In this document: positions 1-64,000 of the stretch, in pieces
How positions within the stretch are numbered: the first letter of the stretch is position 1
Layout of the letters: each line of letters starts with the position of its first letter
Assembly: GCA_946699065.1 (NCBI GenBank)
Contig: CAMPDV010000124.1
Location: 248,001-312,000, forward strand
DNA: 64,000 nt
Source: Loxodes magnus
Taxonomy: Eukaryota > Ciliophora > Karyorelictea > Loxodida > Loxodidae
Reading direction: 5' to 3'
Translations under genes and position numbers: made by a program
The notes under the pieces: generated by a model
Told to the model about the DNA's origin: nothing
The model's input: the letters and a program-made list of their open reading frames with translations, nothing else
Database searches by the model: none

Positions 1-260
1 ATTAGTTCGGCTAAAGAATATCCCTTGTTGTTATATGCTGAATCTTTTTTCGGATTTATTTGAATAGCCAAGTTATAAGCTTCAATGGCTTCTTCGTACT
101 TTTTTAATTCATTCAAAACTACTCCTTTGTTGAAATATGCTGAATCTTTTTTCGGATTTATTTGAATAGCCAAGTTATAAGCTTCAATGGCTTCTTCGTA
201 CTTTCCTTATTTCCGAAGGATATTTCCTCTTTTGATTTGTTGAAAAGCATTATTTTCCAT
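1..260 (-). CDS. TPR-repeat protein, N-terminal part (C-terminus beyond window)
   Basis: The minus strand reads from an ATG at 260-258 into tetratricopeptide repeats, helical protein-binding modules. After a short leader (MENNAFQQIKRGN...) come repeats with the TPR signature A-Y-x-x-A-I-x-x-N-P and K-Y-E-E-A-I-E-A. The repeat period is 102 bp (34 residues), the TPR length, and about 66 bp are identical between the units starting near 38 and 140, so the repeats were homogenised recently. TAA is used as Gln inside the frame. The gene runs off the left edge. Partner and function cannot be told from this fragment; in ciliates such repeats often accompany kinase domains. Confidence 0.85.
38..205 (-). 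repeat. 102-bp tandem repeat encoding TPR units
   Basis: Two units start near 38 and 140 and share an identical core of about 66 bp; a diverged third unit touches the window start. The 102-bp spacing equals 34 codons. Confidence 0.8.
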
Positions 261-3200
261 TTTTATTATTATTTTATTTTTTTTTTACTTATAAATTATT
301 GTTTCTAGAATTTTGAATTTTTTAATAATAAATTTTTTTATAAATCTTACTTTTAAATTATTTTTATTTTTTATTTTTTAATTAATTTTAATTTTTTTAT
401 TTATTTTATTATTTTTTTTTTTATAATATTTTCTTACTTAGTATAAACTTTTAAAAGTTTATACTTTTTTAGATATGAAAAATCCTTAATATAAAGTAAT
501 CGGCTTATTAATAATTTATTTATTAATCATTAAATTTTTTTAAGCTTTCTTTTTTACACTTTTTTTATTCTTTATCATTTAAGTTTTCTTTTTATATGTT
601 TCTTAAATTTTAAATTGATTTATTTTGTTTTCATAATTTAAGATTAGATATCATCCGTATTACATGATATGAGCATTAAATATTAAATACATTTATAATA
701 TAATTTAATAGAAATTTAGTTGCAGTTCTTCATATTAAAACATAAAATAAAGACTTAAAAGTAAAAATATAAAAATTATAAAAGTTTTTTAATTTAGTTA
801 ATGAAAAATAAAGTTAAGATTATTTATTTAGTAAAATAGTCTTTAAGTATATTTATGAAAATATCCTTTGCTAACCTATTTATTTAGATTTTATCTTATT
901 TACTATTTATTTTTAGAATTTCATTAATTAATGCTTAGACTATTTAGATTTATATTTATTTTAATTGAAAAAAGATTGGTTATATTTAAAATTTAACAAT
1001 TATTTATTTAGTAAAATAGTCTTTAAGTATTCTATTACAGAAGTAAATAATTTAGTTATAGAAATATAAAGATTAAATATATTTTTTGTTAATAAAGTAA
1101 CTCATAAATGTCTACTAGAATTATGCTTTGATAGTAAGCTATAAATTTAGTAAATATCTTCTTTATATAAATTTTTCTATCATTTTAATATAAAATTACA
1201 TTAAATCGATAGAAGTCTTTATATATTAAATTGCTTCTAAAATAATAAAAATGCTTAGTTTTTAAGCATTTTGGATTAATTCTAAAGCTAGATAAGATAT
1301 TTCAAAGATATACTATTTATTTTTATTTAAAAAGGTAAAAGTAACTAAGAAAATAAAATTAGGTTACTATTTTTAATTTATTAATAAACTAAAAGAAATA
1401 TACCAAAAGTTACATTTTTATCTTTAGAGTTTATTGGATTATTAATAAGAGATAGAAAAGGCTCTTTGCAGCTATTATCTAGATAAATTCCCCCTTTTTA
1501 TGATGCTAGACTTCTTTAAATTAGTTAAAAACTATGATAAACTATGCTATTATTACATCAACAATTAGCTATTTTTTTAGTTATTTTCATTCTCTAGATT
1601 AAAAAAGATAAATTAAAGATATTCTTGCAAGTTTTTCTACTGTTGGCTTAATAAAGTTATTATACTTAAAGGACTAAAGCTAAATAAATTATACAAGTAA
1701 ATTATTTATTAAAATACTCATTTTCTGGTTTAGAAGGTTAAAAATTAAGAAAAATCATTCCTATTTAAAGGAAAGAAGCAGATTGTTTACTAATAATTCA
1801 CTTAAACATAGATCTTTAAAATACTAAAGTAAATTAATTTATTATATAAATAATTAGATGCTTAATAATTTAAATATAACTAGCTTAAAGCAAGAAAATA
1901 AAGAATACTAACTATTTATTATTAAACTAATAATAAATACATAAGCAAAAGAAGAGTAGAGTAATATATTAAAATAATTTAAACATATTAACTAATTTAA
2001 GCTTTAGTTAATATAGTAAGAAAGATAAGCATTCTAATAACTATTATTTAACTTTAAGTCATTAAATAAACTAATAAAGTATTATATTTTTATTAAGAAC
2101 TAAAGAAATAATAAGGCTAATAACTAATAATATTAGATGATTATAATCAGTTTAACTTTTTAAATTTAATCTTCTTTATTTAATTTAGTTTATTTATCTC
2201 TTATTTTCTTAAGGAAACTTAATAACAAAGATATCATTATAGCTATTACAATTTTTTTATCTTAAAAAACTTTATTTGTATGATATACAGGAATAAGAAG
2301 GAAAAATTATATTAGTAGTTGTTTAAGACAAAAATAGTAGGAATTGAATATATTCATTCCACAAATCACCAACTTGATGCAGATATTTGGTTAGATAGCT
2401 CTTAATCGAGCATAAACATCGATATTAGAAAAATACCTTGATAACGAATGGAGATAAGATGAAAAATAATAATAGAACATTAATAATTTAGCTAAAGTAT
2501 TAGCAGAAGATATTTCTACTAAATTAAATTATTCCAAAATTTTATTTTAGTAATTCATGAAGTTATTAGACTAATATCCACACATTAAAACCTGAAAGAA
2601 TAATGTAAATTTAAGATAAAATGGATATTTGATATTACCAAGGAATAATTTAAGAACTATTAGATGAAATAAGAAAAAGAGTTTAAAAGTAAGTTTTAAG
2701 CATTATTACTTATGATATTAATCTTAATAGTAAACTTTATTCTTTTATTTTTCTTTATTATTAAGAACTCTTTTTATCTCTATTATTCAATTAAATAAAT
2801 TAAATAATTATATTATAGAGTCTTTCAAAAATTGCTATTATAATCCTTTCTTAATTCTATAACTCTTTTAGTATTTATAATTTAGTTATTATTGAAATGT
2901 ATATTTTTAGAATTATAGTATTTAAATCCTTCTTTTATTCTATGCACTCTTTATCTTTTTACTTCTATTATCTTGCTATAAGGGACCATTATAAAACTTA
3001 AGTCTAAAATTAATTAAGGAACTTACTTTTCTAATTTTTTCATATTAAATATCTAATGGATAAAGCATCTATAATTTAATTTATTACTTTAAATTCAGAT
3101 TAAAGTAATCTTCTTGATAAATTAAAGAGTAAATTAAATTTAGCTCTTTTAATAAACTAATAAATGATTATACTTTATAATTTTCACAGTTCCTTTAGTT

Positions 3201-3929
3201 ATAATTAATTATTTTAACTTCCTTGCTAGTTATTAATATATTTTGATAAAAGACTTAAAAATGTTTCTTTATAATAAAATAAATAATATCTATAATTTTT
3301 AATGAAAATCAAGTCTTAATTATAAAAAAAGAAAACATTTTGATTTTTTAGTTTGTTATTAATATTTCAAATTAAGATTCTGATTATTAAGTTTAATACT
3401 ATCAAAAAAGGAAGATATACCTATTTGTGTTAATTTAAAGTAAAAAGGAATAAATTAGATAAAAGTGATTTAATATCTTATTAAAGAAATAAATATTTGT
3501 TATTTTTAAAGAGATAAGCAATTTAAACTAATCTTAATAAATTAAAAAGTTACTTTGAAAATATTTATTAGATAATTAATAAAATAAATCTTTAATAACT
3601 AAAGGATAAAATTATTTAGGTTTAATTCATTGAATGAGTAAACTTTAGTAAACATTGCTGCAAGATATTAAAAAACATTAAGATTGATGGAATTTTTTGA
3701 CTTTTTTAATAAAAAAACACTGATTTATAAGATATTAAAATTTTAAATTGCTTACATTTTTTCAAGTTCATTAGATTTTAACTTTTAGAATGCAAAAAAC
3801 CTTATGAATTTTCCGATTTTTACGATAAAATGATGCTTTATTACTGGTTTATTCCTTAATTATATGAATTATAATCATAAATTCGTTGTTTTAAAAATGA
3901 TAATTATTTCCTCAATTTAGTTAACCTTG
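261..3929. other. AT-rich region without a callable gene
   Basis: No recognisable domain was found. TAA and TAG are dense on both strands and T- and A-rich blocks alternate. Positions 2330-2480 on the plus strand give a protein-like stretch (E-Y-I-H-S-T-N-H...) but no family could be named. A 30-bp sequence is repeated at 819-850 and 999-1030. Decayed coding sequence is possible but not shown. Confidence 0.4.
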
Positions 3930-4960
3930 TTAGAATCGAGTTTCCAACGCTTAAAAATTAATTCGGAAAATTTTTTACGGACATCTTTCGGGGTTTGTTT
4001 CTTTTTTCCTTAATTTAACGTTTAGAGCAAGTACTTTGAATAAAGTTTATTTCTCAAGATATTTTCTAGAAGCTGTTTCAACTCTATAGAATATATTTCC
4101 TATTATTTGATATATATGATTTTACTAAAATAATTCAGAAACCATTCATTATAAAGTATCTACTTGGTTTGTATCCCTTTATTTAGATTCTTTCTTAATA
4201 AAAGAAAATCCGAAATCAGAAGTTATGGCTCATTTTCATTGCTCATAATTATATTCTTATTTTTTAAATCTCCATTGATGATGTTTTTACTATGAAGATA
4301 CTAAAAGTCTTAAGCGATATCAAAGACAATTTAATATCTTTTTAATCATTTAGCACCCTTGTTATTTTATAAAAAGAAATAGAGAGCATTTTCTGAGTTC
4401 TAGTATCAAGCAATAGGGTTAAAGAAATATTCCATAAAGCTTGATTATATTTTCATGACTCATTTATGCTTCTTTCTGAAATTCTTCTTTTACTTCTTTA
4501 CTTAATCTTTAATTATAAATATTTTATTGCTACTTCTTTTTAGCTTCTTTTCGCCTTTTGTTTCCTAACCAAGTTTTTCTTATTAGATAAATCTTGATTT
4601 GCAACTTCTTAAATATTTAAAAATTCTGATAACGATTCTTGTGATTTATTATGCTTATCCTTTATTTTACTTTATTTTATAACTTTATATTACTTACAAT
4701 TTTTAAAGATAATTTTATTAGCAATTTTCGCAGTAAAAAAAGCTTTATCATCTATTATACTTCCACATGCTCCTTTTTAATTTTTTGGTGATCTTTTTTA
4801 GTAAAATTTATTTTCATGAAATTCTTTCGTGGGTTTTCTACAAAATTATCTTACTTCTTATATAAGTAGTTCTATTTATTTTTCTAAATATAGATTTTAA
4901 ATTACATCCTTGCTAAAATATTACAAATTTTACTAAAATTTGGTTTTTAAAATTTTTTAT
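3930..4960 (-). pseudogene. TKL-like protein kinase remnant
   Basis: Read on the minus strand with TAA/TAG as Gln and TGA as Trp, kinase motifs appear in order. The beta-3 lysine motif VAIK is near 4530, then a helix-C-like stretch with H-E-N-I-I-K-L-Y-G near 4455. Next are L-H-S-K-N-I-I-N-G-D-L-K near 4275, equivalent to the HRDLK loop with HRD changed to NGD, and S-D-F-L in place of DFG. The activation-segment end has W-M-V-S-E-L-F near 4130 in place of APE, and N-P-E-R-C-P near 3990 is in the subdomain XI position. At least two frame changes are needed, one between VAIK and helix C and one after the HRD-like loop. Loss of HRD Arg, DFG Gly and APE makes activity unlikely. The order and wording resemble tyrosine-kinase-like kinases. 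The start was not fixed. Confidence 0.65.
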
Positions 4961-5563
4961 GATGATATTTTAAGTTAAGTTACTCTTTTTAAAATTTAAA
5001 ATATTCTGAAGAAGACATATCTTACAAATTTATATTTTTTAATTATTTTAAATATCTTTTAACTTTTATGTATAATTTAATAGCTTTTATGTGTTATAAT
5101 AGATTTTTTGTATAAAGATTTTATTGTTAAATTTAATAATTTCGTTTTACTTAAACGTAAAAGAGATCTGTAGATATAAAATTTAATCTAAAGCTTGATA
5201 AGTTATAGATATCAATCTTCTTTCGTCTATTTAGCTTCTTTTATTTTTACTAAAGCAAAGAAATAACTAAAAGATTATCTTTAAATTTAAAGTTTTAAAT
5301 TTTTAGTTTGAATTTTTGTAAGAATATGAATAAAACACATGTTTTACATGAAATTCTTAGAAGAGTATGATATAATTAAGATTTATTCAAGTTATCAAAT
5401 AAAAAAATCTGAAATCTTAAATTTAAGTTAAAGTACTCTTATCCCATACTAAAATGATTTAATATTTTATAGTTCTTCTAATAGATAAATAGCTTATTTT
5501 AATTTTTCTTTTATTCAATTACTAGAAACTTAATTCTAACAAAAATGTAATTTTTTCTTTCGC

Positions 5564-8500
5564 TGATACAAGTTAAATTTTTAAATTATGTTTGATTTAT
5601 TATAAAATTATATTTATTATTAATAACATACATTATATTGATAATTTTTTATTAAACAGGAAAATAAGATAGAAAGTCACCAAAAATGCTAATATTTTTA
5701 TATCTATATTAGAAAAGCTAGCAAATTAAATAAGCTATTAAGTTAAATCTAAAATTAAGTTATGCTGAAGAATATATTTTTAAAGTATTAGACCCTAATC
5801 ATTTAAATAATTAGCTAGATTTAGATTCTTATTCGGTAAACTTTTCTAAGAATTGTTTTACCTTTCATTTAAAAAAGTATTTAAGATAGTGATTCATAGA
5901 ATTAAAAAACCTTTTTTATGTAAATAATAATTATTTTTTACCTATATTGACTTTAAAAAAGATGGGAAGCAATTTCTCTATCTTTTCCTTTTTAAAAAGT
6001 ATTTATTTTATAATAAATTTAAATATAAGTATTCAAATTTTTAATTTATTAAGTTGGTGTAAATAATTAGAAGTAATTGGTCTCTAACAAGCAACTAAGT
6101 CTTTAATACCGAAGTAAATTAATTTAAATAAAGATAATTTACTTAGCAGACAAATAATAAGGATTATTAACTGGAAGAGGAACTATATCTAAGATCTAAA
6201 ATTTAGTATTATAAATTAATTTGACAAATCTAATTCAGATTATACAATAAACTAATTATTCAAGCTATTTACTAGTTAGTATAATTATATAGTATAAAGA
6301 CCTTTTCTGTTGACTTAGCAATAGTTCAAATCTTAATTTATTATTTTAGACATTTAATAATCTTTTAAAATTAAAGGTTAATAACTAAGGCTAAAATAGT
6401 AGTAATAGTAAATAATAAAGATAATCTTTCTACTTTCTCATTATTTAAAGAAGAAAGTAAAATTAAACTTAATAAATCTTCATGGAATAATAGATGCATA
6501 TTGCTATAATTAAATAAGATGTAGATTAATATTTGCACTTATTGCTTATATTAGTCATAAATAATAAAAAAATCTTAAAGATGACAGTTAAAGATTGGTA
6601 AAAGGAAATTAAAGACACTAATATTTTATAATTAGTATACACAAGGAAGTTTACATCTAATGAAGGTAGTTGATTTTAGATTTAACTAGGGGACTTTATT
6701 ATTTTAATGCTTGGAATTGAGACTAATAAATTAAATTAAAGAGTTTGAAAGAAATTTAACTAAACCATAGTAATATTCTTCATTATTCTTTGTGATCTAG
6801 TGATTGATATATAGCAGCAATTAAATTTGACCCTTACTATTTATTTTACTATTAAATAGATTAATATTTGCAGATCTAGGATTGATATAAGAAAAAATAG
6901 GAAGCTTTAATATTTAATAATATCTTAATAAATCCTACATCTATCATCCAATTTATAGGGAATTTTCTCTAATAGACTAAAGAAAAAAGGGAATAAGATA
7001 AAGTTATTAAACATAATTATAAAAGCATACTAGATATATGCGAATGCTCAATACAGCTAAAGGCTTTCTTTAAGATATCTTAGTTAAGCAAGGTAGAAAT
7101 TGTTTTTTTTAAACTTCATATGTGTTAAGTCTAATGCAGGTACTTGCTTAGATAAAGAATAAAATGAGAAATTTAGAAAGAATAAGGAAACATAATTATA
7201 ATATGATATCATGATATAATAATATCTTAATATCTTAATATTAGTAAAGCAGATCTTAGAGCTTTTAATGTAATTTAAATTTATTCTAATTATACCTATT
7301 TCTACTCTATGCTTAAATGTTTAAGAATCTTGGTATTATTTATTATAAAATATCTTCATTATATTTAAAATCCAAAATTAAAAGGATTTAGAACATTTAG
7401 CAAAAGTTACTTATTACAAGTTTAAATAAGAAGGATTTAACTAAAGTTTTTAAACAAAAAGATTAAACCAAAATTAATTGATAAAATAGCAAAAGCCTTC
7501 CTATTTTTTTGGGATCAAACTGGATGGCAAGTGAAGGGAAAGGCACTATTGAATAAAAGTATTAATAACATTTTAAAAACTTAAAGTTATAAAAGCAAGA
7601 TAGGAAGTAACTTCACAGAAATTTCAAATAAAAAATAAAGGAAACTTAAAATTAATTTTATTAAGTTTAGTAAATTGTTTAACTATAAATGATTTGAAAA
7701 ATAGATAGAAGAGAGCTTTAATCAAATCGCTAAAGTAAATTTTCAGTCTAAAATAAATTCTAAAATTTCGAAAAATTAATAGGTAAATATATTTTAAAGT
7801 TTTGAGTTATAGATTAACTTTAGTATGCATGAAGCAAATTAATAAATCTCATAAATTGCTAAGCAGTATTTAAATAGATTTTCAATTGAAAGATCTTGAT
7901 TAAATGTACATAATAAGCTCTAAATCAAAAAAGCTTAAGTTTATATAATTTAAAATTGTTCTAAAATCTAAGTACTTAAATAATACCATTAGTTTAAATT
8001 AAAGATCTCATTATATAATTAAGTAGCTTAGTAGTCTCTTAGTAGATATTAAAGGGTCTACAATCTTATTTAACTTAAATCACCTTACGAAGTAATTTTC
8101 TATAGTTAGGGAATATTTTAGTTATTAATAAATTATACTTATGATTTTACTATCTTTCATTGCTATCTTAATCTAATAAACATAATAAGATAAGAGTTAT
8201 TAACTAAATCTTAGTTTGTTCTCTATAATTAAGCTAAACTCATAACTAATAAATTATAGATTATATCATAAGAATAAAGCATCGATATCTCCTCTTTTAT
8301 AAAATAAGTTAAGGTCTATGCAATCTATGATAAGATCTAGTAGTTACTCAGTTTAAATTCTACTAAATATAATTAAGATAGTGAAGAGGATAGACAAATA
8401 AGCTTTATATATAATATAAAAGGATTTTCTACAAAATAATATTATCAACAATATAGATCTAATAGTATAAGAAGCTATTACAGAATAAAGCTTAATAAAG

Positions 8501-9900
8501 CAAGATAAGATAATATAAGGAATTTAAAAAAGAAAAATAAGTATAACAAATTTATTATTAGGACATCATTTATAATATAATCAAGCATTACTAGAACCTT
8601 ATAAAGGATTAAATAATCTGCTTTAAAGGGATTATTAGTGGTAGTTATTAGCTAAGAACTGTAAGATAGACAGGAAAAAGCATATTTATAAAATTGAAAG
8701 TATATTCAAAAAATATAATATAAAATATCTAAAATATCTTTAGCCAAAGACAGTTTTATAATATGCAGAAGTATAACTTTGAGGTTAAGAAATAATATTT
8801 ATAAATAATATCTTTTAGGGTGTATTACAATAATTCTATTTAAGATTCTATTTTTATTTAAATTTAACTAACATATTTGATAGATAGTTGTTCTATATGC
8901 TTTTTCCTAGAGTTAAATGAAGGTTTTATACTTTGCGTAATTATTTGGATTTATATTTATATAACTTAGAGTTATCCAGTTTATAGATAAAGTTTCATTT
9001 TATTGCTATAGTGATTAGCGTAGTATAAGAGAGATCTGATATTTTAATTTTAATTTGGCTATCTAAACTCTATTTATAATGCTGTTCACTATTAATTTAT
9101 TAAGGAAAGCTTTTATATTTTATATTATAAAACTGAAGATCTATTAAATAAGGCATAATAGGTAGGTTAGACAAAGATAGGTAGCCAGACTAAGTTATTA
9201 GTTCATTTGAAATGCATTTAAATGTAAAAAAATCAAAAATAACTTTAAGAAACTACTAATATGATATTGTAGGCTTTCCTTAGAATAATAATATGCAGAT
9301 AAAGATAATTTTGCTAGTATATTTAAAGCTTTATTTAAACATAAGGAATTAAAAGAATAACATTGCTTGATTAAGCTTTTAGACAGAAATATAAATTTAG
9401 TAATCATTTCTATGATAATTTTACAATCATTTAAAGCCACTTAAAGTTTTCTAACTAGAAATAAATTACCTTATCTTACAAATTCAGATGCTTTTTATCT
9501 TATTTTAAGTAAAGCAGTTTGATGGGCTCTATTCCAATTATGTTAATATAGTTTCAGTAATAATATTACATAAAATAGTAGTTAAGTTCTCTTCTACTTA
9601 TATTGTTTAAAGTATTTTTGTAATCAGCTCGTCAGATATTTTTAGATATTCTAATTATAAACTCTTGAGTCAGTTTAGTGTTCTATTAATAAGAGTTAAT
9701 CTTCGAACTAATTAAATAATTTGTAATCCTTAATATAAAAGTTATATAAAGCAGTCTTAAATTCCATTGCTTTGGTTTAAGATAGAAGTATAGATTTATG
9801 TAGCTTCTCTAGATTAACAGATCTACAATTCAAAATTAATGGGGATATATTTTGTTAAAAGAATATATCAGTACATGCTTTTGCTGTTTTTGTTTTTGAG
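5564..9900. other. Left part of duplication copy A, coding strand unresolved
   Basis: The left part of the duplication contains stretches that read as protein and are shared with copy B, for example L-D-P-N-H-L-N-x-Q-L-D-L near 5790 and the block near 7040-7100 (D-I-C-x-C-S-I-Q-L-K-A-F-F-K-I-S), both on the plus strand. Because every frame is open under this code, I cannot decide between a plus-strand gene and the 3' part of the minus-strand gene to the right. No known domain was recognised. Confidence 0.3.
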
Positions 9901-12900
9901 CTAGATTTAATATACCTTTTATCAATTTACTCTCTAAGTTATTCTCGTGCAGTGCTTTTTAAAACTTATATTTTTGAAAAAATTTGTTTGCTTTTGACTT
10001 TCTTTTCTTAGTTAACGTCAATTCTTATCATTTAGCTTAATTTTTTTGGCGGTAAGATTATCTTTGCTTACAAAATTTTTAAAAATTAAGGATAGTCCTT
10101 CAGTATTATTAAAACAAAGGCTTATTGTTTAATTATCAAGGTAATTTTCCTTTTCTAAATACTTATGCCTACCTGTAGTTAGAATCTTTAATTCATTTTT
10201 ATAATTTTTTTAATTAAAAGTTTTTCTCTTTTAAGTTGCTCAAATTATCTAATAGTTTTTTTTCTAAATTATGACCTTAGTTTCCAATGTTTTGAAAAAA
10301 ATCTTTATTTAGGGACTTATTCAATATCTCTTGACTTATTTCTAGCTTGATTAGCAATTTATAATTTTCAAGATATTAATCTTAGGCTTTGAGTTTCAGA
10401 TTTTATTAGCATTCTAATAAAACTCCTATCAAGAATGATTCAATCAAATAATTTTAATCCAATCAAGTTTTAATTACACCTATAACAATGAATCTTCGCT
10501 TCATGTCAATGCTCTTAAAAAATGTAAATCAGAATGTCTACATTTTGACAAATTAAAAGTACTATATTGCTAGTATAAAACTATTTCTTGCTTAATTTCT
10601 CTGTATTTTCTTATAACTTATGATTCTATTTTACTTAATTGTCGAAGAAATATCTTTGTAGAGTCTTGCTTGCAATTTTTTTCTATTAAAATAACTTCAA
10701 TAATTTTGCCATAGTCTTTATATATTAATATACTTATAGCTTTAACTATCTTTTAATTTAAGTTTATTTTATTGCTATTAACCTTTATCTTAATAACCTA
10801 TTTAGAAGTAAATTAATGAGAAATACATAATTTAAAACTTTTTAATGTTTCAAATTATTTTAATAATTATCTATGTTCTACCAAGTTTATCTGGTAGTCT
10901 GTATCTCTTCTTGAAATATAATATTAATAAGTTCTTTTTGTTTATATATAAAAAGTCTAAGTATGTATATCTTTTATTATTAATTAAGCTTCAGGATATA
11001 GATCTTACTATATAAGTTTAAGTTTGCAGATTAATTATCTTAAGTTGCTTCCTACTATCTATAAGTAGCATTTAAATTAAGATTTTATTATTAATATTTA
11101 TTTGATATATTGAGATTAAATTAATTACCTTCAACCTTCATTAAATATCTTATAGCCTCTTAGAGTTTACTCTTCTTCCTTTTTTTTATATTGCCTATTT
11201 AACTATTTTACTATAACTCTTTTATTTTCATACTCAGTTTTTATTTTAAAATTTGGTAAAAGCTTCTTAATAGAGCTCAAATGCTCTATCTATTACTTAT
11301 TTAGTTATAAAAAGCTTAATTTATAGTATAATAGCAGATGCTTGCTATTATACCTTCATTTCTTAGCAATAATATCATTCATATCTATAGTCACAAGTAC
11401 TATTGATACCAGATCACTTTAATTCTGTTTTAATGGATTTAATAATTTATCGTTTTATTATCGTTCTACTTTAGATATAATAAAGCTAAAATTAACCGCT
11501 TTTCAATAGATATTTGTAATTTTAATTTATTAATAGTTGGTTTTAGCTTCTAAGTATTCTAAGGATAAGTTAATCAGAAAGAAGCATAAGCATTTTTACA
11601 TAGGCTTAAAAGAGAGTCACTTTATTAAACTGTAAATGCTAAATGAAAGTAACTTGTTTGGAGTATTAAAGAAAGGATATAAATGTATACCTAACGATGC
11701 TTTGTAATAGAACTGAAAGAATTGATAAAACTTAGTATTTTTATCGTAAGCGAGAATATTCTTTAGATAATAAACAATAAGAACGAGTAGCTGATAAAAT
11801 GATATTCAATAATGTGGAAAAGAGATATTCTTTGTAGGAGATATTATTAGATTCTACTACTATACATCTAATAATGCTAATTTAAGGTGTCTAAATATTA
11901 TAAAAGACACTAATTATCAAGAAATTTTTAAGCTCAAATAAAGAATTTGATTGAAACGAAGTCAGAAACTAAATAAATGCTTAAGGAGCAATATTCAATG
12001 TCTTCAGCTCATTAAAATATAAGTAAGAAATTTGAAAGATTAGAATTATTAGCATCATAAACGATTAATAGCAAGCTGAAATATGGATTATTTTTTGAAT
12101 GCATAAAGATTGCTCTAAATTACAAACTGAAGATAAAATAGGTTGATTTAAAATGAAAGGCCAGATAGATTTGTCAAGATAATTAAGCAAATAGATTTCA
12201 TGTAATGCAATAATAAGCCTAACAAGATGGAACTATAAAAATCCTCAAATTATGGAGTAAGACAAAGGTTTTGGTAACATACTAAAAAAAGTAGCTTAAT
12301 TTTTGTATAAACTTAAAATCTTTTTACAAATATATTAATAACTATTAATAATGCTATAATTTAGTAAGTTCAAACAATAGTAAAAAGCGTAGTGTTATCT
12401 TAATCTCATTTAATAATATCTAGGTTCTTTAACTTTCAAAGTTCTTTAATAATTTAAAATTAACTAATTTAATTTTAATTTGATGCTTATGATCTTATTT
12501 ATTAAACTTTATTAATATTGATTTCTTATATAATTAAGCATTAATTATTAAGTGTAAATCTACTTTATAACTATTATATTATCCTTCATTTAAATTAATC
12601 TATCTATAATCTTAAGCAATGCTTAAGCTTACCAATTTAATATACTATTATATCACATCCGAAATCTAAATATTAATACTTACCGTTATAATAAGTATTC
12701 TATGATTCCTATTTAGTATCTTATATTATATGGTATTAAAATTATTAATCTATTAATTAAGAATATTTGATATTGTAGTTTATTAAGCTAGGTTTAACTT
12801 AATTATTTTATATTTTTTAATTTTTATTATATACTTATCTACCCAGCTAAAAGTATTAAGCCATGTATTATATTTGTTATTAGTTGTATATCACTTAAAT

Positions 12901-12976
12901 AAAATCTTAAAAATACTCCTATAATTTCTCTTTTAGTTTGTCTTTAAATTAAAAATAGATTAATATTATCTATATC
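5564..12976. repeat. Large direct duplication, copy A
   Basis: Starting at the motif GCTGATACAAG, this stretch aligns in the same orientation with 57538-64000. Anchors include 5.57/57.55 kb, 7.05/58.88 kb, 10.1/61.35 kb, 11.6/62.9 kb and 12.93/63.96 kb. Sequence upstream of 5564 does not resemble sequence upstream of 57538, so the left boundary is real. The right boundary lies beyond the window for copy B. Copy A is about 0.95 kb longer over the shared part because of internal indels. Confidence 0.85.
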
Positions 12977-15900
12977 TAACTTCTTATATTCTAAGACTTA
13001 ATTTTAACTATCTTCAAATTATTTTTTACTTATTTATATATTATATAGAATAAAACAAACTTAGGAGCACTTTATTGCTAACCCTTTTTAAGTTAAGATG
13101 ATTAAATTCTTTATAAAGTTAGCTTTTATAAAATTACTAGAATTTATACATTTTATTAGTTCTGCTTATTAGATTTGTATTTTAGCTTCTAAAATTATTA
13201 AAGACCTAATGCTATTATATAGTAAATAATTTCTAAAAGCTTTAAAAGCGTGGTTAATTTCTTATCTCCTTATCTAGCCTTTGCTAAATTATTTATTTCA
13301 CTCTTATTTACAATTTTTTTAAGTTTATTCTATTTCTTCCTCTATTTAGAAATTTTCCCTATTAATTCATCATCTCTCTGGATTTTCTTACTCCATTTGT
13401 TATTTCAACTTTCTATTATATATCATTTTTAGCTTTTTATTCCTTCAACTAATAATAATTTTGTTAAAAGTCTTAGATTTACTAGACATAGATATTATTT
13501 ATATTTACAAAATTAGTTCTAGATTTAAAAAGTAATCTAAAACTTCGTATTATTCTTTAGAAAATGAATCTGAGCATTAAGAGATATATCTATAGAAACT
13601 TCTTATCCATTAGGATTAGTAGAGATCTAATTAATATTAGTTAATTTATCTATTACATTTTTAATTTCTTAACTTTCATTTAGTAGATTGATTAAGATCA
13701 TAAAGTAGCTGTACAAGAATAAGCAACGAAGGATTCGTTTTTATTAGCATGGCAAAATACTAAAGACCTTCTATATTTTTTCAATCTCTCTAAGTTGATC
13801 CTTTGTAATTTTAAGATCTGAAATTTTTTAGGTTTTGTATTTATTACTCTGTCAAAGCTTTAGAATAATTCTTCAAAGTTACCTTAAATACTCTAATATA
13901 TCTCCTCTAATATAATGCATTGCAACATTATTAAGTCTTAATAAAAAATGCTTTTTCAAGGTTTTATCAAGTTTTTTTTCTTTTACTCATTAATATTAAA
14001 AATATTTTTGGGAGTTTGATAATTTATATAATTAAGATCGATTGCTTAGTCAAGGTTTAATCAACTTTCTCGTTTTATCCTAATATTTTATATTAAATTC
14101 TTTTGTTATTAACTTCATTAATGTTGCCTTAGATTCTACCCTAATCACTAATGAGTGATATCCTAAATGTGAGAGTCAATAGATTATTTCCTAGTATTTC
14201 AAAGTCTGTTTTTTATTAAAATGAACTTATTAATTTTTAAGATAATCTTAGATGAAAAATCTTAATATTTTAATTCTTTAATCCCTTATGTCCCTTAGTT
14301 ATTCCTAAATTGTTTTAGGCTTCTTTATTTAATATTTTAAAAGTTTTAGTAAACTTCTCAATTATTTATTATATTTTTACTATTCTCTTACCAAAATGTC
14401 CTTAGCCTTCTATGATTATAATACTTTGCTTTAATATTTGTAATTTGCTGTATTATTATTCATCTCTCTTGCTTTCTAGAAATATCTTAGAAGTTACTTG
14501 GTAGTTTTAAGATTTGATCATAATTGGCTTTTCTTATTTATATTTTTAAAGCATTCAATAACTCCCCAGTTTTTCTCTTTATATTTGAGAAAGATTCTTA
14601 TTAGATAAATGCTTATTTGTCAATTAGGATTTAAATTTGTTGTCGGAAAACATCATATGATTTGCCAACTTTCCCTTGTTATCTAAGATTCTCTCTTATT
14701 GATATAAACTTCTGCTTTCATTTTATCTTATATTGATTACATTTTTTAAGCCTTCTATAGCTGTTCTAATTTTTCTAAATGTAGCAGACTAATTTCATTA
14801 TAAAGGTGCTAACAGATTTAAGAATCAATTATTGAGAAAATTATTAAATTCAAATCTGGTTTCGCTATTACTAACTAGCCTCAATAGTCCTTTCTAATAT
14901 ATGCATCAGAATTACTAGAGCTTATCTTTTGAATATCAAAGCTAATAGCTTCTTTATCAACTGTAATTCCTTAAACAAAGGTTTAATCTATTGTAATTAT
15001 TGCTGAAGTTTACAGTAAAAAGAATTGTTTCAGACTAATTTAAGAAAGAGAGAATAATTATTTTTGATTTTAACCAGGTATTATTCTTTCAATTCTAAAA
15101 TCACAACTTAAGGAATAATTGTTCTTTCTTCTTTAAACTACTTAATTATTTATTACCTTTTTCTCATTTTGTTTGATCAAGTTTTTCAATCTGTTAACAT
15201 CAACAATAATAGTCTTTATTTTCCACATGACTGTAGCATATTTTGCCATTTTCAGCTCTTCTCTTCTATTTAGATAAATTAATTCTAAATGCAAGCTTTT
15301 TTGATTTTTAGAATCTGTATTAACTTAAATTTTTATTCTAAAACTTATTATAGATTTATTTACATTAATCTAGACATCATTATCATAAGAACTAGTTAAT
15401 TAAGCATTTTTTTAGTTGTCATAAGCTTGCATGAATTTCCCCACATCTCTAGCTAAATTTCTTATTTTTTGTATTTTCTGCACTTCTAAGATTTAATAAC
15501 ATAAATAACTAAAATCTCTCATGTCTTCCCTTTTTTAAATTTACCCCAAAATAATTTTTTGAGGTTATAAACTTAAAGGTTATTGAGGTTTATTTCAATA
15601 GGTTAAATTAAACGATGGATAGTTCCATATTTTCCATCTCTCACTAAGAAATTTATAGCAATTATGAAGACTTAAAAAATTATTGTTTATAATAATCTTT
15701 GTGCTAAAGTACTGTATTACTCCTTAATTGTTAATTAAATCTCTGATAAAAACTCCTTAAATACTGCATATGCTTTAGTGTTTATGATTAGTGGTAAGTG
15801 TAAATTAAATAATTTACTAGTAGTTTTTTTAGTTCTCTTAATAAAAGCATTTATTGATTAAGATGTCTACATCTTTAGTGCTTTTTATAATGTTAATGAA

Positions 15901-16738
15901 CCTATTTATTTATTCTTCTTTTCAAACCAGAATTCTAAGAGTCTAATTCCTTTTATTGTAGCATGAAGCTCTTAAAACTTTAAATTAATTGTCTTAATAA
16001 AACATTGAATAATTTATCCATTTTCTACCATTCTTTGCGGAGATAGTTAACTATAGAAACATCTTTAACATCAGGATTTATTTTCAAAGTTCGATATAGC
16101 AATTACTTAATAATAGCATTCTAAATCTTAGGTAAAGTCTTAAAGATTCCCTTTAAAATTGTTTGGTCTAAAGTTTAATTCATTAGGATATGTTGCTGCT
16201 TTTCCATTTAGAGTATGACTTTTCATTTGTTAAAGGATTTAGTTACAAAATCAATCTAAACAATTGCTTTATAGCTATCTTCTTTATTTAATTTAGTAAA
16301 ATATGCTTTAAATTGCCTTTTTAAGAAAATCATTCTATCAAATGGATTTGGCTAAGTTCTTTGTATCTTTAGCTTCTATTTAAGAACAATTTATAAATAA
16401 ATCAACTTTGCTAATATAGTAAATAAAGAAGCTTACATAGACTATAATTTTAGCTTTCTAAATATGGTTTTATTTGTCTAATTTTAACTGGAACAGAGTT
16501 TTCTTTATATCTACTATGATAATCTTAATTTTAAAAATAGTTATAAACTATTAACTACAATGGAAACTTGCTTATGAGAGTCTTCATCAAATTGCTAATT
16601 AAGATTTTAAATAATAATCTGTTCTTATTTTATAAATAATTTCACTTTATAACAATCATAATCTAAGAATCTTAAATCCTTATAGCTATAAATTTCTCTA
16701 GTTATTCTTTTGCATTCGCTTTCTTGCTTTTCAAACAT
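9900..16738 (-). pseudogene. Very large membrane/coiled-coil protein gene, partly decayed
   Basis: The minus strand reads as one long protein from an ATG at 16738-16736. The first frame runs about 420 codons to near 15480, where an A-rich tract near 15478 requires a frame change. A second frame then stays protein-like for about 5 kb to near 10410, and a coiled-coil-like segment (near 10440-10030) needs another shift. Trp is often TGA, for example in K-D-Y-W-G-Q near 14885 and N-P-N-W near 14615. Hydrophobic segments near 12350, 12210 and 11790 look like membrane spans. Near 10700 a K-D-Y-G-K-I-I-E-V stretch resembles a PAS-type beta strand. The overall plan weakly recalls the giant TmcB-like PAS and membrane proteins of ciliates, but I could not confirm this. 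Copy B has matching protein with extra indels, so at least that copy is decaying. Confidence 0.4.
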
Positions 16739-18289
16739 GCTCTCAAATAATATAAATATTGATGTTATGATTCTTAGATTCTGTAAGAATAAAGAGTGTT
16801 TAAAGATCCTTAAAGGATATTCTTCTTGCTTAAAATAACTTATGCTCTATAAATTAATTAGATTTAAACTATTTTAAACTTATAAGATATTTTAATTTTG
16901 CTAAATAATAAACAAAGGATAATTTAGAAAAATAATACATAATAGAGTAATTTAAATTAGATTTAAGATATTTAAATAAAGGTTTACGAAAGAAGAACTA
17001 TTTTATTTTAAACTAAAACAACTAAATAAATGAATGATTTGAAATTATAAAGAGGCTATTAAATTAACTGTATAAATTCTTAAAATTATCTTATATAATC
17101 AATATTTAATTCAAATTATAGATATCTATCTATTTATGCTTTACAACTACTTTATTTTTTGAGGGTGTCTCTTTAAAAAAATTAAAATTAAATTTACCGC
17201 TTTTTTTACAACCCAACTAATAAAATTTACCAGGTATTTAAGAAAAATATTTACATTATATAAAAAAATGTAAAAAAAGGTTAAGATTTGTTTCCAATTT
17301 ATCTTACTAGAAATGTCCTATATTGTTGCAAAATAAATTCTTAAAAAACTATAAAAGAATAAAGTTGAAGATATACTTATTACCTTTTAATTTATTATAT
17401 TGCTTAAAATTTAATATTCTAACTTCATTTTTAAAATCTTTTAAATATATATGCTAAGCAAAACTTTCATTTACTTAAATTTTTCTGATTATTGACTTAA
17501 TGCAAAATGGTTCAATTATGTATTATTTTCTTTTGATTTTAAAAATTGTAAATCTTTCATATATTTTTAAATTTATAAAGACTTTTAGTTTAATTTACTT
17601 TTGAACAGCTATATAGATGTTTTCATTTTCAATGAGATTTATATTTTCTAAAATTACTAATTATCTTTTATCAATAGTCATCTTCTTAAAAGAATCTTAT
17701 TTTATGTTCTATGATCACTTTAAATATATTCTTTTATAAATTAATACACTTCAGGTATTTAGATTTATAATTTCCCTCCTCTATGAAATTTATCTTGTAT
17801 AGTAGATTTCATTAACTTTCATCTATTTTTTTATAAAAAGTTAAGCATAATAATTTAAAAAAGATATATTTAATTCTTCTTTATCTACTCTTATATTAGT
17901 CCTATTTTGCTTTAATTTAAATAAAAGCTGATATATTGGTCTTATTTTAACTTATTTGGATTTTACTTTTATATAAAGTTAATTGTAAATAATTAAATTT
18001 TTATTTACTATCAGTGATAATCTCTGCTCTGAATAGTTAATATTACTACTAATTTAAATATTTTATGAATCAATTGTTAGTTAATTTAATATGATAACTC
18101 TATTAACTATCAATATACTTATTTCATTTATTTTACCTTTCTGTTTACATTGTTGATGATGTATTAGTAGTCTAAAAATAAATAGTATAAAGAGTTATAG
18201 AGTTTAATAATAATAAAGACTTTATCTTAGATAGGTGATAAGATAATTAGATATAATAATTAGCATATTTTTTATCCTTATAAACTTAT
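16739..18289. other. AT-rich spacer
   Basis: No domain, RNA gene or mobile element was recognised. Composition is about 80% A+T with poly-T and poly-A runs, for example near 17190-17270. Confidence 0.4.
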
Positions 18290-18860
18290 TTTATGACTTA
18301 TATCAGAGGATAGATCTGGATAGGGTAATCTTTCATTTAATATTTCTACAGCTACACAAACCAAAGATCAAATTCATTTTTTTAATAAAATTTGCTATTG
18401 AATAATTCTGGAGCCAGCCATTAAAAGATCCTTTTTATTCTAATGTAGTGTAATATTTGCTTCTCTAACTAATCCAAAATCAACTATTTAACTTGCTTCA
18501 TTTTGATATAGAAGTTAGTAAATATCATCCATTGTTATTAATATTTGAAAGCTATTAATTTATACTTCTGTGGGAATTATAAAATTGGGATTAAGTTGAT
18601 AGCATAATTAAAGCATTCAATAGCTAATTATTCCTGCTTAACTTCTACCTAATTATACCTTCATTATTAAATGGCTAATTATTCTAAGAACTTTTTTGAA
18701 TATAAATTTTATTAGAATCCCTTCCACTCCAAATTAGCAAATTCTTATAAAGCTGTCCCTTCATTTTTGTATGCAAGATTATTTTAAGGATTAATTTGAA
18801 TAAACGTTATACGCTTCTAAAATTTCTTCATACTTTCTTCAAATAAAAATAAATAAATAA
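18290..18860 (-). pseudogene. Broken TPR / protein kinase remnant
   Basis: On the minus strand, 18850-18600 encodes TPR-like sequence (K-Y-E-E-I-L-E-A-Y-N, then I-Q-I-N-P-Q-N-N-L-A-Y) with a frame change between the two parts. Further along, 18500-18300 encodes a kinase C-lobe piece: I-V-D-F-G-L-V-R-E-A with an intact DFG near 18480, then after a frame change W-L-A-P-E-L-F near 18410 (APE intact) and a subdomain IX-like stretch. No kinase N-lobe is visible between the TPR and DFG, so the gene is rearranged as well as frameshifted. The TPR-kinase pairing is common in ciliate genomes. It is probably a relic of the same families as the genes at 1-260 and 55608. Confidence 0.65.
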
Positions 18861-19203
18861 ATATTTAAATTTAAAAGCAATAAAAGTTTTAAAGCCTTTA
18901 TCTTTTATTAAAAACAAAATGCAATTAACCATCTTATATATTATATAGATATACAGAACCATAATCTAAGTAAGTAAATTAAATAACTTAATATTCTTTA
19001 ATTTTAAATAATAAACAATATAAGACTATTATACTTAAAAAGAATCATATATATAAATATATTTACCTTTAAAAAAATCTTAATAACTTTTAAAACTTTT
19101 AGAAATCTTAAGTAATATAAAGCATATGCTTAGACTGATCTACTTTTAATAATACTTATTAAACTGTAAAATTTTATAAGTTTTAATAAGTTTTTGTCTA
19201 CTC

Positions 19204-20147
19204 TCAACTTGCAATCCTCCATTTTCTCACAGTATGGTCATCAGATCCAGATACTAGACATTTATTGTCCTTACTCAATGCTATAGAATGTACTGGCTAA
19301 GTATGCCCTTAAAGAGTCTGGATACATTCACCTGTGTTAAAGTTCCATATTTTGATTGTGTTGTCAAAAGAACCGGAAAATATAACACTTGAATCAGTAC
19401 TAAGTTGAATACTACGTACAGCCTTTAAATGATCATTAAGAGTACGAATACATTATCCCGTTTCGAAGTCCCATACTTTAATTGTACTGTCATAAGAACC
19501 TGATATTAAATACTTATTATCCAAAGTAAAATTGACCGATAAAACTCAACCTGTATGCTCAGAAAGATTTCGAATAATCTGACCAGTCTGGAAATCTCAA
19601 ATCTTTATCGTTGTATCAGGAAATGATGAGCCAGATACTATTCATTTCTGGTCACTTGTTATTTTTACCGATAAAACTGAACTTGTATGCCCAGTCAAAG
19701 TTCTCGTAAGGGAAGCGTTCTGGAAATCCCAGATCTTTATTGTTGTATCTCCACTTCCCGATATAATTTATTTTTAGTCATTAGTTATTGCTACCGAATA
19801 AACTGAACCCGTGTGTCCAGTCAAAGTTCTTATACAACTTCCAGTCTGGAAATCCCAGATCTTGATCGTTTTATCGTCACTTCCCGATACAATTAATTTC
19901 TGATCACTTGTTATTGCTACCTAGTTAACATAATCCTTATGTCCAGTCAAAGTTTAATCTAAAATATTAAAGAATTACCTTTAGTTTAGTCGTAGCTAAT
20001 CTTATTTACAAGTTTCTAGAAGCATAGGTTTGTTAGTATTTCATATTTAAAAATAAGAATCGGTATTTTGCCAAGAGAATAATTTCTTAATTTTAAGAGT
20101 TTTCGTAAAAAAATGCATTTAGTAAATTGTATTTCTTTTATCTCCAT
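19204..20147 (-). CDS. WD40-repeat protein, WD40 gene 1
   Basis: ATG at 20147-20145, one 20-nt intron (19959-19978) and a terminal TGA at 19206-19204 give 308 codons including the stop, an exact multiple of three only if the intron is removed. Exon 1 is 169 nt and encodes a basic leader ([10 protein letters not shown]) shared by all four WD40 paralogues here. Six WD repeats follow, each with G-H-[ST], an S-G-S turn and I-K-[IV]-W-D. WD40 propellers are protein-interaction scaffolds; nothing shows a specific partner. Internal TGA reads as Trp (Q-K-W-I-V-S-G and H-T-G-W-V), whereas the TGA after K-W-R-I-A-S is in the position where all four paralogues end. Intact and probably expressed. Confidence 0.88.
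19959..19978 (-). other. 20-nt spliceosomal intron of WD40 gene 1
   Basis: Sequence GTAATTCTTTAATATTTTAG, with GT and AG ends. Removing it joins T-K and D-Q-T-L-T-G-H in frame. The identical 20-mer sits at the same place in WD40 gene 2, and a 21-nt variant is in gene 3. Confidence 0.85.
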
Positions 20148-22105
20148 TTTAGTTTATAACTTAATTAATTATTTTTTAAGTATTTTTAGTTATTTCTTTA
20201 TTAATATATTAATTTAAAAAAATTATATTTAAGCCTTAGATCTAGGCAGAAATAAAATTGATAATAAACAGTTCAGTAAAAAGAAGCTTTTGCAATTATA
20301 ATTATTCTATATCTTTTTACTTTTAAATAAAAGGATTTTTTTACTATATCACATGCTATATCCAGAACTTATATCCTTATTATACTAGCTTTGCCATGAA
20401 TTTATTAATTATAGCTTATTTTAGTTTTATATAAAAAGATTCTTAATAAAAGGCATTTATTTCTTTATTTACTCTTATAAATGATAAACAAAATAATAAG
20501 CTATTTTAATAAATAAAGAAGTGTTAGTTTCTTAGTAACTAGTTTATATAAAAATAATATATAAATAAGAAATCATTTAATTACTTAAAGCTAACTACTT
20601 AACTTTTACTTTATAAACTATAATCATTTATCTATTTCATTTCTTTATACTAATTCATTTAAATTTTATTTGAAAGACTTCCTCTTAAATTACTGGAGAA
20701 GTAATTTATTACTTATAACTAGTGTTTATTCTAAGTAAAATTTGGTTATATAAATTAATAAAAATTACAGAAAGTAAATATTTAAAAATATCTAGCAAGG
20801 AAAAGCTTATCAATCATATTAGTTTACAGTTTTATCTTATTTTTAAAATAAGCTTTACTATGTTTATTTATGTCTATTAAGCTACTTAAAATCACTTTTT
20901 ATAAGTTTATAGTCAAATTGTGAATTTTTACCTAAATGGAGAAGAAATAAAATATCTTGTACAATTATAAAAGAAAGTAAGCGAAAAATAGCTAAGTTAT
21001 ATTTGATAAATAATGCAGTAGGTTTTAGTAAAACTAAGAAACAAATTAACTTATCTCATTTCAACCTATTTTTAATCAATAGAAGCATTAACTTTTTCTT
21101 TAGGATTTTCTGACTTAAACTCATTAAGTAGTTACGTTTTAATTAAATTAGGGAGATTTCCTATAAAATCATAGAGATCCGCTTATTTCAAGCATTTATA
21201 AACCCATAAACCTTTTATAATAATGTTTCTAAAAGTTAAGTTAGATTATTAAACTTGGCAAGATTTTAAATCTAAAGCTCCATTAACTTAAATTTTAGAA
21301 TTTAATTGAATATGTTTAGCTAGAATTCTAATTATAGGACCCATAACACATCAAATAATGAATGAAAATGTTTACTTTCACATAATTATCATAGATCATT
21401 TTCAAAATTAGAGTAGAAAATTAAGTTCATATTTAGTTTCTTCCTGGGTAAAAGCTTCTCTTAAATCTAAGAAGATCTAATAATGTTTTAATTTTCAATA
21501 TTATTATGTTTAGAAAATCTGATAAGCATACAACTTAATTAAGAAGCTGCAGCAATTTAGATTATATATTGAACATAGCTTTAAGAATCCCATTTAGCAT
21601 ATACAGGAAGTAAATTGATTAGAAAACCCGCAAATTGCTTAATTTGCACTTAAATTGCTACATCAATACAGTTTTATTTATTTGCAATTGTAAATGCTCA
21701 TCATGATTCAAAATGATTATCTTTCGAAACTAAGAAAATAAGCATTTACTCTCTTTTTGAATCTTTTTCCCTCCCTTGCAACAATTCCGGGACCTTCAAA
21801 ACCGTTCATATTTGCCAGAGGTTTTTGAAGATAAGCTGTGCTGTAATTAACTTTCAAAAGCAGTAAACCAGATAGAATTTATAGTATCATAATATCTTAA
21901 ACTATAATTCTATTGACTAATGCATTGTAATTTAAGCATTGATTCAAATTAAATTTAACTATTTGATCCTTTTAAGTTTTATTAAGTTATTAATTTAAAT
22001 TTAATTTCCATACATTTCTAAATTATAAAGATATTAGATTAGTTACAATTAATAATTAATGCATCTTATTAGATCTCTTTCTCTTTTTTATAGCAAACTA
22101 ATATT
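20148..22105. repeat. Upstream flank duplicated with WD40 gene 2
   Basis: This noncoding flank aligns with 30811-34933 upstream of WD40 gene 2, for example 20361/31100, 20620/32205, 21365/34165 and 22090/34918. It lacks the two insertions present there, so it preserves the empty sites. Similarity stops after TAGCAAACTAAT at about 22102. No gene was recognised inside. Confidence 0.75.
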
Positions 22106-22113
22106 TATTATCA

Positions 22114-22600
22114 ATGGATTAAATAAATATTGTAAATAGACCTTTTGATCGGCAAACATACTAATTAATCCAGCAGACTAAATAAAAGTTACAAGAATAA
22201 ATTATGAAAAGAATCAGGAAATGCAAAAAGAGATAAGCTATGATCCTATAGATGCAGAGACAGAGAAAGAAAAAATAAATTAAGCGTTAGTTTATACATA
22301 AAGAAGATAGATAATAAGGTGCTGATATAGCAAGAAGAAGGTCACAAGGTAAGAAACTGTTGGAAATTAAAAAAAAGAACGAAAGAATGAAATAAAATAT
22401 TTAGAATAAACTGCACAAAAGAAGCAAAATTATATAGAAGAAAAGAAAAATAAATAATTCAAGCAATACCTCGAATACTAATAGAAGCAAGAGAATGGAA
22501 CAAAAGACAATTCAGATTTGACATAGGAAAGCTTATGAAGGTAAGTCTCAATTGATACGAGTCAAACTATAACAAATCTTAGAAAAAACATTATAGTTTA
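22114..22600 (+). pseudogene. ORF1-like zinc-knuckle gene of a retroelement, fragment
   Basis: A basic, Gln- and Lys-rich reading frame starts at ATG 22114. Near 22322-22360 a CCHC zinc knuckle is split by a frame change: the first half reads C-W-Y-S-K-K-K (Trp from TGA; the second Cys is replaced by Ser) and the second half reads G-H-K-V-R-N-C-W. The C-terminal part (F-R-I-N-C-T-K-E-A-K-L-Y-R-R-K) matches the element at 32957 (F-R-I-Y-C-A-Q-E-G-K-V-Y-R-K-K). Such proteins bind nucleic acid and are typical ORF1/Gag-like products of non-LTR elements. It begins where WD40 flank homology ends, consistent with an insertion or breakpoint. Confidence 0.65.
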
Positions 22601-22921
22601 TTAATTTAATTAAAAATCCTTTTAAATATTGTCCAAGAATATCAACCTTAAATTGCTTTTCTTTGCTCAATTTTTTTGTTTTAAGAAGAATAGGTTAGTT
22701 AAGACGTGGTAAGAGGACATGCTTCTGATTTTGTCTCCTGCTTTGAGTAGGCGATAAAAAAACCCTTAGTCAGTTTTTTGATATTTTTTAATAAAAATTT
22801 ATAAAAGTATAAAGTAAAAAATGCTAAATAGTTCTATTTCGAGTTAATTAAGGTTTAGTTACTTATTTAGAATAAATAGACTGAAATTCTATTTAATACA
22901 TACTTAAGAATAAGTTTATAA

Positions 22922-22994
22922 AGCCTTGTGGCGCAACGGTTAGCGTATCAGCCTTCTAAGCTGAGGGTTGTGGGTTCGAATCCCACCAAGGCTG
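22922..22994 (+). tRNA. tRNA-Arg (anticodon UCU)
   Basis: Complete cloverleaf of 73 nt without intron. Acceptor arm AGCCTTG pairs with CAAGGCT, the D arm is GCGC/GCGT, the anticodon stem TCAGC/GCTGA encloses loop CTTCTAA with TCT at positions 34-36, and the T arm GTGGG-TTCGAAT-CCCAC is perfect. The discriminator base is G and no CCA is encoded. A T5 run at 22995-22999 serves as Pol III terminator. It decodes AGA, the main Arg codon of this A+T-rich DNA. Confidence 0.96.
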
Positions 22995-22999
22995 TTTTT
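22995..22999 (+). terminator. Pol III terminator of tRNA-Arg
   Basis: Five T residues directly after the tRNA discriminator base. Confidence 0.8.
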
Positions 23000-23136
23000 A
23001 ATATATAAGATCTTTAGAAATATCTATTAGCAATACTATTAAATTTATTAAAGAAAAAGAAGCAATTAATATTCAATACACATTATTTAAATAAAAGATA
23101 GTATTATCTAAACAGATAAATAAATTTAAAAAAATT

Positions 23137-23541
23137 ATTATAGAGCGCGTAGCACCTCGATGGCGCGCAGCTCTTTCAATATTAATATTTAATATTTAAA
23201 ATGTTCTCATGATTCTTGTTAAATTCTAGAGGTCCGATGAGTCATGTCAGCTTCTCCAAATGGGGAATCTTCTTAATAAAAATTATTCTAAAATCTTGAG
23301 TCAAATGCTTCAGTCTTCTTGAATAAGGTCCAAAAAAGAGATAGTTAGTAAGTCGGTAATTAGAAGACTCATCAGTCGAAATTTCATACTGCTAGAAAGA
23401 ACCCTCGGGGTAAGTTAGGTACGTCTCAACGGAGCTTATCCACCCTTCCCCGTGGTGACATCTAGTGCGAGATTACTCCCAATGCAGTATACACTGCACC
23501 AGATTACCTACTAGTTTGACTGACGCGGTCGACATCCATTT
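23137..23541 (-). mobile_element. 405-bp SINE-like element, copy 1
   Basis: GC-richer than its surroundings and nearly identical in reverse orientation to 28681-29085 and 33684-34088. Read on the minus strand it starts at AATGGATGTC and ends in a strong hairpin (GAGCTGCGCGCC ... GCGCTC) followed by TATAA. It has no coding potential and contains long-range pairing: GATGAGTC in its middle can pair with GACTCATC nearer the 3' end. AT flanks TAAATAAAT on both sides may be a target duplication. Repeat number, size, 3' hairpin and AT tail suggest a SINE; a Pol III promoter was not convincingly seen. Confidence 0.7.
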
Positions 23542-23580
23542 TTATAATATATAATATAAATAAATAATAAACGGTTTTTT

Positions 23581-24412
23581 ATGTCAAAAATTGACTCAAA
23601 CAAATATAATCAAGAAAGACAAGTTAATCTAAACTTAAAATAATTAATAGGAAGCATCAACTAATACTATTATAACATAATAACTAATACTGCCAAGTTA
23701 AATTGCCAGATGAAGATTTTGTTTTACTATAGAATTGATATCACTAACTAAACTTAAAATTAATTTAAAGTATCCAAAATATGTAAACACTTGAGATTAA
23801 AATAGAAGAGTTTTAAAAACTTAATTAAGATTTAAAAAAAGATATATTTAATTATTCTACTAAAAGATGAAAAAAAGATAAATAAAACTAAACAGACTCG
23901 ATCAATGCTATTTATCAGAATTAAACCTTATCTTCCAATATTAATCTTAATATTCTTAAATGGAAACATGAAGTAGAAGATAAATTAATTCCACCAGCAA
24001 AACATATGAGTAAACATAATAATAAAAAAAGAGTGTGATTAAATAATATGTTACTTCAATCTAACTAGTCTATAACTTTAAAAATTTATTAAAATCAGAA
24101 ACTTGAAGACGTTCATAGCCTGAAATGTGCAATATATATGATAGATATGAAACAGTTATTTAAGATTTAGAATAAGGTACATATGATAGTGTGAAAAGTA
24201 AAATTTATATAGATAGAAAGCTACTTAAAAAATATACGACGTAAGTAATATATACTTCGATACAATATTTCCATTAACATCCTGAGTATGTAAAAAGATT
24301 ACCACATATTTAGATTAACCAATAAGGATAGAAAAGTATTTGCATTTATGAAAGTGGACTACCTGCAGGATCGGAAAAAATTAGAAAAGATTAATAAATT
24401 TAAAAAATAAAG
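23581..24412 (+). pseudogene. Probable 5' ORF of the LINE
   Basis: A plus-strand frame starts at ATG 23581 and continues, after a change to a neighbouring frame near 23820, with convincing protein (W-K-H-E-V-E-D-K-L-I-P-P-A-K-H-M near 23970, then N-K-K-R-V-W). It ends just before the ATG of the endonuclease ORF at 24413. Position and basic composition fit a LINE ORF1, but no zinc knuckle or RRM was recognised. Confidence 0.45.
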
Positions 24413-27400
24413 ATGGGACATATAAATATTAATGTAATAGCTAACAAGTTCTTGAATACTGAAGAATTTATCGAAGATAACAGTATTGATATTTTATCAA
24501 TAAATGAAACCTGATAAAAGATAACTTTCCTCCAATATTGATAAATGGATTTAAAACATATTTTAAAACTCAGGAAAAAGGAGGAGGCATATACCTAATT
24601 GTAGGAGAAGAATTTAATAGTACAGAAATACATACATAAGTTGAAAAAGAAATAAATCGATTCATAACAATTAAACTGGATAATATTTTAATCACGTCTT
24701 GTTACATGCCTGATAGTGGAAAAGTTAAGATGTTAAAGACTTAGCATATGAGCAACTAAATACATTGCTGAATTTATATAATGATAATCCACATATACTA
24801 ATGGGAGATTTCGATGCTCTTTCATAAGGTTTCGGTGATAATCCTGAAAATATTTATGATAATACCCTTAGGCTATTAGAATTTTATTATATATTATATT
24901 TTTAAAACCGCCAGGTTGTTCGAAGGTGAACAACAAGGTCGTCTTCATCAGAGGTTGGGGAAGTTAAGTACCCATAATTGACTTTATGTCTTCCTCTGCT
25001 TTGGTTTGGCCTCGAGACATAAGATTCCTAGACCTTCGGCACTGGCTTCGTTTATTTTTAATTCTGGAACTAAAAAGAAATTATTTTTGCGAGCTTCATC
25101 AGAGGTGGGGAATTTAAGTACCCATAATTGACACATGTCGTCCTCTGCTTTGGTGATGCAATGAGACACAATCCTGCCATGTCCTTGGACCTCCAGCAAG
25201 TATTAAAGATTACGAGTATTTTAAAATTATATCAGTATTGAACATTTTTATCAGTACTGAATAATTATACCAGTATTGAACAAGGTTTATCAGTATCTGA
25301 TAATTTTATCAGTAACAAACATTCTTGTCAGTATGAAACATTTTTTTTAAAGAGCTGCGCACCAACGAGAGTGCTACGCGCTCTATAATCAAATTTATTT
25401 ATTTATAAAACGATCTTGAGATAGTGAATGATAGCAAAATTAATACATGTATACACAAAGGAAAAGGAAAAACGTATTGTAATGATTATATCATTATAAA
25501 ATAACATTTGAACGTTAATTAGTTTGCAAATTTCACTGCTCATAATAATTTATTTTCTGATCATATTCCAATCACTGTCAACTTTATCAATAATTCTATA
25601 GTCTATTGGGAAAAGATAACTCAGAGAAAATATAAAATAAATAGGTTATAAGATGCAATAGATAGGCAGAAATATTAAGAATCTTTCCTACAAATTTATC
25701 TAGAATTCTTTTAAATAGATTAAGATAATCTTGAGTCTTAATATGAATGCATCAAAAGTAATATTTAAGATAATGCTGATTAAACATTAGGTTCGTTTAT
25801 TCCAGACTCAAATCATAACAAACTTCCTCGAGATCTCACAAAGAAATATATAGAGGCAAAAAGAGCTAACTCAGAATATAAGGACGCTCACATAAAATTT
25901 GGAATAATAAACTAGCAAGTAACTAATCTTCATGAGGCAGCAAAACGACTTTGGAAAGACTTCAAGTATAATCTATGAAAATTTAAAAAAATAAAGCAAA
26001 AAAGAAATTTCTACTTCTAAATGGAGATGCTAAGAAATATTCACATGCTAAGAAAATTCTAAATACTATGAAGAGAAATTAAATAAACTTGAATTAAGAA
26101 ATCAAAAATAAATTAATTGATTCATGGGAGAATTTTGTTTTTAACAAGCATTCTAATATAGCTCAATAATAGATAAATATTAGTAATTAAAAAATAGATA
26201 AAATATTCTATAGTATTAAAGAAATTAAAGATTATCCACTCTCATATTTATAAGGATTTTATCTTTTTACCATTCAAGAAATATAAGAAATTATAAAAGA
26301 AATTCCGAATGGAAAAGCAGCTGGTCCAAACGGAATAAAAAGTGAACTTCTAAAATATGGGGAATAATATTGTTAATAATTCTTCACTCTTTTCTGAATA
26401 ATATGTTAAGACTTGGAAGAATCCCTTAGAAATTAAATACATCGGTGATAATTCCGATATTTAAAAAAGGAATTAAAGATTATTGGAAAAACTGACGACT
26501 TATTCCTCTTATTAATACTATTCTAAAACTATATGATAAAGCTTTAACAACAAAACTATACAATATGATTTATTAGAGAAATTTGATTCATCCTTCATAA
26601 ATGGGATTTATGAAAAACAGATAAGCAACTTATAAATTTGAATAATATAACAAATAATTGATAACTATCGGAAACGTACTAAAGTTAAGACTAAATTAAT
26701 AGCAGTACTAATAGATGTTGAAGAAAATATTTGTCTCAATAGAAAGAAGACTTTTGCTTGATCGACTTAAGAGAGTTAAACTACCTCTTGAAATAATGCA
26801 AGCCTTAGAATCGTTTTACAAAAACCTAAATTCTTTAGTTATTATAGATGGAAAGAACGCATGAACATTATAATACAACAATGTAGTTATTAAGGAAGTT
26901 CACATGGACTAATTTTAGCATTGTTGTATTATGATATAGTAATTAGATATTTGGAAAGTAAAAATATCTCTTTGGAATTCAAATGTCAGGGTTCGAGAAT
27001 TATTTTCGCTTGTAGAGGATGTGCAGATAATCTGATTCTTCTTTCCAAATCCGCAAAGTAGATGTAGAATCTAATAAATGAAACAAGTAAGTTTTTTGCA
27101 TGAACACATTTAAAGATCAATGCTACTAAATTTGAATGCACCTGATTTCCAAAAAAGAATCAGAAATAATAAAACTTAATTTTATGATTAGGAAATTAAC
27201 CAATTGCTTAAAACGAACAAGTAACATATTTAGAAGTTATTCTACATCAGAAGAAGAATTTGAATCATCATTGCAGAGAAGCCCCGTTCAAGTATTTAGT
27301 TGCAATGAAAAATTGTCTTTTAAACTAATGAAATATAAGAATGCGACTCCTTGACATTTAAAAACTTTATGCAGATTTTTAAATTACCTAAAGCAGAATA

Positions 27401-27455
27401 TGGAGTAGACTTGGTACCATGAAGATTAAAAAATTACACAATTTTTAATTTTTTA
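24413..27455 (+). pseudogene. Non-LTR retrotransposon ORF2: AP endonuclease plus reverse transcriptase, interrupted
   Basis: The ORF starts at ATG 24413. The endonuclease part shows D-I-L-S-I-N-E-T-W (24477-24512, Trp=TGA) where LINE endonucleases have the catalytic Glu, then H-I-L-M-G-D-F-D-A near 24800 (GDFNA box). After a 484-bp insertion it resumes and shows F-S-D-H-I-P-I-T (near 25555, SDH box). The reverse transcriptase follows: G-K-A-A-G-P-N-G-I-K near 26310, K-N-W-R-L-I-P-L-I-N-T near 26495, and C-A-D-N-L-I-L-L near 27022 in place of the YADD catalytic box. At least three frame changes are needed. Loss of the second catalytic Asp (D to N), the frameshifts and the insertion make it inactive. 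The family copies RNA by target-primed reverse transcription. Confidence 0.85.
24907..25390 (+). mobile_element. SINE-like insertion inside the LINE endonuclease
   Basis: A GC-richer stretch breaks the endonuclease ORF. It holds a near-direct repeat (24945-25008 and 25088-25153, sharing AAGTACCCATAATTGAC and CCTCTGCTTTGG) and ends in the hairpin module AGAGCTGCGC ... ACGCGCTCTATAATC, the same 3' end as the 405-bp elements although the body differs. It is followed by ATTTATTTATTTATAAA. This is the pattern of SINE families with different heads sharing one 3' tail. Confidence 0.7.
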
Positions 27456-27828
27456 AATATTTTTTTCATTCTATATCTTCTTTCTTAAATTTTTCTTTTT
27501 ACTTTCTAAAATTTAAAACATTTTTCCTTGATAATAAATTTTTTCGCATTTCTTGAAATTTGTTTAAAAATTTTATAACTATGTTTTAAAAGAAATTTCT
27601 TAAAGCTTTTTGAAAACTTTTTTGAAAATTTTATTCCGATTAGAGATAAATAAGCTTGTCAATTTAAAATCTTAATCCGTCCCAAAATTGCCTTTTATGT
27701 TAATCTCTTAGCCAAATATTTTTAAAAAAAGTATAACCTCAATTCCTTTTTTATTTTAAAATATCTTCATTTTTTAAATTAAGAAATTTTAATTTTAATT
27801 TTTTAAATATAAAAATTAAGAAAAAAAA
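27456..27828. other. AT-rich spacer between LINE and ORF1-type gene
   Basis: Poly-T and poly-A rich, no domain seen. It may be the LINE 3' untranslated region. Confidence 0.4.
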
Positions 27829-28482
27829 ATGGAATAATAGGTCCGTCTTTCAAAAAACTAAATAAGGAAAGCAAGAAAGCAAGCGACGAAAGAGGAAATA
27901 AAAAAATAAAGAAAATAATAAGAATCTAGCTCTTCATCTAAAGGAAAAATAATGATAGGTCCAGCCGAGCCAGCTAATCCACAAATTTAGAGTAACGACT
28001 TTCTTCAAGAGTAAATTGAAAAAATGAAAGCAATGATCACTAAATAAGATGAAATGATATTCAATTACGGAGATCGAATTCGAGAACTTATGGATTGCTT
28101 CGAAGATTAAAAACAAAGAATTAAAAATATTGAGAAACTAGCTAATAAAAATAGTTTAGTTACAGAATAGTAATTATGAGAAATGTCATAATCAAATTTT
28201 AAATAATCTCAATGCATGATTATAGAAGAAACTCCAACCCAATTTTAGAATACAGAATAAAATAAACCTAGTTAAGAATAGGCAAGTACGGATTTAACTA
28301 AAAGAATTGAACAGCTGGAAAATAAAATATTTAAAAAGAAGAACACTTTAAAATAAATAAAAAATTGCTGATATTACTACTCACGGAATCACTTACTAAG
28401 ACACTGCAAAGAAAAAAAAAATTTACCAGATAAGAGAAGAGCTGAAAACATGAAGAACTTTAAATAAACTATGGATTACTGA
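27829..28482 (+). CDS. ORF1-type zinc-knuckle protein of a retroelement
   Basis: From ATG 27829 the frame stays protein-like for 218 codons to a TGA at 28480-28482, which could be stop or Trp. It starts with a basic, Lys/Gln-rich tail and an S-S-S-S-S linker. Two helical, coiled-coil-like stretches follow (Q-E-Q-I-E-K-M-K-A and L-T-K-R-I-E-Q-L-E-N-K). A CCHC-like knuckle near 28366-28407 reads C-W-Y-Y-Y-S-R-N-H-L-L-R-H-C with Trp from TGA; the second Cys is Tyr. A 3' hairpin (GTGGTAACCATCCAC near 28533) follows, as in related elements. It is probably the RNA-binding protein of a non-LTR element. No RT of its own is seen, although a broken LINE lies just upstream. Confidence 0.65.
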
Positions 28483-28680
28483 AAATTTAGTTTACAGAAA
28501 AAAACTTTTAATACGCAACAAAGAAAATTAAAAGTGGTAACCATCCACTTACAAAAAAGGTCGGGGAAGATTTACCACGTAAAAAAATTGGTCTGCAGGT
28601 ACCTGGTTGAAAGCCCAAGGGATAACAAACTTTTATTTAACACTAAGTTCATTTATTTATTAATATATTATATTATATAA

Positions 28681-29085
28681 AATGGATGTCGACCGCGTCA
28701 GTCAAACTAGTAGGTAATCTGGTGCAGTGTATACTGCATTGGGAGTAATCTCGCACTAGATGTCACCACGGGGAAGGGTGGATAAGCTCCGTTGAGACGT
28801 ACCTAACTTACCCCGAGGGTTCTCTCTAGCAGTATGAAATTTCGACTGATGGGTCTTCTAATTACTGACTTACTAACTATCTCTTTTTTGGACCTTATTC
28901 AAGAAGACTGAAGCATTTGACTCAAGATTTTAGAATAATTTTTAATAAGAAGATTCCCCATTTAGAGAAGTTGACATGACTCATCGGACCTCTAGAATTT
29001 AACAAGAAACATGAGAGCATTTTTTAATAGTAAATATTAATATTGAAAGAGCTGCGCGCCAATGAGGTGCTACGCGCTCTATATT
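28681..29085 (+). mobile_element. 405-bp SINE-like element, copy 2
   Basis: Reverse complement of 23137-23541 with only a few differences, and direct repeat of 33684-34088. It starts AATGGATGTCGACCGCG and ends GCTACGCGCTCTATA, followed by a (TTTA)n-like tail. Copies differ at the paired site: GATGGGTC here against GATGAGTC in copy 1, both able to pair with GACTCATC through G-U or A-U. Confidence 0.72.
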
Positions 29086-29873
29086 CATTTTTACTTATTT
29101 ATTTATTTTTTAAATATATTCCAAAACTTTTTTCTTTTATCTGCTTCTCTCACTTTTAAAATAAATTAAAAGCGTAACTTAATTAGAAAATAAATCTATA
29201 ATCTTTTAAAAAATTTAAAAAATGTAGGGTATATTAATATTTTTCAAATATACATTCAAAAAAAATTAGCAGTATAAAATTTAAAAAATAAACATCAAAC
29301 ATCAAACATAAAGGGATGGAATACAAAAATTAATTTTATGCTATAAAAATTTCTAAATTCTTTACGAAAAGATTTAGCTTAAAAACTATAATTCTAATCA
29401 GAAAATTGTCTCTTATTTCTCAAAATATCTTACATTGCAAAAAGCTGAAAATAAGACCTAGACATTTTTTTAAAATTTTTATATTATAAAAAATTATTTT
29501 TAACTTTAAAAATAATAAATTTTTAATTGCTTCTTTTAAAATAAATTAAACAATTCATATTTATATTAAAAAAAATTTAGAAATATATCATTATATAGAT
29601 AGTGCATTAAAATAATAATTGTCTCACCTTTCGAAATTTATCATATAGATACAAATGATATATTCTTAATCAATAAAATAAATACTTTGATAAACTTTAA
29701 ATTTTACTAAAAAATTAAAAAATGTTTATTATTAATAAGAAGCATAAGAAAAAATGAAATATGTATCTTTAAAATAACTAAAAATATTTTTGAAGCTATA
29801 AAATTAATTATATAAATGCATATATGAATTTAATTAATTTTAATTATAAATTCTTAAATGTTCTTGTCTCCTC
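29086..29873. other. AT-rich spacer downstream of WD40 gene 2
   Basis: No gene recognised. Part of it (29580-29720) resembles 36085-36230 downstream of WD40 gene 3, so the downstream flank duplicated with the gene. Confidence 0.5.
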
Positions 29874-30810
29874 TCAACTTGAGATTTTCCACTTTCTCAC
29901 AGTGCTGTCACCATTTCCGGATACTATCCATTTGTTGTCCTTAGTTAAAATTATGCTGTTTATTTCACCTGTATTACCTTGAAGAGTCTAAATACATTCT
30001 CCTGTTGAGAAGTTCCATGTTTTGATTGTTCCGTCCCATGAACCAGAAAAAATAACGCTTAAATCATTACTAAGTTGAATACTACGTACAATATCTTTAT
30101 GGCCAGTAAGTGTTTAAATGCAATATCCCATCTAAAAGTCTCATACTTTAATTGTGTGGTCAGCAGAACTTGATATTATATATTTATTATCTTGAGATAA
30201 GATTACCGATGCAATTCAATCGGAGTGCTCAGTAAGAGTTCGAATTAGCTTACCTGTCTAGAAATCCCAGATCTTTATTGTTGTATCTCGAGATGCTGAA
30301 ATAATTCATTTCTGGTCACTTGTTACTGCTATCGATAAAATTTCACTCGTATGTCCAGTCAAAGTTCTTGTACAAATTCCAGTTTGGAAATTCCAGATCT
30401 TTATCGTTGTATCTTAAGAACCTGAAATAACTCATTTCTGGTCACTTGTTGTTGCTACCGAGATAACTCAATCCGTATGTCCAGTCAAAGTTCTCGTACA
30501 GTTTCCAGTCTGGAAATCCCATATTTTTATCGTTGTATCTCAAGAACCTGAAACGATTCCTTTCTGGTCATTTGTTACTGCTACCGAGTTAATTTATTCC
30601 AAATATCCAGTTAAAATTTAATCTAAAATATTAAAGAATTACCTTCATTTTAGTCATATTTGATTTTGTTTGCAAGTTTTTAAAAGCACAAGTTTGGTAA
30701 GATTTCAAATTAAAAATAAGAAGAGATATTGCGCCTAGTGAATCGTTTCTTTGTCTTAAGATTTTTCGTAAATAAATACTTTTAATAAACTATGCTTCTT
30801 TATATTCCAT
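29874..30810 (-). pseudogene. WD40-repeat gene 2, frameshifted in exon 1
   Basis: Same architecture as the neighbouring WD40 genes: ATG at 30810-30808, a 20-nt intron at 30623-30642, six WD repeats, and TGA at 29876-29874 after K-W-K-I-S-S. Exon 1 is 168 nt instead of 169 nt in the other three, and spliced length is 917 nt. The missing base lies near 30700, where paralogues have TTTAAATATGAAATC and this copy has TTTAATTTGAAATC. The WD part is otherwise open and shows H-S-D-W-I and Q-K-W-[IV] with Trp as TGA. It is either a young pseudogene, an assembly error, or a gene starting at a later site. Confidence 0.8.
30623..30642 (-). other. 20-nt intron of WD40 gene 2
   Basis: Identical to the intron of WD40 gene 1 (GTAATTCTTTAATATTTTAG) at the homologous position. 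Confidence 0.8.
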
Positions 30811-30935
30811 TTTAATTTTATAACTTACTTTAATAATTATTAAATTAAAATAGCTCATCTTAAAAAATAATGTTTTGATTTAATTTAAATAGAATTTAAT
30901 ACTTAAATTATTTATTAATTAAGTATACTTATAAG

Positions 30936-30964
30936 TACTCTATTATCAATACATTTATTTTTAA
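30936..30964 (-). promoter_or_regulatory. Conserved upstream element of the WD40 genes
   Basis: About 130 bp upstream of the start codon, GAGTACTTATAAGTATACTT (minus strand) is shared with gene 3 near 37480-37503 and gene 4 near 40205-40222, together with TAAGATGAGTTA closer to the gene. The ACTTATAAGT core is palindromic and TATA-like. Function is inferred from conservation only. Confidence 0.4.
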
Positions 30965-31302
30965 TTCTATTTTTGCCTCAATTAAGGCCCTATAAATAGA
31001 TTTTAAATAGTCCAGTATAAATAAGCTTTTACAATTTTAATTATTTTATATATTTTACTTTTAATTAAAGGGATTTTTTTATTATATCACATGTTATATC
31101 AAAGAATTTATATCTTTATTATATTAGATTTGCTATGCATTTATTAGTTATCATTCGATTGAGATTTAAATCAAAAGATTCTTAATAAGTAAGATTTCAA
31201 TTCTTTATAAACCCTTTTAAATGATAAGCAAAATCTTATATTATTATTACTTTGAAAACTGCTGTTTTTAGTAATTATTTTTCACTTAATTTAATCAAAA
31301 AA

Positions 31303-32095
31303 ATGAGTTCTCTAGGATTTAATTTAAAAAAATTAAAAATGATACCTAAGAAATAACAGACTTCACCAACAATACCTAATAATACTTAGCAGGATTTAGC
31401 AATTATCTCAACCTTATTTAGATAGAGAATTAAGAATTAACAAAAGCTATTAAAGATCTTTATCAACTAACTAATTAATTATTAAACTCTATGGAAATTC
31501 TAGAATCGGAAAATTCAACATTACGATAGGAAATTAGCTCTAAACCCACATTTGTATCAAATTTAAGGTAGATTTTACAGACAGAACAAACATTAAAAGA
31601 AATTTAAAACTCGAAATTATGTAAATCAAACAATCCTAAATAAAAAATGGACCAATGGAAATAGAACGAAAATTTGTAATAAAATATATTCCCTATCAAA
31701 AAGTAATGATATGTTTATATTGCAAGAGTTCAGGACATAAAGTAAGAAACTGATAAAAACTCTAATAAAAATAAAAGAGATAAATATAAAATAAATAGTA
31801 GGATATAATTTAGAATATATTACACAAGTGAAGGTTTACTCTATCGGAAAAAATTACTCCGACTTAACAGAGGAGTTCCTTATATCTAAAAAGCAGTAAA
31901 TTATTTCAATAGAAAATAATTGGAATTCGACCTTTCGGAAAAAATAAAAGAAAATAATCAAGAAATAATCAAGAAATATAATAATTTAAGATCCATGCAA
32001 ATTTGAAGTGAGGATTTATTTTTAAGCAATAAACTAACAAACTAATATGTGGTAAACCTAATAAAGGTGACACCACTATAAAAAATTATTACTAT
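31303..32095 (+). mobile_element. ORF1-only retroelement, decayed, inserted in WD40 gene 2 flank
   Basis: Absent from the paralogous flank of WD40 gene 1 (site near 20530). It encodes, over several frames from ATG 31303, a helical region, the motif P-M-E-I-E-R, and a zinc knuckle C-L-Y-C-K-S-S-G-H-K-V-R-N near 31710-31755 whose last Cys codon is now TGA. At its 3' end is a hairpin (32049-32076, GTGGT ... ACCAC) followed by an ATT-rich tail. No RT is encoded, so mobilisation must have been in trans, as for HAL1-type half-LINEs. Confidence 0.68.
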
Positions 32096-32956
32096 TATAA
32101 TGATCAAGAAAAATAAAATTAATTCTTAGTAATTAGTTTAATAAAAAATATTTATAGAAAATTAAAAATTATATAAAGCAAAGTATTTAACTTTTTAATT
32201 TTTAAGTTATAATCATTTATCTATCTAATTTCTTAATACTATTTCAGTTAATTTTTTTATTTACCAAATTTTCTCTCTCAATGTTAACATAAGTCATTTA
32301 TTGCTTATAATTAATATTTTTCTAAGAAAAGTTGGTTATAGAAATTTAATAAATAAAATAAAATTGTAGAAAGAAAATAATTAAGAATGTCTAGACAGGA
32401 CATTATTACACTATCACTAATTAAATTTACGATTTTTAAACTGCAAACTTATATTTTATTTTCAAATAAAGCTTTACTATTTCTAATTATGTCTATTAAG
32501 GTACTTCAAATAAAAAATATTTTAAATTATAAATAAGTGAGATTTTTAACCTAAACTGAGATGAAATAAATATCTTGTATAATTAGTAAGCAAGCAAGCA
32601 AGATAAGTAATTAATTTATATTGGATAAGTAATATCAGAACTTAGCTTCTGATTGATTAATACAAAGAAAAAATTACCTGATCTCATTTCAGCCTATTTT
32701 TAATCAATAGAAGAATTATATTTTCTGGGAAATTTTTGATTTGAATTCGCTACGAAGTTACTTTTTAAGTAAAATAAGAATATTTCCTATAATTTATAGC
32801 GATCTACTTGCTTCAACTATTTATTTGCAAATAATCTTTTTATTACAATATTTCTAAAAGTTAAGTTGCCTACTATTTCGACAATATTTTATCTCTAAAA
32901 CTCCAAAAACTAAAATTTAAGAATTAAATTTAATAGTTATTAATATATTTTGAAAA

Positions 32957-33682
32957 ATGAAAAAGTTCTTGCAAAAAATCTCCTCTTAAAAGACTGCATC
33001 TCAATCAAGATATGATCAGTAAAAAATACTTTAAGAACTCCAAGTTATGTAATTAGAAAATTTTGGGCTCCTAAGAAAAATATAAGAACTCGAAAGGAAA
33101 TCAAATACCTGATGATTAAATAAAAATAACAAAAAAAATTGAAAATAAATAGTCAGGAAATATCAGAATAGAAGAACTAGAAACAAAATTCAACCAAATC
33201 GCAGAGTTAACTGAAAGAATATTCCTCTAAAAAAGATCGATGAATAATCCAATGGAAATCGAACAGCAAACTCTATCAAATTATATTCCCTATCGGAAAA
33301 TAATGGCAAGCTGATATTGCAAGAGGCCTGGATATAAAGTACGAAATTGTTTCCAATTTAGTCTTTAAGAAAAAACAATTATAGAAAAATAATGGGGAAA
33401 TATTTTTAGAATCTATTGTGCTCAAGAAGGAAAAGTTTACAGGAAAAAATATTTCAACGAAACAAAGAAGCTCCAAATATTTAGTGAGCAGTCAATTAGT
33501 TCAATAAGAAAGGAATGGGAATTGACTTATAGGAAACCATTAGTAAAAATAAATAAAAAGTCTTGAAGATTTATGATAGACATAACCCAGACAAATTTGA
33601 AGTTTCTATTACTTCACAATAAACTATTAATTCGTGGAAAACCAACTAAAGATGACTCCACGTTAACCAATTATTATTATAA
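32957..33682 (+). mobile_element. ORF1-only retroelement, second copy in WD40 gene 2 flank
   Basis: A nearly complete frame from ATG 32957, with one frame change near 33110, encodes a helical N-terminus, N-P-M-E-I-E-Q, and a knuckle S-W-Y-C-K-R-P-G-Y-K-V-R-N-C near 33306-33350 (first Cys replaced by Ser, Trp=TGA, His by Tyr). A conserved C-terminal block follows (W-G-N-I-F-R-I-Y-C). The 3' hairpin CGTGGA ... TCCACG (33633-33662) is followed by ATTATTATT. The paralogous flank of gene 1 lacks it (site near 21320-21345), and the missing segment spans both this element and the adjoining 405-bp element. Confidence 0.7.
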
Positions 33683-33683
33683 A

Positions 33684-34088
33684 AATGGATGTTGGCCGCG
33701 TCAGCTAAACTAGTAGGTAATCTGGTGCAGTGTATACTGCATTGGGAGTAATCTCGCACTAGATGTCACCACGGGGAAGGGTGGATAAGCTCTGTTGATA
33801 CGTACCTAACTTACCCCGTGGGTTCTCTCTAGCAGTATGAAATTTTGACTGATGGGTCTTCTAATTACTAACTTACTAACTATCTCTTTTTTGGACCTTA
33901 TTCAAGAAGACTGAAGCATTTGACTCAAGATTTTAGAATAATTTTTAATAAGAAGATTCCCCATTTAGAGAAGTTGACAGCACTCATCGGACCTCTAGAA
34001 TTTAACAAGAAACATGAGAACATTTTTAATATTAAATATTAATATTGAAAGAGCTGCGCGCCAATGAGGTGCTACGCGCTCTATAATC
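33684..34088 (+). mobile_element. 405-bp SINE-like element, copy 3
   Basis: Direct copy of 28681-29085, starting directly at the ATT tail of the preceding ORF1-only element and ending in the GCGCGCC ... GCGCTC hairpin plus TATAATC. It is followed by a T-rich tail and an 8-bp microsatellite. Either the SINE inserted in the ATT tail, or ORF1 element and structured region move as one unit. Confidence 0.72.
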
Positions 34089-34106
34089 ATTTTTACTTAT
34101 TTATTT

Positions 34107-34138
34107 AGAAATTTAGAAATTTAGAAATTTAGAAATTT
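34107..34138. repeat. AGAAATTT microsatellite (4 units)
   Basis: Four perfect 8-bp units directly after the 3' tail of the 405-bp element. Confidence 0.9.
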
Positions 34139-36310
34139 TAGTCATTTAACCTATAAATGGTTCAAAAAATTGATGAATATCCTTACTTTCACATAATTTT
34201 CGTATATTATTTTCGAAATCAGTATCAAAAGAATTAAACACATATTTAACTACTTTCTGAGTCGAAAGTTATTCCTCAATCTTAGAATATCTAGCAATAT
34301 TTATAGTTCCAATATTATATTGCTTTGTTAATCTGATATCTTATAATCTAAATAAGAAGCTGCAGCAGTTTTGAATATATATTGAAGTTTAGTTTAAGAA
34401 TCACATCAAGCATATAGAGCATGAAAAATTGAAAACAAAGTCCGCAAACTACTTAATCAAAATTTAAACCATTATAACTTTAAAGTTTTTTTCATTTGCA
34501 ACTATAAATTTTCACCATGATTATTAATAACTATCTTTCGAAGCAAAAAAACAAATATTTATCCTTTTTGGATATTTTCTTCACTTATAACAATTTAGGA
34601 ACCTTTCAAAACCAGTTTTTGCTAGTAGAAGTAAGTTTTTTAAGAAAAGCTGTTTTACAATAAATTTTCAAAAACAGTAAATCAGATGGATTTATAGGGG
34701 CATAATTCATTAAAACAACAATACTCTTGACTCAGATTTTAGAAATTAAATATCTTTTTTAATTATTTAGAGATAAATTTGTTGATATTTGATATTTAAA
34801 ATTTTTAGCTATTGAGTTATTTATTTAAATTTATTTTCTCTTTATTTCAAAATTATAAAGATATTAGATTATTTATAATTAATAATTAACATTTTTTTTA
34901 AAAACATTTTCTCTTTTTTATAGCAAACTAATTCTTTTTTTGGATAGGCTATAGATGCTATTTTTGTAAATTATCATTTAAAATTAATAATATATTTATG
35001 ATTTTGCTTAATGTATATTAATGTTGCTTCTTTTGCTATTAATTCAATACTTATTTTTAATAAATCTAGTTACTACTGTTAATACTCTTTTTTAAAATAA
35101 GTTGTTTGCTACTAAAAGAATTATAAATTTTAAGAAATAAACTATATTTTTAGCGCCTTCTAATACTATTTTCTGAATTAATAAAGGATTTATTTTAACA
35201 TATGATATATCTTTGTAATATGAGATAATATAAGTATCAGTTTAGTTTATATAGATTATTTAAAACTAATCTATAGATGTTATTTAATTTATCTTAATAA
35301 TTTTTATTTAATTAGGCTACTATTATTCTTATATCTTATTTTTCATATTAAGTATTTCTTCATATTTTATAGCAAATCAAAGTTATTAAATATTATACAT
35401 TTCACAAGATAAAAATATATAATCAATATATATATATAATTATAGAATTATTTAAAACCTAGAGCATTAAATGACTATAATTTTAGATTTTTTGCAATTT
35501 TCCTAACTTTAAATTATATTTATATTTATATATACCTTTTGAGAATTGTCTTTTTTAAGTATTCTTACTAGCTTTCTTATATAAAAATTGTAAAAAGGTT
35601 CATTTTATTTTATATACTTTTGATCTGGCAGCTATTTATCTTTTAAATATTCAAAGATCTTTCAAAGATGGAAAAGACTGGAAAATCTATATTAGAATTA
35701 ATCTACCTTTAGTACATCATAAGTTACTTCCAAACTTAATATTATTAAAATTTTATTTTTCCTTTATTCATCTCATATTGCTTAGATAGGTATATTTAAC
35801 TTTCTTCTAAGTACAATAACCCTTTTTAAAGGAACGCTTAGGAAGCTTCTTTTATTTAAAGCTAGGCTTCTTTTAGTGATTTTTTAATTTTAATTCTCAT
35901 TTAGTTGCTTTTTAAAAACTAGAAGAATTTTCCTTTAGCTATCTTTTACTAAATATCCTTAAAAAGGCTTTATGTAATTTTTAACTCTAGTCTTCTACTA
36001 GCATAATTCTACGTTTTGACTGTTTTAAAAAGAGAGTAGCTATAGTTATTCGTTACCTACTTCATTTCAAAAAATAAATGTAGAAATATATCTTTGATTA
36101 ATTAATGCATTACAATAACAATTAGACTCACTTTTTCTAATTTATCTTATAAATAAATGATATATTCTTAATGACTAAAACTAATATACTTTAATATATT
36201 TTTAATTACAACTAAAAAATAAAGAAACTTTAATAATTAATAAGAATTATAACTTAAAAGATAATTTACCATTAAATTAAACTTTCAATAGTCTTAAGTT
36301 ATTTGCATAT
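34139..36310. other. AT-rich region between WD40 genes 2 and 3
   Basis: Up to about 34933 this is the rest of the flank shared with WD40 gene 1. The remainder has no recognisable gene; the part near 36085-36230 resembles sequence downstream of WD40 gene 2. Confidence 0.45.
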
Positions 36311-37375
36311 TCAGTTAGCAATCTTCCACTTTCTCACCGTCGTGTCCCAACTTCCAGAGATTATCCATTTATTGTCCTTACTCAATGCTAAAGTTTAAAT
36401 TTCATATGTATGTCCTTGGAGAGTCTAAATACATTTACCCGTATTAAAGTTCCATATCTTGATTGACCTGTCATAAGAGACAGAAAATATAGCACTTGAA
36501 TCATTACTAATTTGAATACAACGCACAGTATTTGTGTGATCTTGGAGAGTTCGAATACATTATCCAGTAGAGAAATCCCATACTTTAATTGTATGATCAG
36601 CAGAACCTGATATTATATATTTATTATTTAGTGATAAGATTACCGATTCAATCCAGTTTGTGTGTCCAGTCAAAGTTTTCATACAGTTACCTGTCTGAAA
36701 ATCCCAGATCTTTATCGTTTTATCGTGAGATCCTGAAATGATTCATTTCTAGTCACTTGCTATTGCTACTGATCTAATCTAGTCCTTATGTCCAGTCAAA
36801 GTTTTCGTAAGGGTAAAAGTGTGAAAATTTCAGATCTTTATCGTATTATCTACACTTCCCGATACAATTCATTTCTGATCTTTTGTTATTGTTACCGAAT
36901 AAACAAAGTTCTTATGTCCAGTCAAAGTTCTACTACAGTTTCCAGTCTGGAAATCTCATATATTTATCGTTTTATCTACACTTCCTGATATGATTCAATT
37001 CTGGTCACTTGTTATTACTACGCAGTAAACTGAACTCGTATGTCCAGTTAAAGTTCTCGTGCAACTTCCAGTCTCGAAATTCCAGATTTTTATCGTTTTA
37101 TCGTGAGATGCTGAAACAATTCATTTCTAATCACTTGTTATTGCTACCGAGATAATTGAATCCATATGTCCAGTCAAGACTTAATCTAGAATAAATAAAG
37201 AATTACCTTAATTTTAGTAGTAGTTAATTTTATAAACAAATTTTTAGAAACATAAATTTGGTAAGATTTCATATTTAAAAAGTAGGATAGGTATTCTTCC
37301 AAGGGAATCATTTTTTGCTCTTAAGAGTTTTCGTAAAAGAATAGTTTTAATAAATTAAATTTCTTTATTTTCCAT
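36311..37375 (-). CDS. WD40-repeat protein, WD40 gene 3
   Basis: ATG 37375-37373, a 21-nt intron (37186-37206) and TGA at 36313-36311 give 348 codons including stop. The shared leader reads L-L-R-K-L-L-R-A-K-N. Seven WD repeats follow, enough for a full seven-bladed propeller. In four successive repeats the Trp of Q-[KN]-W-I is TGA, while in the last repeat all three Trp codons are TGG and the gene then ends at K-W-K-I-A-N-TGA. This is the cleanest single example in the window of UGA serving both meanings. Flanking sequence resembles that of genes 2 and 4, so the family spread by segmental duplication. Confidence 0.9.
37186..37206 (-). other. 21-nt intron of WD40 gene 3
   Basis: Begins GTAATTCTTTATTTA and ends TTCTAG, at the same phase and place as in genes 1 and 2. 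Removal restores D-Q-V-L-T-G-H in frame. Confidence 0.85.
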
Positions 37376-37479
37376 TTTTATTTTATAGCTTATTTTAATA
37401 ATTGCTAAACTAAAATAACTCATCTTAATAATATAATTTTAATAGCTTAACAATTTAATACTTTAACTATTTATTTATT

Positions 37480-37503
37480 AAGTATATTTATAAGTACTCT
37501 ATT
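37480..37503 (-). promoter_or_regulatory. Conserved upstream element of WD40 gene 3
   Basis: ACTTATAA-containing element (GAGTACTTATAAATATACTT on the minus strand) like those upstream of genes 2 and 4, a little over 100 bp from the start codon. Confidence 0.35.
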
Positions 37504-37559
37504 ATTAATACTTTTTTAAAAAGACATATTTTTGTTTTAAATTTAGACAACTACAAAAC

Positions 37560-37658
37560 TGATTATAAATGGGATTAAATCTAACAATATTAACATCATT
37601 ATTTGTGGTGAACCTTATAAAGGTGGTATCACATTAATCTATTATTATTATTATTTTA
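37560..37658 (+). mobile_element. 3' end fragment of an ORF1-only element
   Basis: Hairpin at 37605-37632 (GTGGTGAACC ... GGTGGTATCAC) followed by an ATT array, as at 32049-32095 and 33633-33682. No coding part remains. The segment is not shared with the flanks of the other WD40 genes. Confidence 0.6.
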
Positions 37659-39003
37659 CCTTTTTTTACTTAATTAAATAAGATTGCTACATAATTTGTG
37701 AATAAAATCATAATGATTTTTGTGATTTTCTTTAAATCAATAATTTAATTAGTAAATATTTGAAAAATGAGAATTGGAAAAAATGTATAAAAAATACATT
37801 TTCTTCGTTTTCTTAAGTATTAAAAAATTTAACTTTTTTAAGATTATATATAAGATAATTTTTTTTCTTCGGTTTTTCGAAAAATCTTCGTAGTATAAAC
37901 GCAGAGTCTAAAAGAAATATTTATTATTCATTTCTTTATGCATTGGTTTTTCAAGCTTGTAAAAAAATTTAAATATGAAGCATCTAATATAATAAAGGCA
38001 TATTATTCTATCCTTGTTTTTAATCTAAAAATAATAAATATATAAAATTTTATATTCAATGCATTTTATATTTTAAATTACGATATTTCCCTAAAATTAA
38101 AATTTTTTTAATTATAATTTTAAAACTAAATGTTTTTTTAAAATAAATACCAGCTAAAACATATTTATTTTCTACATAGAATTTATTTCCAACTTTCATT
38201 TATTTTCCAGAAATAAAAAATCATAATCAGTCCTTAAAATGTCTTCTACTTCTAATCACTGAGCAGAGAAATTTATAATGAAAAGCAGTTAAATATTTGT
38301 AACTTTTTCTCTTATCTTTAAATTTTTAAATTTTTTACTTCTAATATTTTAACTTTTATTTTTAATGATTTTAAATCTATTAATTTATAAATAGATAAAG
38401 TTATTTGAATAATGAGTTTTAAAATTTGCTTGATAAAATTAAAGAATTAAATTAATCTTTACAGTTTTAAAATAATTGCAATATAAATATATAATAATCA
38501 ATTATTTATTTACTTTTAAAAAGTTAAAAAATATATTTTTTAATTTATTCATCAAAATGTTTTATATCGTAAAGCACTGAGCCAAACTACGCTAAAAAAG
38601 ATTTACAAAATTTAAATATTTTAGAAAAAATATTTTAAATAAGCAAATATTTTATTCTTTCTTATGTTTACTAAAATATAATAATCAATTCATTTTTTAA
38701 ATAAACACTTAAAGTATTTAAATTAAGCAGTTTTTCTATAAGCATTAATTACTTAAGATAAAAGTTTTAAATGTAAAATTATTTTCTTATATTTTAAAAC
38801 TCCTCAATATTAAGCTACTCAAGGTTAAATGACCTTTATACTTATCTATAATAATATAACTTATGTAATGTTTTTAACTTTTAATTATTTAATATCCCCT
38901 GAAACTTATATAGATAAGTTAATTAAATGGTGGAACTTTAGCTAATTTTAATAATTAGCTTCTTAAATTGTAAAATTAAAATTTTTAATTCTTTTGTATT
39001 TTC
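37659..39003. other. AT-rich spacer
   Basis: No gene, RNA or repeat recognised. Confidence 0.4.
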
Positions 39004-40083
39004 TCACTTTGCTATCTTCCATTTTCTCACAGTGTTGTCCTCAGCGCCTGATACTATCCATTTGTTGTCCTTACTCAAGGCTGTTGAATTTATTGCTTAT
39101 GAATGGCCTTAAAGAGTCTATAAACATTCGCCTGTCTTAAAGTTCCATATCTTGATTGTTCTGTCATAAGAACCAGAAACTATTACACTTGAATCATAAC
39201 TAAGTTGAATGCTTGATACTGTTTCTGAATGACCAGTGAGAGTTCGAATACATTATCCAGTTGTAAAATCCCATATTTTTATCATATTATCAAAACCTAA
39301 TCCACTACTTCCCGATACAATTCAGTTCTGGTCACTTGTTATCGCTACAGATCTTAAAAAATTTTTATGTTCCTACAAAGTATTCTTTAACTAACCAGTT
39401 GTAAAGTCACATATCTATATAATCTTATCTCCAATTAACGATACAATTCATTTCTGATCATTTGAAATTATTACAGATCATATAGAATTCTTATATCCCT
39501 TAAAAGTATTCTTACATTAACCAGTTGTAAAGTCCCATATCTTTATAGTCTTATCATTACTTCCTGATACGATTCAATTCTGATCACTTGATATTGCTAT
39601 AGAGTTTACAAAACTCGTGTGTCCTTACAAAGTACTCTTTAACTAACCAGTTGTCAAATCCCAAATATTGATCATTTTATCATTACTTCCAGATACGATT
39701 CAGTTCTGGTCACTTGATATCGCCACAGAGTATATATAACTCGTATGTCCATATAAAGTTATCTTATACTAACAAGTCATAAAGTCCCAAATCCTTATCT
39801 AATTATCAGGATGAGATGAACATGAAACGAATCATTTCGAGTCACTTGATATTACTACAGATAATACAGAATTAAAATGTGCCTAAAAAGTAAAGTCTAA
39901 ATATTAAAAATTTCCTTAAGTTTAGTCGTATTTTATTTTTTTAACAAGCTTTAAAAAACACAAATTGGGTAGGATTTCATATTTAAAAAGAAGAAGCGGA
40001 ATTCTTCCTAGAGATTCAAGTCTTAATCTTAAAAGTTTTCGTAAAAAAATACACTTAATAAATTATATTTGTTTATTTTCCAT
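39004..40083 (-). CDS. WD40-repeat protein, WD40 gene 4
   Basis: ATG 40083-40081 and TGA 39006-39004 after K-W-K-I-A-K. Exon-1-equivalent sequence is 169 nt as in genes 1 and 3, but the intron site carries an 18-nt sequence starting GA instead of GT. It is in frame and open if retained (360 codons including stop), and the gene is also in frame if it is removed (354). Seven WD repeats follow. Five of them have TGA for the Trp of the [KN]-W-[IF]-V-S motif; the last repeat uses TGG. Repeats near 39300 contain a short insertion (S-G-L-G-F-D). Protein-interaction scaffold by family; no specific role can be inferred. Confidence 0.88.
39897..39914 (-). other. 18-nt intron relic, probably retained as coding sequence
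   Basis: GAAATTTTTAATATTTAG on the minus strand lies exactly where genes 1-3 have GT...AG introns. The donor is GA, and the length is a multiple of three. Under the local code the sequence has no terminator, so non-splicing would add six residues. Confidence 0.6.
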
Positions 40084-40204
40084 TTTTACTTTTATAACTT
40101 ACTTTAATAATTGTTTAATTAAAGTAACTCATCTTATTAATTTAAAATAATTATCCTGACTTAATTTCAATACAATTAGATATTTAAATTATTTATTTAT
40201 TTAT

Positions 40205-40222
40205 TATACTTATAAGTACATT
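40205..40222 (-). promoter_or_regulatory. Conserved upstream element of WD40 gene 4
   Basis: GTACTTATAAGTATAA on the minus strand, with TAAGATGAGTTACTTTAATT closer to the gene, matches the upstream elements of genes 2 and 3. Confidence 0.35.
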
Positions 40223-40326
40223 AAAGCGTTATTTTAAAATTTAAATCCTTTTAATTAATTTAAATATAAGAAAAATATTAAAAAAGCAATCTATAAATAG
40301 ATTAAAGATATATTTATTTAAAAAAA

Positions 40327-41157
40327 ATGAAGCTTGGCTTTTTTACCAAATAAAATTAGAAAGGTAAAAATTATTAAGAATCTGAAGAGAAAAAGTAGAA
40401 ACAATCAAAACCTAGGAAGAGAATGTTCACACCTCCAAAGTAATAAGAAACTCCAGTTGACTAAGATCTTTCAGAAATTAATCTTAGTGAGGATCGAAAT
40501 AGCAATGAATAACTTATAGAATTAGTAAAAATCTTGCTTAATGAGGTTAAAAAGCTTAAGGAGTAAAATAAAATATTGATAGAGAATCGTGAAAACATAG
40601 AAGATAGATTAATTAAATAAGAAAGAGAAATGGATGCCTATTGAAATATTCAAACTGACTGCTCTTAGTAAATATAGTAAATGGAATTAGACTCATAATC
40701 ATAATGAATTAAATAAGCAGAACGTGCATAATAGCCAGAACCAATTGCGATATTGGGGCAAAATCAAATTTAAGAATAATTTTAAAACAATTAGCAAGGT
40801 TGTCAAATGGAAATTGAAAAAAGACCAAAAATTTATCAGAATACAATGAAGAGTAGAAAGTGCTATTACTGCAAGAAAAAAGGACATTAATAGAAATGGT
40901 TTAGAAATTTCTATGTATTCAAGAATGATTTTAATTAGAGAGTTAAGAGACTGACAGAAAGAATTTATACTACTGAGAGAGGATCTATTTATCAAATTAA
41001 AGAGACAAGCGCCAAAATAATAGTAACAAGGTAGATGGATGAAAGATGGAGAGAGAAGAGAAATAGAAGATTTAAGACAAGAAAAAATAGAAATGAAACA
41101 ATAAACTTTTCTTTTTATTCACCAGACTATTCTGGTTGGAAAGAGGGAAATTGGTGA
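40327..41157 (+). CDS. Intact ORF1-type zinc-knuckle protein of a retroelement
   Basis: From ATG 40327 to TGA 41155-41157 the frame is continuous for 277 codons. The N-terminus is very basic (K-P-R-K-R). A helical coiled-coil-like segment spans residues about 55-105 (L-I-E-L-V-K-I-L-L-N-E-V-K-K-L-K-E-Q-N). Then comes Q-M-E-I-E-K and a knuckle C-Y-Y-C-K-K-K-G-H-Q-Q-K-W-F near residue 180, in which the final Cys is replaced by Trp (TGG). A basic C-terminal tail follows. Two internal TGA codons read as Trp. The M-E-I-E plus knuckle arrangement is shared with the elements at 31303, 32957 and 53700. It is likely a nucleic-acid-binding ORF1 protein without a neighbouring RT. The terminal TGA follows a TGG codon. 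Confidence 0.72.
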
Positions 41158-41989
41158 AAATCCAAGAAGACCTCTAAACAATTTTATCTATTATTATTAA
41201 GATATATTTATTAATTTTTTATAAAATAATTAAAGTTAAAAATTCCAGATCGTTATCTTCTCAAGCATAGTTATTAATAACTGAGTATGTTTTTTCTATC
41301 TTCAAAAATAAGAAGGAGAAGTTTAATCATCTTTAAATAGAAAAATTGTAACAACCGAAAACCAGTTTCATATGAGTTATAAGCCAGCAAAAATAAATAC
41401 TGTAAAACCGTCTTCTCATTCATAAAAAGTGTTTATTAAGTTATCTTGTCTATTCATAATTTCTTACTAAAATTACTCACCTATCTTAAGTTGATTTGTT
41501 TTTTTCTTTAGATATAAAATAAGCCAATATTGATAAACCGGTTTTAGCTAATAGAAGAAGAAGGAAAACAAGGTTTAGTCAATTATCAATGTTAATTTAT
41601 TCAGCTCAGAATTTCGATAAATAATATTTAAAGATGTCTAAATACAAAATTTTCTTCATTATTATTTATTCGCTTCCATTATTGATTCATGTAATTCCAT
41701 TCTTAGATTTAATTTTCTTATATAAATTTTACCTTTTCGCATGTAATATATTTGACTCAGTTAAACAGTTAACATTTTCTTTCTAGGTACTTTTCCTCTT
41801 ACAGAATAAGCATTTTAAATTATTTATCCACTTATAATAGTAATCAGGTTTTAATCCTTTTCATTAACAATAGGATTATCATTGCTTTAGTTTTTTTAGG
41901 TTATTGGATTGTGAATTTAAAGTAAAGAAGTTGAGTCTCTCTTCTATTTATTTTATTGAAATTTACTTTTTACTTTCCTGATTTGCAAT
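41158..41989. other. 3' tail of the ORF1 element and AT-rich spacer
   Basis: Downstream of the ORF, ACCAGACTATTCTGGT near 41121 can form a hairpin and an ATT-rich tract follows at 41188-41202, as in the other ORF1-only elements. The rest has no recognised feature. Confidence 0.45.
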
Positions 41990-42956
41990 TAGTTTCTTTA
42001 TTAAATGATATTTTCTTGCTGAATCTTCACCACAGTTATAACAAGGTTCTAATTTTTAATTTTATTCAAAATTTAAGATTTTAAATTCTGATACTCCAAT
42101 AATTATTATATATTTTTAAGTAATTCAAACTAGTGGCTTTTAAGTTTTTTTTAATAGATTTAATGCACTTTTTATAAATATTTTATAAAATAAAATTTTA
42201 ATAAATATTTACTTCCTTGGAAATTTAACTAGTTTCATCTATTCATTTTTATCGAGTTTGGATGCTTGAACATCTTTATTATCTGGAGGATTACCACTAC
42301 ACCTCCATCTTACTAAGTTTATTCTGTATGCAATCTTTTTTGTAAATTCTGTTGTTATTTATATAAATTCTTCATAGATCTCTTTGGTTTCTTTAATTCT
42401 CTTTTAATTTAAGTCTTTTATAGCCAGAACAGTATTTATTAAATGTAAGAATAACAAAATTAGCCTCTTGATCTTCTAATTCAGTGTCAATTCGGAGGAA
42501 TAAAGCTCTCGAATTTTTTCAATCTTCTTGTTATTCATTTCTTTAAATTTCTATTTAATCATTCTATTATTTAGTCACGATATCAACCTTAGTTACTTCA
42601 GTAGCCATTAGAACTTCCTTTATTTAGTTGGATTAAGATTAAAGTTAAAGTTGCTCTTCTGTTAAGACTTTATTTTGAACAAGTTGCTTCCTTAAGCACG
42701 TCGTTTCAAAATCAGTTATTTAATACATTAGCTCTCTTATTCTTTCTGAGAGATTGTTAGTAATCTCATTCTACTTGCTTAGAATTGTCTTCATTTTGTC
42801 ACATTAATCACATTTGGATATGTTTTCCTGCTCAATTATCGATATATTGTCCTTGTTACCTTGTTGCCGTTTGCCTTAATACGATGAAGAAGATTCAAGT
42901 GGCTTTTCTTTTCTTTTTTTAGACTGGTTTATCTCCTAGTCTTTCCTTACCTACAT
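41990..42956 (-). pseudogene. ORF1/Gag-like protein remnant with degenerate zinc knuckle
   Basis: From ATG 42956-42954 a minus-strand frame encodes a basic start, then L-E-S-S-S-S, and long helical segments (N-N-L-S-E-R-I-R-E-L-M and V-L-T-E-E-Q-L). It stays protein-like for about 230 codons to near 42270. After a frame change, 42060-42010 reads C-Y-N-C-G-E-D-S-A-R-K, the first half of a CCHC knuckle whose His and last Cys are lost. Same general plan as the other ORF1-type genes here, but sequence similarity to them is low, so it may be a different family. Confidence 0.5.
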
Positions 42957-44426
42957 TTTGATGTTTTACTTTTCTCGTTTTTTCATATTTTTATAATTAT
43001 ATCCATTTTTATATAACTATCTTTGAAATGTTGCTAAAATTAGCAAATGTGTATTATAATATAAGTGCAATATAAACCTATAAATAATTTTTAAGGCATA
43101 AAATCTTAATTGCTTAGTCTTTTATTTAGAATTTAAACTTAAAATATTTAAGCAAATATTTATTTTCTGAGTTTAAATTTCATTAAAGAAAATTTTCATT
43201 ATCATTGAAGATTTTTGATTTCTATCCTTTATTTAATAACTTTTGACAATTTTATAAAATTACCCTGTTGCTATGATTTTCCTCTGTACCTTTATAATAT
43301 TTTGAATATAAAATTGTTGGAAATAATTTTTTCTTCATCTATAATAAAAAAATTTTGAGGTTTTTAATTTATTACTTAGATTGATATTATACTTTACAAT
43401 TAATTTTATAACTTCACTATAAAAATATTTATTCATGTTATTTTCATTTAAATAATGATTTTGCACTCTTTCCATATTTATTTTGAATATTTTTGTCTCT
43501 TTGTTTCACTTAGTGCTCATTTATTTTATATTTTAAATATAAATAACTTTAGCTATTCTTTAAAGTCGATTCATTTATTTTTTAGAGATAAATAAACATT
43601 TTGGTAATTAATGAATTTTGTTATTTATTTTATTTCTTTTGTTCATATATTATTTTTAATTTTCCTACTTATTTTCTTCTAAATCAGTATGTTTATTTTT
43701 ATTATTCAGTTTTTACTAAGCAACCATATCTTTCTTCTTATATTTAAACATATCAATAAGTTTTTTTATGAAATTTACTCTTTTCATTTATAATTTACTA
43801 TTTCTTTTTTACTAATTAAAAAAATTGTCTTTTAATTTTTCATAATTTCTCTCACTATTTAATTTTTAGAAACTTTCTTTTCGTCTCCTATTTTTTACTA
43901 AAACTACAAATTTTGGTTGTCTTGAGTTTTAATTATCTTAAATGCTGAGCAAAGTACTTTTATAATTTTTTAAAATTCATAAACCTTTTTATTTTTAATT
44001 TCTATTATTCTTATTTCTCGTTAGTAACTCTTTTCAATTCTTTCACACTCAACACTTTCCCTTCTTAATTTTTTAGCAATCCATTACTTCTAATAACTTT
44101 TAATTTCTTCTTAATTAAGTTATGATAAAATATATACGCGCATATTTCTTTCTGTATTGTAAAAAATCTTCCAACCATAACTGTCATTCATTTACAAATC
44201 ATAATTAATAAATTACATTATATATTTATCATTTGAGCTTATAAAATTTCTTTTTTAAGGTGTTGTGGAATATAAATCACTTTCGACCAATCACATCAAA
44301 AAAAATGTAATCTAAATAATTTTTACTAAATCTTCTAAAAGGCATCATTTGCATATGCATACTATAATTTATTGAATGCCGATATTTTGAATACATTTGT
44401 TTTATTATATATAATTTAATTTAAAT
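42957..44426. other. T-rich spacer
   Basis: No recognisable gene; many poly-T stretches. A decayed minus-strand gene is possible but nothing supports a family. Confidence 0.4.
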
Positions 44427-44706
44427 AGAGTGGACCTTATCTTTTAAGGTCGTGAGAAGAATTCCCCAGAGATGAACTTACTGTGAAGAAACTTTTTCTA
44501 AATGTTGTCCTGACTAATCTTTTCATCATGGGTTGGAAATCTACCTGTAATCGCTTGTTGGTGTCCTGTTCTATGGAAATTTTGATCCGCAACCTTGCTC
44601 GCAAATAGAAGAGAGAATGCTTTGGGAATATTGGAGATTAAAGAGACTTATAAATTGACTTTTTTAAAGAGATGCGCCCTTTTGAAGGGCCACGCACATA
44701 TAATAA
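44427..44706 (+). mobile_element. SINE-like element, different body, shared 3' hairpin type
   Basis: A GC-richer 280-bp stretch without coding features, bounded by AT-rich DNA. It ends AAAGAGATGCGCCCTT ... AAGGGC-CACGCACATATAATAAC, a hairpin of the same layout as the AAAGAGCTGCGC ... ACGCGCTCTATAATC ends of the 405-bp elements. Confidence 0.55.
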
Positions 44707-44890
44707 CCTTTTTTCAATTATAGTAAAAAACTACACAGATTTTAAAATACTCCAATGAAATGAACTAAACCTTAATTTGGAAACTTACTATTTATTTTCA
44801 TAAACTTGACATTTAGATTCTTTTGGGCTCATTAACTTCTGCAAATTTATTTACTAGTCATTTTTATAATGATATCATTTAAATGGTTTT

Positions 44891-45232
44891 AAGTATTTAA
44901 ATGCTATAATTGAAAAGATGGTGGGAGCTGAGAATGACCTTCGTGACAACACTTTCTGGTTTTATGGTTAGGAACAAGTTCCTTTCCTGTCGCTGAGAAA
45001 GTCCCTGGTCAGAGTTATTTTCTGAAGAGAACGCTATCTTTGAGATTATCCACTCTTGGTAGGGGCTTGAAGCTTGGCAAACATAGCGATGGAGCTCCTT
45101 AGCAGCTGTACCTGGAGCACAACAGGATATCCCCGTTATTCCATAAAAAGAGAGCGTCGGGTCGTGCAATCGGAAAGGAGTTTCTGATCCAAAAACTTTT
45201 ATAGTTGAAATTAATAAAGTATTTAAATGCTA
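44891..45232. mobile_element. 310-bp GC-rich insertion with 16-bp target-site duplication
   Basis: AAGTATTTAAATGCTA occurs at 44891-44906 and again, perfectly, at 45217-45232, enclosing 310 bp that are clearly richer in G+C. The insert ends carry weak inverted similarity (AATTGAAAAG and CTTTTATAGTT). A minus-strand open frame inside it is probably incidental. The direct duplication shows that this is a discrete insertion; class (SINE, processed copy or MITE-like) is open. Confidence 0.8.
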
Positions 45233-46889
45233 AGCTACTATATTTACGTTATTGCTTCGTTATAATAAGTTAATTGAACCTTTTTAGATTTATAATGTGT
45301 GACTTATTTTCATCTAAGTTTAAAATAGATAACTGAGATTATATGCCTACGAAATTCTGCTCCAAAATTATTTTACTTATTATAAAAGTAAGAAACCTAT
45401 TTAGCTGTCCTTTCTAAGACATAAACTATACCAGTATATATCAAGAAATTTTTCATACCAAACAATCCTCATTCCTCATTTTCCTCTGTTACAACCAATC
45501 TTTCGTTGAAAGTTCTTTATAATTTCTTAATCTAAGAAACTCTAATAAGTGTTTTTTTGTTTCAAATTTGTTATATAGATAAATAAATTTGATTATAGAG
45601 CGCGTAGCACCTCGTTGGTGCGCAGCTCTTTATATATAATAAATTTATCAATAATGAAGATATAAAGATAGATCTATAGAGTTTAAGCTTAGTTTCTTTT
45701 AATTTTGATCACTAATAATAATCAAATTAGTTTTGAGATACTAATTTTATTCTCAGATTTATCTTTTTTGGTATAATCTCATAAAAGTCTATCATTAATG
45801 TCCAACTAGTTTTTATAAAGTAAGCATTCAATTTTTATTTAGAGTTTGCACTTTTTAAATTCACTTTAAGTTAATATAAATGCTTTGGATAAAATTATCT
45901 AACTACTATTAAAGTAGAAATTATGATTTGTTAAATTCTACCTTATATTAGTTGATACTAGTTACTTAAAGAAAACTTATATGATAAACATTATATTTAT
46001 TATTTAAATTAGCCTCAATTTAAACTACCAAATATATTTAAAGCAATAATTATTTATTATATTTAAAGATAGTATATTAATGTAGTAAGGAAGTTAAATA
46101 GACTTATATTAAATTATTAGTTTAGCTTATTAAATCATCTTAAGTTAGTTATCCTATACTAATAAGATCTGCCCTATATTTAAATTATTCATTTGTTTTA
46201 GCTTAGGAGTACTTTAAGTTTCAAAACCAAGTTCTTCGATTTTAAGAGTTTTGTCTAATTCCTTTATAAAATCTGGCAATATTTATCCACATCCTTATAA
46301 TTTTAGCTATCTTAAATTAGTTCATATTAGATACTAGGCACCTTGCTTGCTTTTTAATAAAAATCCTTCCTTGGTCAATTGATTATTTCATTCTAGTCTC
46401 AAGCTTTAAAAAAGATGACAATTTGTTATTATTTTAAATAAATCTTGATTTTATACTTTGCAATCAAACAGTTTCAATGTAATTAGCTTTAAGTCTTTCA
46501 CAATTTAATCAATTCAATTTTCGTTTATAAAAGTGCATTTATGCAAAGTAAGGTAAGATAAGTATTGCATTTTGAAGAAGAAATGTTCTTATTAGGTAGC
46601 ATTTATAAATATAATAGAAATGAAGCAGAAAAATAAGTAAATTATGATAGAAATAATATTTTAATCTTAGTTATTAAAACTAAAATTTAATATAAGGAGT
46701 GACTTTTAACAAATAATAGACCTCTCTTAACGAATTAAAAAAAAAGAAAAGAATAATAATACATTCAGATCGAACGGAAACATTAACAGTAAGAATAACA
46801 TTGATCTTAAGAGTTGTTTGCACGATCAGTACATCAAAGAATATCAAATCTTAAATAAGAACTAAAATAATAAAAATATAAAATTGTAA
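45233..46889. other. AT-rich spacer
   Basis: Apart from the hairpin fragment at 45591-45632, nothing firm. On the minus strand 46400-46190 reads as plausible protein (L-P-D-F-I-K-E-L-D-K-T-L-K-I-E-E-L) reminiscent of ciliate leucine-rich repeats, but too short and diverged to call. Confidence 0.35.
45591..45632 (-). mobile_element. Solo 3' hairpin module of the SINE family
   Basis: ATTATAGAGCGCGTAGCACC ... GCGCAGCTCTTT is the 3' end of the 405-bp elements without the body, flanked by AAATAAATTT. It fits a strongly 5'-truncated insertion. Confidence 0.65.
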
Positions 46890-47440
46890 AATTTAAAAAT
46901 TATAATAAAAACTAGATAAAATATTCGAAGAACTAAATCTTTAATTTTCATCTATTGATGAAGTTATAAATAAGATCTAAGCTTAAATGGTTCAAAAAAT
47001 AAACGAAATTGATTAATAATTTAATCAAATCTTAGAATTTTTTAATTTTAATTTTCGAATTCTTATATTAAATAAAATAATTGTAGAAAAACACCCGCTG
47101 TAATAGGAAATCATTTAAAGAATCTATGGATAATAAGGATTTGTACCAATTGACGTAGAGCAAAACGATGCAAAATAATATATAAGAAGTAAAAATCGCA
47201 ACTACATATGTCAAAAGCTAAATCATTATAAATGATGCTTAAAAATAAGAAATTCATAACATAAAAAAATAGGATATTTTGAACGATTTATTTAAAATTT
47301 GAGTAACAAAAACTAGACTAATCTATAAAGAAGTTCTACAATTCGAGTTACAACTACTCTAAAAATAGTTTTTTAAATAGACTTAATCATACTTAATAAG
47401 CTAGGGTTTAAAAGCAAGGATGGCGGATTAACAAAGTCCT
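46890..47440 (+). pseudogene. ORF1-like remnant with degenerate zinc knuckle
   Basis: Plus-strand frame with helical stretches and V-P-I-D-V-E-Q near 47142-47165, the counterpart of P-M-E-I-E-Q in the better-preserved elements. It is followed by Y-I-C-Q-K-L-N-H-Y-K-W-C near 47210-47240 (Trp=TGA), a knuckle that kept first Cys, His and last Cys. Further up, frames change. Same element family as at 31303 and 32957. Confidence 0.5.
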
Positions 47441-48172
47441 AAGCAATCTTTTAGTTTAGGAAAGAACATATTCAAAGTTTAATTGTTTTCAAGTCTCTTC
47501 TAAAACTATAAACATAATTTATCTTTAAGTTTTTATTATATTTTTATCTTCAAATTAAACTATAATATATAATAAGAAAGTTAATTAAGTATATCTTTTA
47601 AATAAGTAGCATATGCATTAAAATTCTATTTAAAAATTAATTAACTTAACTAGATGTTTAAATAACTATTTTATATCTTAATCACTTATACTTTACTAAA
47701 TATAGATATTAATTTTCTAATAAAAATTATGCTTTTTGTAATCTTTAATATGATAAAGGTATTTTAAGAATGTATAGAAGATTTAGTAAAGTTAGATTTA
47801 TTTCCTAAAATATTAAATTAAAGTAAAAAATAATATTTTATTTAATGTAACTAGAAGGCTAAAAATATCCCATTTAGTTAATTTTTTTAATAGGTTCAAA
47901 ATATAAATATCTAATATCTAAAAAACTAATTACAAATAATTAAAACTTTACATCTAATTATAAACTTTAAAAATTTAAATAAATAAAAATTTAATCTCAC
48001 GCATTTAATAAAATTATATAATTATAGTTTATAAAGAATTTATAATATAAAATAGAAGTAAAAATAATATTAATATTAATATTAAAACCTTAAAAGGCTA
48101 CTAATTTTTAATATTTAATTATAAATAAAAAATAAATATCTTTAGTGTAAAATAGTTATATATAAATAAATG
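47441..48172. other. AT-rich spacer
   Basis: No feature recognised. Confidence 0.4.
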
Positions 48173-48470
48173 AGATTATAGAGGGCGTAGCACCTCAATG
48201 ATGTGCAGCTCTTTAATAAAAATTTTTAAAGTTAAAAAATTCTTGCTGAAGTCTTTCTACAGTGTTAGCATTCCCTTATGAATTTGTCTTTTATAGGGCC
48301 GCGATTGGAATGCTATCCTAAGAGACTTTAGTATCTGGCATCTTTCGTCATTAATGCTTGATGACTCTTCGATCTTGTCTTCTCTTCTCTTCTTTTGGCT
48401 GGTTCTTCACCTATGGGGTACTTCCTGGTACTAGAGTTTAAGTCAGTTTCAGTTGGAGGATTGCTCCCCA
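48173..48470 (-). mobile_element. SINE-like element with shared 3' hairpin, another body
   Basis: On the minus strand a GC-richer 300-bp body, unlike the 405-bp family, ends in AAAGAGCTGCAC ... GGTGCTACGCCCTCTATAATC at 48214-48173. It lies between a 14-bp inverted pair: TATATAAATAAATG on the left and CATTTATTTATATA on the right. Confidence 0.6.
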
Positions 48471-49589
48471 TTTATTTATATATAATAAAATAAATTTTTT
48501 TAATCAGTATTTTAACAAATTATTAGATTGAAGTTATTAGTTATTTAAATAAGCATAGAGATAACTTTTAAATATTTAGTTAGATATAATTGCTTAAATA
48601 ATACAAATTTGAATAATTATAAAGCATCAATATTTATTAATAGGATAAGTATAATATTATTATCTTGATCAATTAAACATAATAAAAGAAAACTTAATCA
48701 AATAAAATAAAAATTAATAACTTTAAAAAAAATCTAAATTTATTTGTTAATACCTTAGTAATTAGCCATCTGATCTATTCTATTAAATTATCTTCATTAT
48801 TTTGGAAAAATTCTACTAGGTTTAAGCAGGATGTGTAGTACTATATTAGTACATCATTCTTTAATATTCTTAATACTTTCATTCTTGCTTTAGTGGCTTA
48901 ATATTCTTTATCCAAGAATTAAATCTTGAATCATAGAATTTTTCTATAGATCAACCTACTTTACATTGATATATCCTTAATAGTTTTTTACTTACATCCT
49001 ATTTATTTTTACTAAATTTACATTTAATTAATAGAATTGCTTACAATGCTATTGCTATTTACAAACATAGAACTTATTCTTCTTTTAATTTTTTATTCCT
49101 ATAAAACTTATAAAACTTAAATTTACTCACTAATTTAAATAATCTTTACTGCTTATTTTAAATTTTAGTTTCATTTTCCATCTTCAATGGTTCTGATTGT
49201 TTCTGTTGAAAAGAGAATGGCATTAAATGAATTATGGTTAAATATAATATATTCTTTATTCCAATTATTTTCGCATTTCTTAATTTGATTAGTTTTTAAC
49301 TTTCTCTGTGAGATTCAGTTTTAATTATAAAGTTTTTTAGTTGATTAAATAATATCTGCCTTTAATTTTCTAAATGAAGTTATATTAAATATTGAATTTC
49401 CTGTTAATGTTCAACATAGCATTCTTGCAACTAACTTTTTCCATAATATAGATGAAGCAGTTTTAGTTTTTTGAAGAATACTCAAAATCTATCGAGAATT
49501 TAAAAGAAAGAATTAACGAAATTACTGCGAACGTAATCTAATACATCTAATTTAAATGGGAATCCTCAAAGTGAAGCAAACGGATTATT
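48471..49589. other. AT-rich spacer
   Basis: No gene recognised. The last 130 bp may belong to the RT remnant that follows. Confidence 0.4.
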
Positions 49590-50040
49590 AAATATGAGTA
49601 TTGTAGCAGATAATTGACTTCTATTAAATTAAAGGGATAACTCGACAAAGATATTTACCATTCTTATTATTTCGAGAAGATATTTGAGGGAAGAAAAATT
49701 TTTCAACAACTTAGGAGATTAAAATTACCGCTGGAATTGATTCTGTCATTTAAGCCTTTTTTACATAACCTGAACTCCTCTTTTGTCGTCATTGTATAAA
49801 TTATTCGTAGATTCATTAACAACAATGGAGTTAGGCAAGGAAATTCGCATAATCCTATGCTATCACCTCTTTATTAAAATATAATAGTCAGACATCTGTA
49901 GTAAATAAATGTTCAATTAGACATCAATTTAAACAATATGAACTTCATTTACAGAGCATAAGTAGATGGCCTAATATTCCTTTCTTGCTATGTATAGAGG
50001 ATGTAATAACTCATAGATTAACTTCTACTTTTAAGTTCTT
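49590..50040 (+). pseudogene. Reverse transcriptase fragment of a LINE
   Basis: Plus-strand protein reads R-R-L-K-L-P-L-E-L-I near 49710 (matching K-R-V-K-L-P-L-E-I in the LINE at 26.8 kb), then N-N-G-V-R-Q-G-N-S near 49820, the GVRQG box before the catalytic site. A-Q-V-D-G-L-I-F near 49957 replaces A-D-D-L. Fingers, endonuclease and the region after the YADD equivalent are missing or unreadable, so this is a truncated copy of a related LINE. Confidence 0.7.
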
Positions 50041-53000
50041 TGCTCCTTTAGAATTAATTTCTTTAATATCAACCTTTTTAGTATAATGTTATTTTCTTTC
50101 TCTAATTTTTATATAGAAAATTTTACGTCTCTTTTAAAGAAGTTTAACAAAAATTAACTAAAAAACTCTTTGGATATGTTTCGAGTTAGTTAGAATGATT
50201 CTTTCTATTCACATCTTTCTTTTTCTGCCAAATTCAAGAAATTAAGAACTCTACTATTTATTATAGCAATTTTTATTTTTAAATCTTCAAACTGATTTAG
50301 TTTCAGTAGCTATTTCTAAATTAGCTCTAGAAATATTTCAGTTTAAATCCTTTAACCTTACAATCGATTATATGCAAGAAAGTTCCAATAATTTTTAAAA
50401 CTTTGTATTTATATGAATTTCTACATCTTTATAGAGAAAACTGACAAGCGAATATAGAAGATTAGGGTTTTCAATGCTTTTTTGCTTTAGCCAGTTTTAT
50501 ATATAGCGAAGTTTACTAAAGTGATGATACTTTTTTATTTATTGTACTACTATAAATTATTTAAAAAAGATTACTAATGCATTACTTCTTTAAATATAAC
50601 TAAGTGATGCTACTCATAGGGTACCATTAAAGTTATAATTTAGCTTAGCTAAATTAAAATAGAGACGTTTTGAAATTTACTTACTCTTAACTATTTAATT
50701 AACTTAAATTATCTAGAAAGGCTTATTTTTCTTAATGCTTAATTTATAAATTGATAATAGGTCTTAAAATTAAACTAAATACTTTTTCTTTTTTAAATAA
50801 TATAGCTTAATTAAGCAATACTAGTTATAAGCTTCTATTATAAAATATGTATGTTATAATGTTAAGCTTATAAAGGTGAAAAATGTTTATTTTATTATTT
50901 ATAGAATTTGAAAAATGATTCCTAGTATCAGAGTTTTAAACTCTTGTTCTCTTACAGCTTTCTCAAGAAGCTTTATTATCCTCTCAAGATATTTCTGGCT
51001 TTAATTAGATAAGCTTATACTTTTATTAATTTTACATCTTATCAGATAGCTATTCAACTATAATATCTACATTCTTCTTATAAACCAGATACTTTAAATA
51101 CTATCTCGTTTTAATCAGCCTAAATACAATTTCTAAGGTTAGAAATTAAAAGATTAAATAAGGTTTAATGAAATGAGTTATTGTTTTAATACAACTATAA
51201 AGGATAAAGAAGATAATACTTTTAACTAATAAATTCCTTGCTATTTTCTTTAAGATATTAAAGAGAATATTTAATTAGGCTAATTAGATTTTTATACAAT
51301 AGTCAGCAAAGAAATTTAACTTAAATTCTCTAACTACTATTATATTTTAACATTTGAGAGGTAAAATACATAGATACCTATTCAAAATACCTTTCTTATC
51401 TTCCTATTAAGAAACTGAATCATAAGATTCTTAGAATGCACTTAATTTTATAGAAAATTAGACAATATCTGAATACTTAGCCCAAAAAGCCTTTAGAGTG
51501 TTTGTATATGATGAAATAGAATTATGAAAAATTAAAAAAGCCTAACCCTTTGAAGTATTTCCTAGTAATTAAGAAGTAAAAAAATGATCTGCTTTTAGGA
51601 TTTCTTACACTAGGTTATATGCTTCTAAATTAGTTTATATTTAAAAAATTAACTTAATTCTGATTAAAAAAATAATATTTTAGCTATTTAATTTTACACT
51701 AAAATTATGCTATCTCTAAATTTTCTAAGTTTAGTGAATCATAATAGAAGTAAAATCAGCTTTGATAAAAAATAAGAAATAGAATAATTATTTCCAGTCT
51801 GTATAGACTAAAAGATTTAAAGAATAAAAATGATATTAGAATTTGAATAAATTAGAAGATAAATGCTAAATACATTATTAAAATATCTTAATTAAGATAA
51901 AATTTACTTAGCAAATAAGTTAATAATTTGAAAGAGTTGATGCTATTATAATAATAATAAAATAGAAATATTATTCTATAATTTTAGAGTTTATAATAAA
52001 CATTTTAATTAAAAAGTATTTGAATGAGTTATTTAACCTAAATTTGAAAATAAGAAATTTTAATTTTTCTGTTTATTATAATCTATTTAAAATAAACAAT
52101 TGGGTATTTTTTAATATAATCAAATTGTTTGAAAAGATGATATTAAACATAGTATTCTGATATTAATCATTATATTGTAAAAAGGTTTTAAGGAAGTAGA
52201 AAAACGGAGAACATTATTATAAAAAGCATTCTAACTTTCTGATATTCATTCATTATTTATTTAATGAAACTTTTTATACAATAAGACTTGAATAACTCGA
52301 GTTTCCTTACTAGAAGTAAGCAATCTGCCATTAATGAACGGTAACTCATAAAACATCTTTAGTATTCAAAAAAAGCAATTCATTAAAGTTACCTTCATAG
52401 AAAAACTTAGAATTCCTCGCTATTCAAGGATTCCTATATGCAATAAATCAATCATAAAATTAGTTTTTAATTGTATCTAAAGTTAATTATGTTTACTATT
52501 TGGGATTTGAATAATCGACTATAAATGCAATGATTTATAACTAAGCTATTAGAATACTCTATTATTAATTAATTCTATACACTTAAAATTATTATTTAAA
52601 ACTATTATATCTAAAACTTTAATTTATCTTTAATTAAAGATAAAAATAATTATTTTAAAAACTAATAAAAGGCTAAATAAATACAAAGATGCTTTTAAAT
52701 ACTGCTTAACAATCTATAGCCAAGCTTATAAGATTGATAAAGTCTAATAATTAGTTAATATAGATAGATATTAAGTTAAGGACATAAGATTAATATTTTT
52801 ATTATTTATAGATATATTAGAAATGCTTATCTAATTATTTAATTATACACTATAAATAAAAAGCTTTATCTTATAATTTAATATTTCTATTATTGTACAT
52901 CAGTAAAGTTTAGATAATTTAAGTATTAACTATGATATTTAATTTTCCCTAATTTGCTTATTTTATTGGTTTATCTTAAATTTATATTATAGAGAAAGTT

Positions 53001-53699
53001 TTGTATTGTATGATTTTTTATCCTTAATATTCTATTCATTATAATATATGAGATTAATAGATACATAGGTTATAAAGAGTCTAGTATAATATTAAGATAA
53101 TAGTGATGGTTATTAGCTATATCTAAATCTAAAAGTATCAAATCAAAAGAATGATAAGTTAATATTACTAATGATAAAAGTTAAATAGATATGTTATGAA
53201 AGAAAGTTACTCAAGATGCTTATTTAATATTAAGAAGTCTGTAATTTATTATTAGCATCTACTTATATAAGCTAAACAGTTAAATACACAATAATGGTAA
53301 AATAATTTAAAATTAAAAGTTATTTCATAAGATAGCTTAAACATAAACAAACTAGTAATATAATTTACTTTATATCTTTAAAAACTATAATTAATATATT
53401 CTAATAGAAAGCTAAAAATTACATTGATATAATATAAATACTTAAAAGCATTTAATTTGTAATAAAAGAAATGCTATAACTAGTAATATTAAACATTATT
53501 ATATTAATAAATAAGAGAATCTATTAAAGAGTATAATAATACATTTAATTTAGATTCATATTTTACTAATAATGTTTTAAGAAAATTATTGAGCTAAATG
53601 TCTGAATTACTATTTTCTTTATCTAATAAAAAACCTTTTAACCTTAAATTTTATGTTTAAATTGCAATCAATGCTAGAAAGCTGATATTTTAAAGTTAA
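50041..53699. other. AT-rich region without a callable gene
   Basis: Dense TAA/TAG on both strands and no recognisable domain, RNA gene or repeat. Old, decayed sequence is likely. Confidence 0.35.
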
Positions 53700-54300
53700 T
53701 TTAATTCCTGGGAGAACAGAGCATTTTTCTATAATATAATGTTCTTTTCTATTCAGTTTCTCTTTTCTCAATAACTTTCTATCTTTTCTAGAATAGTTAA
53801 CACTGTCATATAAATGATATTAGCTCCTACAATGGTAACACTTTTTCTTAATAGGTTTTTTAATTTTGTTTAGAAATATTAGAATTACAACTTACTCTAT
53901 TTCCATTTTGTCATGTATTTATCATTGGGTAATTTTTTTATATTTTGCCAATTTTTATTTGACAGTTTTTATAAATTTTCTTCTATTCTATCAATTCTGT
54001 TTCTAAGTTCTTTTTGCTTCTGCTACTAGCTTAAGATTCATTTAATTCTTTCTTTCTTCTGAGACACAAAGCTTAATCGATTTATTCTGATTGTTCTAGT
54101 TTTTCCATAATCATTTTAATATCTTTCTTGTGCTTCTTGACATTTTTCCTTCTTGAGGTACAACATAACTCTAATCAGCTAATCAAAGCTTTTTTGTTGC
54201 TCAGTGCTGAAATCAGAGACTTTTGAGCTTAAGTTACTTGTAGCCTTTTCCTAAATTTCTCTTCAAAATTAAAGTTTCAATTAAGTGAATAATTTTGTTT
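53700..54300 (-). pseudogene. ORF1-like remnant with P-M-E-I-E-type motif and knuckle
   Basis: Minus strand: a helical, charged N-terminal region (L-R-N-R-I-D-R-I-E-E-N-L-Q-K-L near 53990), then after one frame change M-E-I-E-Q near 53910 and a knuckle C-Y-H-C-R-S-Q-Y-H near 53840-53815 with the final Cys lost. Same order as in the intact ORF1 gene at 40327. A retroelement ORF1 relic. Confidence 0.6.
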
Positions 54301-55607
54301 GCCGGATTTTACTTTAAGATTATAGATTTAAATAACCTAAATTTGATATATGAACTTATTTAATTTTAGTATATTCCTTAGTTTAGAAATTTTTTATGAG
54401 GATAAGCTAATTTAATCTAACTATAACGAAGAAGAAAATAAATTTTCTATAAATGCTTGAATTTAAATTTAATTAAGAAACGAATAAATAAATAAGCTTA
54501 AAGGACTTTTCGAAAATTCGATATCTATTTTATTTATTCTATTATAAAATAAATTCTCAAATTTAAAGCTTTGCATTATCTTATAAAACAGTTTAGAGGA
54601 TTGTGATAATTATATCTTTTTAAACAAGTTTAAATATTATTTTATAATTGTTATATATATCCTCTAATATAATTAATAATAATTCTTAATCTCAACTATA
54701 TAATATAAATCACTTATCTATCATATGAAATTTCTTAGTTTTAGTTATATAAGTTGTTTATATATTTGATATTCATTAGACTCTTTTTATCAATCTTCGA
54801 AGCATTAATTTATTAAAAAAGCTAAAATTTATCTTAGAATAAATTAATTACGAGATTAAGCTTTTTTAATTAAAAGTATTGATATTCTCATTCAATTATA
54901 TTCCAAGAAAATTATTGCCTCTTTATCTACTTTTTTAAATTCCTTTCCTTGTGCTAATTCTCTTATTTAAAGTCAGCCTTGCCTTACTAAATTAATACCT
55001 TTACTCATCTTTCTATTATAGAAAGAGAAGCAATATTATACTAAGAAATAAAAATGATACAATAAAGATTATTCTTCTTCAATTATTACTAGTTTATTCT
55101 AAGAAAGCTAAATATCCTAATTCTAAGCCTTTACGAATTAAAGAGTTTAATGCTTATCTTTCCTTAACTATCTAGAAAAGCTCTAAATATATTTAGTTAC
55201 AAGGTAAGATAATATTATTAATAGATACCTATATAGAAAAGAAAATAGTTAATTTAAGTTATTTCTTTAATAATCAGTTAGTAAACTTTATTATCTACTT
55301 ATTCTATTAAGATACAAAAATCACTTTTACAATGGAATTAAATTTAATATTCTAATGGAATGATTAATGAGTTCTAAAGTAATCCTTATAAAAGACAATG
55401 TTTAGTTTATATTATGTTAGTAATCTAAACCTTATAAATGTAATCTATTCTAAATTATTTATTTAAAACCATTCAATTTAATCAAAACGGAAATAAAGAG
55501 TTAATTACTATTTAGAAAAATAGGTTATAAAATAATAATTTATTAGATTCTAGTTAATTTGGATAAATTTATTTAATATAAAAGCAGTTTTAGAGTTAAA
55601 ATAATAA
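54301..55607. other. AT-rich spacer upstream of the kinase gene
   Basis: No gene recognised; promoter of the kinase gene presumably lies at the right end but no motif stands out. Confidence 0.35.
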
Positions 55608-57360
55608 ATGATTCAAAGCGAACCAGAAGTTCTTACTACCTTAAAAAGATTAACTAGTAAATAGTTATTGCAATATTTTAAAAATGAAAATTTTAAAGAT
55701 TTGAAAGAAGAAGACAAACTTGATGAAAATGCAAAGGTATACAAAAAAAAAAATTTCAGGTTAAGATCATGCTGTAAAAGTTATTGAAAGCGATAATTTT
55801 TAAAATATAAATGAAAGCATTGAACTACAAGCGAAACTTAATAACTAAAATATTATAATTCTTATTGGATGATAATATTAAGATAATAAACTATATTTAG
55901 TGTATCCTCTTTAGAATAAAGGTTCATTATAAAATAATATAAATTAAATTGCTGAATAAGAGTGTAAGGATATTAAAAAGTTAGAAATACTAATAGATAT
56001 AGCAAGTGGGTTAAAATGTCTCCATTAAAAAAAAATTATTCATAGAGACTTAAAGCCTGCTAATGTTTTTTTAGATTAGAATTTCAACGCTAGGTTAGGT
56101 GACTTAGATTAAATTAAAAGTTTCAGTAGCGAAGATAATATAGTTGTAATTAATGAAGACTACAGTATTCCAGAGTTAAAAAAAGAATTGAAATAAACAG
56201 AAAAAATTGATATTTACAGTTTTGGTAAAATTATTTACTTTTTACTTTCTGATGGTAAGGAAATAAATGACACATTTTTACCTAAACAATATTTAAAATT
56301 GAAAGAATGTACTGACGAAAATCCAGATAAAAGGCCTTCTATAGATTAAATTCTGGAATAATTAAAAGAAATTAAAATAACGATATTAGGTACTCAAAAT
56401 TAATCTTCTCATTCCACTGGTCAAAAAAATAATAAAGGTAAGAGGGACTTAAAAAATTAATTTTGCTATTATTATATAGTAGCTAGTTTTATTTGATTAC
56501 TTATTTTAACTTTATCCTCCTCTCTTGCATATATGAGTCTTGATTTTAACAAAGAAAGTAGTTGTGAATCATTTTGAAATTTAATATAACAAAATTAACT
56601 ATTAGATTAAGAACACACACTTAAATTAGTGATTTTCGATTTTAGTTGGGATAACAGTTGGTTATAAACTTTTAAAATATCTTTTGAAATAGAAATCTAA
56701 TTTTTATGAAAGACAGAATTTTATAAAAATAAGACAGAAATACCTTTATGACTGCAAGTTTTTAAAAATTAAAAAGAAAATTTCGAAAAACTAAAGTCAA
56801 ACTAAGAATAATATAAATTGAAATTTAGAAAATTAAAAGAGTTAAGAAAGCAAATTAGTATTTACCAATCTAGTTAAATCCTTTTTTATTAAAAAACTGA
56901 GAGTAGAACACAATAGACAATTTTTGGCAAAATGCAGTATTTATATAAAAATTAAACAGATTTTATTTATAAAATTCCAGAACAAAAACCATTTGGTAAT
57001 TTTGAAATCTTAAAAGATATGATAAGTTAAGTTTCAAGCTCAAAGAGATATTAAAATATAACATATTTTAACGTTTCTAAATTTCCTTATTTAGCAGAAA
57101 AATGACTTGTTAGTAGAGATCGCAATAAAATAATATGAAATAATCGTTGCTTGAACATTTGAACTCCTCTAGGTGGCCCTATTTATTATATCGAAACCGG
57201 ACCTCTTAATTGCTTATACTATTTTAGAAAAAATGTAGTTAAATAATGGATAAAGAGTAATAGAGAATTTCTAGAATTTTTATTTGGTAGAGAAATCTTA
57301 AGCGATGAGAAAATATAAAGCAAAAATGATTAAAATACTTATTCTATAAATAAATTCTAA
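55608..57360 (+). CDS. Protein kinase with membrane segment; one apparent frameshift
   Basis: From ATG 55608 the frame encodes about 45 residues up to a run of eleven A (55743-55753); beyond it the kinase continues in the next frame. Visible motifs: A-V-K-V-I-E-S (beta-3 Lys), C-L-H-Q-K-K-I-I-H-R-D-L-K-P-A-N near 56020-56064 (complete catalytic loop), G-D-L-D instead of D-F-G near 56100, and P-D-K-R-P-S near 56325. A hydrophobic span (near 56460-56535, I-V-A-S-F-I-W-L-L-I-L-T-L) anchors it, followed by about 270 residues of unknown domain containing G-G-P-I-Y-Y-I-E-T-G. At least eight internal TGA codons read as Trp. The end is uncertain: TAA at 57358-57360 is marked here, but if only UGA terminates, the frame runs to TGA 58009-58011 inside duplication copy B. 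A retained catalytic Lys and HRD Asp allow activity; the altered DFG speaks against it. Confidence 0.75.
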
Positions 57361-57537
57361 TTTTATACTTTATTTCAATGTGTAGAAATATACAAAATGA
57401 CATTATTTACATTTTTTATAGAAACTATTTGTAGAAAACTTCTCTAATATTTCAAAATTTATATTATTAGTTTCTCGCTATTTAGTACATTTTACTTCCA
57501 TCAATTTAAATTTTTTTTTAAAATATAGATTAAACTT

Positions 57538-60500
57538 TAGCTGATACAAGCTAAATTTAAAAAGTATGCTTATTTTTATTATAAAATTAAGATTTATTAA
57601 CAATAGCATACATTTTATTTACAATTTTATTAGATAGTAATAATTAGATAGAAAGTCACTAAAAAATGTTCATTTTAATGTCTAGATTAGAAAAGTTAGA
57701 AAATTAAATAAACTATTAAGTCAAACCTAAAATTAAAGATATGCTAAAGAATATATTTTTAATTAGATCCTAATCATTTAAATAGTTAGCTAGATTTAGA
57801 AGTCTTATTTGGTAAACATTTCTAAGAATCTTTCAAACTTAGTCATTTATCGGTGAGTTATCTTCTGTTAAACTTTCAAAAATAAATCTAGAAAATGAAA
57901 AAAATTAATTTTCCTTTAATTTAAAAAAGTATTAAAGATATAATAAAGCAAGCTTTACTTTAAGTAAGTAATTATTATTTCTTACCTATATTGGCTTTTA
58001 GAAAGATATGAAGTTCTTTCTCTATCTATTCCTTTTTAAAAAGTGTATATAGACCTTTAATGTTGATTTAGCAAGAGTGCAAATCCTAATTAATAGTTTT
58101 AAACATCTTTTAAAATAAAGATTGTATAACTAAATCTAAAATAGTAGTAATAATAAAGATAATCTTTCTACTTTCTCATTATTTTAAGAAGAAAGAAAAA
58201 AGTAAGCTTAAATAAACTTCAAATAGAGGCATATTGCTATATCTAATTAAATAAGATCTAGAACTGTATTTACATTAATTACTTATAGTAGTCATAAATC
58301 ATAATCATGCTTAACTTACTACAAAATAGCTTTTTGCTAATTTTCACTTAATTTTCGGACAAATAGAACATGTTATTAATTTAATAGGAGAGAAAGGAAA
58401 AAATCTTAAAGATGACAGTTAAAAAGTTGATAAAAGGAAATTAAAGATAGGAATAGTTTATAATTAATATAAATAAGAAAATTTACATCTAATAAAGAGT
58501 AATTTATTTGTGATTTAACTAAAGGACTTTATTATGTTTTTAATGCTTGGAATTAATATTAGTTAATTAAATTAAATAATTTGAAAAAAATTAAGCAAAC
58601 TATCATAATATTCCTTTTAGTTCTTTGTGATCTAGCGATTGTTATAATACCGCAATTAAATTTGATCCTTATCCTTTATTTTGTTATTACTTAGATTAAT
58701 TTTTACAGATATAGGATTTATATAAGAGGAAATAAGAAGCTTAAATATTAAAGAAGATCTTAATAAATCCTACACTTATCATCTAATTTATAGGGAATTT
58801 TCTCTAGTAGACTAAAGAAAAAAGGAATAAGATAAAGCTATTAAACATAATTATAAAACATACAAGACATATGCAAGTGCTCAATACAGCTAAAGGCTTT
58901 CTTTAAGATATCTGAGCTAAACGAAGCAGAAATTGCTTTTTTTAAATATTCATATGCATTCAGTCTAATGTAGGTACTTGCTTAGATAAAGAATAAAATG
59001 AGAAATTTAGAAAAAAACAAGGAAGCAGAATTATATTATATATCAAAATATCTTATTGTTAGTAAAGCAAATCCTAACTAAATAAAACAATGATTCTTAA
59101 ACAATTGAAGGTTTAAGTAGCATAGAGTATAACAAGATATAATTAGAGTTAATTTAAATTTCATACTAAGCTATTATAAATTATCTTCATTGTATTTAAA
59201 ATACAAAATTAAAAGGATCTAGTATATTTAATAAAGATTACTTATTTCAAGTTTAAATAAGAATGGTTTAACTAAAATATTTGGTATTTATTAATAAACT
59301 TAAACAAGAAGATAAAACAAAGTTCATTGATAAAATTACCAAAGTCTACCAATTTGTTTGTGATCAAAGAGGTGATAAGTAAAGGGAAAGGCACTATTGA
59401 ATAAAAGTATTTATAGCATTTTAAAAACTTAAAGTTATAAAAACATGATAGGGAGTAGCTTCATAGAAATTAAAATATAAAATAAAGGAAACTTAAAATT
59501 AATTTCATTTAATTTAGTAAATTGAGTAACTATAAGTGATTTGAAAAATAGATAGAAGAGAGTTTTAGTCAAATTGTCAAAGTAAATTTACTTCTAAAAT
59601 AAACTCTAAAATTTTGAAAAATTAGCAGGCAAATATATTTGAAAGTTTTGAGTAATAGTTTTGCTTTAATATGTATGAAGCAAATTAATAAAAATCTACA
59701 ATTAAGCTAAACTCATAACTAACAAATTATAAACTAGCTCATAAGCATAAAACATCGATATCGCCTCTTTTATATAATAAGTTTAAAGATAGGTCTACGC
59801 AATCTATGATAAACGGTAGTACTTATTTAGATCAAAATATACTAAATATAATTAAGAAGTTAAAGAGAATAGATAATTAAGCTTTATATATAATATAAAA
59901 AAGAATTTTCTTCAAAGCAATTATTATTAATAATATAGATCTAATAATATAAGAAGCTATTACAGATTAAAGGCTAATGAAACTAAATAAGATACCATTA
60001 TAATTTAACAAGAAAAATAAGTTAATACATTTATTATTAGCACATCATTTACAATATAATCAAGCCTTGCTAGAGTATTGTAAAGGATTAAATAATCTGC
60101 TTTAAGCTTTTAGTTTATTAGTGAAAGTTATTAGCTACTATTTTATAAGATAGACAGGATACAAATATTTATAAAATTAAAAGTATAGTCATAATGGATA
60201 CTATTATTTATAAGCATAAAACCAAGATAAATTAATATCCACAAGATATTTAAATAAATTTCACGTTTTTTAATAATTATGTATCATACAAAAAGGCATA
60301 GAATATCAAATATCAAATATCGAATGTATCTTTGGCCAAAGATTAGTTTATAGATAAAGTTTCATTTTATTGCTATAATAGGAAGTAAAAGACCAAGAAT
60401 GGCAATCAGATACATTAATCAGTTCATTAAAACTAAATCTAAGTGTAAAAGTAATAAAATAGTTCTAAGAAACTAGATGCTTAGTGTGAACATAATATTG

Positions 60501-63500
60501 TAGGTTTTCCTCTGATTAATAAAAGGCAGATAAAGTTAATTTTGCTAGCAAATTTTTAACTTTATTTGAACTAGAGGAATTAAGAGAATAGAATAGCTTA
60601 ATGAAGCTTGTTTGTAAAAAATGTAAATTTAGTTCCTACTCTTAGATAATTTTGCAATCATTTAAAGTCACTTAAAACTATCCTAGTAGAAATAAATTAC
60701 CTTATCTTATCTTTCAAATTCAGATGTTTTTTATTGTATTTTAAGTGGAGTAGTTTGATGGACTATATTCCAGTTGTGTTGATATAGTTTAAGTAATAAT
60801 ATTACATAAAATAGCAGTTAAGTTCTCTTCTACTTATCATGTTTAAAGTATTTTTGTAATCATTTATTCAGATGTTTTTATATATTCTAACTTTAAACTC
60901 TTTAGTAAGTTTAGTGTTCTATTAATAAGAGCTAATTTTCGAACTAATTAAATAATTTGTAATTCTTAATCTAAAAATTACATATGAGACAGTCTTCAAT
61001 TCCATTGCTTTAATTTAAGAAAGAAATATAAATTTATGCAACTTCTCTAGATTTACAGATCTATACTTCAAAATTAAAGAGGATATATTTTGTAAAAAAA
61101 ATGGTCAGCACATATTTTTTGCTATTTTTGTTTTTGAGCAAGAGTGTGATTTATGAATTTACTCACTAAGTTATATTCCTGTAGTGCTTTTAAAAACTTA
61201 TATTTTGAAAAAATTGGTTTCTTTTTGATTTTCCTTTCTTAGTTAGCGCTTATTCTTAATACTTAAATTTTTTTTGCCAATTAGATTGCCTTTTCTTTCA
61301 AAATTTTTAAATTAAAAATAGTCCTTCTGCATTATTAAAGTAAGGATTATCTGCTTAATGAGCAAGTTAATTTTCCATCTCTAAATATTTATGAACATCT
61401 TGGTTTAGAATCGTTAATTCATTAGTTTAAATTTTTGTAATTAAAGGTTTTTCTCTTTCCAGATGCTTGCATCTTTTAAGAATTTTTTTTCAAAATTATG
61501 ACCTTAATTTCCGATTTTTTTAAGAAAATCCTTATATTTAGGGCACTTATTCAATGTCTATTGACTTATTTCTGAACTTTGATTAGCAATTTGCAATTTT
61601 AAAGATATTAGCATTATTTTTAAGTTTCAGGTTTTTATTAGCATTCTAATAAAACTCCTATCACAGAATGATTCAATCAAATAATTTTAGCCCAATCAAA
61701 TTTTAATTATTCCAAGTCTTTCAAATTTTTAATTTGCATAATTCCTTTATAATTTATCCTTCAAAGTTTTAATCGCAGCTAGATTAATAAATTTTTAATT
61801 CATACCAATATTCATTTATAATGTAGTCAGAATGTCTGCATTTTGATAAATTAAAAGTACAATATTACTAATATAAAACTATTTCTTTTCTAGCTCTCTG
61901 CCTTTTCTTATAACTGATAATTCAATTTTATTTAATTATTAAGGAAACATCCTTGTAGAGTCTAGCTTGGACTATTTTTTGATTCAAAGTACTTTAATAA
62001 CTTTACCATAGTCTGTATAAATAATTATATACCTATAGCTTTAACTATCTTTTAGATTAAGTTTATTTTATTTATTACTATTTCCCCTTATCTTAATAGT
62101 CTATTTAGAAGCAAATTAATGAGAAATATATAAATTAAATCTTTTAATGTTTCTAATTATTTTAATAATTATCTATGTTCTACCAAGTTTAATTGATAGT
62201 CTGTTGCTCTTCCTGAAATATAATTATTCTAATTTCTTTTTGTTTATATATAAAAAGTCTAACTATGCATATCTTTTATTATTTATTAAACTTCAGGATT
62301 TAATTCTTACATCATAAGTTTAAGTTTTAGATTGATTATCTTAAGTTATTTCCTACTATCTGTAAGGAGCATTTAAATTAGGGTTTTACTATTAATATTA
62401 ATTTTGATATATTGAGATTAAATTAACTACCTTCATTAAATGCCTTATATCTATTTTAAGAGTTTACTCTTCTTCCTTTCTTTTCTATTGCTATTTAACT
62501 ATTCTATATTAACTCTTTTATTTTCATACTCAGTTTTTATTTTAAAATGTGGTAAAATCTTCTTAATAGAGACCAAATACTCTATCTATTATTTATTTAA
62601 TTATAAAGCGCTTTATTTTAAAGTATAATAGTAGATGCCTGTTAAAATACCTTAATTTCTTAGCAATAGTATCTTTCATATCTATAGTTACAAGTACTAT
62701 TGACATAGATCACTTTAATTATATTTTAATTAATTTAATAACTTATCGCTTTAATATCGTTCTACTTTTGATATCCTATAGCAAATATAAGCTGTTTTAT
62801 AAATAATAGGACTCTAATTTTAGTTTATTAATAGTTTATTTTAGCTTCTAAGTATTCTAAGGATAAGTTAATCAGAGAGAGGCATAAGCATTTTTACTTA
62901 GGCTTAAAAGAGAGTCACTTTATTAAACTGTAAATGCTAAATAAAAGTAACTTGTTTGGAGTATTAAAGAAAGGGTGCAAATATATACCTAACGTTGCTT
63001 TGTATAAGAACTGAAAGAATTGATAAAACTTAGTATTTTTATAGTAAGCGAGAATACTCTTTAGATCATAAACAATAAGAACAAGTAGCTGATAAAATGT
63101 TATTCCTTAATGTGGAAAAGAGATGTTTTTAATAGCAGATATTATTAAATTCTACTATAAAGAATTTGATTGAAACGAAGTCAGAAACTAAATAAATGAT
63201 AATGTCTTCAACTCTAAAATATAATTCAGAATTTGAAAAATTAGAACTATTAGCTCCATAAACTACTAATAGCAAGCTGGAATATGGATTATTATTTGAA
63301 TGCATTAAGATTGCTCTAAATTACAAATGAAGATAAAATAGTTTGATTCCAGATGAAAGGCCAGATATATTTATTAAGAAATAAAGCAAATAGATTTTAT
63401 ATAATGCAATACTAAACTGACAAAGTGAACTATTAAACTTCTCAAAGTCTTGAGTAAGATAAAGATTTTGGTAGCATACCAAAATAAAGTAGCTTAATTT

Positions 63501-64000
63501 TCCTTTTAAGTTTATGATCTTAAAAGGAATAGTTATTAAACTTTATTAATATTGATTATTTGTATACTTAAGCATTAATTATTAAGTATAAATCTATTTT
63601 ATAACTACTATATTATCCTTCATTTAAATTAATCATTCTGTAATCTATAATCATAAAAATGTTTAAACTTACCAATTTAATTATATTATTATATCACAGT
63701 GGTAAATTTTAAGTATTAATGCTAACCTTTATAATAAATATTCTAGTAAGCCTATTTAGTATCTTATACTTTTGGTATTCAAACTATTAATCTACTTAAT
63801 TAATAATATTTGATATTATAGTTTATTAAGCTAAGTTTAACTTACTACTTTATAATTTAAATTTTTATAATTTACTTATCTTCTAAGCTAAACTATTAAG
63901 AAATGCTTTATATTTGTTTAATCACTTAAATCAAATATTTAATATACTCTTATAATTGCTCTTTTTAGTTTGTCTTTAAACTAAAAAAGATCAATAATAT
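57538..64000. repeat. Large direct duplication, copy B (runs off window)
   Basis: Same orientation as 5564-12976, with many small indels and substitutions. It begins 178 bp after the marked end of the kinase gene at GCTGATACAAG. It contains the counterpart of the giant minus-strand coding region. Confidence 0.85.
61200..64000 (-). pseudogene. Copy B of the giant membrane/coiled-coil gene, truncated by window
   Basis: Minus-strand protein matches copy A, for example L-Q-I-A-N-Q-S-S-E-I-S-Q-Q near 61595-61560, H-K-Y-L-E-M-E-N near 61395, and D-Y-G-K-V-I-K-V near 62010 against D-Y-G-K-I-I-E-V in A. Several indels relative to A are not multiples of three, for example +2 near 62020, so this copy looks decayed. 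The 5' part lies beyond 64000. Confidence 0.4.

Follow-up and report, generated by a model that had tools for sequence, protein, structure and literature searches.

Introduction

The karyorelict nuclear code (NCBI translation table 27) has been described for Parduczia (Swart et al., 2016; PMC4967479) and for Loxodes magnus (PNAS 2024; PMC11441545). The latter report gives a size of 706 Mbp for the L. magnus macronuclear assembly, and introns of mostly 16 - 25 nt (mean 19.3, mode 17), compared to 15 - 16 nt in heterotrichs. It also describes sense UGA as less frequent in the roughly 20 codons before the stop, a region where TAA is likewise rarer and TAG is not (PMC11441545).

Here we analyze a stretch of 64,000 nucleotides (the window) from an assembly of 705,730,643 bases in 7,843 contigs. 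With a probability of about 0.95, we read the window as macronuclear DNA of the karyorelict Loxodes magnus, or of a very close relative, translated according to table 27, with UAA and UAG as Gln and UGA as Trp inside coding sequences and as stop at their end. This attribution is based on the agreement in assembly size and on traits such as intron length. An earlier note on this DNA, made from the sequence alone, had called the dual use of UGA established for karyorelicts and Condylostoma; a karyorelict fits, and the code is in print for L. magnus. The code is therefore already known, and its occurrence here is no discovery. The locus is of value because it shows the code in compact form and may serve as a test bed: within one protein family, a repeat position carries TGA far from the gene end and mostly TGG near it, as would be expected if the meaning of UGA depends on its distance from the end of the transcript.

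Gene structure and family

Four WD40 genes are located on the minus strand of the window, spanning 20147 - 19204 (A), 30810 - 29874 (B), 37375 - 36311 (C) and 40083 - 39004 (D). Gene A starts with an ATG at 20147 and comprises exon 1 (19979 - 20147), a putative intron of 20 nt (19959 - 19978; GTAATTCTTTAATATTTTAG), exon 2 with six scored WD40 repeats and three in-frame TGA codons (19207 - 19958), and a terminal TGA (19204 - 19206). Once the intron is removed, the WD40 part continues the frame of exon 1, and the GT...TAG pattern of the intron is aligned in A, B and C. In gene B, the 20-nt intron (30623 - 30642) has the same sequence as that of gene A, and its removal yields no single frame because of a 1-nt deletion in exon 1 (30643 - 30810) relative to A, C and D, reflecting either decay or an assembly error; the WD40 part (29877 - 30622) contains six scored repeats and six in-frame TGA codons, followed by the terminal TGA (29874 - 29876). 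The alignment places a probable intron of 21 nt (37186 - 37206) in gene C, invisible from the frame alone because its length is a multiple of three, between exon 1 (37207 - 37375) and exon 2 (36314 - 37185), the latter with seven repeats, six in-frame TGA codons and the terminal TGA at 36311 - 36313. In gene D, exon 1 (39915 - 40083, ATG at 40083) is separated from seven repeats with six in-frame TGA codons (39007 - 39896; terminal TGA at 39004 - 39006) by a block of 18 nt that aligns to the intron site and starts with GA instead of GT (39897 - 39914). As this block is a multiple of three in length and without in-frame TGA, it could be retained in the mRNA following a change of the splice site. 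The introns, the frameshift of gene B and the altered splice site of gene D had escaped the earlier note.

Genes B and C score 198.3 and 258.8 bits with the Pfam WD40 model PF00400 (curated cut-off 27), and genes A and D were assigned with our own repeat profile. At dS values of 0.61 - 0.96, dN/dS is 0.29 - 0.40 in all six pairs of A - D; purifying selection seems to act on the genes.

When searched with positions 37208 - 37375 of gene C exon 1, the assembly yielded a large WD40 family with 2,822 candidates at first look and at least 150 scored matches, of which 30 loci were read. Family members have about 56 codons in their first exon, followed by a tiny intron and seven WD40 repeats, with six or seven repeats in one frame in 29 of the 30 loci. 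Introns are 18 - 23 nt long in 28 of 33 copies, as deduced within this one family from GT...AG borders and frame. The same assembly also contains WD40 tandem arrays that are tens of kb long.

Internal TGA codons

Genes A - D contain 21 internal in-frame TGA codons next to 27 TGG codons. The 21 TGA occupy five of the 42 repeat columns, i.e. column 17 (12 codons), 30 (4), 5 (3), 7 (1) and 23 (1), and 20 of them fall into the four repeat columns that also carry TGG. This clustering by repeat column exceeds chance. Among the paralogue comparisons listed, 37 of 56 have either TGG or TGA at the position facing a TGA. When scored over the 21 codons with a WD40 profile built from 668 repeats of 72 bacterial and archaeal loci, TGA is read as Trp at 58.4 log2 odds, followed by Tyr at 17.1, in support of the earlier assignment of internal TGA to Trp. 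The profile retrieves the correct residue for only 31 of 43 sense codons and is slightly circular, in that its loci were retrieved with six peptides, one of which held a TGA-coded Trp.

Pfam scores of gene C were compared for different residues at TGA. With PF00400, Trp ranked top of ten residues at 259.0, followed by Tyr (255.5), Phe (252.3) and Cys (234.1). PF25172 gave high scores for most other residues (Tyr 288.3, Phe 289.2, Gly 288.8), with Trp not listed at threshold. Not every Pfam model favours Trp at TGA, and PF00400, the model of the repeat itself, was used. The motif Q-K-W-I-V-S-G-S, offered earlier as an example of TGA at a conserved Trp position, does contain the TGA, but its column is variable, with Thr, Arg, Leu and Ile as the commonest residues in the outside profile. 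Stronger cases are the four TGA codons of genes A - D in column 30, at the nearly invariant Trp of the WD motif.

TAA and TAG codons

The assignment of TAA and TAG to Gln is weakly supported by the WD40 profile, which gives Gln 8.0 and Arg 6.9 on TAA, and on TAG prefers Lys (7.8) over Gln (6.6). The earlier claim that these codons fill Gln positions of the WD40 genes was weak in this respect, and is better supported by eRF1 of the same assembly. The open frame of eRF1 runs over 436 codons, of which 13 are TAA and 7 TAG. In an alignment with the solved eRF1 4d5n_A, nine of 19 TAR codons correspond to Gln, compared to two of eight ordinary CAR codons, and two of the 19 correspond to Glu. The Gln of the GGQ motif is encoded by TAA, and the two Gln of SQEGSQF by TAA and TAG. 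Sense TGA is absent from this gene, with none of its four Trp codons being TGA.

A protein kinase domain on the plus strand of the window (55747 - 56412; Pfam Pkinase) contains numerous in-frame TAA codons, together with two TAG and a single TGA. With Gln at TAR positions it reaches a Pfam score of 99.6, the best of ten residues, with Ser 0.8 bits less (98.8) and Glu at 96.4. It represents a gene unrelated to the WD40 set that is read with the same code. That all three stop codons have a sense meaning, as previously noted, is correct; a stop function was seen for TGA only.

Probable termination at TGA

In all four genes, as had been observed before, the motif K-W-[KR]-I is followed two codons later by the TGA that ends the gene, and this TGA forms an invariant column of the four-gene alignment. 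Across the family, TGA is found at the aligned end of 33 of 34 copies (the 30 loci and A, B, D and E), the exception being locus L100 with broken frames; as the search used TGA as the end, a copy ending at TAA or TAG is invisible to this count. The mean G+C content drops from 0.337 in the 300 nt before the terminal TGA to 0.175 in the 100 nt after it, with a drop in each of 19 genes. Coding composition and frame conservation both end at one conserved TGA, which probably serves as the stop of the coding sequence.

The Condylostoma-type code (table 28), under which TAA, TAG and TGA are each both sense and stop, shares with this locus the use of all three codons as sense, and our sample of one family and eRF1, all ended by TGA, leaves room for other genes that stop at TAA or TAG. 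Among karyorelict transcripts, UAA may be the stop in a small minority. As TGA ends nearly all family copies and follows codon 436 of eRF1, most introns exceed the 15 - 16 nt of heterotrichs, and the assembly size equals that of L. magnus, we regard table 28 as very improbable.

Even less probable is that genes A - D are decaying pseudogenes, with their internal TGA codons being nonsense mutations of TGG and the last TGA the sole stop they ever had. Signs of decay do exist in the 1-nt deletion of gene B, a frameshift in gene E and the broken frames of L100. They are outweighed by the low dN/dS in all pairs, the confinement of the 21 TGA to five columns, the repeats kept in one frame in nearly all family loci, and gap-free alignments in the 120 nt before the terminal TGA in all ten pairs of five paralogues.

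That TGA is always Trp here, with the terminal TGA read through and translation ended further downstream, is similarly improbable. In its favour, no second in-frame TGA is near, the next one following after 53 (A), 68 (B) and 61 codons (C), with none in D over the 200 codons searched, and a few codons after the terminal TGA look alike in A, B, D and E. Against it, in the 120 nt after the terminal TGA all ten pairs contain gaps, nine of them with one that is not a multiple of three, the G+C content falls as described, and the first in-frame TGA of eRF1 is codon 437, with the solved chain 4d5n_A counting 436 residues.

The sequence is best read with UGA as Trp in the interior and as stop at the terminus of the same genes, and we infer both meanings from it. 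How the two are told apart rests on published papers. According to the models proposed there, tRNA-Trp would read a UGA that lies at a distance from the poly(A) tail, and eRF1 would read one near the tail, since termination is proposed to be favoured by the tail and its binding protein; combined with a short 3' UTR, this would make the last UGA the stop. At the base following the codon (+4), 17 of 19 terminal TGA have G, compared to A in 78, G in 35 and T in 10 of 123 sense TGA. With this difference between terminal and sense TGA, local context may contribute to the distinction.

Distance of sense TGA from the stop

In the WD40 family, TGA and TGG are about equally frequent (123 and 122 of 5,230 codons). 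In 19 non-redundant copies, the TGA:TGG ratio in column 17 is 49:1 in upstream repeats and 5:12 in the last repeat, where this column lies 18 codons before the stop (Fisher 1.2e-8); in column 30, it is 28:70 upstream and 0:19 in the last repeat (p 0.006). As paralogues and repeats share descent, these p-values are too small. Sense TGA is rarer close to the terminal TGA, but is not absent there, being present 18 codons before the stop in five of 17 copies. The fall toward the end is uneven, with TGA in two of three Trp codons at 21 - 40 codons and in none of one at 61 - 88. The last 20 codons of the 19 genes contain no TAA, three TAG and neither CAA nor CAG, the numbers being few.

The column-matched test took the place of an initial statistic on genes A - D, in which the last 88 codons had 0 TGA and 13 TGG, compared to 21 and 14 upstream (p 1.5e-4). 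This statistic was replaced because further copies carry TGA near the end; the 88 TGA-free codons were an accident of these genes.

The family is Trp-rich and therefore displays the rule well, and with one Trp column present again in each repeat, it could be regarded as a natural distance experiment. We lean towards the view that sense UGA is removed by selection where the stop is 18 or 5 codons away, and hardly so at distances of 60 codons or more. If true, the family and the tandem arrays could be used to determine, at the resolution of single codons, at what distance from the end a UGA acts as a stop.

Remainder of the window

The window contains no standard-code open reading frames of at least 150 residues, and a table 6 reading, yielding 160 frames, was of no help. 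Coding scans recovered the WD40 genes along with a handful of short segments; in the other stretches scanned with Pfam, matches were limited to TPR at the left edge and the one kinase. No Pfam family was found in 12001 - 15002 (six frames), in 24001 - 28502 (three plus frames), in single frames of 40323 - 43000 (plus) and 14900 - 16200 (minus), or in three frames each of 9001 - 12602 (plus), 58001 - 60402 (plus) and 56001 - 58402 (minus). Peptide patterns were without match in a viral contig collection, and a search of one literature library for Loxodes and WD40 together retrieved no paper.

Comparison with known systems

At the protein level, the genes resemble WDR5, F-box/WD 1A and prokaryotic WD40 repeat proteins in their 42-residue repeats, the Trp of the WD motif and, in C and D, the number of seven repeats; they differ in the first exon of about 56 codons, the tiny intron, the large family within one genome and the in-frame stop codons. 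As to the code, the nonstop code of Blastocrithidia, as outlined in PMC12153298, likewise uses all three stop codons as sense codons, with UGA as Trp, but there UAR is Glu and UAA also stops, whereas here TAR reads as Gln and TGA stops. UAR as Glu is not encountered here, as judged by the TAA-coded Gln of the GGQ motif and by the Glu counts and scores of eRF1 and the kinase given above. For Condylostoma magnum (table 28), the account in PMC4967479 likewise gives UAA and UAG as Gln, UGA as Trp and termination near transcript ends; there, all three codons also stop, whereas here TGA alone was observed at ends, and heterotrich introns are 15 - 16 nt long, compared to 18 - 23 nt in most copies here.

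The closest match is table 27. Sense UGA was reported for Parduczia at 0.120% of codons (PMC4967479), compared to 123 of 5,230 here, a transcriptome set against one Trp-rich family and hence not like for like. The published G+C contents are 33.5% for coding sequence and 18.6% for 3' UTRs; here, the last 300 nt have 33.7% and the 100 nt after TGA 17.5%. The locus further shares with the code, as described in these reports, TAA and TAG as Gln, TGA with the two meanings Trp and stop, a lower frequency of sense UGA ahead of the stop, and introns near 19 nt.

WD40 genes of the window and their exon structure

The assembly examined comprised 705,730,643 bases in 7,843 contigs, with the window at 248001-312000 of contig C124 (G000:C124). 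Under the standard code, no open reading frame of at least 150 aa was found in the whole window. Once all three stop codons were read as sense, the four WD40 paralogues that the earlier note had proposed between 19204 and 40083 became visible as four minus-strand repeat arrays, at 20147-19204 (A), 30810-29874 (B), 37375-36311 (C) and 40083-39004 (D), the first coordinate being in each the start ATG of exon 1. Pfam WD40 gave 198.3 bits for gene B and 258.8 bits for gene C (cut-off 27), and a purpose-built profile placed 6, 6, 7 and 7 repeats in A, B, C and D, respectively. The earlier note had missed exon 1 and the tiny-intron gene structure; the predicted intron after exon 1 measures 20 nt in A and in B, and 21 nt in C. 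Gene D carries an 18-nt block at the intron site (39897-39914), with GA in place of GT, which is a multiple of three without an in-frame TGA and, judged from its sequence, is possibly an intron turned exon. Exon 1 of gene B has a 1-nt deletion; this and the GA splice site of D may represent decay or assembly errors.

WD40 family across the assembly

Using the 56 residues of gene C exon 1 as query, 150 scored matches were obtained from 2,822 first-look candidates (weakest E 7.4e-15), and the best 30 of these, among them gene C itself (locus L099), were read. WD40 repeats followed exon 1 in all 30 loci, and a predicted intron of 18-23 nt was present in 26 of them, or in 28/33 with A and B counted; the exceptions were L110, L125, L127 (18-nt candidate nested in a longer script pick), the broken L100, and D without its GT. 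Together with A, B, D and E, a fifth paralogue on the same contig, the loci make up 34 copies. For positional analyses, L100 and near-identical copies (95% identity) were dropped, leaving 19 genes.

WD40-coding repeats of 126 bp also form tandem arrays of tens of kb, as in C1503 (about 12600-101600), with further matches in C119, C9, C272, C620 and C1832 (loci L073-L080); a frame slip within the L073 array means that this array, at least, is not read through in a single frame.

Internal TGA codons

A 42-column WD40 profile was built from 668 repeats of 72 bacterial and archaeal loci, and 26 window repeats were aligned to it with X placed at TAA, TAG and TGA. The claim that internal TGA encodes Trp was supported: for the 21 internal TGA codons of A-D, Trp scored 58.4 log2 odds, with Tyr second (17.1), by a method that is a fair but imperfect judge, as it named the correct residue for 31/43 sense codons with at least 4 occurrences. 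TGA fell on profile columns 17 (12 codons), 30 (4), 5 (3), 7 (1) and 23 (1), and TGG on columns 30 (21), 17 (3), 23 (2) and 5 (1). The WD Trp occupies column 30 (emission 0.80); the column richest in TGA, 17, is variable in this prokaryotic profile. When ten residues were tried for TGA in gene C against Pfam WD40, Trp scored best (259.0), against 255.5 for Tyr, 252.3 for Phe and 234.1 for Cys; with Pfam model PF25172, Trp was not favoured.

Terminal TGA codons

That TGA also ends these genes, as the earlier note had stated, is supported at the level of sequence. The terminal TGA column is invariant across A-D, and gene E likewise ends at TGA (C124:334544). To call an end, each copy was scanned from codon 23 of its last repeat until a TGA came up in frame; TGA stood at the aligned end in 33/34 copies, a count in which TAA or TAG ends were undetectable since the script sought TGA alone; the exception, L100, has its repeats spread over three frames. 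Among the ten pairs of A-E, the 120 nt upstream of the terminal TGA aligned without gaps in every pair (identity 0.69-0.78), and the 120 nt downstream with gaps in every pair (identity 0.51-0.70), the gap not being a multiple of three in 9/10. Mean G+C dropped from 0.337 over the 300 nt leading up to the terminal TGA to 0.175 over the 100 nt that follow, and the downstream value was the lower one in 19/19 genes. In eRF1 of the same assembly (L097), the first in-frame TGA is codon 437; the solved eRF1 chain 4d5n_A is 436 residues long, and the alignment reaches residue 431.

The base 3' of TGA was G for 17/19 terminal codons and A, G or T for 78, 35 and 10 of the 123 sense codons, and the base 5' was T for 15/19 terminal and A for 67/123 sense codons, but as the flanks of both classes are bound to adjoining residues, this bias is no guide to a role of context.

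Position of sense TGA

The 19 genes contain 123 sense TGA and 122 TGG in 5,230 codons. The TGA share was 0.71 at 181 or more codons before the stop, then 0.52, 0.46 and 0.35 nearer to it, and it fell to 0.14 over the final 20 codons, with two sparse bins breaking the trend (2/3 at 21-40 codons, 0/1 at 61-88). As columns differ, like columns were compared between upstream repeats and the last repeat: TGA:TGG was 49:1 versus 5:12 in column 17, whose last-repeat position lies 18 codons ahead of the stop (Fisher 1.2e-8), and 28:70 versus 0:19 in column 30, where that distance is 5 codons (p 0.006), and 2,000 within-column permutations gave p 0.0005, the smallest attainable, all p-values that overstate the evidence given the common descent of copies and repeats. 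In A-D alone, TGA is absent from the last 88 codons; in the wider set, it occurs at 18, 30, 40, 47 and 54 codons before the stop. Sense TGA near the stop is thus depleted, not absent.

TAA and TAG codons

The assignment of TAA and TAG to Gln also held, albeit weakly in the WD40 profile, which scored Gln 8.0 and Arg 6.9 for TAA, and Lys 7.8 and Gln 6.6 for TAG. Among the paralogue comparisons listed, a Gln codon stood opposite TAA in 31/59 and opposite TAG in 17/44, in both above any other residue. For a kinase at 55747-56412, reading TAR as Gln narrowly outscored the other nine residues tried (99.6 versus 98.8 for Ser). The strongest case is eRF1, whose 436 codons include 13 TAA and 7 TAG; 9 of 19 aligned to 4d5n_A stand opposite Gln, among them the glutamine of the GGQ motif (TAA) and the two in SQEGSQF (TAA, TAG), compared with 2/8 for the ordinary CAA and CAG codons.

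This eRF1 (L097 1456-2766, in C196) reads RAQNIKS in place of TASNIKS and FLCENTF in place of YxCxxxF; both are motifs of stop recognition. A similar match (L098) lies 35 kb away, and L096 resembles Pelota by eye.

Other features of the window

The sole RNA gene found is a tRNA-Arg (anticodon TCT; 22922-22994, plus strand). An element of ~440 nt occurs in three copies, 94-96% alike and one inverted (23107-23549, 28660-29105, 33663-34117); its G+C-rich, hairpin-like core recurs near 25325, 45572 and 48155, and a mobile element or a small RNA gene is possible. A segmental duplication joins 5557-12969 and 57535-64000 (pieces 76-85% identical, 51-52 kb apart), with no Pfam family in the frames tried. 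TPR repeats at 9-248 on the minus strand (102-nt unit, 1.8 copies, 96% matches) extend past the left edge. Tandem repeats of 38-39 nt occupy 24915-25344; their minus-strand translation reappears beside eRF1 in L097, which marks them as an interspersed repeat of the genome.

Comparison with the published code

The dual role of UGA was correctly observed, and its proposed mechanism agrees with the one generally accepted. Seah et al. reportedly extended the code (table 27) to karyorelicts in 2022. The code is already in print for what is very probably the same genome, and what is added here is a column-matched TGA/TGG comparison within a large repeat family. Table 27 is described in the karyorelict Parduczia (PMC4967479), and Loxodes magnus is stated to use it, with a shortage of UGA and UAA, though not of UAG, over the ~20 codons that precede the stop, introns averaging 19.3 nt in the macronuclear assembly, and a G+C of 33.5% in coding sequence and 18.6% in 3' UTRs (PMC11441545). 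As far as they go, our measurements on the window and the family agree with the published account of L. magnus.
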